From contig JARKQF010000235.1 of NCBI GenBank assembly GCA_029973975.1, positions 1 to 44,787 of the forward strand: 44,787 bases of DNA. The letters run 5' to 3'. This document shows, piece by piece, positions 1 through 44,787 of this stretch. The position numbers were made by a program, and so were the translations under genes. The notes beneath the pieces are model-generated. The model did no database searches. It saw only the letters and a list, made by a program, of their open reading frames with translations, and was not told where the DNA came from. Every line of letters begins with the position of its first letter. Positions within the stretch are counted from its first letter, which is position 1. The stretch is from Paludibacter sp. Lineage in GTDB: Bacteria > Bacteroidota > Bacteroidia > Bacteroidales > Paludibacteraceae.

Positions 1-485
1 ACCACATACGCCGGTGGAACATTGACTATCCAGATCAGTACAATTACAGCGATGGGAATAAAGATTGTTTTATAATTGATATTAGCCGACTTGGCCATTC
101 TCCACAAAGGAGCTGCAATGAGTGCGACCACGGCCGGACGAATTCCCTTGAAGATACGGTTAACAGTCGGATTTTCGCGCATGTCAACAAAAAAAGTAGC
201 AATCAAAACAATGATGATGAACGATGGAAGGGCGCATCCGACAGCGGCGGCTATACTGCCTTTCGTACCTTTTAACTTATATCCCACGAAGATCGACGTG
301 TTGATGGCCATTACACCCGGAGCCGACTGTGCCATTGCCAGCATGTCGATAAATTCTCTTGCCACAATCCATTTTCTTCTGTCTACCACCTCTTTTTCAA
401 TCAGTGGAATCATGGCATAGCCACCCCCGATGGTGAAAAGGCCGATTCTAAAGAAGGTAATGAATAATTGCCAATATAATTTCAT
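1..485 (-). CDS. Chromate transporter family protein, N-terminal part (cut by window edge)
   Basis: The reading frame on the minus strand opens with ATG at 485-483 and stays open to the window edge, giving about 161 residues. It starts MKLYWQLFITFFRIGLFTIGG and contains the CHR-family features: an early glycine-rich GGGYAMIPLIE segment, an AQSAPGVMAINT segment and several hydrophobic stretches (about residues 75-95 and 110-155). Proteins of this family are inner-membrane carriers linked to chromate efflux, though the physiological substrate in Bacteroidetes is often unknown. In this phylum the family is commonly encoded as two adjacent half-size genes; the second half would lie outside the window. 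A possible minus-strand promoter lies at 711-718, which would place the palindromic element at 521-658 in the 5' leader. Confidence 0.85.
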   Translation of the reverse strand, partial: MKLYWQLFITFFRIGLFTIGGGYAMIPLIEKEVVDRRKWIVAREFIDMLAMAQSAPGVMAINTSIFVGYKLKGTKGSIAAAVGCALPSFIIIVLIATFFVDMRENPTVNRIFKGIRPAVVALIAAPLWRMAKSANINYKTIFIPIAVIVLIWIVNVPPAYV

Positions 486-520
486 AGCTTGATATCTAGT
501 GTAGTTCTTTTAAAAATATT

Positions 521-658
521 AGATTCTTCGCTACGTTCAGAATGACAATATTGATAAATATTTAAGTATGGGAGGAATTGATTGGTAGCTTTGTCACCAA
601 TCAATTCCTCCCTATATGTAAAAATGTTGTCTGTCATTTCGAACAAAGTGAGAAAGCT
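521..658. repeat. Nested inverted-repeat element (dispersed palindromic type)
   Basis: Outer arms at 521-546 and 633-658 are imperfect inverted copies of a sequence beginning GTCATT, rich in GAAC and GTGAG/GTAGCG steps. Inside them lies a perfect 17-bp hairpin (570-586 paired with 596-612, loop of 9). Translated on the minus strand the left arm reads CHSERSEES, a peptide string well known as a false protein product of dispersed repeats. This is a repeat, not a gene. No transposase is present, so any mobility would be in trans. Confidence 0.75.
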
Positions 659-710
659 AAATATAATAAACAATAATGTCTACTGACTTTTTTTGTTGTG
701 TTTTAAAGCG

Positions 711-718
711 CAAAGATA
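711..718 (-). promoter_or_regulatory. Possible minus-strand promoter -7 element for the chromate transporter
   Basis: On the minus strand the sequence reads TATCTTTG, an exact match to the Bacteroidetes TAnnTTTG element. The matching upstream TTTG box is not clear (a T-rich tract is present instead). If used, the leader of the transporter gene would be about 220 nt and would include the palindromic element at 521-658. Confidence 0.35.
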
Positions 719-754
719 AAAAACATCTATCAGGTAAAAAAAACATCTGATTCT

Positions 755-785
755 TTTGTTGATTAAAAAAACTTATCTATCTTTG
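755..785 (+). promoter_or_regulatory. Promoter upstream of rpsU
   Basis: TTTG at 755-758, a 19-nt spacer and TATCTTTG at 778-785 match the Bacteroidetes sigma-ABfr consensus (TTTG, N19, TAnnTTTG). It lies about 50 nt upstream of the rpsU start codon. Two direct copies of an A6CATCT motif (718-728 and 738-748) lie just upstream and could be an operator. Confidence 0.7.
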
Positions 786-835
786 CAGTCCGAATTTCAA
801 AATAACGAATTAATACATATAAACAGTTAATAATT

Positions 836-1027
836 ATGATCGTAGTTCCTGTTAAAGAAGGCGAAAACATTGAAAGAGCGTTGAAAAAATTCAAACGTAA
901 ATTTGAAAAAACCGGTGTTGTTAAAGAACTCCGTCGTCGTCAGTGTTTCGACAAACCTTCTGTAGTAAAGCGTGAGCAGAAAATGCATGCGGTTTACGTA
1001 CAAAAAATGCAGCTCGGACAAGAATAA
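836..1027 (+). CDS. rpsU: 30S ribosomal protein bS21
   Basis: This 63-residue basic protein has the typical bS21 start MIVVPVKEGENIERALKKFK and an RRRQCFDKPS segment, and it is of normal family length. bS21 sits on the 30S platform near the 3' end of 16S rRNA, next to bS18 and bS6. In Bacteroidetes structural work, these proteins help hide the anti-Shine-Dalgarno sequence. The start at 836 has no Shine-Dalgarno site and follows a good promoter at 755-785. It is followed closely by the Xer recombinase and hpf genes on the same strand, so the three may share transcripts. Confidence 0.95.
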   Translation: MIVVPVKEGENIERALKKFKRKFEKTGVVKELRRRQCFDKPSVVKREQKMHAVYVQKMQLGQE

Positions 1028-1109
1028 AAAAAGCAGGTTAAATTATCTCCGGATAATTTGTAATTCTGATAAATTTATTCTATTTTCGTTGCAGAATTGG
1101 AACGAAGTT

Positions 1110-1994
1110 ATGATTAACGGTTTTCTGCAATATTTACAGTATGAGAAGAATTATTCGTCTCATACTGTTTTGTCATATAAAAACGATCTGAATCAGTTTC
1201 TTGTTTTTTTGGGGGTTGATGAAGAAAACTTTAATCCCGTGACGGTCACTCCGGCTAATATTCAGCAGTGGATTATGGAGTTGATGCAACAGCAAATATC
1301 CGCCCGCAGCATATCCCGTAAAATATCTTCACTGAAGTCATGTTGGAAATATATGCTCAGGCGAAATTTCGTGAATGCAAATCCAACGTTAAAAATTGTA
1401 CTTCCCAAAACAAAGAAGTCACTTCCGGCGTTCTTTAAGCACAGAGAAGTGAGTCAGATTATTGATGATCCTTTTGTCCCGGTTGACGATTTTGTGCGTA
1501 TGAGAGATTTGTTAATGCTGGAAGTTTTTTACATGACAGGAGTCAGGGTGTCGGAGTTAATCGGTATCCGCGATCAGGATGTGGATTTGGTTGCCGGAGA
1601 AATGAGGGTGACAGGAAAGCGTAACAAGCAACGTGTCATTCCGTTGGATAGAAGGTTATGCGTGAAAATTGCAGATTATATACAGAAAAGAGATGATTAT
1701 GTTGCAGCTGCTGTGGAGTATTTATTTGTAAGGCCGTCTGGAGAAAAGATGTATCCGAAGCTTGTATATAATATTGTACATAGGATAATGTCGCAGGTTA
1801 GTTCCCTTCCCAAGGTTAGTCCACATGTTATGCGTCACAGTTTTGCAACCGGCCTGTTGGATGGCGGTGCTGATATAAATGCAGTAAAAGAATTATTGGG
1901 TCATAGTTCGCTGGCGGCGACACAGGTGTATACCCATACTGGTTTTGGAGAGCTATACAATATATATAAACGGGCTCATCCCAGAGCCAAATAA
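1110..1994 (+). CDS. Tyrosine recombinase of the XerC/XerD type
   Basis: The 294-residue product matches XerC/XerD in length. An N-terminal SAM-like DNA-binding domain (about 1-90) precedes the catalytic domain with R146 (TGVRVSEL), K170, H239 and R242 (HVMRH), H265 (LLGHSS) and nucleophile Y274 (TQVYTH), so the active site is complete. Xer proteins resolve chromosome dimers at dif. The frame is open further upstream (to 972), but that would overlap rpsU out of frame, and the family N-terminus fits ATG at 1110. The housekeeping neighbours rpsU and hpf argue for a chromosomal role and not a mobile-element integrase. XerC and XerD cannot be told apart here without comparison. Confidence 0.9.
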   Translation: MINGFLQYLQYEKNYSSHTVLSYKNDLNQFLVFLGVDEENFNPVTVTPANIQQWIMELMQQQISARSISRKISSLKSCWKYMLRRNFVNANPTLKIVLPKTKKSLPAFFKHREVSQIIDDPFVPVDDFVRMRDLLMLEVFYMTGVRVSELIGIRDQDVDLVAGEMRVTGKRNKQRVIPLDRRLCVKIADYIQKRDDYVAAAVEYLFVRPSGEKMYPKLVYNIVHRIMSQVSSLPKVSPHVMRHSFATGLLDGGADINAVKELLGHSSLAATQVYTHTGFGELYNIYKRAHPRAK

Positions 1995-1996
1995 AG

Positions 1997-2004
1997 AAGG
2001 AGGT
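1997..2004 (+). promoter_or_regulatory. Full-length Shine-Dalgarno site of hpf
   Basis: AAGGAGGT lies 4 nt before the hpf ATG at 2009. It is a complete match to the 16S anti-Shine-Dalgarno sequence. Most other start regions in this window have no such site, as is usual in Bacteroidetes, so this one is notable. Confidence 0.75.
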
Positions 2005-2008
2005 AGTT

Positions 2009-2308
2009 ATGAAACTCAGAGTTCAGTCTATTAATTTTGATGCAACCAAAGCGTTGGAGTCGTATGTTGAAAAGAAAACGAAGAAACTGACCCGTTTGTT
2101 TGATGAAATTCTAAATGTAGAGGTCTATTTAAAAGTAGTTAAACCAGAGACGGCAACCAACAAGGAGGCCGAGATTAAAATATCCGTTCCATCGGCAGAA
2201 TTCTTTGCATCCAAAGTGTGTGATACTTTTGAAGAAGCGGTAGATTTATCAGTGGAAGCATTGGAAAAGCAAATTGTCAAATACAAAGAAAAACTCAGTA
2301 AAAAATAA
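2009..2308 (+). CDS. hpf: Ribosome hibernation promoting factor (HPF/RaiA family, short form)
   Basis: This 99-residue protein has the beta-alpha-beta-beta-beta-alpha pattern of the short HPF/YfiA family: MKLRVQSINFDAT at the start, a central strand with EVYLKVV, and a C-terminal helix after TFEEAVDLSVEALEKQI. It lacks the C-terminal dimerisation extension of long HPF. HPF binds the 30S decoding centre in stationary phase and promotes inactive ribosome dimers or idle 70S. It starts 14 nt after the recombinase stop codon and has a perfect Shine-Dalgarno site. A terminator follows at 2357-2391. Confidence 0.92.
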   Translation: MKLRVQSINFDATKALESYVEKKTKKLTRLFDEILNVEVYLKVVKPETATNKEAEIKISVPSAEFFASKVCDTFEEAVDLSVEALEKQIVKYKEKLSKK

Positions 2309-2325
2309 AATATTGAGGGAATTGT

Positions 2326-2355
2326 TTTGTAATCCAAAATAATTTCGTACATTTG
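2326..2355 (+). promoter_or_regulatory. Probable promoter of the tRNA-tuf cluster
   Basis: TTTG at 2326-2329, an 18-nt spacer and TACATTTG at 2348-2355 fit the Bacteroidetes consensus. The expected start (about 2360-2363) falls inside the 5' arm of the terminator hairpin at 2357-2391, so transcripts starting here would have a shortened stem. Confidence 0.55.
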
Positions 2356-2356
2356 C

Positions 2357-2391
2357 AAGCCGTTTAAATAGGAGTGTTTAAACGGCTTTTT
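2357..2391 (+). terminator. Intrinsic terminator after hpf
   Basis: A perfect 12-bp stem (2357-2368 with 2377-2388), loop of 8 nt, runs directly into five T (2387-2391). It lies about 50 nt after hpf and immediately downstream of a promoter-like sequence. Confidence 0.75.
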
Positions 2392-2423
2392 ATTCGATTG
2401 AAATCGCTAATTATTAACACATT

Positions 2424-2497
2424 GCCTCTTTAGCTCAGCTGGCCAGAGCACGTGATTTGTAATCTCGGGGTCGTTGGTTCGAATCCGACAAGAGGCT
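2424..2497 (+). tRNA. tRNA-Thr (anticodon TGT)
   Basis: The 74-nt sequence has a 7-bp acceptor stem (GCCTCTT with AAGAGGC), the D-arm TAGCTCAGCTGG, anticodon loop TTTGTAA and a T-arm with GGTTCGAATCC. The anticodon TGT reads ACA. No CCA is encoded. One mismatch is visible in the anticodon stem. It is the first of four clustered tRNAs before tuf. Confidence 0.95.
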
Positions 2498-2519
2498 CAA
2501 AGCATTTACTGTTTTTTTG

Positions 2520-2581
2520 ATTTACCATTTACAATGGCGATTGAAAATAGGGATTGATAAGTGAAATAGTAAATGGTAAAT
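2520..2581. repeat. Inverted repeat between tRNA-Thr and tRNA-Tyr
   Basis: A perfect 13-bp A/T-rich inverted repeat (2520-2532 with 2569-2581) can fold into a stem with a 36-nt loop. It may mark a processing site in the polycistronic tRNA precursor or be a small dispersed repeat. Confidence 0.5.
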
Positions 2582-2602
2582 AACAAAATAGTAAATAAAC
2601 TT

Positions 2603-2685
2603 GGGCAGTTACCAAAGTGGCCAACTGGGGCTGACTGTAACTCAGCTGTCTTTCGACTTCGGAGGTTCGAATCCTTCACTGCCCA
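2603..2685 (+). tRNA. tRNA-Tyr (anticodon GTA)
   Basis: This 83-nt class II tRNA has a long variable arm, an acceptor stem GGGCAGT with ACTGCCC, anticodon stem GCTGA with TCAGC, anticodon GTA, and the T-loop GGTTCGAATCC. CCA is not encoded. Confidence 0.95.
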
Positions 2686-2749
2686 CGAAACAATTAAAAA
2701 TTAAGAATTACATATTAAAAGTAGTTTTCATTTTTTGTTGTTCATTTTT

Positions 2750-2803
2750 GCGGAAGTAGCTCAGTTGCCAAAAGATAGACAATAAGATGCTCTATCAACT
2801 GAG
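2750..2803. pseudogene. Scrambled tRNA-Gly 5' fragment (direct plus inverted piece)
   Basis: Positions 2750-2767 repeat exactly the first 18 nt of the intact tRNA-Gly gene at 2826. Positions 2787-2803 are the exact reverse complement of 17 nt of the same tRNA's D-arm (2836-2852). The two pieces are 19 nt apart. No anticodon or T-arm is present, so it cannot be a functional tRNA. Folding could pair this fragment either with itself or with the D-arm of the real tRNA in the precursor. Confidence 0.8.
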
Positions 2804-2825
2804 TGAAAGTGCAGTTGTGGATTTT

Positions 2826-2898
2826 GCGGAAGTAGCTCAGTTGATAGAGCATTAGCCTTCCAAGCTGAGGGTCGCGGGTTTGAGTCCCGTCTTCCGCT
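2826..2898 (+). tRNA. tRNA-Gly (anticodon TCC)
   Basis: A 73-nt cloverleaf with acceptor GCGGAAG/CTTCCGC, anticodon stem TTAGC/GCTGA, loop CTTCCAA (anticodon TCC, reading GGA) and T-arm GCGGGTTTGAGTCCCGT. A broken partial copy lies just upstream. Confidence 0.95.
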
Positions 2899-2903
2899 CT
2901 TTT

Positions 2904-2975
<72 letters not shown>

Positions 2976-3036
2976 CTAAGTATAAAGCTTTTATAAAACA
3001 TATATCATTTAAAATCTAAAAAATAATCTTTGAGTT

Positions 3037-4224
3037 ATGGCAAAAGAAAAATTTGACAGGTCGAAACCTCACGTAAACGTAGGTACCATTGGTCACGTTG
3101 ACCACGGTAAAACTACGCTGACCGCTGCTATTACTACTGTATTAGCAAAAAAAGGACTTTCTGAGTTGCGTTCATTCGATTCAATCGATAATGCTCCTGA
3201 AGAAAAAGAACGTGGTATTACAATTAATACTTCACACGTTGAATATCAAACCGCTTTACGTCACTATGCGCACGTTGACTGTCCGGGTCACGCTGACTAC
3301 GTTAAGAATATGGTTACCGGTGCTGCTCAAATGGATGGTGCTATCATCGTGGTTGCTGCTACTGACGGTCCGATGCCTCAAACTCGCGAGCACATTCTGT
3401 TGGCTCGTCAGGTAAACGTTCCCCGTATCGTTGTTTTCATGAACAAATGCGATATGGTCGATGACGAAGAGATGTTGGAATTGGTAGAAATGGAAATGCG
3501 TGAACTGCTTTCATTCTATGAATTTGATGGTGACAACACACCTATCATCCGTGGTTCTGCTCTTGGTGCATTGAATGGTGTAGCACAGTGGGAAGATAAA
3601 GTAATGGAACTGATGGATGCTGTTGATACATGGATTGAATTACCTGAGCGTGCTGTTGATAAACCGTTCCTGATGCCGGTAGAAGACGTGTTCTCTATCA
3701 CAGGTCGTGGAACTGTAGCTACAGGTCGTATCGAAACCGGTATCATCAAAACAGGTGAAGAAGTTCAGATTATTGGTTTGGGTCACGAAGCTAAAAAATC
3801 AGTTGTAACCGGTGTGGAAATGTTCCGCAAAATTCTGGACGAAGGTCAGGCTGGTGATAACGTAGGTTTATTGTTGCGTGGTATCGACAAAGAAGAAATC
3901 AAACGTGGTATGGTTATTACCCACCCGGGTAAAGTGACTCCTCACACTACTTTCAAAGCTGCAGTTTATATCCTGAAGAAAGAAGAAGGTGGTCGTCACA
4001 CTCCATTCCATAACAAATATCGTCCTCAGTTCTACATCCGTACACTGGACGTAACCGGTGAAATCCAATTGCCGGAAGGAACTGAAATGGTAATGCCTGG
4101 TGACAACCTGGAAATCACAGTAAAACTGATTTACCCTGTAGCTTGTAATGTAGGTTTGCGTTTTGCTATCCGTGAAGGTGGACGTACAGTAGGTTCAGGT
4201 CAGATTACTGAATTATTAGACTAA
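3037..4224 (+). CDS. tuf: Translation elongation factor Tu
   Basis: EF-Tu of 395 residues, the usual length. GTP-binding motifs are visible: GHVDHGKT at residues 19-26, DCPGHADY (G3) and NKCD (G4), followed by two beta-barrel domains ending in [13 protein letters not shown]-Tu carries aminoacyl-tRNA to the ribosome A site. The gene follows four tRNA genes, an arrangement also known from other phyla (thrU-tyrU-glyT-thrT-tufB in E. coli). Codon use is biased to frequent codons as expected of a highly expressed gene. A G/C-rich terminator follows. Confidence 0.98.
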
Positions 4225-4239
4225 ACAGCCCCTCCCAAA

Positions 4240-4264
4240 CCCTCCCCCAAAGGGAGGGCTTTTT
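4240..4264 (+). terminator. Terminator after tuf
   Basis: A 7-bp stem CCCTCCC/GGGAGGG (4240-4246 with 4252-4258), loop of 5, is followed by C and five T (4260-4264). The flanking C-rich run (4229-4246) is of a kind often dispersed in Bacteroidetes intergenic DNA. Confidence 0.65.
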
Positions 4265-4297
4265 CCGGAAGCTGTGGAAATAATTCCCCGTCAAAAG

Positions 4298-4320
4298 TCC
4301 CCCTTGGGGGGATTTAGGGG
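4298..4320. repeat. C/G-rich dispersed palindrome before tRNA-Trp
   Basis: A short palindrome (TCCCC...GGGGA, 4298-4312) followed by ATTTAGGGGG closely resembles a dispersed Bacteroidetes intergenic motif. It ends a few bases before the mature tRNA-Trp 5' end. Confidence 0.45.
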
Positions 4321-4324
4321 GCTT

Positions 4325-4397
4325 ACGGGCGTAGCTCAGTTGGTAGAGCACTGGTCTCCAAAACCAGGTGTCGGGAGTTCGAGCCTCTCTGCCCGTG
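4325..4397 (+). tRNA. tRNA-Trp (anticodon CCA)
   Basis: A 73-nt cloverleaf with acceptor ACGGGCG/TGCCCGT (last pair G-T), anticodon stem CTGGT/ACCAG, loop CTCCAAA (anticodon CCA) and T-arm GGGAGTTCGAGCCTCTC. It lies between tuf and secE, a widely conserved position. Confidence 0.95.
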
Positions 4398-4413
4398 CAA
4401 ATTCTATTTATAT

Positions 4414-4605
4414 ATGAAAGTAGTAAACTATATCAAAGAGTCGTATACAGAACTTGTTCAGAAAGTGTCGTGGCCAACACGCGCAGAATTGATGAACAGT
4501 GCTATCGTGGTTTTGATTGCTTCCATCATTATTGCCTTGATAGTATGGGTTATGGACCTGGGTTTTGAAACTATCATGACTTTCGTGTACGAAAAATTAT
4601 TGTAA
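4414..4605 (+). CDS. secE: Preprotein translocase subunit SecE
   Basis: This 63-residue protein is a short, single-span SecE. An amphipathic N-terminal helix carries the conserved VSWPTR segment (residues 18-23), followed by one membrane helix (about 29-51). SecE clamps SecY in the SecYEG channel. The position between tRNA-Trp and nusG is the conserved one. No Shine-Dalgarno site is seen before the ATG at 4414. Confidence 0.95.
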   Translation: MKVVNYIKESYTELVQKVSWPTRAELMNSAIVVLIASIIIALIVWVMDLGFETIMTFVYEKLL

Positions 4606-4612
4606 TTAATTT

Positions 4613-4618
4613 AGGAGG
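4613..4618 (+). promoter_or_regulatory. Shine-Dalgarno site of nusG
   Basis: AGGAGG lies 8 nt before a GTG start codon at 4627. Together they define the nusG start; the site is unusual in a genome where most starts lack it. Confidence 0.7.
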
Positions 4619-4626
4619 ATTTAACT

Positions 4627-5175
4627 GTGTCTGAGACAAACAACTTCAAATGGTACGTATTACGTGCCTTTAGTGGAAAAGAAAGCAAAGTAAAGGAATA
4701 TATAGATGCTGACATCAAAAATTCCGATCTTGGTCAGTTTGTTTCTCAGGTTGTTATTCCGACTGAAAAAAAGATAATTATTCGCAACGGAAAACATATC
4801 ACGAAAGAGATTAATCTCATGCCGGGATATGTATTGATAGAGGCGAATCTCGTTGGAGAAGTTGCTCACCGTATCCGTCAGATTCCAAATGTTTTCGGAT
4901 TTTTAGAGGAAAAAAACAACGTCCCCACTCCGGTACGCAGTGCCGAGGTGAACAGAATCCTCGGGGTTGTGGATGAAATGCAGGAAAGCGAAGCTGACTT
5001 GCTGACTCCATACCTGAAGGATGAAAGCGTAAAAGTTATTTCCGGTCCGTTTAATGGTTTCACGGGTATCATCGAGGAAGTCAACACCGAGAAGAAAAAA
5101 CTCAAAGTTATGGTTTTGGTGTTCGGCCGGAAAACTCCGCTTGAACTATCTTTCAATCAAGTAGAACGGGAATAG
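4627..5175 (+). CDS. nusG: Transcription termination/antitermination protein NusG
   Basis: The 182-residue product starts at GTG (4627) behind AGGAGG. The N-terminal NGN domain ([12 protein letters not shown], and LMPGYVLIE near residue 63) binds RNA polymerase. The C-terminal KOW domain ([18 protein letters not shown], about 134-151) contacts Rho or S10. NusG couples transcription with translation and termination. The gene lies 21 nt after secE and before rplK, as in most bacteria. It is a normal housekeeping NusG, not a specialised paralogue such as UpxY of capsule loci. Confidence 0.96.
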
Positions 5176-5176
5176 T

Positions 5177-5200
5177 CGGTTCAGTTACAAACCGGTTTTT
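5177..5200 (+). terminator. Weak terminator-like hairpin between nusG and rplK
   Basis: A 5-bp stem CGGTT/AACCG (5177-5181 with 5190-5194) followed by G and five T lies in the 52-nt gap before rplK. It is too weak for a firm call, and partial termination or an L1 leader site are alternatives. Confidence 0.3.
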
Positions 5201-5227
5201 CCATTTAATCTTCAAAAAATAACAATT

Positions 5228-5671
5228 ATGGCTAAAGAGATTGCTGGACTTATTAAATTACAGATTAAAGGAGGTGCGGCAAACCCATCTCCCCCGGTAG
5301 GACCTGCATTGGGTTCTAAAGGGATCAACATTATGGAGTTTTGCAAACAATTTAATGCCAGAACCCAGGATAAAGCCGGTAAGGTTTTACCTGTTGTTAT
5401 CACCTACTACACAGACAAATCATTCGACTTTGTTGTTAAAACTCCTCCGGTTGCCATTCAGCTGCTGGAAGCTTCAAAAGCTAAGGGAGGTTCGGCTGAG
5501 CCAAACCGTAAAAAGGTGGCTGAAATTACCTGGGAACAGGTAAAACAAATTGCCGAAGATAAAATGGTCGATTTGAATTGTTTTGAGTTAGACGCTGCCA
5601 TGAAAATGGTAGCCGGTACAGCGAGAAGTATGGGCATTACCGTAAAAGGTAATTTTCCTGGTAATAATTAA
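5228..5671 (+). CDS. rplK: 50S ribosomal protein uL11
   Basis: This 147-residue protein is of normal L11 length. The N-terminal domain has [27 protein letters not shown] with the conserved proline pair, and the C-terminal RNA-binding domain ends in [13 protein letters not shown]11 forms the GTPase-associated centre with 23S rRNA and is needed for RelA activation in bacteria that have it. It is followed by rplA after 14 nt. Confidence 0.97.
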
Positions 5672-5685
5672 TAAAGACTTCAATA

Positions 5686-6381
5686 ATGAGTAAACTGACA
5701 AAAAATCAAAAGTTGGCTAACGCAAAAGTTGAAGCGGGAAAAGCCTATACACTAAAGGAAGCAGCTGAATTGGTTAAGGAAATTACTACAACTAAATTCG
5801 ATGCTTCTGTAGATATTGATGTACGCTTAGGTGTTGACCCACGTAAAGCCAACCAGATGGTACGCGGCGTTGTGTCGTTACCAAACGGAACCGGTAAACA
5901 AGTAAGGGTTCTTGCATTATGTACACCCGATCAGGAAGCAGCGGCTAAAGAAGCCGGAGCTGACTATGTCGGCCTCGATGAATATATCGAAAAAATAAAA
6001 GGCGGTTGGACTGATGTTGATGTGATCATCACGATGCCTGCTATCATGGGTAAATTAGGTGCGCTGGGTCGCGTGCTTGGTCCGCGCGGATTGATGCCAA
6101 ACCCCAAAAGCGGTACTGTTACCAATGATGTGGCAAGTGCAGTTAAAGAGGTAAAACAAGGTAAAATCGACTTCAAGGTTGATAAAGCCGGTATCGTTCA
6201 TACATCTATCGGTAAAGTGTCTTTCACTTCCGAGATGATTGTTGAAAATGCCAAAGAATTTATCTCTACACTGATGAAACTGAAACCGACAGCGGCCAAA
6301 GGTACTTATGTGAAGAGCATTTATCTTTCGAGCACAATGAGTCTGGGTATTAAAATTGACCCAAAATCAGTTGAAGAATAA
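5686..6381 (+). CDS. rplA: 50S ribosomal protein uL1
   Basis: The 231-residue protein matches L1, with [17 protein letters not shown] near the start and the hallmark [19 protein letters not shown] (around residues 125-143). L1 forms the mobile L1 stalk at the E site and represses its own operon in many bacteria by binding the leader of rplK. I did not find a convincing copy of that binding site. Confidence 0.97.
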
Positions 6382-6393
6382 AATTAAAAGTTT

Positions 6394-6915
6394 ATGAAAA
6401 AGGAAGATAAAAGCGCAGTTATAAAACAACTTGAATCAACGATTCAATCATATGCACATTTCTATCTGACCGATATCGGCGGATTGAATGCTGAAGAAAC
6501 CAGTAAATTACGCAGAACTTGCTATAAACAGGATGTGAAACTCCTGGTAGTTAAAAACACCTTGCTCAGAAAAGCATTAGAAAATACAGGAACTGATTTC
6601 AGCGAACTTTTTGGTTCATTGAAAGGAGAAACCTCACTTATGCTTTCTAACAATGGCAATGCTCCTGCTAAACTGATTAAAGAATTCAGCAAAGCCAGCA
6701 AAACAAAAAAACCTTTGCTGAAAGCTGCATACGTTGAAGAGTCATTCTATATTGGTGAAAACCAGTTGGAAACACTGATTTCAATCAAGAGCAAAAACGA
6801 ACTTATCGGCGAAATCATCGGATTGTTGCAATCGCCTGCTAAGAACGTTGTGTCCGCACTCCAATCAGGAGGTACTACTATTCACGGCGTGTTAAAAACA
6901 TTGTCGGAAAGATAA
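6394..6915 (+). CDS. rplJ: 50S ribosomal protein uL10
   Basis: This 173-residue protein starts MKKEDKSAVIKQLESTI and contains the KNTLLRKALE segment typical of L10. L10 is the stalk base that carries the L7/L12 dimers through its C-terminal helix. It begins 12 nt after rplA and precedes rplL, as usual. Confidence 0.96.
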   Translation: MKKEDKSAVIKQLESTIQSYAHFYLTDIGGLNAEETSKLRRTCYKQDVKLLVVKNTLLRKALENTGTDFSELFGSLKGETSLMLSNNGNAPAKLIKEFSKASKTKKPLLKAAYVEESFYIGENQLETLISIKSKNELIGEIIGLLQSPAKNVVSALQSGGTTIHGVLKTLSER

Positions 6916-6959
6916 TCTCAGAATAAAAACAAAAAATAAAATCTATAAAAATTAAGACA

Positions 6960-7340
6960 ATGGCAGATTTGAAAGCTTTTGCAGAACAATTAGTTAACTT
7001 GACCGTTAAAGAAGTAAATGAGTTAGCTCAAATTTTGAAAGACGAATATGGTATCGAACCCGCTGCCGCAGCTGTTGCTGTTGCTGCCGGTCCTGCTGCC
7101 GGAGCTGCTGCTGAAGCAGTAGAAGAAAAAAATTCTTTCGATGTAATTTTGAAAAGCGCAGGTGCTAATAAATTAGCAATCGTTAAATTAGTGAAAGAAC
7201 TTACCGGTCTCGGTTTGAAAGAAGCTAAAGACCTTGTAGACGCAGCTCCTTCTGCAATCAAAGAAGGTGTTACAAAAGACGAAGCAGATGCCCTGAACAA
7301 AGCGTTGACTGAAGGCGGAGCTGAAGTAGAACTTAAGTAA
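6960..7340 (+). CDS. rplL: 50S ribosomal protein bL12 (L7/L12)
   Basis: The 126-residue protein has an N-terminal dimerisation helix region (1-32), an alanine-rich hinge (about 34-54) and the C-terminal factor-binding domain with [19 protein letters not shown]. It is the multi-copy stalk protein that recruits translation GTPases. It is followed by a stable hairpin before rpoB. Confidence 0.97.
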
Positions 7341-7370
7341 AAATAAAAATTGCCTGATAATCAGGATTGT

Positions 7371-7409
7371 GGTTTAGATTCCCTCGCTAAGGGGGATTCT
7401 AAACCTTTT
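7371..7409 (+). terminator. Attenuator-like hairpin between rplL and rpoB
   Basis: An 8-bp stem (7371-7378 with 7398-7405), one mismatch, then six more pairs (7380-7385 with 7391-7396) around a GCTAA loop is followed by TTTTC. It lies in the 149-nt gap between rplL and rpoB. In E. coli a partial terminator at this position lowers rpoBC relative to the ribosomal protein genes. A small palindrome CCTGATAATCAGG lies just before it (7353-7365). Confidence 0.65.
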
Positions 7410-7489
7410 CATGTCTATATTAATATCGAACTCATTTCCGTGGGTTCACCACAGTTAAGTTCACCGCATCAACAATAAACTCTTTGAAA

Positions 7490-10400
7490 ATGTCTTCACC
7501 AAATAAAGATCAGAGAATCAATTTTGCTTCCATTAAAAACCAGTTTGATTATCCCGACTTTTTGGAAGTTCAATTAAAATCTTTTCATGACTTTTTTCAG
7601 ATGGACACTTCCCCTGAAAAAAGGAAAACCGAAGGTCTGTATAAGGTTTTCATGGAAAACTTTCCAATTGCAGATACCCGAAACAATTTTATCCTTGAGT
7701 TCCTCGATTACTATGTTGACCCTCCCAGATACAGCATCGAGGAATGTATCGAAAGGGGCTTAACTTATTCTATTCCTTTAAAAGCTAAATTAAAGCTTTA
7801 TTGTACCGACCCGGATCATGAGGATTTTGATACGGTTATTCAGGATGTTTACCTGGGACCTATTCCTTACATGACTCCCAAAGGTACTTTTGTTATTAAC
7901 GGTGCCGAACGTGTGATTGTTTCTCAGTTACACCGTTCTCCGGGTGTGTTCTTCGGTCAGAGTATGCATGCCAACGGTACAAAATTGTACTCGGCACGTA
8001 TCATTCCTTTCCGTGGCTCCTGGATCGAGTTTGCAACCGACATCAACAATGTGATGTATGCTTACATCGACCGTAAAAAGAAATTACCGGTAACTACGCT
8101 TCTGCGTGCTATCGGATTCGAAAGTGATAAAGATATTCTCGAAATATTCAATCTTGCCGAAGAAATTAAGGTAAGTAAGGCCAGCCTGAAAAAAGCGGTA
8201 GGACAAAAACTTGCCGCCCGTGTATTGAAAAGCTGGGTAGAAGACTTTGTAGATGAGGATACCGGTGAGGTGGTAAGTATTGAACGTAACGAGGTTGTAA
8301 TCGACAGGGAAACTGTTCTTGAGAACAAACACATTGATGACATCCTGGAGTCGGGAACTCAAACGATTCTGTTACACAGGGGTGATGCCAATCAAAATGA
8401 TTATGCAATCATTTATAACACCTTGCAGAAAGACCCGAGTAACTCGGAAAAGGAAGCAGTGGTATATATTTACCGTCAATTGCGAAATGCAGTACCTGCT
8501 GACGATTCTACTGCGCGCGAAGTTATCAACAACCTGTTCTTCTCTGAAAAACGTTACGATTTAGGGGATGTGGGCCGTTTCCGTATCAACCGTAAACTCA
8601 ACCTGTCGATTAATCCCGACGTTAAAGTGTTGACAAAGGAAGACATCATCGAAATCATCAAATATCTGATCGAGTTGATTAACTCGAAAGCCGAGGTGGA
8701 TGATATCGACCACTTGAGTAACCGTCGTGTCCGTACGGTCGGTGAACAAATGTACAACCAGTTCGGTGTCGGACTGTCACGTATGGCCCGTACCATCCGC
8801 GAACGAATGAATGTGCGCGATAATGAGGTGTTTACCCCTATCGACCTGATTAACGCGAAGAGTATTTCTTCGGTTATCAATTCTTTCTTCGGAACGAACG
8901 CGCTCTCGCAGTTCATGGATCAGCAAAATCCGCTCGCTGAGATTACACACAAACGTCGTATGTCGGCACTCGGTCCTGGTGGTCTGTCACGTGAACGTGC
9001 AGGTTTCGAGGTTCGTGACGTACATTATACGCACTATGGTCGTCTGTGTCCGATTGAGACACCTGAAGGTCCGAACATCGGGTTGATTTCATCTTTGTGT
9101 ATCTACGCGAAGATTAATGATTTAGGATTTATTGAAACACCTTATCGTACGGTAAGCAACGCAATTGTTGATACCAGTGCGAACGGTATCAAATATTATA
9201 CGGCTGAAGAGGAAGAAGACCTCGTGGTAGCACAGGGTAATGCTCCGTTGAATGACGACGGTACATTTATCCGTACAAAGGTTAAATCACGTTTAGGCGC
9301 TGATTTCCCGGTTGTAGCTCCTGATCAGGTACATCTGATGGACGTTTCTCCGTCACAGATTGCCTCCATCGCGGCAGCATTGATTCCTTTCCTTGAACAT
9401 GATGATGCGAACCGTGCGTTGATGGGATCGAACATGATGCGCCAGGCAGTGCCGCTGTTGCGTTGTGAGGCTCCGATCGTGGGTACCGGAATCGAAGGCC
9501 AGCTGATTCGTGATTCCCGTACACAGATTACAGCAGAAGGATATGGTGAAGTAGTTTATACCGATGCCGACTGTATCAAAATTAAATATGACAGAACCGA
9601 AGAAGAAGAATTTATCAGCTTCGAATCGGCTGTAAAAGAATATAAATTACCGAAATTCCAGAAAACAAACCAAAATACAACCATCGACCTGCGTTCGCTG
9701 GTACGCAAAGGAGATCGGGTTGAACCGGGTATGATTCTGACAGAAGGATATTCAACCCAGCAAGGTGAACTGGCGATCGGTAAAAACCTGAAAGTGGCAT
9801 TTATGCCCTGGAAGGGTTATAACTTTGAGGATGCAATTGTAATCAATGAAAGATTGGTGCGCGATGATGTGTTTACCTCAGTACATGTGGTAGAACAGCT
9901 ACTTGAAGTGCGTGAAACCAAAAGGGGCGTGGAAGAATTTACGGCTGATATTCCGAATGTCAGTGAAGAGGCAACCCGCGACCTGGATGAAAATGGTATC
10001 ATTCGCGTTGGCGCCCGTATTGAGCCGGGTGACATCATCATTGGTAAAATCACACCGAAGGGAGAATCTGATCCTTCTCCGGAAGAAAAACTGCTCAGGG
10101 CCATTTTCGGTGATAAAGCCGGAGATGTTAAAGATGCATCACTCAAAGCTACCCCGTCATTGTCGGGTGTGGTAATCGGTAAACGTCTGTTCTCGAAGGC
10201 TCAGAAAAACAGGAAATCAAAATTGGCTGATAAAGCCGTATTGCCCCGTTTGGATGAAGAATTCGAAGCGCAGGCCAATGTATTGAGAAATACGCTGATC
10301 GAAAAATTGTTGGTGTTAACTGCCGACAAGCCATCGGCTGGTGTGAAAGACTTTCTGGGTACAGATTTAATTTCCAGAAACAGTAAATTCACGGAAGAAA

Positions 10401-11302
10401 GATTGCGTGAAATTGATTACTCAACGGTACAGTTAAGTAAATGGACGCAGGATGCACAGAAAAATGAGCTGATCAGACAACTCATCCTGAATTACCTGAA
10501 GAAATACAAAGAGCTGGATGCGCAGATTAAGCGTCAGAAATTCAATATCACCATTGGTGATGAATTGCCAACCGGTATTGTACAGGTAGCTAAGGTTTAT
10601 ATTGCGAAAAAACGTAAAATCCGCGTAGGTGATAAAATGGCCGGTCGTCACGGTAATAAAGGTATTGTATCGCGTATCGTTCGTCAGGAAGATATGCCTT
10701 TCCTTGCCGACGGAACTCCGGTTGATATCGTGTTGAACCCGCTGGGTGTACCTTCCCGTATGAACCTGGGACAGATATTCGAAACGGTACTTGGATGGGC
10801 CGGAAAAGAATTGGGTGTTCGTTTTGCAACTCCGATTTTCGACGGTGCAAACCTGGAAGATTTGAATGAGTGGACAGACAAAGCCGGTGTACCTCAATAC
10901 GGTAAGACATTCTTGTATGATGGTGGAACTGGTGAGCGCTTCGACCAAACAGCAACGGTAGGTATTATTTATATGCTGAAGTTGGGTCACATGGTTGAAG
11001 ATAAAATGCATGCCCGTTCAATCGGTCCGTACTCGTTGATTACGCAACAGCCTCTTGGTGGTAAAGCTCAGTTCGGTGGACAGCGTTTCGGGGAAATGGA
11101 GGTTTGGGCGCTTGAAGCATTCGGTGCAGCTCATATCCTGCAGGAAATCCTGACCGTGAAATCGGATGACGTGCTCGGTCGTGCCCGTACTTATGAAGCA
11201 ATTGTTAAAGGTGAACCAATGCCGGCCCCCGGTATTCCGGAATCCCTCAATGTATTGCTGCATGAGCTGAGAGGTCTCGGTCTGAGTGTCAACCTGGAAT
11301 AA
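7490..11302 (+). CDS. rpoB: DNA-directed RNA polymerase subunit beta
   Basis: The 1270-residue beta subunit starts at ATG 7490; an in-frame TTG two codons earlier (7484) is less likely. The rifampicin-binding region (residues about 465-495) reads [17 protein letters not shown] and retains Q474, D477, H487, R490 and S492, the residues usually changed in resistant mutants, so the enzyme looks rifampicin-sensitive. Conserved segments [11 protein letters not shown], the switch region [14 protein letters not shown], and the C-terminal [21 protein letters not shown] are present. It pairs with rpoC downstream. No Shine-Dalgarno site is visible. Confidence 0.98.
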
Positions 11303-11357
11303 GTGTAATTGTTTAAATTATGGTGTGTCATGCAAAATAAATACATTTCACATCATG

Positions 11358-11382
11358 CATTACACAATACACATTACACAAT
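11358..11382. repeat. Short tandem repeat in the rpoB-rpoC gap
   Basis: An 11-bp unit CATTACACAAT occurs at 11358-11368 and 11372-11382 inside the 110-nt gap between rpoB and rpoC. The surrounding sequence is low in complexity. No promoter consensus or strong terminator is seen in this gap. Confidence 0.5.
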
Positions 11383-11412
11383 AAACAGTTAAAAAGAAAA
11401 ACAAAAGTATAT

Positions 11413-15702
<4,290 letters not shown>

Positions 15703-15725
15703 TCAATCATTTAGTATTAATATAG

Positions 15726-15759
15726 AAAAACGGGGTGGTTTTAAAACTACCCCGTTTTT
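15726..15759. terminator. Strong bidirectional terminator after rpoC
   Basis: A near-perfect 15-bp stem (15726-15740 with 15745-15759, one G-T pair) has A-runs on the left and T-runs on the right, so it can act in both directions. It separates rpoC from the convergent SRPBCC gene. Confidence 0.85.
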
Positions 15760-15801
15760 TGTTTGATCTGGTTTCAACTGCAGATTTGCATAGATGGTTT
15801 A

Positions 15802-16212
15802 TTACAGGTTTGCTTCAACATATTTCTTGAAATTATCCAGAATTGCCTGCCATCCCATACGTTGTAACTCAATAGAATTCATACTTTCAGCCTCAAAACT
15901 CTGGGTTATTTCGGTTTTATCACCGATTGTCACAAATGAGGCTTTTACTTTTCGGTTATCATCAAGCGTGTATTCAATTTCTTTATAAGGTACAACCAGA
16001 TCATAAGTGCCGGAAAAATCAAATCCCATACTGCCATCTTTTGCTTCCATGCGCGATGAAAATCTTCCTCCTGCACGTAAGTCATTCTCGGCATGTGTAG
16101 TGTGCCAGTCATCGGAGGCGGCATTCCAGCATACAATATGTCTCGGTTCGCTCCAGTATTCCCATACTTTATTAACAGGAGCCTCAATAGTCGTTTTAAT
16201 GGTTATTGTCAT
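15802..16212 (-). CDS. SRPBCC / AHSA1-type domain protein
   Basis: This 136-residue protein has the START-like fold pattern of the AHSA1 family: the opening strand TITIKTTIEAPVNKVWEYW, a central GFDFSGTYD strand, and a C-terminal helix beginning SIELQRMGWQAILDNFKKY. Such proteins form a hydrophobic ligand pocket; members related to the Hsp90 co-chaperone Aha1 exist, but the ligand of bacterial ones is mostly unknown. It is a single gene facing rpoC, not part of an operon. Confidence 0.85.
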   Translation of the reverse strand: MTITIKTTIEAPVNKVWEYWSEPRHIVCWNAASDDWHTTHAENDLRAGGRFSSRMEAKDGSMGFDFSGTYDLVVPYKEIEYTLDDNRKVKASFVTIGDKTEITQSFEAESMNSIELQRMGWQAILDNFKKYVEANL

Positions 16213-16322
16213 ATCAGATTAAAAATTAAAAGTGTTGAAAACTACAACAAATTAATGTTTTTAAAAGTTCATTAGAATATAAGTGTTATGAATTTTGTGG
16301 TTACAAAAAACAAAGCCGTTTT

Positions 16323-16354
16323 TTTGTCGTAACAAAATAATCTCACTATCTTAG
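16323..16354 (+). promoter_or_regulatory. Possible promoter of the mannose-1-phosphate guanylyltransferase gene
   Basis: TTTG at 16323-16326, a 20-nt spacer and TATCTTAG at 16347-16354 (one mismatch to TAnnTTTG) lie about 50 nt upstream of the ATG at 16408. Confidence 0.45.
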
Positions 16355-16407
16355 TGCTGTCAAAAGAAAATAAAAAATTTTAAGCAGATAATCTAACTCG
16401 ATATATC

Positions 16408-17481
16408 ATGAATCCTAATTATTGTGTTATCATGGCCGGAGGTGTCGGAAGTCGTTTCTGGCCTTTTAGCAGAACAAACAGACCGAAACAGTTTCTTGAT
16501 TTTTTCGGAACCGGTCGCTCCTTATTGCAAATGACTTACGATCGTTTCAGGAAAGTGGTTCCGGCAGAAAACATCCTCATTGTTTCAAATGTGATTTATA
16601 AGGATACAATACTCGAACAACTACCTGAAATAAAGGAAAAACAGGTGTTGCTTGAACCCCACAGACGAAATACCGCACCTTGTATCGCTTACGCGATAAA
16701 CAGAATAAAAGCCCTTACTGAACAAGCCAACATCATTGTTGCACCTTCAGACCATTTAATTCTGAAAGAAAATGATTTTGTTGATGTCTTGAAGACCGGA
16801 ATTGATTTTATAGAAAAAAATGATTCTTTGCTTACGATCGGAATAAAGCCCAGTCGCCCTGAAACGGGATACGGTTACATTCAGATAGAGGAAGGAGCGG
16901 GTAATTTGCATAAAGTAAAAACATTTACAGAAAAGCCCAATGCCGAACTGGCGCAGGTTTTCTATGAAACAGGCGAGTTCTACTGGAATTCAGGCATTTT
17001 TCTCTGGAATCTGAAAACGATTGATTCGGCTTTTCAGACTTTGTTACCCGATGTGGCATCGAGATTCAGTGCTGGTAATAAGATTTATAATACAGCTAAA
17101 GAACAGGACTTTATCAATGAGATTTATCCAACCTGTATGAATATATCTATTGATTATGGAATTATGGAGAAAGCCGATAATGTGTATGTGCTTTGTGCCG
17201 ATATTGGCTGGACTGATCTCGGAACCTGGGGGTCATTGTATGAAATGTCGAACAAAGATGAGCATCAAAATGTCACGCTAAAATGTAAAACATTGTATTA
17301 CGAGAGCAGTGACAATATTGTGGCATTGCCACAGGATAAACTGGCCGTCATAGAAGGTTTGTCGGGTTATCTGGTTGCTGAGTCGGATAATGTGTTGTTG
17401 ATTTGCAAGAAAGATGAAGAAGCACGCATCCGTCAGTTTGTGAATGATGCCGTTGTCTCATTCGACGGAGAGTTTATATAG
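16408..17481 (+). CDS. Mannose-1-phosphate guanylyltransferase
   Basis: The 357-residue protein carries the nucleotidyltransferase signature MAGGVGSRFWPFSRTNRPKQF (residues 9-29, K27 likely catalytic), an ETGYGYIQ segment and FTEKPN. It makes GDP-mannose from mannose-1-phosphate and GTP, a precursor of GDP-fucose and mannose-containing glycans. It has the short form without the C-terminal phosphomannose isomerase domain of bifunctional ManC/AlgA. It seems to have its own promoter and may be cotranscribed with the small membrane protein and mutL downstream. Confidence 0.92.
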   Translation: MNPNYCVIMAGGVGSRFWPFSRTNRPKQFLDFFGTGRSLLQMTYDRFRKVVPAENILIVSNVIYKDTILEQLPEIKEKQVLLEPHRRNTAPCIAYAINRIKALTEQANIIVAPSDHLILKENDFVDVLKTGIDFIEKNDSLLTIGIKPSRPETGYGYIQIEEGAGNLHKVKTFTEKPNAELAQVFYETGEFYWNSGIFLWNLKTIDSAFQTLLPDVASRFSAGNKIYNTAKEQDFINEIYPTCMNISIDYGIMEKADNVYVLCADIGWTDLGTWGSLYEMSNKDEHQNVTLKCKTLYYESSDNIVALPQDKLAVIEGLSGYLVAESDNVLLICKKDEEARIRQFVNDAVVSFDGEFI

Positions 17482-17568
17482 TGGTTCGTGGTCAGTGGTT
17501 AGTTTTGAATTGAGCGTTTAGGTCTGGTTGAAATACGTATAACTGATTATCATATAAAATCTGAAGAT

Positions 17569-17853
17569 ATGAGTTTTTTTAAATTACATAAGCCGTTGGT
17601 TTATAAATACAAACCGATATACTACGATCCGAAGAAGGAAGCGCAGAAAGATCGTATGAAGAAAATGGAACAAGAAGGGCAGACAGTAGATAAAAGCGAA
17701 GGATACGAACCTAAAGTACTTCGCCGGGGGTCTTTCCGTGAGATGGCTGATAGGAACCGAAATTCAAAGCAGGCACAAACACGACAGTCTAATATCCGCC
17801 TGATTATCATTATCATGATTCTATTATTAATTGCTTATTTTTTAGTAAGATAA
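17569..17853 (+). CDS. Small protein with C-terminal membrane anchor, unknown function
   Basis: I do not recognise a named family. The 94-residue protein has a basic, charged N-terminal part (residues 1-75, many K, R and E) and one C-terminal hydrophobic helix (about 77-93, RLIIIIMILLLIAYFLVR), so it is probably a tail-anchored inner-membrane protein with its bulk in the cytoplasm. It lies between the guanylyltransferase gene and mutL, 42 nt before mutL, on the same strand. The function cannot be inferred from context. Confidence 0.75.
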   Translation: MSFFKLHKPLVYKYKPIYYDPKKEAQKDRMKKMEQEGQTVDKSEGYEPKVLRRGSFREMADRNRNSKQAQTRQSNIRLIIIIMILLLIAYFLVR

Positions 17854-17895
17854 GATTTCATTTCTTCTGACATTAAAAGTTTACATTTCAGCTTC

Positions 17896-19719
17896 ATGAG
17901 TGATATTATTCATTTGTTACCAGATTCTGTCGCAAACCAGATAGCTGCCGGAGAGGTAATTCAGCGCCCCGCATCCGTATTGAAAGAGTTGGTAGAAAAT
18001 GCCATTGATGCCGGTGCGACTTTCGTCAGAGTAGCCATAAAAGATGCTGGGCGAACGCTTGTACAGGTGTCGGATAACGGGAAGGGAATGAGCGATACAG
18101 ATGCGCGTATGGCCTTTGAGCGCCATGCTACGTCTAAAATAAAAGATGCACAGGATTTATTTTCTATTCGTACGATGGGTTTCCGGGGCGAGGCCCTGGC
18201 TTCGATAGCGGCGGTTGCTCAGGTGGAAATGCGCACACGCAGAGAGGAAGATGAACTTGGTACGTTGGTTGAAATTGCCGGTAGCCGGGTTTTCAGACAA
18301 GAACCGATTCAGTGTGATAAAGGAACTACCTTTCAGGTTAAAAATTTATTTTTTAATGTGCCCGCCCGTCGTCGATTTCTCAAAAGCGACAGTGTCGAGA
18401 AGAATCATATTCTGCAGGAGTTTTACCGGATCGTGCTGGTGCATCCCGATGTGGAATTTTCTTTTTATGACGGGGATGATGAGATATTTAAACTGCCTGT
18501 GTCCAATACCAAACTCAGGATCGAGCAGGTTTTCGGCAGTGCAAAAAAGAAACTCAATCAGCAACTGCTGAATATTGAAACCGACACCAATCTGGTCGCT
18601 GTTAAGGGTTTTATCGGACGACCGGAATATGCTCAGAAACAAGCACATCAGTTCTTTTTTGTTAACGGGAGATATATGCGCCATCCTTATTTTCACAAAG
18701 CTGTTATGCTGGCGTATAATCAACTAATACAGCCAACCGATAATCCGGTGTATTTTATCTATTTCGATGTTGATCCGCAAACGATCGATATCAATATTCA
18801 TCCGACCAAGACTGAAATTAAATTTGAAAACGAACAGGCGATTTGGTCTATTCTATCGGCAACCGTAAAGGAAGCATTGGGAAAATTCAATGTTGTTCCA
18901 TCAATAGATTTTGACAGGGAGGGTGTTCCGGATATTCCTGTCCAGAAAGCTGATAGTATTATTTCACCGCCTAAAACATCTTTCAATCCATCTTACAATC
19001 CGTTTGGAGCGTCAACTTATAAGCGTCCGCAAATGGAATGGGAGGAGTTATATAAAGGATTTGAGAAACAAGCTGAGATCTCAGACTTCAATGAAACAGG
19101 ACAGGACAGACCGGTTGAGATTTTTCAGTCGAAGATGAATAAAGACAGTGAAAACACAGGGACATATTTTCAGATAAAGAACAGGTATATCATTACTTCA
19201 GTTAAATCAGGGATGTTGATGATTGATCAACGCCGGGCACATATCCGGATTCTTTTTGATCAGTTTATGAAGGAAATAAGCGAGAAGAAAGGGTTTTCTC
19301 AGCAACTGTTGTTTCCTGAAGTGCTGCAACTGATGCCTGATGACTACTTGTTTTTCGAACAGATTAAAACAGAGCTCCGGTATGTAGGCTTTGAATTTGA
19401 AGCAGAAAAAACATATCAGTATCAGGTAAAAGGGATACCTGCACAGTTGAAAAATACTTCAGGGGTATTACCTTTGTTGAGTGATATGCTTGAGCGGGTA
19501 AGACAAGCAACCGGAGATGCTTTGTCGGTAATCCACGAACAGATAGCTTTGTCGTTGGCCGAAACAGCGGCTATCCAAACTGGTCAGACGATGAGCAAAA
19601 AAGAAATGACAGACCTGGTCGATCAGCTCTTTGCTTGTCCGGCGCACAATCATACTCCTGACGGAAAGTTGATTATGACCATCTGGACGCAGGATGAAAT
19701 ACAAGCCAGATTTAAATAA
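17896..19719 (+). CDS. mutL: DNA mismatch repair protein MutL
   Basis: The 607-residue protein has the GHKL ATPase motifs of MutL: IAAGEVIQRPASVLKELVENAIDAG (E34, N35), DNGKG at 60-64 and GFRGEAL near 95-101. The C-terminal dimerisation domain starts near residue 420. Where endonuclease-active MutL proteins carry DQHAxxE, this one reads DQRRAHI (444-450), so the histidine and glutamate are replaced; a CPAH motif (581-584) of the zinc-binding region is kept. Nicking activity is therefore uncertain. It acts with MutS in mismatch repair. It is last on its strand before the convergent response regulator. Confidence 0.96.
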   Translation: MSDIIHLLPDSVANQIAAGEVIQRPASVLKELVENAIDAGATFVRVAIKDAGRTLVQVSDNGKGMSDTDARMAFERHATSKIKDAQDLFSIRTMGFRGEALASIAAVAQVEMRTRREEDELGTLVEIAGSRVFRQEPIQCDKGTTFQVKNLFFNVPARRRFLKSDSVEKNHILQEFYRIVLVHPDVEFSFYDGDDEIFKLPVSNTKLRIEQVFGSAKKKLNQQLLNIETDTNLVAVKGFIGRPEYAQKQAHQFFFVNGRYMRHPYFHKAVMLAYNQLIQPTDNPVYFIYFDVDPQTIDINIHPTKTEIKFENEQAIWSILSATVKEALGKFNVVPSIDFDREGVPDIPVQKADSIISPPKTSFNPSYNPFGASTYKRPQMEWEELYKGFEKQAEISDFNETGQDRPVEIFQSKMNKDSENTGTYFQIKNRYIITSVKSGMLMIDQRRAHIRILFDQFMKEISEKKGFSQQLLFPEVLQLMPDDYLFFEQIKTELRYVGFEFEAEKTYQYQVKGIPAQLKNTSGVLPLLSDMLERVRQATGDALSVIHEQIALSLAETAAIQTGQTMSKKEMTDLVDQLFACPAHNHTPDGKLIMTIWTQDEIQARFK

Positions 19720-19750
19720 GAGTGATTCGTTTAAAAGTCTGAAGTCGAAA

Positions 19751-19784
19751 GTCAAAAGTCTAAAGTAGACCTTAGACTTTTGAC
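19751..19784. terminator. Hairpin between convergent mutL and rprY
   Basis: A perfect 13-bp stem (19751-19763 with 19772-19784) has an 8-nt loop and lies in the convergent gap. There is no clear T-run, so it may act as a 3'-end stabiliser or weak bidirectional terminator. The upstream arm belongs to a series of near-tandem AAGTC steps (19735-19767). Confidence 0.5.
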
Positions 19785-19812
19785 CGGATCTGCCCTGAAA
19801 GGACAGAATAGA

Positions 19813-20520
19813 TTAAACTTCCCCTGCCTGTGGCGTAATTAGTTTATAGCCTTTTCCGTGGATGTTGATGATGGCCACATTCGGGTCATCTTTCAGCAGT
19901 TTGCGGAGCTTGGTAATATATACGTCCATACTGCGGGCATTGAAATAATTGTCATCTTCCCAGATCGATTTCAGTGCGTAATTTCTCTCCAGGATATTAT
20001 TAGCATTGGATGCTAACAGCCGGAGCAATTCAGATTCCTTGGTGGTTAATTTTTTCGTTTCACCATCAAATGCCAGGGTTTGCTTTTGAGCATCAAAAAT
20101 GAAAGCGCCAATGTTAAATACGACTACATCTTTCACTTTTTTACCTCTTACCCTTCTCAGGATAGATTCAATTCTCGAAAGCAGTTCTTCCATGCTGAAG
20201 GGTTTTGACAAATAATCGTCGGCACCCAGTTTAAAGCCCTGAAGAATGTCTTCTTTCATCGATTTTGCCGTGAGGAAAATGATCGGTACGTCAGTGTTGA
20301 TACTCCGGATGTCGGCAGCCAGTGCAAATCCGTCTTTTTTAGGCATCATAACATCTAAAACGCATAAATCATATTTGCTGCGTGTAAACGCTTTATATCC
20401 GGCTTCTCCGTCTGGTTGCAAATCTGCATCATAACCTTTTGTTTGAAGGTATTCTCTTAGCAACATGCCGAGGTTTTCATCATCCTCGCATAACAGGATT
20501 TTTACTTTTTCATCATTCAT
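19813..20520 (-). CDS. rprY: OmpR-family response regulator (RprY-like)
   Basis: The 235-residue protein has a receiver domain with D56 as phosphorylation site, T84 and K106, and a C-terminal winged-helix domain (about 135-230, with YITKLRKLLKDDPNV and IHGKGYKL). ATG at 20520 was chosen over an upstream one at 20550, because the family begins with the acidic ILLCEDDE strand and the longer form overlaps the kinase more. It overlaps the kinase gene by 8 nt, which suggests translational coupling. RprXY is a Bacteroides two-component system; the assignment rests on order, length and sequence type. Confidence 0.85.
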   Translation of the reverse strand: MNDEKVKILLCEDDENLGMLLREYLQTKGYDADLQPDGEAGYKAFTRSKYDLCVLDVMMPKKDGFALAADIRSINTDVPIIFLTAKSMKEDILQGFKLGADDYLSKPFSMEELLSRIESILRRVRGKKVKDVVVFNIGAFIFDAQKQTLAFDGETKKLTTKESELLRLLASNANNILERNYALKSIWEDDNYFNARSMDVYITKLRKLLKDDPNVAIINIHGKGYKLITPQAGEV

Positions 20521-22054
20521 ATTCAGTATATTTAAGTGTTGGTAATGCAATAATAAATTTTGTCCCGATGTTTAATTCACTTTCAACCTTGATTGTTCCT
20601 CTGTGTTCCTGGATTATTTTTTTTACGTAAGCCAATCCGAGTCCGAAACCTTTTACATTGTGTTTATTGCCGGTAGGTACACGATAGAACTTTTCAAAGA
20701 TTCTCTTGTGATCATCTTTCTGTATGCCGATGCCGTTGTCTTCAATGCTAATCAGCAAATGGTCTTTTTCGTTCCAGGTTTCCAGTGTTAGTAATAAGGG
20801 CTTGTCGCTGTATTTCAGGGCATTGTCAACCAGGTTGTGAATTACGTTGGTGAAGTGTACTTCATCGGCCATAATTAAATCATCCTGCGCCTTTAAAATG
20901 GTCGTGATTTTTCCTCCCTTGTTAGCGACCTTCAAAGAGAAAATCTCAGATGTATGAGCAATTAACTCATTGACATGCATTTCTTTCATTTTAAAGGTAG
21001 ATTTCTCTGTTTCAAAGAGCGATAGTTTTAACACTTCTTCAACCATTCTACTTAACCGTGTGGTTTCATCCCTGATTACTTTCGATATGTGTTTTAGTGT
21101 TTCAGGAGTTTTTCCCACGCCCGGATCCTGTAACATTTGTGATGCCAGCGAGATGCTGGAAATTGGTGTTTTCAGCTCATGTGTCATGTTATTAACAAAA
21201 TCATTCTTAATATTGTTCAACTGTTTTTGTTTAAAAATAACAATTAATGCAACAATAAAAATGCATAAAATTAACACTACTAACACAATGGTAGGGTAGA
21301 GCAGGTACATTGAACTGATGATAAAGTTCTTTTTTGTGGGGAAAGTGACCTGTAAGTAAACTTCATTGGTGCTTTCTTCCAGTGGAAAAAACTTTTGTTT
21401 ATAAACACTGCTTGTACTTTCGTTGTGGCCGATATGAAAATCTTTGTTGCACCTGAAAATTTCACGTCCTCTTTTATCGACAACACTGTAGTAAAAAGGC
21501 AAATCAATTCCGTTGCTAAGCAGATATTTTTCGAGTATGTTGTTAAGCTCTACAAAATCAACGCGTTCGCTGATGTCCTTTTTGTTACTCTCCCTTAGCC
21601 ACCTGAAAACAGCCTGATCGAGTATGGTCTTTGATCTTGAAAAATTTTGCCTGAACTTATCCTGCAGGTATTTAGAAGTCTCTTCGATTGTCGCTTTCCC
21701 GTGCCGGGTTGAAATCCGGATTTTAGGCTTGCTGAGGTTTTGATTATAAGATGATAATCTCCGGCTCGTGGTGTCGATCTGATTCAGATTGTCGGAATCC
21801 ATCTGTGCCAGATTGGGGAGCAAATTCAGACTTTTGTTATAGTCCGCTCCCTCCAGTGTCTGTGCCAGGTATTCAAGCGCCTCATTTTCTTCTACCAGAA
21901 TGACCGTGCTCAATAAACTCCTGTGTACACTTTCATCAAACTGGTTTTCAATCATCTCGGCATTTACTTTTACGTATCGTGCCTGGATGATGATCAGTCC
22001 GACAAAAGAAAAAACCATGGACAGAATCAATATGATAATGGTGCTGCGCTTCAT
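20513..22054 (-). CDS. rprX: Membrane sensor histidine kinase (RprX-like)
   Basis: The 513-residue kinase has a membrane helix at 5-24, an extracytoplasmic sensor region (about 28-248) and a second helix (251-274). HisKA with H292 (MTHELKTPISS) is followed by HATPase motifs: the N-box near 407-413 (NLVDNAL), DNGIGI at 439-444 and GFGLG at 469-473. All catalytic motifs are intact. It would phosphorylate the overlapping response regulator. A TATATTTG sequence on the minus strand (22062-22069) lies only 8 nt from the start codon, so if real it would give an almost leaderless mRNA. The signal sensed is unknown. Confidence 0.9.
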   Translation of the reverse strand: MKRSTIIILILSMVFSFVGLIIIQARYVKVNAEMIENQFDESVHRSLLSTVILVEENEALEYLAQTLEGADYNKSLNLLPNLAQMDSDNLNQIDTTSRRLSSYNQNLSKPKIRISTRHGKATIEETSKYLQDKFRQNFSRSKTILDQAVFRWLRESNKKDISERVDFVELNNILEKYLLSNGIDLPFYYSVVDKRGREIFRCNKDFHIGHNESTSSVYKQKFFPLEESTNEVYLQVTFPTKKNFIISSMYLLYPTIVLVVLILCIFIVALIVIFKQKQLNNIKNDFVNNMTHELKTPISSISLASQMLQDPGVGKTPETLKHISKVIRDETTRLSRMVEEVLKLSLFETEKSTFKMKEMHVNELIAHTSEIFSLKVANKGGKITTILKAQDDLIMADEVHFTNVIHNLVDNALKYSDKPLLLTLETWNEKDHLLISIEDNGIGIQKDDHKRIFEKFYRVPTGNKHNVKGFGLGLAYVKKIIQEHRGTIKVESELNIGTKFIIALPTLKYTEYE

Positions 22055-22200
22055 AATGATGCAAATATATCACTTATTTAAATGTTAAAATTCTAATGGG
22101 GTTTATATTTAACAATATATAAGGAAAGAATGTTTTGTTGTTTAGAAAATATAGTAAATGAATCTTAATAAAAATTATATGGCAAAGTTAGCAGTTCATA

Positions 22201-22292
22201 GCTAATAACTAATAACTAATAGTTCGGGAGGTTATAAGAGATTCCTGACACAGTTATTCGGATTATTCACTATTCGTTATTCGCTATTAGTT
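22201..22292. repeat. Low-complexity repeats in the rprX to MFS intergenic gap
   Basis: Three near-tandem TAATAAC units (22203-22221) and a group of TTATTCG/CTATTCG units (22254-22290) are approximate inverses of one another, giving a loose 90-nt inverted structure. They occupy much of the 279-nt divergent gap. Such strings are common in Bacteroidetes intergenic DNA and may carry no function. Confidence 0.5.
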
Positions 22293-22301
22293 GCATTTTA
22301 C

Positions 22302-22309
22302 TACATTTG
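22302..22309 (+). promoter_or_regulatory. Possible -7 element for the MFS gene
   Basis: TACATTTG matches TAnnTTTG and lies 25 nt before the ATG at 22334. A good TTTG box at the right distance is not visible, only an A/T-rich TTATTCG. Confidence 0.4.
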
Positions 22310-22333
22310 CACTTGAAAAATTAAATAATACGG

Positions 22334-23542
22334 ATGAAGAAATGGATAAGCCTGCTGGCAGCAAACTTTTTAGGTGTATTCAATGATAATTTCCTGAAAA
22401 ATGCCATTATTTTTGTTGCCATTGGCTGGAATTTGCCATCCTGGCTCTCACAGTCACAGCTTATTGCACTGGTTTCTGCTTCTCTGGTAGTGCCTTACCT
22501 GATTTTATCCCCGCTGGGCGGGAAATTAGCTGTTCATTATTCAAAATTAAAGGTTTTTCGGGTTCTTAAGTTCGTTGAGTTTCCCATAATGGCAATTGCT
22601 TGCATCGCTTTTTTGTACGAATGGGTAATGGTTGCCATGCTGGCTGTTCTGCTGATGGGAATTCAGAGTTGTTTGTATTCGCCGGCAAAATACGGATTGA
22701 TAAGGGATATCGGAGGTGTTGAAGGGAGTGCTTTTGGCAGTGGAATGTTTGAAACCATGGCTTTTCTTGGTATTCTAACCGGGACTGTGCTGGCTTCGTG
22801 GTTGAGCGATGTATATCAGGTTTGGGTGTTTGTCGCTGTATTTATGTGGCTTGCTGCCGCAGGGTATCTGGCAAGCTTGTACATCAAAGCCGATGAGCCG
22901 CTTCCTGACAGAGAATCTTCCCTGACGGTAAATTTGTTCCCCTGGCGATTCTTGCGGGACTCTTATCAGTTGGCAAAATCTTTTAAACAGGTTAATGCCG
23001 CTGTGTTCGGTGTTTCTGCTTTTTGGCTGATTGGCGCTTTGTTGCAAATGAATATTGTTATTCATGCCGGTAAATTTTATCAGGTGTCGAATACAGCAAC
23101 AGGTCTTGTAATGGCATTTGCAGCCATCGGGATTGCCTTGGGTACCTGGCTGTCAGGGGTTCTGACCTCAAAAGTTAAGGGGAAAAGTCTGATGTTGTGG
23201 GGATTGACCGGAATGTTGGTGAATTTGTTGATTATTGTATTTTTGCAGATAAATTTTCAGTTGTTTTTGGTGCTGATTTTCCTAACTGCTTGTTTTGGAG
23301 GTTTATTTCAGGTGCCGAATTTAACGGTAATACAGCAGGCTGATGCCGGTAGAAAACTTGGTCAATTACTGGCTTACATGAATCTGGTTATTTTTATTTT
23401 TGTATTGTTAGCCTCAGTATTGTTCTCAATTACTATGCTAATTACAAATGATAATAGCTTTGTGGTTTTTGGGTTGATTGCCGGGATTTGTTTGCTGACT
23501 TTGTTAATAGTGAATCGCGAATCGCGAATCGTTGAAGGTTAA
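22334..23542 (+). CDS. MFS transporter, LplT-like
   Basis: The 402-residue membrane protein has about 12 hydrophobic helices. It opens with LGVFNDNFLKNAIIF and carries a YSPAKYGLI motif (about residues 118-126), both typical of the lysophospholipid transporter LplT branch of the major facilitator superfamily. LplT flips lysophosphatidylethanolamine across the inner membrane for re-acylation. No acyltransferase domain is fused here, unlike the LplT-PlsC-Aas fusions of some bacteria, and no acyltransferase gene is next to it, so the substrate is an inference. Confidence 0.8.
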   Translation: MKKWISLLAANFLGVFNDNFLKNAIIFVAIGWNLPSWLSQSQLIALVSASLVVPYLILSPLGGKLAVHYSKLKVFRVLKFVEFPIMAIACIAFLYEWVMVAMLAVLLMGIQSCLYSPAKYGLIRDIGGVEGSAFGSGMFETMAFLGILTGTVLASWLSDVYQVWVFVAVFMWLAAAGYLASLYIKADEPLPDRESSLTVNLFPWRFLRDSYQLAKSFKQVNAAVFGVSAFWLIGALLQMNIVIHAGKFYQVSNTATGLVMAFAAIGIALGTWLSGVLTSKVKGKSLMLWGLTGMLVNLLIIVFLQINFQLFLVLIFLTACFGGLFQVPNLTVIQQADAGRKLGQLLAYMNLVIFIFVLLASVLFSITMLITNDNSFVVFGLIAGICLLTLLIVNRESRIVEG

Positions 23543-23543
23543 A

Positions 23544-23608
23544 TGGTCATGTGCAGACAGATATGAGGTTGCCACGTCGTTCACTTTGTGAACTCCTCGC
23601 AATGACCA
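23544..23608. repeat. Dispersed palindromic repeat between two transporter genes
   Basis: Terminal 7-bp inverted repeats (TGGTCAT at 23544-23550, ATGACCA at 23602-23608) enclose an inner hairpin GTTCACTTTGTGAAC (23579-23593). The minus-strand text CATTGCGAGGAGTTCAC resembles the known dispersed palindromes that translate to HCERSE/HSERSE peptides, and is related in style to the element at 521-658. It fills most of the 106-nt gap. Confidence 0.7.
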
Positions 23609-23648
23609 ACTGTAGACATAAATAGACATAAAATTTCAATCAAATATA

Positions 23649-24878
23649 ATGAAGAAATCGTTTAAAAAAATCATTTCCGATCTCAGTGTGCAGATTCTCA
23701 TTGCCATGGTAATTGGTGTTGTTGTGGGAAAGCTAATAGGGGAGTCGGCTGCCATGTTTGCCCCGTTGGGTAATTTGTTTATTCAGTTGATTCGCATGCT
23801 GGTTATTCCATTGGTTTTTGTGTCTATCGTTGCGGGTTCGGCCTCGTTAGGTGCGACTAGGTCCGCCGGAAGAATCGGCATTACCACTATTGCTTATATT
23901 TTTATCACCACTGTGTTGGCTGTTATTCTTGCCATTGTGCTGGGTGAATGGTTCAAACCAGGAGCTGGCTTGTCGGTCGATTCCATTAAATCATTTTTAC
24001 CTGCGGAAGGATACAGTGCGACTCCCCAAAAAATGGAGTTTTGGCCTATGTTGCTGGATATCATACCCGCCAATCCCATCAAATCGCTTGCCGAGGGCAA
24101 TATCCTGCAACTGATTTTCTTCGGACTGTTTTTTGGCTTTGGTTTAAGCGCTTTGTCAGCACAGAAGAAACAACCTGTTCTCAATGCTTTTAATACGTTT
24201 TTGGATGCGCTGATTTGGTGTATTCAGAAAGTTATGCTTGTCGCTCCGCTTGGCGTATTCGGACTGATGGCTGATGCTACCGGAACGTTTGGCTTTGATA
24301 TATTGCTGAAAGCAGGAAGTCTGTTTTGGGTGAATCTGATTGCAGCCTTAATCATTCTGGTGTTGTTTTATCCGTTGACTCTCAAATTATTCTCAAAAAT
24401 AAAACTAGCTCACTTTTTCAAATCAATGATACGCCCCCAGATTGTGGCGTTCTCTACTTCTTCTTCGATGGCGACTTTGCCCGTTACCATGGCAACCTGT
24501 GAAGAAAAACTGGGGGTCAGCAAAGAAACAACTTCTTTTGTCGTACCATTGGGTGCAACGATCAACATGACTGGTAATGCGATTTATTACACGCTGGTGG
24601 CATTGTTTTTTGCACAACTTTATAACATCGACCTGACACTCGCTCAGTATATAGCCATTACAATTACGGCAAGCGTGGGTGCAGTTGGGCAGGCTGGTGT
24701 GCCCGGACCAACCCTGCTTGTTGTTGCCGTACTGGTTTCGGCAGGTATCCCTATTGAAGGATTACCTTTATTGTATGCGCTTGACCGGGTTTTCGACATG
24801 CTGCGTACAGTGTTGAATATAACCGGAGATGCTGCTTGTGCTGTAATTGTGGATAGCCAGACCTCGGAATCGAAATAA
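23649..24878 (+). CDS. Dicarboxylate/amino acid:cation symporter (DAACS family)
   Basis: The 409-residue protein has the GltPh/DctA fold signatures: the serine-rich HP1 tip TSSSMATLPV, the NMTGNAIYY motif in TM7, the HP2 loop GAVGQAGVPG, and a TM8 NITGDAA segment. These residues bind the substrate and sodium ions. The family imports glutamate, aspartate or C4-dicarboxylates with Na+ or H+. The aspartate of the usual NMDG motif is threonine here. The precise substrate is not clear. A TATTTTTG sequence at 24884-24891 just after its stop may start the nuclease transcript. Confidence 0.9.
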   Translation: MKKSFKKIISDLSVQILIAMVIGVVVGKLIGESAAMFAPLGNLFIQLIRMLVIPLVFVSIVAGSASLGATRSAGRIGITTIAYIFITTVLAVILAIVLGEWFKPGAGLSVDSIKSFLPAEGYSATPQKMEFWPMLLDIIPANPIKSLAEGNILQLIFFGLFFGFGLSALSAQKKQPVLNAFNTFLDALIWCIQKVMLVAPLGVFGLMADATGTFGFDILLKAGSLFWVNLIAALIILVLFYPLTLKLFSKIKLAHFFKSMIRPQIVAFSTSSSMATLPVTMATCEEKLGVSKETTSFVVPLGATINMTGNAIYYTLVALFFAQLYNIDLTLAQYIAITITASVGAVGQAGVPGPTLLVVAVLVSAGIPIEGLPLLYALDRVFDMLRTVLNITGDAACAVIVDSQTSESK

Positions 24879-24937
24879 ATTCATATTTTTGTAAACTTTA
24901 TTCAGGTTTTGGCTGTTGAATTTTTAAATTGAAATAA

Positions 24938-26107
24938 ATGAGAAGATTTTTTGTCTTTAGTTTTTTACTGATTCTGTTTTTTACAGTTCGTGTTTTTGCG
25001 GCTGTGCCTACAGGATATTACGATGCTGCTGATGCAAAGAATACCAATCAGTTGAGGTTGGCTTTAAAAGAAATTATTACACAGGGATTTAGTGGAGTTT
25101 CATACTCCGGGCTATGGACAGCATACGCCGATACGGATATAAATCCTGCTACCGGAAAGATATGGGATATGTATTCAGATTGTACTTTTACGTTGGGTTC
25201 AAATCAGTGTGGTACTTATTCTTCAGAGTGTAATTGTTATAACCGCGAACATACAACACCGGCCAGTTGGTTCAGTGATGCTTCTCCCATGTATTCGGAT
25301 TTGTTCAATGTGTATCCGACTGATGGATGGGTAAATAATAAAAGAGGAAATTTACCCTATGGAGTTGTAGGTTCGGCTACCTATACTTCTGATAATGGAA
25401 GTAAAGTGGGTAGTTCCGGTTTTTCAGGCTATTCCGGGACCGTTTTTGAACCGATAGATGAATATAAAGGTGATTTTGCCAGAACAGTTTTGTATATGGC
25501 AACCCGATACGCCGATAATATTTCAACCTGGATTACTGCAAATTCGGGAAGCACGGATGTTGAAATCGTGTATCATACAGCTAACGGGCTTACATCTTAT
25601 GCCATTGATTTGTTTCTCACATGGAGTCGCAATGATCCGGTCAGTCAAAAAGAAATCAACCGGAATGAAGCCGTATATTTAAAACAAAATAACCGCAATC
25701 CTTTCATTGATTTTCCGGGTCTGGAAGAATATATATGGGGAAATAAAACCTCACAATTGTTTTATGTGAACCAGGAACCGGAACCTCCTGTTAATCAGCC
25801 GGAAATTATTCTGACAGGTAACGTTGTAAACACGGGGCAAATTATCAATTTTGGAACCGTGAGTAATGCTGTGCAAAAATCCTTCAGAATTAAGACAAAT
25901 TCAATTCAGGGAGATTTGACGGTTAATGTAACAGGTTCAATGTATTCCGTTTCAGAGAATATCATTTCGCAGACATCAGCAGAGCGGGGTTATAATCTTA
26001 CTGTTACCTTCAATCCGACGACATCAGGGGAACATACAGGAAAAGTAACTATTTCGGGAGGTGGATTGCCGAATGCATTTGAATTAAATTTTACAGGAAA
26101 AAAATAA
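24938..26107 (+). CDS. Secreted endonuclease I family nuclease
   Basis: The 389-residue protein has a Sec signal peptide (cleavage near VFAAVP, residue 21-22). The nuclease domain (about 27-275) shows the beta-beta-alpha metal motif CYNREHTTPASWF with H105, and DLFNVYPTDGWVNNKRGNLPYG, as in EndA, Vvn and NucM. A proline-rich linker (281-287, EPEPPVNQ) leads to a C-terminal Ig-like domain (about 289-389) ending LNFTGKK. It would degrade DNA or RNA outside the cytoplasm. It lacks the T9SS tail seen on other exported proteins here. The deaminase gene begins 6 nt later, suggesting joint nucleic-acid scavenging. Confidence 0.92.
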   Translation: MRRFFVFSFLLILFFTVRVFAAVPTGYYDAADAKNTNQLRLALKEIITQGFSGVSYSGLWTAYADTDINPATGKIWDMYSDCTFTLGSNQCGTYSSECNCYNREHTTPASWFSDASPMYSDLFNVYPTDGWVNNKRGNLPYGVVGSATYTSDNGSKVGSSGFSGYSGTVFEPIDEYKGDFARTVLYMATRYADNISTWITANSGSTDVEIVYHTANGLTSYAIDLFLTWSRNDPVSQKEINRNEAVYLKQNNRNPFIDFPGLEEYIWGNKTSQLFYVNQEPEPPVNQPEIILTGNVVNTGQIINFGTVSNAVQKSFRIKTNSIQGDLTVNVTGSMYSVSENIISQTSAERGYNLTVTFNPTTSGEHTGKVTISGGGLPNAFELNFTGKK

Positions 26108-26131
26108 ATTTTTGTGAAAATATCTGAAGTC

Positions 26132-27154
26132 ATGCTGGAAGAAACAACAACTTCTTTTATTAAAGGTATACCGAAAGCAGAATTGCATGTACACATTGAG
26201 GGGACTTTTGAACCGGAACTGATGTTCGCGATTGCCCGAAGAAACAATGTGAAATTGAAATATCATACTGTTGATGAGTTAAAAAGAGCTTATAATTTCA
26301 GTAATCTGCAGGATTTTCTGGATCTGTATTATGCTGGTGCAAAAGTGTTGATATATGAACAGGATTTTTACGATCTTACTTTTGCTTATTTACAAAAAGC
26401 ATATAATGATCGGGTTATCCATACCGAGATTTTTTTCGATCCCCAAACGCATACTACCAGGGGAGTTGACTTTGGAGTTGTAGTTGCCGGAATTCACAGG
26501 GCGATGAATGATGCGCGAAAACAGTTTGGTATCAGCACTTCTTTAATTATGTGTTTTTTGCGTCATTTGGATGAAAAGAATGCGATAAGAACGCTACAAC
26601 AGGCGATTCCGTATAAAAATTTAATTCAGGGTGTGGGTTTGGATTCATCTGAACTTGGCCATCCTCCAGCAAAGTTTGCAAACGTGTTTGGAATGGCGAG
26701 GGATGCTGGTTTCGTGACTGTTGCCCATGCCGGGGAAGAGGGTCCTGCTGCTTACATCAGGGAAGCTCTCGATTTGCTTAAAGTTTCCCGCGTTGATCAT
26801 GGAAACAATGCGTTGGATGATGAGTCGTTGTTGACAGAACTGGCTCAACGCAGGATACCACTTACTTTATGTCCGCTTTCTAATCTTAAACTGAAGGTGG
26901 TGAAGGATTTACGTTTTCATCCACTGAAAAAGCTCATGGAGAGAGGACTGCTGGTGACTGTCAACTCAGACGATCCTGCTTATTTCGGTGGTTACGTGAC
27001 AGACAACTATCTGGCAATTGCAGAATCACTCAATTTATCAAATGCCGAGATCTGCCGGCTTGCCCAAAATTCTTTTGAAGCTTCTTTTCTGGAAGAAAAG
27101 GAGAAACAAAGTATGATTAAACAGGTGCAGGATTATTGCTCGGCACTAACTTGA
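26132..27154 (+). CDS. Adenosine/adenine deaminase family protein
   Basis: The 340-residue protein (from ATG 26132; a GTG at 26114 would add six residues) has metal ligands H19 and H21 (ELHVHIEGT), H199 and E202 (HAGEEG), H223 (VDHG) and D280 (NSDDPAYFGG). These are the zinc site of the adenosine deaminase fold. The segments GLDSSELGHPP and NSDDPAYFGGY resemble the adenine deaminase (Aah1/ADE) branch more than classical adenosine deaminase, so adenine to hypoxanthine is a likely reaction. It is cytoplasmic, and follows the secreted nuclease gene by 6-24 nt. It ends 9 nt from the convergent phosphodiesterase gene. Confidence 0.88.
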   Translation: MLEETTTSFIKGIPKAELHVHIEGTFEPELMFAIARRNNVKLKYHTVDELKRAYNFSNLQDFLDLYYAGAKVLIYEQDFYDLTFAYLQKAYNDRVIHTEIFFDPQTHTTRGVDFGVVVAGIHRAMNDARKQFGISTSLIMCFLRHLDEKNAIRTLQQAIPYKNLIQGVGLDSSELGHPPAKFANVFGMARDAGFVTVAHAGEEGPAAYIREALDLLKVSRVDHGNNALDDESLLTELAQRRIPLTLCPLSNLKLKVVKDLRFHPLKKLMERGLLVTVNSDDPAYFGGYVTDNYLAIAESLNLSNAEICRLAQNSFEASFLEEKEKQSMIKQVQDYCSALT

Positions 27155-27163
27155 AGAAGATTC

Positions 27164-28054
27164 TTATCTCCAGCCCTTTCTTTTCAGGTAATCCAGTAAC
27201 ATTTCCGGGCGATCGGTTTGAATGATGCGTGCTCCAAGTTGTTCGATGAGGTAACCGTATGATTTATCAGGGTCTTTAAGCGCCATATCGTCATCACGAC
27301 CACCTGCCAATGTGTCCCAAAGCGTGTTATACCAAATCAGACTTTTACCGGCCAGTTTTTGTTTCATTTGTTGTGGAGCCTGGCTATTGGATTTGGCAAA
27401 CAACAGCTCAAAAGCAACCGGATGCAGTGAGTTGACGAAATCATCCATTTTTACAGAAGCTGATTTTTGATCCAAATCGACTATGGGCATGTAAATTACC
27501 TTATCCAGATATTTCCCGAATTGTTTTTTTACCTCATCCGGTGATTTTTTCCCTTTCATGATGATTTGATGAGCAGTGCCTGTTTTTTCAAGCAAAAGAT
27601 AAACTTCATCGAAATAACGGTCGGCCTTATCCAGATTTATCATGATTTTATCTTTTGCATGCAAAAGCGCTTCTTCAAGCGTAGGCACTACATGTTTCGT
27701 TTTGATGGCACAGCCATTTTTAAGTTTAAGGGTTTTGATGGAATCCAGTGTCCAGTCTTCAACACGACCTTTGCCTGTTGTGGTACGATCCAGTGTTTTA
27801 TCGTGCATCAAAATTAAATGTCCGTCTTTGGTCCGCTGAATGTTAATTTCCACGATGTCAACACCCATTTTGACTGCACTTTCAATTGCTTCAATGGAAT
27901 TTTCAGGGAAGTTGCGCCAGTCACCCCGGTGTGCTACAACAAGCACTTCGTTGAGGTGGGGGTTGTTGAGCTTGTTAATAATGGAATCGACATGCGTTTG
28001 TGCGGTCAGGTATAAACCTGTAAATAAAAACAGTAGAATTAACTTGAATTGCAT
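27164..28054 (-). CDS. Glycerophosphodiester phosphodiesterase family protein, exported
   Basis: The 296-residue protein has a signal peptide (1-19, ending LTAQ) and the GDPD fold: H42 and R43 (VVAHRGDW), E51 in NFPENSIEA, E69 in DIVEINIQ, and H84 in LILMHDKTLDRTTTGKG. All family catalytic and metal residues appear present. GDPD enzymes cut glycerophosphodiesters to glycerol-3-phosphate and an alcohol; some cut teichoic acids or GPI-like diesters. It is the last gene of the long minus-strand run and lies 10 nt after the SGNH hydrolase gene. The TIM-barrel length is normal. Confidence 0.92.
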   Translation of the reverse strand: MQFKLILLFLFTGLYLTAQTHVDSIINKLNNPHLNEVLVVAHRGDWRNFPENSIEAIESAVKMGVDIVEINIQRTKDGHLILMHDKTLDRTTTGKGRVEDWTLDSIKTLKLKNGCAIKTKHVVPTLEEALLHAKDKIMINLDKADRYFDEVYLLLEKTGTAHQIIMKGKKSPDEVKKQFGKYLDKVIYMPIVDLDQKSASVKMDDFVNSLHPVAFELLFAKSNSQAPQQMKQKLAGKSLIWYNTLWDTLAGGRDDDMALKDPDKSYGYLIEQLGARIIQTDRPEMLLDYLKRKGWR

Positions 28055-28064
28055 ATTAAACAGT

Positions 28065-28826
28065 TTATTTTTTTACGTATTTCCGGATAGTTTTCAATAC
28101 AATCGGTTCCATGATTGCGTAACCTTTCATGTTAGGATGTACCCCATCAGCAGCAATTTCAGCCGGCAATCCTCCACGTTCATCTACCAGTGCCGAATAA
28201 TAATCGACAAAAGGAATCTTATTGGCATCAGCATATACTTTAATCATTTCATTCAGCAATTTGATATCGGCAGCCGGGGTCAGTTCTTTATTCCACCTGA
28301 ATTCATAAGCAGGTAATATGGTACACAATACCGGTTTGATTTTGTGAAACTGAGCCAGCTCACACATCGATTTGATGTTTTGCATGATATGTTTATGACT
28401 GATAATGCCGTTGTTACGGGCAATATCGTTGGTCCCGGCCATGATAACAACCATCTTGGGTTTCAGATCGATAACATCAGCCTGAAAACGGGTAAGCATG
28501 TGACTGGTTGTTTGTCCGCCGATTCCGCGACCGGTAAATCCATTTTCAATAAAAAATTCGGGATGTTGTTTATACCATCCATCAGTAATTGAATTACCCA
28601 GAAAAACCACCTTGGCAGGTTTCTGCATCGAATCATTCATGGCTTCATATCGATAAAAGCGCGCCCAATCGGTTGACCGCATTTTTGCTTTTTCTTTTTC
28701 AGCAAAATGTTTTTCAAATTGTTTGTATTGTTCCGAATCGAGTGTGATGGAAAGTGATTCTGAGTTTTGACCACTCAGGTAATTGATTATCAGTATACAA
28801 AAGATTGTATTGAAAATTTTTCTCAT
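28065..28826 (-). CDS. SGNH/GDSL-type esterase, exported
   Basis: The 253-residue protein has a signal peptide (1-20) and SGNH blocks: S79 in FLGNSITDGW, G104 in GIGGQTTSHM, N133 in MAGTND, and D227 and H230 in DGVHP. Together these form a complete serine esterase active site. Relatives remove acetyl or acyl groups from glycans or phospholipids. A good promoter (28867-28898) lies upstream. Its place between the EEP lipoprotein and the GDPD gene fits removal of ester groups before or after phosphodiester cleavage. Confidence 0.9.
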   Translation of the reverse strand: MRKIFNTIFCILIINYLSGQNSESLSITLDSEQYKQFEKHFAEKEKAKMRSTDWARFYRYEAMNDSMQKPAKVVFLGNSITDGWYKQHPEFFIENGFTGRGIGGQTTSHMLTRFQADVIDLKPKMVVIMAGTNDIARNNGIISHKHIMQNIKSMCELAQFHKIKPVLCTILPAYEFRWNKELTPAADIKLLNEMIKVYADANKIPFVDYYSALVDERGGLPAEIAADGVHPNMKGYAIMEPIVLKTIRKYVKK

Positions 28827-28866
28827 GTGTTTTAAGTATTTAATTTTATAGTTTGTTTCCTTATGA

Positions 28867-28898
28867 CAAAAGTAAATAAAATGTTTTTAATACTCAAA
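28867..28898 (-). promoter_or_regulatory. Internal promoter before the SGNH hydrolase and GDPD genes
   Basis: On the minus strand TTTG (28898-28895), a 20-nt spacer and TACTTTTG (28874-28867) fit the consensus. The upstream box overlaps the 3' end of the EEP lipoprotein gene. It would give a leader of about 34 nt and allow the last two genes to be expressed apart from the rest of the run. Confidence 0.55.
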
Positions 28899-29720
28899 AA
28901 CCGTCATAATCGGGTAATGATCTGAAATATAGGGAACTCCATAATCCTTTATGATCGTCTGATAGTGGATTGGCGTGGCAAAACGATAGAATATGTAATC
29001 AATGATTCTGCCTTCCTGTGTAACTTTAAATTCATTTGTGGTGCCTAATGAATCTGTTTTTGCAGCCATTGACTGGGATGATTCAAGATATTGATAGACA
29101 GGACTAAGTAATGAATCGTTAGGTAGGGTGTTAAAATCCCCCAAAACAAATGTCATCAGTGTATCTCCGGACAGTTCAGACGCTTTTTGAACGATCAACT
29201 TTGCTGACTCGATGCGTGCCTGAGCTCCGCGATGGTCAAAATGGGTGTTCAGAACGATAAATTCTTTGTTGTCGCTCTTATTTTTAAGATGTACCCAGGT
29301 CATTATACGATTGTACTTGGCGTCCCAACCTTTTGAAGAAACTTCAGGTGTTTCGCTTAACCAGTTTGTTCCTGAATTTAATAAGTCAAATCTGCCGGTA
29401 TGGTAAAATATTGCTGTGTATTCATTGTTCTTTATCAGACTATCGCGTCCTTCACCGACAAAAGTAAAATCTACCAGTGCCGAATCCAGAAAGTTAACCT
29501 GATGTATGATGCCTTCCTGAATACCGAAAACATCAGGCTTTTGATCGTTGATCATGTCCACACAAGCCTTGCGGCGGAATTTCCAGTTGTTTTCACCATC
29601 TTTAGGTTCGTCGTAACGAATATTAAACGACATGATGCGGAGCACTGCTTTGTTTTCTGTTTTTTTGACACAACCAAACAGAAACGGAATTGCTATGATT
29701 GCTATGAGTAATTTTCTCAT
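28887..29720 (-). CDS. Endonuclease/exonuclease/phosphatase family lipoprotein
   Basis: The 277-residue protein begins with a lipoprotein signal (LFGC, acylated C17). EEP motifs are complete: N33 (MSFNIRY), E69 (GIQEG), H160 and D162 (LNTHFDHRG), D195 and N197 (LGDFN), D241 (IIDYIF), and D267-H268 (SDHYP). The family includes DNases, sphingomyelinases and inositol polyphosphate phosphatases; this branch in Bacteroidetes is uncharacterised to my knowledge. Its ATG overlaps the TGA of the phosphomutase gene (ATGA, 29717-29720), so translation is probably coupled. It is likely anchored in the periplasm or on the surface. Confidence 0.9.
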   Translation of the reverse strand: MRKLLIAIIAIPFLFGCVKKTENKAVLRIMSFNIRYDEPKDGENNWKFRRKACVDMINDQKPDVFGIQEGIIHQVNFLDSALVDFTFVGEGRDSLIKNNEYTAIFYHTGRFDLLNSGTNWLSETPEVSSKGWDAKYNRIMTWVHLKNKSDNKEFIVLNTHFDHRGAQARIESAKLIVQKASELSGDTLMTFVLGDFNTLPNDSLLSPVYQYLESSQSMAAKTDSLGTTNEFKVTQEGRIIDYIFYRFATPIHYQTIIKDYGVPYISDHYPIMTVFEY

Positions 29721-31153
29721 GATAACGCAATTTTATTGTTCGAAATATTAATTAATAATGTTTGCCCGAGTTGGAGTAATTTTTCCACTTCATCATCACT
29801 TTGTCCTTCAGCATAATAACGGATTATGTCTTCGGTTTCGGAACTTCTGATAAGCAGCCATCGACAGTCCCCTTCAAAAATAAATTTCAGTCCGTTGATG
29901 ATACCGCGACTACTCAAGAACGATTCAGTCCTAGTGATTTTAAACCGACCGATTTGATTTATTTTACTTTCAAAAGCCATTGGAAGTAATTGATTCTTAT
30001 CCGGCTTGTCATAATGAGCATCAATTCTGTCATAATAAACCAATCCGATTGAGTCCTGTCTTTCCTGCAGGTAAGCCGAGAGTTTTTTTAATCCCGAGAC
30101 AGCCAGCATTTCCATCATTATGAGAGCAGAAAAAATCCCGTCCCGTTCCGGAATGTGCATGCCAAAACCAAAACCGCCACTTTCTTCTCCACCGAATGCA
30201 ATTTCTTCTTGCATCATGATGTCAGCAATATATTTAAAGCCAACCTGCACTTCATGAACACGAACTGTATCAGATGCGAAACAACTGCGAATTTTATCGG
30301 TTACAGAAGATGTTTTAACCAGTCCTCCGGGAACCATTTTCACTCTCTTGATATAATCAACCAGCAACAGAATCGTGTTTTGCGCAGAAAGCCATTGACC
30401 GTTATCCAGACAAACCCCGAGCCGATCGGCATCCCCGTCTGTAGCAACGCCAAGCGCATAATTGCCTTTTGTCAGTTTTTCTTTTAACGGCTCCAGATTT
30501 TGCTCTATGGGTTCAGCCAGCCTGCCGTGGAAAGTTTCGGAGGGTTCGCCGAAAATAGTAGAAGCCACACAGTTATGTTTGAGTAGCAATTGCTCCAGAA
30601 AATTAGTTCCCGCACCTCCCATGCTGTCGATCAAAACAGGAATTTCGGCAGTTCTAATTTTGCTGAAATCAACCAGTTGTTCGATTTGGCTGACATAAGC
30701 CGGAGTCATATCCATTTCAGTAATCAATGACGTTGATTTTTTTACCGGAGACTGATAAAGTAACTTTTCAATTTCCTTTGTTTCTTCGGAAGAAAACGGT
30801 CCGCCTTTCGATGACTTGAATTTGATACCATTATAGGCAGGAGGATTGTGCGAAGCGGTTATCATCACGCCGGCAAAACAGTCTTTGAGTTTGGTGGTAA
30901 AGGAAAGTACCGGAGTAGGGATAATCCGGTCAGACAATAGCACCCGGATGTTATTTCCCGAAAGGACTTCAGCGAAAATCGTGGCAAAAAGCCGTGAGTT
31001 TCTACGGGTATCATAAGCGATTGCGATGGGCTTATTCGCTTGTTGATTATTTGTAAAGTCAGCAAAAGCTTGGGCGACAACACTTACAGTTTCTTCGTTG
31101 ATTTGAGAGTCCAGATATGCCCGCCAACCATCTGTTCCGAAAAAAATATTCAT
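29717..31153 (-). CDS. Phosphohexomutase (phosphoglucomutase/phosphomannomutase family)
   Basis: The 478-residue protein has the alpha-D-phosphohexomutase domains: N-terminal FGTDGWRA (5-12), the active serine S101 in ITASHNP, the magnesium loop DGDADR at 239-244, and the sugar-binding GGEESGGFG. The family interconverts hexose-1- and hexose-6-phosphates (glucose, mannose or GlcNAc). It has no signal peptide and is cytoplasmic. It lies 12 nt after nanE and overlaps the EEP lipoprotein by 4 nt. Which sugar is used cannot be told, but the partner NanE would supply GlcNAc-6-phosphate. Confidence 0.92.
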   Translation of the reverse strand: MNIFFGTDGWRAYLDSQINEETVSVVAQAFADFTNNQQANKPIAIAYDTRRNSRLFATIFAEVLSGNNIRVLLSDRIIPTPVLSFTTKLKDCFAGVMITASHNPPAYNGIKFKSSKGGPFSSEETKEIEKLLYQSPVKKSTSLITEMDMTPAYVSQIEQLVDFSKIRTAEIPVLIDSMGGAGTNFLEQLLLKHNCVASTIFGEPSETFHGRLAEPIEQNLEPLKEKLTKGNYALGVATDGDADRLGVCLDNGQWLSAQNTILLLVDYIKRVKMVPGGLVKTSSVTDKIRSCFASDTVRVHEVQVGFKYIADIMMQEEIAFGGEESGGFGFGMHIPERDGIFSALIMMEMLAVSGLKKLSAYLQERQDSIGLVYYDRIDAHYDKPDKNQLLPMAFESKINQIGRFKITRTESFLSSRGIINGLKFIFEGDCRWLLIRSSETEDIIRYYAEGQSDDEVEKLLQLGQTLLINISNNKIALS

Positions 31154-31165
31154 GATAATTTAATT

Positions 31166-31864
31166 TTACTTATTGATGGCTTCAACAAACCATTTCGTGA
31201 TTAAATGAGGACGGGTGATAGCAGAACCAACTACCACAGCCCAGGCCCCGGCTTCAATTGCCAGTGCGGCATCTTCCGGAGTATTGTATCTTCCCTCGGC
31301 AAATACGGGATAACCCGGAAATAAATGCACACAATTTTTCAATAATTCAATGGAAGGACCATTTTTACTTTCGTGTATCGTTTCCGGCGTATAACCACAT
31401 AAAGTGGTCGAAACACAATCCGCACCAGCTTTCTTGCAGGCCTGAGCTTCTTCAATGGTTGAAATATCTGCCATGATAAGGGCGTCGGGAAACCTGCGTT
31501 TGATCTCTGCAATATAATCCGGACCGCTGAAATTATTTTCTCTGATGCGGAAAGTGCCATCGACAGCTATAATGTGTACACCCGTTTGAATCAATGCCTC
31601 CACGTCGTCGAAAGTCCCGGTGATGCACACGGTATTGTCCGGAAAATAGGCTTTTGTCAGTCCGATTACCGGGACATCGGTATGCTCGACAATACTTTTG
31701 GTTTTTTCTACCCCACAGGTACGGATTCCGGCAGCACCACCCTGCAATGCCGTAATGGCAAAATTAGTCACACCTTCAGGAGAATTAAAGGGAGAGTCAC
31801 CTTCAGCCTGACAGGATACAATCAGTTTTTTATATAAAGTTTTAAACTCATCAGCTACGTTCAT
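31166..31864 (-). CDS. nanE: N-acetylmannosamine-6-phosphate 2-epimerase
   Basis: The 232-residue TIM-barrel protein matches NanE: LIVSCQAEGDSPFNSPE at 14-30, AAGIRTCGV, PVIGLTKAYF (65-74), DISTIEEAQACKKAGAD, and a C-terminal GAWAVVVGSAITRP. It converts ManNAc-6-phosphate to GlcNAc-6-phosphate in sialic acid or ManNAc catabolism. No sialidase, neuraminate lyase or sialic acid transporter lies nearby, so the ManNAc-6-phosphate should come from some other source in this locus. It precedes the phosphohexomutase gene by 12 nt. Confidence 0.9.
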   Translation of the reverse strand: MNVADEFKTLYKKLIVSCQAEGDSPFNSPEGVTNFAITALQGGAAGIRTCGVEKTKSIVEHTDVPVIGLTKAYFPDNTVCITGTFDDVEALIQTGVHIIAVDGTFRIRENNFSGPDYIAEIKRRFPDALIMADISTIEEAQACKKAGADCVSTTLCGYTPETIHESKNGPSIELLKNCVHLFPGYPVFAEGRYNTPEDAALAIEAGAWAVVVGSAITRPHLITKWFVEAINK

Positions 31865-31905
31865 CTTTTCAATAATAATTTTTATTTGATACTGTTTTAG
31901 ATAAC

Positions 31906-32757
31906 TTATTTAATGGTTAAATCCACGTATACCGGATAGTGATCGGAAGGGAACAGATTGTTTTCATACGCTTCATCAATTGCCCGGTAGGTGTATATTT
32001 TGATTTCAGGCGTAGTGAAAATGTAATCAATCCGTACCGGGTGTACGCCGCCAAAGTTATGAGCAGTTCCAACCGGGCCATACACTCTTTCCTGTGGCGC
32101 CGTTTTTCTTGCGTCTGCAAAGTTCTCCGACAAAATCCGATAGGCTTCTGTATCCGGTTTACTGTTCAGGTCGCCCCCAATTAAGAAAGGAGTATTGCCT
32201 GCAATCTTTTTTGCTTTTTTGCTGATGAGTATTGCACTGTTGGTTTTCGCCATCAGGCCTTTGTGGTCGAAATGGGTGTTAAAGAAGTAGAATTCTTTCT
32301 TGGTCTTTTTGTCTTTAAATTTTACCCAGGTGCAGTAACGGGCATATTTCCCGTCCCAGCCTTTTACCTCTGTCTCGTTGTTTTCGTTCAGCCAGAACAT
32401 ATCCCATTCAATGGTGTCGAAACGTTTTCCGTCATAAATAATCGGATTAAACAAACCTTCTTTTCCAACGAACTTATATGAAGTTCCGGTCACAATATCT
32501 TCCAGTTGAAATTGAACAGCTTCCTGAAGTCCCACTATTTCCATGTTGTTCTTCAGAATAACCTTAATTAACGAATCTTTTCTGAACTTCCAGAGGTTTA
32601 CCCCATCATTCGGATTTTCTCCGCGGATGTTATATACCGCCAGGCGGATATTGTCTTTGGGTAATTTATTATCAGTAGGTTTACATACAAACGACATCAA
32701 ACCCAGAGTGCTGATACATACGAATAACAGCGTCGATTTTTTTATGCGTGTTTTCAT
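31906..32757 (-). CDS. Endonuclease/exonuclease/phosphatase family protein, exported
   Basis: The 283-residue protein has an N-terminal hydrophobic signal (9-23); a lipobox is not convincing. EEP residues are N43 (VYNIRG), E79 (GLQEA), FNTHFDH, GGDLN, RIDYIF and PSDHYP. It resembles the T9SS-tailed EEP protein at 38855-40000 (shared GPVGTAxN segment and YPSDH or FPSDH end), so both are paralogues. It follows the organophosphate transporter gene by about 20 nt and lies upstream of nanE. It probably works in the periplasm on phosphoester substrates. Confidence 0.88.
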   Translation of the reverse strand: MKTRIKKSTLLFVCISTLGLMSFVCKPTDNKLPKDNIRLAVYNIRGENPNDGVNLWKFRKDSLIKVILKNNMEIVGLQEAVQFQLEDIVTGTSYKFVGKEGLFNPIIYDGKRFDTIEWDMFWLNENNETEVKGWDGKYARYCTWVKFKDKKTKKEFYFFNTHFDHKGLMAKTNSAILISKKAKKIAGNTPFLIGGDLNSKPDTEAYRILSENFADARKTAPQERVYGPVGTAHNFGGVHPVRIDYIFTTPEIKIYTYRAIDEAYENNLFPSDHYPVYVDLTIK

Positions 32758-32778
32758 CTATATTTTAATTTTTAAATA

Positions 32779-34068
32779 CTAAACTTCTGTGTAGTTTTCC
32801 TGTGATTCTTTTTCGGCTTTCCGGTGTTTTCCTGCAATGATAATCAGGAAAGTAAGTGATAATGCCCCGGCTATCAGCCAGAAATAGCGGATATTATCAA
32901 AATCATACATATTGACACCATCAACAATTGTCTTTTTACCTTCGATGAGGAAACCACTGAGAATATCCTGTACCCCAGCGGCAATGTAGCTGGCAATTCC
33001 GATTACTCCTGCAGCGGCGCCTACGGCTTCTTTCGGAGCGATGTCGACAGCCATCAAACCACCAACGAAACAAATTAGTACTCCGATGGAAATTCCGAAC
33101 AATACCATGCTGATGATATCGATGTAGTAATATCCGGCAGGAACCAACAGAAATAGCAATAATGCAAATAAGTTCAGCGCAGACATGAGTATTGCGGGAA
33201 TAGTCCGGCTTCCTTTGAAGAATTTATCAGAGAATAGTCCGGAGAAGATAGTCCCGAATATCCCGAAAACAGAACTGATTGAAATAAGCGAACTGGCTTC
33301 CAGTACCGTATATCCCTTTTCTATTTCGAAATAGAATATCCCCCAGCTGTTTACAGCATAACGAGCAATATACATAAAAGCGCTACTGAGTGCCAACATC
33401 CAGATCATCGGGTTTTTGAGTACTTCCAGTTGTTTCAGACCGATGTTTTGCTGTTTAACCACGAGTTGTTCGTGAAATGCGTCTTTGGAAGCTGATGGTC
33501 TCGGGATGAGGAAAAAGAAAATCAGCAAAACACCCAGCAGGCCTAGAAAACCGGCGCTCCAGAATCCCCATTGCCACCCCAGAGTTCCTACAACAAAAGC
33601 AGTGAAAGTGAATGTGATGGCTTCTCCAATGTTATGGCTGGCGCTCCAGAAACCGTAAACAGTACCTATCCTGTGGGGTGGATACCATCTTTTCAGGGCG
33701 ATGATACTGCTGACAGCTCCGGTGGATTGGAACCATCCGTTGAGTGTCCACAGTATCAGGAAAAACCAAAATGCGGTTTGAAATCCAAGCAAAATATTAG
33801 CAATAGAACAAATTAAGAGTGATATTGCCATGAAATAACGGATATTCACCCGGTCGGCGAGAAATCCATTCAGCAATTTACCAATTGCGTAGGTGAAGAA
33901 CAAGGCAGAGCCTACCATCCCAAGTTGAGATTCTGTCAGAATACTCTCATCAACAATTGATTTTTTTAAAACATTTAAACTTAAACGTGTTACATAGAAT
34001 AGTCCGTAACCAATCGTTACAGCCCAAAACACACCTGTCCTTCTCAGACTTTTTACATCTTTCTCCAT
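32779..34068 (-). CDS. Organophosphate:phosphate antiporter-type MFS transporter (GlpT/UhpT-like)
   Basis: The 429-residue membrane protein has about 12 hydrophobic helices. Its start (FWAVTIGYGLFYVTRLSLNV), the KLLNGFLADRVNIRYF segment and the WTLNGWFQSTG motif (about residues 114-124) are typical of the OPA family, which imports glycerol-3-phosphate or hexose-phosphates in exchange for phosphate. It sits between a secreted phosphoesterase and EEP enzyme genes, which fits uptake of a phosphorylated product released outside. The exact substrate is not evident. Confidence 0.88.
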   Translation of the reverse strand: MEKDVKSLRRTGVFWAVTIGYGLFYVTRLSLNVLKKSIVDESILTESQLGMVGSALFFTYAIGKLLNGFLADRVNIRYFMAISLLICSIANILLGFQTAFWFFLILWTLNGWFQSTGAVSSIIALKRWYPPHRIGTVYGFWSASHNIGEAITFTFTAFVVGTLGWQWGFWSAGFLGLLGVLLIFFFLIPRPSASKDAFHEQLVVKQQNIGLKQLEVLKNPMIWMLALSSAFMYIARYAVNSWGIFYFEIEKGYTVLEASSLISISSVFGIFGTIFSGLFSDKFFKGSRTIPAILMSALNLFALLLFLLVPAGYYYIDIISMVLFGISIGVLICFVGGLMAVDIAPKEAVGAAAGVIGIASYIAAGVQDILSGFLIEGKKTIVDGVNMYDFDNIRYFWLIAGALSLTFLIIIAGKHRKAEKESQENYTEV

Positions 34069-34079
34069 CTGTTTTCTCT

Positions 34080-36554
34080 TTAAAATACTAGTTTCTTAGC
34101 TGTGTTACCAATACGTACAATGAAAACTCCGTTACCGATTATGCCAGTCAGATCCAACATATTAGTGTGAACAGTTTTTTGAAATATAATTCTGCCGGCA
34201 ATGTCGTGGATTGTTATTTTATTTTCGTGCTGATTTCCTGTGAGAAATATTTTTTTTTCAATATTGTAAAATGTATTGCGATTTTCATTCAGTTCACCGG
34301 TACTGTTTGCTTCTTCCGGAATAGCTTTGATAATGAGGTTGTCGATAGCAAGTCCGTGATCGTTCCCGGAATCGTCGATGTCTTCCCAACGTAGTAAAAC
34401 CACTTGCCCCGGGGCAATCTGTGCCTCGATTTTACCCTTGATGCGAACGCGGTTGGCTGCATTATTCCCATCAATAGCAGCATCGGTTAACCCCGATTGT
34501 ACCGCCGTGTTATTAGCCGGAGAAATGAACGACAAGGAGTCTATGGTTGTAGTTGCAACCTGTGAAATCCACTGTGTTCTCTCACGTAAAGCTTTTGCGT
34601 CGGGATTAACAGCGTAGGAGAAAGTGAGTGTCTGTTGCGTTGCGGGATTAGTTCCAACACGCCACATTTCGCCGTTGTAATCAATTTCCAGTCCGCTTAA
34701 AAATCCACCGGTATTATTTTCAATTACTACTCCGAAATGGATATTACGGTGAGTCGAGGAGATGAGAGAACCCAGGGCACGTTCTGTTGAATGTTCGTTA
34801 GGAACTGCAGGATTTCCTGCGCCGTATGAATATATCCATCCCGCGTTTTGATCTCCGTTGTTGATACGGTAATAATTGAACGTTGACCAGTTTGGAACAA
34901 TGCTTCCGGATGGACGGATATTACCGGAAGTGGTAACATACCAACCCTCAGGGGTATGTCCGGGAACAAAAGTCCCTTTAGCCGTTTTGTCTGTCAATAA
35001 ATGATTAGGGTAGAAGGGTAGTGTGTTGAAATTCTGACGGTAGACATATTCATTCTCTTCTTTTTCAAAAGAAGCAGCCATGATATTGCGTGGCAGTTTT
35101 TTCGTGTATACATTTCCCGCCCGGTCGGTAACTTCAACTATAAATTCAGCATCCGGATCTGTCGGTTTGTATGAGAACATGTGAGGTGTGGCAGAAGATC
35201 CCGGATTCTGAGATGCAGTAGTTCCTCCGTCACTTCCCGGGTAGTTGGGGCGTGTGTCTCCTTCTCTGGCAAGAAAGTCGAATATACGGGGGTCAACACC
35301 GGAGAATTGTTGCATTACTTTTTTTACGCCATTTTCGTATATGTTGACACTCCATCGGCTATCATAATTCCAAACATTGGCCATGATATAATCGCCTTTG
35401 CCGTTGCTTTCGTTGAAACTTCCGGCAGGATAGGCCTCAAACTGATAATCTTTGCTTTTTCCGGTTGCTTTGTAATACCAGTTGTTGAATCCCCTGTCTC
35501 CGGCTTCAAATACCCCATAACCGTTCGGAGCCCCATCGGAACAATAGTCACCCGCCCATTGTGCGCCGTTTGCCGAGCCGAGTACATGTTCAAAAAGTCT
35601 GGTGCTTATCTCGTTGTTTGTCAAGCGGTGATGATGGCCGGCAATGATATGTTGAATGTTTCGGCGACCTCCCATCAGGTTGTATACCGTTTGCCTGTTT
35701 ACCACACTTGACCCGTGCATGGGTGCATGTACCGATAACACGATGGTTTTTTCAATGGGTACTTCTGCAAGATCCTTAATCAACCAGTCAATCTGATTTT
35801 GCGTGATATTGTGTGTGTAATTTTTTGTGTTGCAACCAATGTAGTCGATATTGTCCATCATTACATAATGGATGTTTCCCCTGTTGAAAGAGTAATAGGT
35901 TGGACCGAAAGAAGCTTTGAAATAATGATCGGATTCAATGTCACCACATTTAGTCATATCATGATCATGGTTGCCTATTACATTGAAAACCGGAAAACCT
36001 GCATTTGCTACGGAAGCTTTATGTTCTTCCATACGTCCGTAATCGTCCCAAACCAGGTCTCCTACGACTACACCGTAAAACCGGGTGCCGGCAGGGTAGG
36101 ATGCTTTTAATTCTTTAATGTCTTTGATCGTTTCATTTCTGAAACGCCATGTTTCATAATCTCTTCTGACCTGCGGATCGGAAATGCCAATCATAACATG
36201 GTTAAAATCGGCCGCGCCGCCATCGGCAAAAGGGACTAAAGTGAAATTGTGAGAAAAACTGCCCGTCTCTGAAACCCGGACATAAATTTGAGGTGCTCCG
36301 TCATTACCCATGGGGATTTCGTACGCTTCGGGGACAGAGATAAAAACAAATTCGGTACGTTCGTGACGGGGGAAGGAGTAATAACCATCGGATCCTGTTT
36401 TAACAACAGCATATCCGTCGCTGATAACAGCATTAGGAACAGGAGTTCCTGTGTTTGTTCTGACAAAACCAGTAATGCTGTCAACTTGTGCGGATGCATT
36501 ACCTGTAAATGCAATAAAACTAACAATAAAAAGAAAAGAGAATACCTTTTTCAT
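34080..36554 (-). CDS. T9SS-exported calcineurin-like phosphoesterase
   Basis: The 824-residue protein has a signal peptide (1-22), a MetallophosN-like beta domain (about 23-110), and a metallophosphatase core: D126-P-Q128, GD165-166, GNHDHD (194-199), VLSVHAPMH, and AGHHH. This core has DxQ where many calcineurin-like enzymes have DxH. A MetallophosC-like part ends near residue 490, followed by a jelly-roll-like module (about 500-760, ERALGSL) and a T9SS sorting tail (about 780-824, KITIHDIAGRIIF). It should act on the cell surface on phosphomono- or diesters. Its start lies 85 nt after the preceding gene, across a terminator-like hairpin. Confidence 0.9.
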   Translation of the reverse strand: MKKVFSFLFIVSFIAFTGNASAQVDSITGFVRTNTGTPVPNAVISDGYAVVKTGSDGYYSFPRHERTEFVFISVPEAYEIPMGNDGAPQIYVRVSETGSFSHNFTLVPFADGGAADFNHVMIGISDPQVRRDYETWRFRNETIKDIKELKASYPAGTRFYGVVVGDLVWDDYGRMEEHKASVANAGFPVFNVIGNHDHDMTKCGDIESDHYFKASFGPTYYSFNRGNIHYVMMDNIDYIGCNTKNYTHNITQNQIDWLIKDLAEVPIEKTIVLSVHAPMHGSSVVNRQTVYNLMGGRRNIQHIIAGHHHRLTNNEISTRLFEHVLGSANGAQWAGDYCSDGAPNGYGVFEAGDRGFNNWYYKATGKSKDYQFEAYPAGSFNESNGKGDYIMANVWNYDSRWSVNIYENGVKKVMQQFSGVDPRIFDFLAREGDTRPNYPGSDGGTTASQNPGSSATPHMFSYKPTDPDAEFIVEVTDRAGNVYTKKLPRNIMAASFEKEENEYVYRQNFNTLPFYPNHLLTDKTAKGTFVPGHTPEGWYVTTSGNIRPSGSIVPNWSTFNYYRINNGDQNAGWIYSYGAGNPAVPNEHSTERALGSLISSTHRNIHFGVVIENNTGGFLSGLEIDYNGEMWRVGTNPATQQTLTFSYAVNPDAKALRERTQWISQVATTTIDSLSFISPANNTAVQSGLTDAAIDGNNAANRVRIKGKIEAQIAPGQVVLLRWEDIDDSGNDHGLAIDNLIIKAIPEEANSTGELNENRNTFYNIEKKIFLTGNQHENKITIHDIAGRIIFQKTVHTNMLDLTGIIGNGVFIVRIGNTAKKLVF

Positions 36555-36590
36555 ACATCTTTTTTTACTAATACCAGATTTCAGAAAAGA

Positions 36591-36633
36591 AAAAACTACA
36601 GGAGGAAAACCCCGGAGGATATCCTCCTGTAGA
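36591..36633 (-). terminator. Terminator-like hairpin inside the 13-gene run
   Basis: On the minus strand an 11-bp stem (36633-36623 with 36607-36597), loop of 15, is followed by TTTTTTCTTTTC. It lies just after the beta-propeller gene and before the phosphoesterase gene. No promoter consensus was seen in the short space after it, so partial read-through is more likely than a full stop. Confidence 0.65.
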
Positions 36634-36639
36634 AGTTAT

Positions 36640-38817
36640 TTATTCAATGATAAATTTAGCTGTTTTCACAGCTCCGGTCATTGATTTAAGTTGTGCGTGA
36701 TATAACCCGGCGGGTAAGTTCTTTACATTAATACTGATTGGGTTGTTGTATCTTCCGATCAACTGACCAACCTGGTTGTAGAGATTAACCACATAATTTG
36801 CTTCTGAAGTTTTGATATTCAGTATGTCAGAAGTAACAGCAGGATAGAATGTAGCATTTGCTGTTAACGGATTTCTCACCGAAGTGTCATCTTTTACATT
36901 CAGAGACATGTAACGCACGTTACGGCTTCTTCCACGAATTGATTCACCTTTTGGATCCTGGGCGTAGTATGTAATAGTTCCCGGATTGGCTGTACTGTCG
37001 GTTGCAATAACACCAAAATACAGGTTTTCAGCCTTTGAGATCGTTCCAATCAATGCGTTGTTGTAGAAGTTGAGTTCTTCCGGAATTGCCAGTTGATAGA
37101 ATTTTTGTGTTCCTGCAGGAGATGCAATAGCTAATTGCTGGTTGTATTCCACTCCAACAGTAAACTCGGGCAATTGATTCGGAGTTATTTCCGGTAATTT
37201 ATATTTACCTAGTAAAGTAGAAGTAAATCCTACGTATGCAGAAGTGTATTTGTTGTCTACCGGAGTTTCAGGACAATATGCCGGCAGAAGGGTATACATG
37301 CTTTTGCGTTCGGGGAAATTGGTGTAAAAGTCAGTAAAACTGTCAAACATATTGTCGGGAGAAGTGTAAATCACGTTAGCCCTTGCTTTGATGTCTAAAA
37401 GCATGTATACGTGGTTTTTATCCGGACTCAATGCAATATCTTTAATTGCTTCTGTTTGCGTTCCACCAGGACGGGCAATGGATGCCAGTTTACCCTCGCG
37501 TGTCAAAACAAGATAGAGTGCGTCAACCCCACCGTTGGTGTTGTGTTGCATCCATACTCCGTCAACGGTTCTGATGCCGGAATTCGAGTTTCCACCAAAT
37601 ACAGAATGCGAGTATAAATCACCAAAACGGGCAGACATACCACCACCAACATACCAAACGCCTTCATTCGTTACACGAATGCTGTTACCGAAAGCTCCGC
37701 CACCACCGACAGTAGAACCTTGTCCGAATGAATACCACCAGCGGTAATCACCGTTGTCTTTGTTAAATGTGAAAATCCCAAGGTGATCCTGATTGGCATC
37801 ACCGGCTTTTCCAAAGCCGTTTTGCAGGGTGTCGGTGCTCTGGTTGATTGTAATGTCTTCAGAACGGTAATTGCTCAATACAGCCACATCGCCGATAGGA
37901 CTGATTTCAATTCCTGCCGCTTTGTCGCTGCGGGATCCTTTGATGTGTTTTACCCAGCTTTCATCACCTGTTGGTGAATATTTAACTAAAAACAGGTCAT
38001 TGATAGCTGTGTTGGTTGTGAGCGTAGCACCTGCCAGGGTTGTTGTTCCCGAGAAAGCGCCACTGACAAAAACATTACCTTCTGCATCTGCTTTAGAGAA
38101 TGCATTCACAAAACTGGCATCGGCCGTTTGCTGATATTTAGCCCAAACTAAAGCACCTTCTTTGGAATACTTGGCCACATACATCTGGTTCCAGTATTGA
38201 GTGCTTCCCACAAAGTTGTTCAGGTTGGCGGGGTCAAAAGACATTTCGCTGCCAAAAGTACCTGAAATGATGATGTTGTCGGAGCCGTCTACAGACACAT
38301 TGTCCACGGTAGCTTCTTCAGTTGGCAATTGCCACATGTTGAGCACGTTTCCGTTTGCGTCATAACGAATTACAAAGATTGAAAGGGCAACATAACCGGA
38401 AGGATCTGCCATGGTCATTGAATTGTTTTCATCGGCCTGGAGCGTTCCTTTGAAAGTCCCTGTAACCACCAGGTTGCCTTCATTGTCGATAACCATGTCG
38501 CTGACAGCAGCTTCACCTGAGGCAACCAATTTGCGACTCCACACAGCTACTTTTTCTGATGTCATTTTGGTAATGATAGCATCGCCCAGGTCGACACCCG
38601 ACTGACTTGGAACTGTTTGGTCGAGAATCTGAACACTGCTGCCGCCAAAACGAGCAGCTATATAGATAGCGCCGGCATTGTCGACAACCATACGCATTGG
38701 TTGAATCTGGCTTCCTGCCACATTGCTACCCCAGTAGGTGTACCATTCCATGACCTGTGCATTGGTATGCAGGGTCAACGCGAAGAATGCGATTAAAAGA
38801 AAGAAACTTTTTCTCAT
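36640..38817 (-). CDS. Secreted beta-propeller-type protein with T9SS sorting domain
   Basis: The 725-residue protein has a signal peptide (1-20, NAQ), then repeated blade-like segments of the form DNxGNxxVTGTFxG (residues about 25-470), an Ig-like domain (about 545-640) and a T9SS tail (about 650-725, YNQVGQLIGRY...PAGLYHAQL). No catalytic motif is recognised. Such SBBP-repeat proteins often bind ligands or scaffold on the surface. It precedes the phosphoesterase gene in the run, so a surface-binding role for the same substrate is possible but unproven. Confidence 0.82.
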   Translation of the reverse strand: MRKSFFLLIAFFALTLHTNAQVMEWYTYWGSNVAGSQIQPMRMVVDNAGAIYIAARFGGSSVQILDQTVPSQSGVDLGDAIITKMTSEKVAVWSRKLVASGEAAVSDMVIDNEGNLVVTGTFKGTLQADENNSMTMADPSGYVALSIFVIRYDANGNVLNMWQLPTEEATVDNVSVDGSDNIIISGTFGSEMSFDPANLNNFVGSTQYWNQMYVAKYSKEGALVWAKYQQTADASFVNAFSKADAEGNVFVSGAFSGTTTLAGATLTTNTAINDLFLVKYSPTGDESWVKHIKGSRSDKAAGIEISPIGDVAVLSNYRSEDITINQSTDTLQNGFGKAGDANQDHLGIFTFNKDNGDYRWWYSFGQGSTVGGGGAFGNSIRVTNEGVWYVGGGMSARFGDLYSHSVFGGNSNSGIRTVDGVWMQHNTNGGVDALYLVLTREGKLASIARPGGTQTEAIKDIALSPDKNHVYMLLDIKARANVIYTSPDNMFDSFTDFYTNFPERKSMYTLLPAYCPETPVDNKYTSAYVGFTSTLLGKYKLPEITPNQLPEFTVGVEYNQQLAIASPAGTQKFYQLAIPEELNFYNNALIGTISKAENLYFGVIATDSTANPGTITYYAQDPKGESIRGRSRNVRYMSLNVKDDTSVRNPLTANATFYPAVTSDILNIKTSEANYVVNLYNQVGQLIGRYNNPISINVKNLPAGLYHAQLKSMTGAVKTAKFIIE

Positions 38818-38854
38818 AACGTTCTAATTTTAAAGTTAGTAATATAGATTTATT

Positions 38855-40000
38855 TTAATTTATAATAATTTTAGTGCTGACTGTTGCTTGTCCGCTGGTG
38901 GTTTTAATGATGTAAATACCTTTATCCAGACCTTTAAAAGCAATGTCATTTGTTTTTCCCTTTGAGGTTCTTTTCAGAACGCCGATACTGTTGTATATTT
39001 CGCAAGCAAAAGGAGTTTCTCCTGAAATCCGTATTTCGTTATTGACATAGGTCATTTTCAAACCTGCATCTGTTAAGTTGTTGTTTAATCCTGATGCTAC
39101 TTCTTTTATTTTTGCTGTAATCAGTACCGGGAAATGATCTGAGGGATAAGCATCGTCAACATATTTTGTGTCGATGGTAGCATACGACAGCACTTCTGAC
39201 TTCTGATTCAGATAAATAAAATCAATTCTTTTCGATTCAGTGATGTTTGATGGCGCCAGATTCCAGTTGTTGGCTGTCCCTACAGGGCCGGTAGTCTGTC
39301 TTCTCGGTGCAATTTTTCTGCTGTCGCTTAAGCCTCCATCAAGTAGCGTGGCATAAGCAGTTGTCCCGGTTTCAGTTGAAAAATTGAAATCTCCTGTGAG
39401 GAATACCGGTAAATTAGAATCAGCCATAATCTCATTTATTTGTTTAATAACAAGTTTAGCAGATTCGTTTCGTGCTGTTGCACCGGCATGATCAAAATGG
39501 GTGTTGAAAAAATAGAATTCTTTTTCTGTTACGATATCATACATTTTTGCCCACATACAAATTCTTGCTAATTGGGCATCCCAACCGATACTATACGTAT
39601 AAGGAGTTTCAGAAAGAAAAAACCATCCGTTTTCAAGCATTTGGAAACGGCTTGTCCTGTAAATAATCGCAGCTCTTTCACCCGACGTGCCTTCGTTGTT
39701 ATTTCTACCTTTCCAGAAAATACTGTATCCGGGCAGTTGAGCCATCAGGTCGCTTTGTTGTGTTGCGGAACCAATCTCCTGCACTCCGAAAATGTCGAAA
39801 CGATTCGATTTGACGATATTTCCTACAAATGTCTTTCTCACCGACCAGTTTCTGTTACCCGTGTCACCCGTGTTAGCATAGCGAATATTGTAGGTTGCGA
39901 TGCGTAAGGTGTCGGAACCTTGTGCTAAAAGATTACTACCTGCACTCGATAGCAACAAGAGCAGTATGAATGAAAGTATGTGATGACATTTATGATTCAT
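38855..40000 (-). CDS. T9SS-exported endonuclease/exonuclease/phosphatase protein
   Basis: The 381-residue protein has a signal peptide (about 1-27, ending LLAQ), the EEP catalytic domain (about 30-300) with N38 (ATYNIRY), FGVQEIG, FFNTHFDHAG, LTGDFN, RIDFIY and YPSDHFP, and a T9SS sorting tail (about 310-381, EIYNSIGVLKRTSKG...KGIYIIKT). It is the surface-directed version of three EEP proteins in this run. It lies 37 nt before the beta-propeller gene. The substrate may be a phosphodiester glycan, lipid headgroup or nucleic acid. Confidence 0.9.
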   Translation of the reverse strand: MNHKCHHILSFILLLLLSSAGSNLLAQGSDTLRIATYNIRYANTGDTGNRNWSVRKTFVGNIVKSNRFDIFGVQEIGSATQQSDLMAQLPGYSIFWKGRNNNEGTSGERAAIIYRTSRFQMLENGWFFLSETPYTYSIGWDAQLARICMWAKMYDIVTEKEFYFFNTHFDHAGATARNESAKLVIKQINEIMADSNLPVFLTGDFNFSTETGTTAYATLLDGGLSDSRKIAPRRQTTGPVGTANNWNLAPSNITESKRIDFIYLNQKSEVLSYATIDTKYVDDAYPSDHFPVLITAKIKEVASGLNNNLTDAGLKMTYVNNEIRISGETPFACEIYNSIGVLKRTSKGKTNDIAFKGLDKGIYIIKTTSGQATVSTKIIIN

Positions 40001-40023
40001 TTTCTTTGTTTTTGATTCAGGCT

Positions 40024-40047
40024 CTTTTCAGCATAATTGCTGAAAAG
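40024..40047 (-). other. Intergenic stem-loop between two T9SS protein genes
   Basis: A 10-bp stem (40024-40033 with 40038-40047), loop TAAT, is flanked by an outer GATTC/GAATC pairing (40014-40018, 40053-40057). No T-run follows on the minus strand, so it looks more like an mRNA stabiliser or processing site than a terminator. Confidence 0.5.
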
Positions 40048-40088
40048 TTCCCGAATCTTTAATACAACCTTTCTACCTGTTAACTAAA

Positions 40089-41723
40089 CTATCTCTTTAA
40101 TACCTTTTGAATGGTATCCACCTTGTTTTCTGATTGTATTCTGATGATGTACATCCCTGCAGCGAAATTGCCGAAAGGAATTATATTTGCATTTTTATAT
40201 TCAGCAATCAGACTTCCCATTTGATTGTAGACTTTTACTGAAAAGTCTTTTGTAACTGATTGTATGTTTAACACGTCATTAACCTGTGTCGGATAAACCT
40301 TAGTCTGATTGTGATGGTTATTATCAACAGAGGTAGCCGGCGATGATTCATAGCCTGTCCATTCGATATTGTCGATAACTATACGTAGTTTATTACTTGT
40401 TCCTTCATAAGCTGATTTGTTCTCAATTTTTACCACAAATTTGCCGTCGTACTTCAATCCGTCTACAGAAAATGTTTTAGGGGTTGAAAATGCAGCACCT
40501 TCACCGGCATCTGTAATTGCTCCAACGACATCACCGTTTACTGAAACCTCTACATTGTAATTATATCCAATTTCAGTACCTCCCTGATTCCATTGGAAAC
40601 TTAAACCCGAGATTCCTCCTTCAATTGAATCACTTTTAACATAACCATAATCATAATCAGTTTCTGTAGTTAATCTTGCACGGAGATACATGGCATTGTT
40701 TCCAAAAAGCTGTGTGTTCCCACCCCCCAACCAGTAAGTCCAGTTGATATTATTATCCATTAAATCGGTAACGGGAGTCTGACTGCAGGAGGTCGCTGCC
40801 GGGTTTACGATACAAACGTTGGAAATATTGGTGAATGTTTCTATCTTCCAGTTGTCTGGTTTAACCGATAACTCGTAACTTGCAAATGCTTCATTAAAAT
40901 TTTCGGATTCAGCTACTGTAGCCGTAATTGTTGTAGTACCCAGGCCAACGATGTCAACTTCTCCTGTATTTGGGTTTATCGTCGCACAAGATGTATTCGA
41001 GCTGGTATAAGTAACCACACCGTCAGAATTGTTGGTTAAACTATTTGTAAAGTTGTCCGCAGAAAGTAGTTTGGTGATTTGCTTTACCACATAGGTAAAA
41101 GACGGATCTTGCTTCTCTCCGGGCGCAACGTAGCTTGTCCATGATAAATCATCGAGAACAAAACGGAATTTATTAGAAGTACCTGAGTATTGAGAACGAT
41201 TTTCAATTTTTATTACAAATTTTCCTGCAATATCAAGTCCTCCCACATTGTATTTATAGGCATTACCTTCTGATATCTCTGTCGCTGTTTTTTGGGTCCC
41301 GGCAGCCTGATTGATGGCTCCGACTTCTACGTCATTGATAAGAATGCGAATATCCCAATTGCCACTTTCAGCACCATTACTGTTCCAGTCAAACCACAGA
41401 CTGTCGATTCCCCCTGTAATTGAGTCGCTAACGAGGTAACCATAACCAATTGCATTCTCGCTTGGCTGTTTCATAGCCCTGATTACAGCAGCAGTACCAC
41501 TGAAGTTTCCAAGACCTGTGCGAACAGTTCCTAATAATGTAGTCCATTTCAAACCTGTAGCATCGGATGGCGCTAAAGACTGTGTCGGTGTGGTTACGTA
41601 GGTGCTTGAGCCACTAAGACTAACATTGTGAGCACCCTCAAATGTTTCGACTTTAATTTCAGCAAAAGCCGAAAAAACAATGAGTAAAGACACAAATAAT
41701 AATGTAATTTTTTTCATATTCAT
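40089..41723 (-). CDS. Secreted T9SS protein with duplicated beta-sandwich domain
   Basis: The 544-residue protein has a signal peptide (1-21, ending AFAE; the start may also be M3). Two similar units, about residues 24-198 and 293-458, share DSIxGGI, xNGAExG/GTEIG, GKFVIKIENxSxYxGTSNK and DxxxWTxY, so a domain was duplicated. A Big-2-like Ig domain (about 205-290) separates them. A T9SS tail (473-544) follows. No enzyme motif was recognised. It follows susD, and in such loci proteins at this place often bind the substrate. Confidence 0.82.
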   Translation of the reverse strand: MNMKKITLLFVSLLIVFSAFAEIKVETFEGAHNVSLSGSSTYVTTPTQSLAPSDATGLKWTTLLGTVRTGLGNFSGTAAVIRAMKQPSENAIGYGYLVSDSITGGIDSLWFDWNSNGAESGNWDIRILINDVEVGAINQAAGTQKTATEISEGNAYKYNVGGLDIAGKFVIKIENRSQYSGTSNKFRFVLDDLSWTSYVAPGEKQDPSFTYVVKQITKLLSADNFTNSLTNNSDGVVTYTSSNTSCATINPNTGEVDIVGLGTTTITATVAESENFNEAFASYELSVKPDNWKIETFTNISNVCIVNPAATSCSQTPVTDLMDNNINWTYWLGGGNTQLFGNNAMYLRARLTTETDYDYGYVKSDSIEGGISGLSFQWNQGGTEIGYNYNVEVSVNGDVVGAITDAGEGAAFSTPKTFSVDGLKYDGKFVVKIENKSAYEGTSNKLRIVIDNIEWTGYESSPATSVDNNHHNQTKVYPTQVNDVLNIQSVTKDFSVKVYNQMGSLIAEYKNANIIPFGNFAAGMYIIRIQSENKVDTIQKVLKR

Positions 41724-41757
41724 CTAAATTTTTAATTGCTTATTTATTCCCCTTAGA

Positions 41758-41785
41758 TCCTGTCTTCCTAAGACAGAAGACAGGA
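41758..41785 (-). other. Stem-loop downstream of susD
   Basis: A perfect 10-bp stem (41758-41767 with 41776-41785) with an 8-nt loop lies 16 nt after the susD stop codon. It has no T-run on the minus strand. It may protect the susCD mRNA 3' end and help keep SusCD above the distal genes. Confidence 0.55.
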
Positions 41786-41801
41786 CATCGGGTGTTGTTT
41801 A

Positions 41802-43289
41802 TTAATAATCATCATTCTGATACAGGTTCTTATTCAGGAACACTTCGTCATAAGGCAGCGGTAATAAAATTTCATACGCTTTAAAACCGGTGTATTTGTT
41901 CCCAACATTAGGCTCCACTACACTTTGCATGAATGTTACAAAGTCGTTGTCATTCGGATACATTCTTCTCAGATCGAACCAACGATGATTTTCGAACGAT
42001 AATTCAACTCTTCTTTCGTGGAAGATGGCATCTCTGAGTGTAGGATATTTGGTGTGATAGGCGGCGTTTGAGTTGTCATATTTAGGCAAACTGGCACGCA
42101 CACGTACTTTGTCCAGATAATTTTTCGCTTCTACTGTCATGCCTTTTCTTTCGTAAGCCTCAGCCAGCATCAGAAATACATCGGCAAAACGGATTTCAAT
42201 CCAGTTATTACCATGGTAACCGGTTGGATTTGATAAGTCAACGTATTTTTTTGTGTAATAATGGTTGTTTGGCGCTTTCAGGATAGCTGTAGAAGTACGG
42301 CGGTCCCCGGTTTCATATTCCATAAACAGGTTTTCCTGACCGGCATTGAATCCGCGTCCGTCGATTTGCGAAGTCAAACCTTTCAATCCCAATGGCTGGA
42401 AGTACTGTGCAAATGGCGATGATTCGCTGGAGGTGCTCAGGTACATGCACTGGAAAATGATTTCCTCATTTCCTTCGTTAGATGTTCCGAAAACACGGGG
42501 ATAAGTTGCTCCGGAAGGGAAGTCGTTATATCCTTTCAGCGTAATGGCTTTCTGCAGATAGGTAATAGCATTGGTGTAGTATTCATCATTACCCTGTGTG
42601 GCAGCCATGTGAAGGTAAACCCTTCCAAGCAGAGCTGCACCTGCCGTACTGGTTGCCCGGCCGAAGTTTGCGTTGTTAGCGTCATAGAATGCGGGTACCA
42701 CAGTTGAATTCGCCAATGTCTCCAGGTCGCTGATGATGAGAGTATAGGCATCGGATAATGGCTGACGGGTCATGGCGTTTGCCTCAGAGATAGTTTCAAT
42801 TACCCTGTCGACAACGGGTACCGGTCCGTATAAGCGTACCAGGTAAAAGTGAGACAATGCCCGTAAAAATTTAGCCTCAGCTATCATTCTTTCACGGCTC
42901 TCATCGCTCATTTTTACCTTGTCGATGTATTTAAGTACCAGGTTGGTTTTGTAAATGGTATTGTACAGTCCGTTCCAGATATTGGCCACGATGGTGTTGT
43001 TCGAGGTTACCTGATGGGAGACAAAGGTGTAATACAATCCACTTGAAGTTCCTGAATCAAAAGTAGTAGCGTTATCCGATTTCATTTCGGTAACAAAGAA
43101 CATCCAGTTATAGAAAGACCGTGTAGCCTGATAAGCTGCCAACAAGGCATCATCCATGTCCTGTTCGCTTTGATAAAACTTATGCACATCGAATGCATTC
43201 GGATCTTTCAAGTCCAGAAAATCAGAATCACAACTGTTTAATAAACCAGGGATCAGGATGATTAATAGATATTTAAAATATTTTTTCAT
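41802..43289 (-). CDS. SusD/RagB family outer-membrane lipoprotein
   Basis: The 495-residue protein begins with a lipoprotein signal (LNSC, acylated C20) and has the SusD pattern: DPNAFDVHKFYQSEQDMDDALLAAY near the start, TPR-like helices with RALSHFYLVRLYGPVPVV, and the C-terminal ADVFLMLAEAYER...YLDKVR and HERRVELSFENHRWFDLRR. SusD lids bind the ligand and close over the SusC barrel. It lies 17 nt after the susC gene. It is a canonical pair; the ligand cannot be read from sequence alone. Confidence 0.95.
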   Translation of the reverse strand: MKKYFKYLLIILIPGLLNSCDSDFLDLKDPNAFDVHKFYQSEQDMDDALLAAYQATRSFYNWMFFVTEMKSDNATTFDSGTSSGLYYTFVSHQVTSNNTIVANIWNGLYNTIYKTNLVLKYIDKVKMSDESRERMIAEAKFLRALSHFYLVRLYGPVPVVDRVIETISEANAMTRQPLSDAYTLIISDLETLANSTVVPAFYDANNANFGRATSTAGAALLGRVYLHMAATQGNDEYYTNAITYLQKAITLKGYNDFPSGATYPRVFGTSNEGNEEIIFQCMYLSTSSESSPFAQYFQPLGLKGLTSQIDGRGFNAGQENLFMEYETGDRRTSTAILKAPNNHYYTKKYVDLSNPTGYHGNNWIEIRFADVFLMLAEAYERKGMTVEAKNYLDKVRVRASLPKYDNSNAAYHTKYPTLRDAIFHERRVELSFENHRWFDLRRMYPNDNDFVTFMQSVVEPNVGNKYTGFKAYEILLPLPYDEVFLNKNLYQNDDY

Positions 43290-43306
43290 GATGTAACTTT
43301 TAGTTG

Positions 43307-44787
43307 TTAGAAGGATAATTTTACACCTAAACTGTAAGTACGTGCCAGCGGATAAGTCCCAAAATCGATACCCGGAGCCAAGTTTCCAGAGTTGTAATCA
43401 ACATCGGGGTTATAACCCAGGTAGTCAGTAAGCATCAAAGCATTGTCGACTGATCCGTACACATATATATTGCTGATGGTAAGTTTGTTGAGCAATTGAT
43501 TTTTAGACAGATTGTATCCCAGTGTGATGTTTGTACAGCGCAGGAATGAAGCGTCTTCAACAAAATAGGTTGAGAACTTGGTGTTCAGGTTTTTTGCCGA
43601 ACGATTGGCACGATATACCATTCCGTTTCCGGGGTTTGATTCGTCGCGATAACGGTCAACACCCCATTTCATGGTATTTACGCCGCCTTCCTGATTTGCT
43701 ATATAGTAACGTGAGAAGTTGATGACTTCAGCTCCGTACTGTCCGTCGAAAGTTGTTGAAAGAGTTAGTCCTTTCCAACTAAAACTGGTGTTGAATCCGA
43801 ATGTGAAATCAGGATAATTGCTCCCGATAATTTCTCTGTCGTCTTCAGTGATTTTGCCATTACCATCTACATCTTTCCATTTTACATCACCCATGTACAC
43901 GTTGTCATAATCAGCGACAGGAGGTCCTGCCAGCACATAATCCGGTGTGTTCTGGTTGGCTTTGTCGATCAGGATATTGGCGTAGTCTTCGGCATTGATG
44001 ATACCCTGGCTAACCATACCGTAATAGGAACCAATAGGTAACCCGTTGCGAGTCACGTGCGTGATCTGGCCACGTTGTGCTTTGGTGATGATTTCATCGC
44101 TGAGTCCCATCACCTTGTTGCGGTTAACAGAGATGTTAAATCCGGCATTCCATTTTACATTCTGTGTTGCAATGATGCCCCCGTCAATTTGTAAGTCAAA
44201 TCCTTCGTTGTATACCTTACCTTCGGCAAGATTAGTCCAGGAACCGGTGTAACCTGTTACAGCTGAAACCGTTGTGTTGTACAACAAATCGTTGGTAACA
44301 CTATGATAATAGTTTGCAATCAGGTTCAAACGCCCGTTCAGGAAAGTGAAGTCGGCCCCGATGTTTGTCTGATTTGTTTTTTCCCAGCCGATTTTCTGAT
44401 CCACGAAGGCGGCGGGATAATAGGTAAACACAGTTCCTTGTCCCAGGTTGTAAGTTCCCTGAGCCATATTGGGAATGTGGCGGTAATTGCTGATGTTATA
44501 GTTACCGCTGATCCCCCAACTGGCTCTTAGTCGCATGGTCATGATATCGGTTAACGGAGCAAAGAATTCTTCATTGGAAACATTCCAGCCGGCAGAAACA
44601 GAAGGGAAATATCCCCATCGTTTTGCAGGTCCGAAACGAGAACTGCCATCACTACGCAGGGTTGCGTTGATTACGTATCGGCTGTCGTAGTTATAGATCA
44701 TACGACCGAAGAATGACATAATTGACCATGCCGAACGGGAAGTTACGGCAGAGGTGCCGTTTTCATCCGTAGCGGTTGGACCGGCAG
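43307..44787 (-). CDS. SusC/RagA family TonB-linked outer-membrane transporter, C-terminal part (cut by window edge)
   Basis: The frame is open to the window edge, leaving about 492 residues of the C-terminal beta-barrel. Typical segments include DSRYVINATLRSDGSSRFGP, WGYFPSVSAGWNVS, DVKWKDVDGNGKITEDDREIIGSNYPDFTFGFN and the terminal strand ending LARTYSLGVKLSF. The plug domain and start lie outside the window. It imports the captured substrate across the outer membrane with TonB energy. It is the first visible gene of the 13-gene minus-strand run. Confidence 0.95.
   Translation of the reverse strand, partial: AGPTATDENGTSAVTSRSAWSIMSFFGRMIYNYDSRYVINATLRSDGSSRFGPAKRWGYFPSVSAGWNVSNEEFFAPLTDIMTMRLRASWGISGNYNISNYRHIPNMAQGTYNLGQGTVFTYYPAAFVDQKIGWEKTNQTNIGADFTFLNGRLNLIANYYHSVTNDLLYNTTVSAVTGYTGSWTNLAEGKVYNEGFDLQIDGGIIATQNVKWNAGFNISVNRNKVMGLSDEIITKAQRGQITHVTRNGLPIGSYYGMVSQGIINAEDYANILIDKANQNTPDYVLAGPPVADYDNVYMGDVKWKDVDGNGKITEDDREIIGSNYPDFTFGFNTSFSWKGLTLSTTFDGQYGAEVINFSRYYIANQEGGVNTMKWGVDRYRDESNPGNGMVYRANRSAKNLNTKFSTYFVEDASFLRCTNITLGYNLSKNQLLNKLTISNIYVYGSVDNALMLTDYLGYNPDVDYNSGNLAPGIDFGTYPLARTYSLGVKLSF

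Follow-up and report, generated by a model that had tools for sequence, protein, structure and literature searches.

A SusCD locus of Paludibacter sp. with phosphoesterases, an organophosphate transporter and NanE: a candidate system for the utilization of a phosphodiester-linked amino-sugar substrate

The stretch of DNA analysed here (the window: 44,787 nucleotides, contig JARKQF010000235.1 of the Paludibacter sp. assembly GCA_029973975.1) carries between positions 27164 and 44787 a single run of 13 ORFs, all on the minus strand, with intergenic gaps, from low to high coordinate, of 10, 60, -4, 12, 41, 21, 11, 85, 37, 88, 78 and 17 bp. The ORF calls and the family searches bear out the earlier note, which had described 13 minus-strand genes combining SusCD with phosphoesterases and esterases. 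The run begins at the contig end with an open SusC gene, of which only the C-terminal 492 aa are present (43307-44787; TIGR04056), followed by SusD (41802-43289; PF07980 and PF14322) and by three products with T9SS tails: a surface protein with a Big_2 domain (40089-41723), which has a 37% identical counterpart in the related genome G122, the EEP enzyme EEP1 (38855-40000; PF03372) and a beta-propeller-like surface protein, SBBP (36640-38817), assigned from a domain match and a structure model. The mean pLDDT of this model is low overall (55.9), with a propeller-like part at residues 38-320, and the nearest fold is that of the propeller enzyme CylK, which is read here as "beta-propeller" only. 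Next comes MPE (34080-36554), a calcineurin-like phosphoesterase of the MetallophosN/C type with 824 aa and a tail that looks T9SS-like by eye; a search of the PDB sequences at E 0.001 gave no match for it.

The remaining genes encode an OPA-type organophosphate transporter of the MFS (32779-34068), a second EEP enzyme adjoining it (EEP2, 31906-32757; PF03372), the N-acetylmannosamine-6-phosphate 2-epimerase NanE (31166-31864; PF04131), a phosphohexomutase of the PGM/PMM family and of a NanE-linked type (PGM, 29717-31153), a third EEP enzyme with a lipobox-like start (EEP3, 28887-29720; PF03372), an SGNH/GDSL esterase of the Lipase_GDSL_2 family (28065-28826; PF13472, PDB 3p94) and a GDPD with a DUF4996 domain (27164-28054), identified by domain match and motif alignment. 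All three EEPs, as well as MPE, PGM, NanE and the SGNH esterase, have the motifs that an active enzyme should show. SusC and SusD stand in the same run as the enzymes, as is expected of a PUL; no glycoside hydrolase or polysaccharide lyase was recognised by Pfam in the 13 window genes or in those upstream, the surface proteins being partly without assignment, and therefore the locus is named here "PUL-type" and not a classical PUL. The absence of a visible glycoside hydrolase, already remarked on from the window, thus holds after the upstream contig is added, while the family-less regions of the three surface proteins could hide a novel enzyme.

The missing part of SusC is found in the same genome at the end of another contig, C23 (L262:8884-10857), and carries an STN domain. 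This part aligns at 90% identity with residues 1-645 of G122's SusC, the window's part (C166) corresponding to residues 663-928, and the two contigs presumably join here. Upstream of the SusC start, C23 encodes a FecR (L262:7699-8724) and, further upstream, an ECF sigma factor (L262:7000-7602), both assigned by Pfam, with which the locus comprises 15 genes. Since sigma factor and FecR adjoin SusC, substrate control is suggested, and the locus is probably governed by this pair.

The relatives of the locus were sought in genome sets that are samples of larger groups. Around the four closest SusD relatives (59-94% identity), SBBP and MPE are retained in 4/4 loci and EEP2 in all three with enough contig, but NanE, PGM and GDPD in 0/4 (the contig of G076 stops after MPE and is hence silent), and OPA only in G122, where NanE is lacking. 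Co-conservation of the phosphoesterases with SusCD, on which the earlier note had staked its reading, is borne out for MPE and EEP2, in favour of that reading, and fails for GDPD; the rarity of OPA and the lack of NanE and PGM in these relatives speak against it. Farther off, 13 loci whose SusD is less than 40% identical do not show the set, apart from a GDPD in three of them (one with OPA), and the family's sampled genomes contain no true NanE outside the window.

A different unit emerges when the OPA transporter is followed. Its best member model is TIGR00881, with 241 bits against a cut-off of 408 (glpT, 146 against 633); it lies under the cut-off of every member model (GlpT, UhpT, UhpC, PgtP), and therefore does not point to any one substrate. 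It does match GlpT (1pw4, E 2.7e-44), and the phosphate-binding residues Arg, Lys, His and Arg of the latter are all present in the alignment and conserved in 80, 81, 80 and 81 of 81 sequences, respectively. Gene presence was scored at the best 80 of 395 OPA loci by tblastn, because ORF picking missed genes in G+C-rich loci, and L056, L057 and L058, duplicates of L179, L176 and L172, were left out of counts and tree. Among these 80 loci, NanE is near nine, PGM accompanying it in 9/9 and in 0/71 of the rest; EEP is near 7/9 of the NanE-type loci and 3/71 of the others, and GDPD near 0/9 and 65/71, SusC/D being present at 53 of the 65 GDPD-bearing loci. The OPA tree (quick search, midpoint root, long-branch warnings for L178, L197, L232 and L240) separates an 11-member clade, in which ten adjoin NanE, from the other 70 sequences, of which 65 adjoin GDPD, with an SH-aLRT of 100. 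The window's transporter falls in the NanE-side clade, the one without GDPD.

The gene order OPA-EEP-NanE-PGM also occurs in Bacteroides nordii (L164), L165, B. salyersiae (L166), Alistipes (L170) and Ereboglobus (L178), and in Barnesiella the cassette stands with a distant SusCD, a different EEP branch and a different SGNH. By the OPA tree, the cassette loci are one clade and not independent events; the grouping of EEP2 in its tree has a support of 94/90, below the level that the program stars. An esterase is found in every SusCD version of these loci: SGNH in the window, SASA plus SGNH in G122 and G306, a GxDLY SGNH in Barnesiella and AXE1 in B. salyersiae and B. nordii. Against the amino-sugar reading proposed below, L197 has two EEPs, OPA and SGNH without NanE, PGM or GDPD, and L215 has an EEP together with GDPD; moreover, no EEP lies close to the NanE of L167 or of L179, the contig of L179 being 4.1 kb long. 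In the open-licence PMC literature, no description of the cassette was found among the matches listed.

As regards the phosphoesterases, three of the genome's 11 EEP matches lie here, in 0.5% of the genome, which exceeds what chance would give (binomial p about 2e-5). EEP1 has its best PDB-sequence matches in 3mpr and in the mannosyl-6-phosphatase Bt3783 (4c1r, E 1.4e-44), the structure model of EEP2 also matches Bt3783, and catalytic motifs and closest fold are as in Bt3783-like sugar-phosphatases. Bt3783 and 3g6s belong by sequence and fold to the same EEP branch as the window's enzymes, which differ in being about 30% identical to them and in the diester cleavage that is proposed here for them. 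Nucleases score lower than sugar-phosphate EEPs in the comparison of the EEP2 model, and a nuclease role was rejected on these grounds. In the GDPD, the E-x-D metal motif reads EIN, with Asn71 (codon AAC) at a position held by Asp in all 89 other GDPD matches compared, and the enzyme is probably impaired. As the GDPD lacks the metal-motif Asp, and 4c1r, the nearest characterised EEP, was deposited as a phosphomonoesterase, a simple diester reading is weakened. The interpretation of the earlier note is supported in part: the enzymes of this SusCD locus are phosphoesterases and esterases, and its GDPD is variable and probably impaired.

NanE scores over its curated cut-off (NF002231, 257.9 bits against 189) and matches PDB NanE, with whose catalytic Lys and Glu its own are aligned. 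PGM reaches 273 bits with the GlmM model TIGR03990 (cut-off 439) and the genome has a separate GlmM (530 bits), so that PGM was rejected as GlmM and is seen as a second mutase. NagA and NagB, both over cut-off, are encoded elsewhere in the genome. The classical sialic acid catabolism of E. coli proceeds through NanA, NanK and NanE, and has the NanE step in common with the window. However, no NanA over cut-off was found in this genome (85.7% complete; four weaker matches, 112-146 bits) nor any kinase by family searches of the locus genes; sialic acid was therefore rejected as the source of ManNAc-6-phosphate, and the phosphate would arrive with the imported sugar. Ten NanE-PGM loci of a different type were compared, and seven of them have a GH94 phosphorylase close by.

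Taken together, the locus may be a PUL-type system for a phosphodiester-linked substrate composed largely of N-acetylhexosamine, most likely ManNAc, a reading to which we give a probability of about one half. The polymer would be bound and cut at the surface by the Big_2 protein, SBBP, EEP1 and MPE together with SusCD, the fragments passing to the periplasm, where the SGNH esterase would take off O-acetyl groups and EEP2 and EEP3 would cut the remaining phosphodiesters, part of the sugar retaining its phosphate. N-acetylhexosamine phosphate would then move inward via OPA, PGM would convert the 1-phosphate to the 6-phosphate, NanE would turn ManNAc-6-phosphate into GlcNAc-6-phosphate, and NagA and NagB would lead to fructose-6-phosphate. 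No described pathway is known to us in which a ManNAc-1-phosphate mutase supplies NanE. Among known polymers, the simplest to call on every one of these steps would be poly(ManNAc-1-phosphate) in O-acetylated form, as in the capsule of serogroup A meningococci. According to PMC7501274, the repeat of that capsule is ManNAc-1-phosphate O-acetylated at C3/C4, which fits the phosphoesterase, esterase, PGM and NanE steps; it serves as a chemical precedent only, with no link of the meningococcus to the locus.

Several other substrates have to be weighed. The SusCD pair and phosphoesterases, the gene content of a phosphate utilisation (Pus) system, might serve to obtain phosphorus from a mixture of organophosphates when phosphate is scarce, the carbon genes being accessory. 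The phosphoesterases are indeed the conserved part of the SusCD locus and the carbon genes the variable one, a phosphatase is the nearest characterised EEP, and Flavobacterium SusCD loci with phosphodiesterases are induced at low phosphate according to PMC8115612; we nevertheless regard it as rather unlikely, since NanE, the separate mutase and the distinct OPA clade would serve no purpose in phosphate removal, and the regulators beside SusC suggest control by the substrate. The similarity of EEP1 and of the EEP2 model to Bt3783 would also suit phosphorylated glycans with an ordinary backbone (mannose-6-phosphate N-glycans, yeast phosphomannan), from which the EEPs and MPE would take off monoesters while other loci cut the backbone. 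This appears improbable, as no mannosidase was recognised in the locus, NanE by its family acts on ManNAc-6-phosphate and not on mannose-6-phosphate, and OPA would be left idle.

A polymer of glycerol phosphate, teichoic acid or a similar one, whose linkage-unit ManNAc NanE would handle, would give the window's GDPD a place, and the common GDPD-adjoining OPA relatives (65 of the best 80 of 395) would carry glycerol-3-phosphate. But the window's OPA belongs to the other clade, and its GDPD is the one without motif Asp and without counterpart in the close SusCD relatives. Teichoic acid has one ManNAc per chain, with C6 not phosphorylated, which would scarcely justify the upkeep of both NanE and PGM, and this substrate is judged quite improbable. 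The least credible is the scavenging of nucleic acids or nucleotides, to which we give almost no weight. A PF04231 endonuclease I (24938-26107) and an adenosine deaminase (26114-27154) end beside the locus, and EndA genes (pf04231) are listed in PMC8115612 as responding to low phosphate in Flavobacterium; yet both genes lie on the opposite strand and, by eye, do not adjoin the locus in G122, for which they were rejected as members, the EEP2 comparison speaks against nucleases, and NanE and PGM would have no role. The range of candidates named earlier, which included phospholipid headgroups, GPI and nucleic acid, was too broad: NanE, accompanied by a dedicated mutase and by an OPA from a separate clade, favours an N-acetylhexosamine phosphate over these.

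The favoured reading, an N-acetylhexosamine phosphate system, has partial parallels. With classical ECF sigma/FecR PULs the locus shares sigma factor, FecR, SusC with STN, SusD, surface proteins and enzymes in one run, but the enzymes are phosphoesterases. The Flavobacterium PusCD loci (PMC8115612) likewise combine SusCD and phosphoesterases without CAZymes, whereas the window's phosphoesterase families differ and it adds a carbon route (OPA, NanE, mutase) and the regulators. Finally, the SusCD-GDPD-OPA loci, common in Bacteroidota, place a related OPA of a different clade in a SusCD setting, with GDPD where the window's type has EEP-NanE-PGM.

Two carriers of the cassette, B. salyersiae DSM 18765 and B. 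nordii, are human gut species available in culture, and the idea is therefore directly testable. The interpretation of a PUL usually starts from its glycoside hydrolases; a locus free of these with sugar-phosphate import would, if the reading is true, represent a nutrient class missed by standard annotation, that of phosphate-linked capsules and similar glycans, and the EEPs and esterases of the cassette would be candidate depolymerases for the analysis of phosphodiester capsule polymers. More tentatively, and with clear doubt, gut and other Bacteroidales and the verrucomicrobial Ereboglobus might possess a dedicated, glycosidase-free route for eating capsule-like poly(N-acetylhexosamine-1-phosphate), such as O-acetylated poly(ManNAc-1-phosphate), in which the sugar-phosphate bond would be saved by import and a ManNAc-1-phosphate mutase would supply NanE.

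The thirteen genes of the locus lie on the minus strand from position 44787 down to 27164 and are spaced by -4 to 88 bp. Their order is SusC (C-terminal portion), SusD, Big_2 surface protein, EEP1, SBBP surface protein, MetallophosN/C metallophosphoesterase (MPE), organophosphate transporter (OPA), EEP2, NanE, phosphohexomutase (PGM), EEP3, SGNH esterase and finally GDPD; family assignment of all thirteen agrees with the gene list of the earlier note. The genome (3.56 Mb, 358 contigs, completeness 85.7%, contamination 5.7%) holds 11 EEP matches, three of them in the locus. A further EEP, on contig C133 (L256), is flanked by beta-helix/SASA-like proteins, and a SusC relative lies on the same contig. 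Elsewhere in the window, endonuclease I and adenosine deaminase genes (24938-27154, opposite strand) stop 9 bp short of GDPD, a sensor histidine kinase (20513-22054) matches PnpS/PhoR-type models best, always below cut-off, and in 2424-15702 five tRNA genes precede a series of ORFs that, judged from size alone, is arranged like an EF-Tu/ribosomal protein/rpoB-rpoC run.

The start of the locus probably lies on another contig. With the SusC of G122, a genome of the same genus, as query, the terminal stretch of contig C23 matches residues 1-645 (90% identity), and C166, the contig of the window, matches residues 663-928 (94%). The C23 portion carries an STN domain and is preceded by FecR and an ECF sigma factor, beyond which translation genes (recognised by eye) lie on the opposite strand; G122 has the same sigma/FecR pairing. 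This SusC start and its FecR/ECF sigma neighbours suggest that the full locus probably has 15 genes and includes a PUL-type regulator. None of the 15 was recognised as a glycoside hydrolase or lyase, so that the earlier statement that no glycoside hydrolase is visible extends to the C23 genes, the surface proteins carrying stretches without an assigned domain. The SusC of G122 itself (L143:8045-11502) reads as two ORFs of 932 and 202 aa, through a frameshift or an assembly error.

A SusD search of 180 family-level and 295 order-level genomes gave four relatives with at least 59% identity. The loci are SusC-SusD-Big2-EEP1-SBBP-MPE-OPA-EEP2-EEP3-SASA-SGNH in G122 (94%), SusC-SusD-SBBP-MPE-EEP2-EEP3-SASA-SGNH in G306, of a different family (90%), SusD-SBBP-MPE in G076 (62%), directly before the contig end, and SusC-SusD-SBBP-MPE-EEP2 in G058 (59%). 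The identity in G306 suggests a recent transfer of the locus; its contig C12 (L145, L146) has a PTS EIIC/EIIB gene, GH31 and GH2 nearby. Thus, the idea that the phosphoesterases are conserved with this SusCD pair holds for MPE (4/4) and EEP2 (3/3 whose contig reaches far enough) and fails for GDPD, which, like NanE and PGM, occurs in none of the four; OPA occurs in one. The gene set is absent from all 13 loci read with SusD below 40% identity, three of which have a GDPD adjoining SusCD (L151, L152 and L157, the last with OPA too).

The predicted carbon-route genes belong to a conserved cassette, OPA-EEP2-NanE-PGM. True NanE is scarce: with the genome of the window counted, 1 of 200 family genomes has it (the window's own; the remaining matches are partial and score no more than 37 bits), as do 5 of 393 genomes at order level and 21 of 395 at phylum level. 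OPA-NanE-PGM was found in three of the four order-level NanE loci outside the window. When named-species genomes were scanned with an OPA alignment and the best 80 of 395 relatives analysed, nine loci had NanE, and PGM was present in all nine and in 0/71 others. Among these best 80, an EEP lay near OPA in 7/9 NanE loci vs 3/71 others (Fisher p 1.3e-6, for related and hence non-independent loci), and a GDPD in 0/9 vs 65/71; the window's combination of GDPD and NanE is found in none of them. The order OPA-EEP2-(EEP)-NanE-PGM appears in five of the nine (L164, L165, L166, L170, L178), whose EEPs group with EEP2 of the window (12 rows, support 94/90, unstarred). Furthermore, a quick, midpoint-rooted tree of 81 OPA proteins separates 11 members (10 with NanE) from 70 (65 with GDPD) with SH-aLRT 100. 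The OPA of G122 is nested among the 11, and the absence of NanE there is most simply read as a loss.

The setting of the cassette varies. Bacteroides salyersiae (L166) has FecR-SusC-SusD-SBBP-T9SS protein-OPA-EEP-EEP-NanE-PGM-AXE1, with a GH88 gene 540 bp beyond on the opposite strand; B. nordii (L164) is similar, its SusC and PGM reading as broken or shortened ORFs. In Barnesiella An55 and one relative, OPA-NanE-PGM diverges from T9SS protein-SusC-SusD-GxDLY/SGNH-EEP-ROK, where SusC and SusD are 29% and 25% identical to those of the window and the EEP is from a different branch. L165 has a metallophosphoesterase after PGM, and L167 and L179 (a 4.1-kb contig) have OPA-NanE-PGM and no EEP nearby. 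SusCD was not seen in the stretches read of Ereboglobus L178, L165, L167 and Alistipes L170 (a 6.2-kb contig). Searches of an open-licence library listed no published description of the cassette.

As regards PGM, the genome has its own GlmM on contig C167 (530 bits, cut-off 439); the PGM of the window scores 273 bits against that model, and its homologues in B. salyersiae, Barnesiella and L060 262-279. Within the stretches read from the order and phylum NanE searches, PGM (at least 51% identity) occurs in 13 of 25 NanE loci outside the window, namely three OPA loci and ten others, the latter with a hydantoinase-like protein (10/10) and a GH94 protein (7/10). Since GH94 enzymes are phosphorylases releasing sugar-1-phosphate, this company fits a PGM that would hand HexNAc-6-P to NanE. 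In other Bacteroidota, L060-L070 combine varying subsets of permease, hydantoinase-like protein, NanE, FAD oxidoreductase, PGM, HAD-like protein, GH38 and GH94, in what looks like a separate catabolic route.

EEP1, EEP2 and EEP3 all match the same four PDB proteins, 3g6s, 3mpr, 4c1r (deposited as mannosyl-6-phosphatase Bt3783) and 3l1w, which for the EEP2 model (mean pLDDT 86.4) rank above nucleases such as TDP2. They are thus sugar-phosphate-type EEPs, predicted to cut monoesters or diesters, and this choice is the main weak point of a phosphodiester-polymer model. A glycerophosphate substrate would suit the GDPD, and SusCD-GDPD-OPA is very common in Bacteroidota (GDPD near 65 of the best 80 OPA loci of 395 relatives, L168-L242, with SusC or SusD in 53/65; the Flavobacterium paper cited below is the sole literature match found); such a substrate is not favoured, because the four close SusCD relatives lack GDPD. 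At residue 71 the GDPD of the window moreover carries Asn (codon AAC), against Asp in 89 other GDPD matches, for which an assembly error is conceivable.

An O-acetylated HexNAc-phosphate polymer appears the better candidate: it is indicated by the combination of several phosphoesterases, an esterase, organophosphate import, a phosphohexomutase, a ManNAc-6-P epimerase and NagA/NagB, the last present in the genome, with the lack of a recognised glycosidase. The esterase family changes among the SusCD versions (SGNH, SASA, GxDLY SGNH, AXE1), one being found in each. Chemical precedent only, with neither organism tied to the locus, is offered by the meningococcal A capsule, [6)-ManNAc-(1-phosphate], O-acetylated at C3/C4, whose hydrolysis leaves a C6 phosphomonoester (PMC7501274), and by a proposed ManNAc-based E. 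coli glycan of undefined structure (PMC8669472). A route dedicated to capsule-like poly(HexNAc-1-phosphate), such as O-acetylated poly(ManNAc-1-phosphate), is a tentative reading, with roughly one chance in four, and stands slightly lower because of the three distant GDPD loci and two mixed cases, Pedobacter L197 (EEP-EEP-OPA-SGNH, without NanE, PGM or GDPD) and L215 (EEP and GDPD), whose OPAs both fall on the GDPD side of the tree.

EEP1, SBBP and Big_2 have T9SS tails, MPE has a tail resembling one by eye, and SprA is present in the genome; EEP3 has a lipobox-like N-terminus and EEP2, SGNH and GDPD signal-like ones, also by eye. As a transporter, OPA sits in the membrane, and NanE and PGM look cytoplasmic. 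Ordered by these predicted locations from surface to cytoplasm, the exported phosphoesterases and esterase would act before organophosphate import, followed by phosphohexomutase, ManNAc-6-P epimerase and then NagA/NagB. The locus shares its plan, SusCD and phosphoesterases without CAZymes, with the phosphate utilisation systems described in Flavobacterium (PMC8115612), and adds a predicted carbon route and sigma/FecR.
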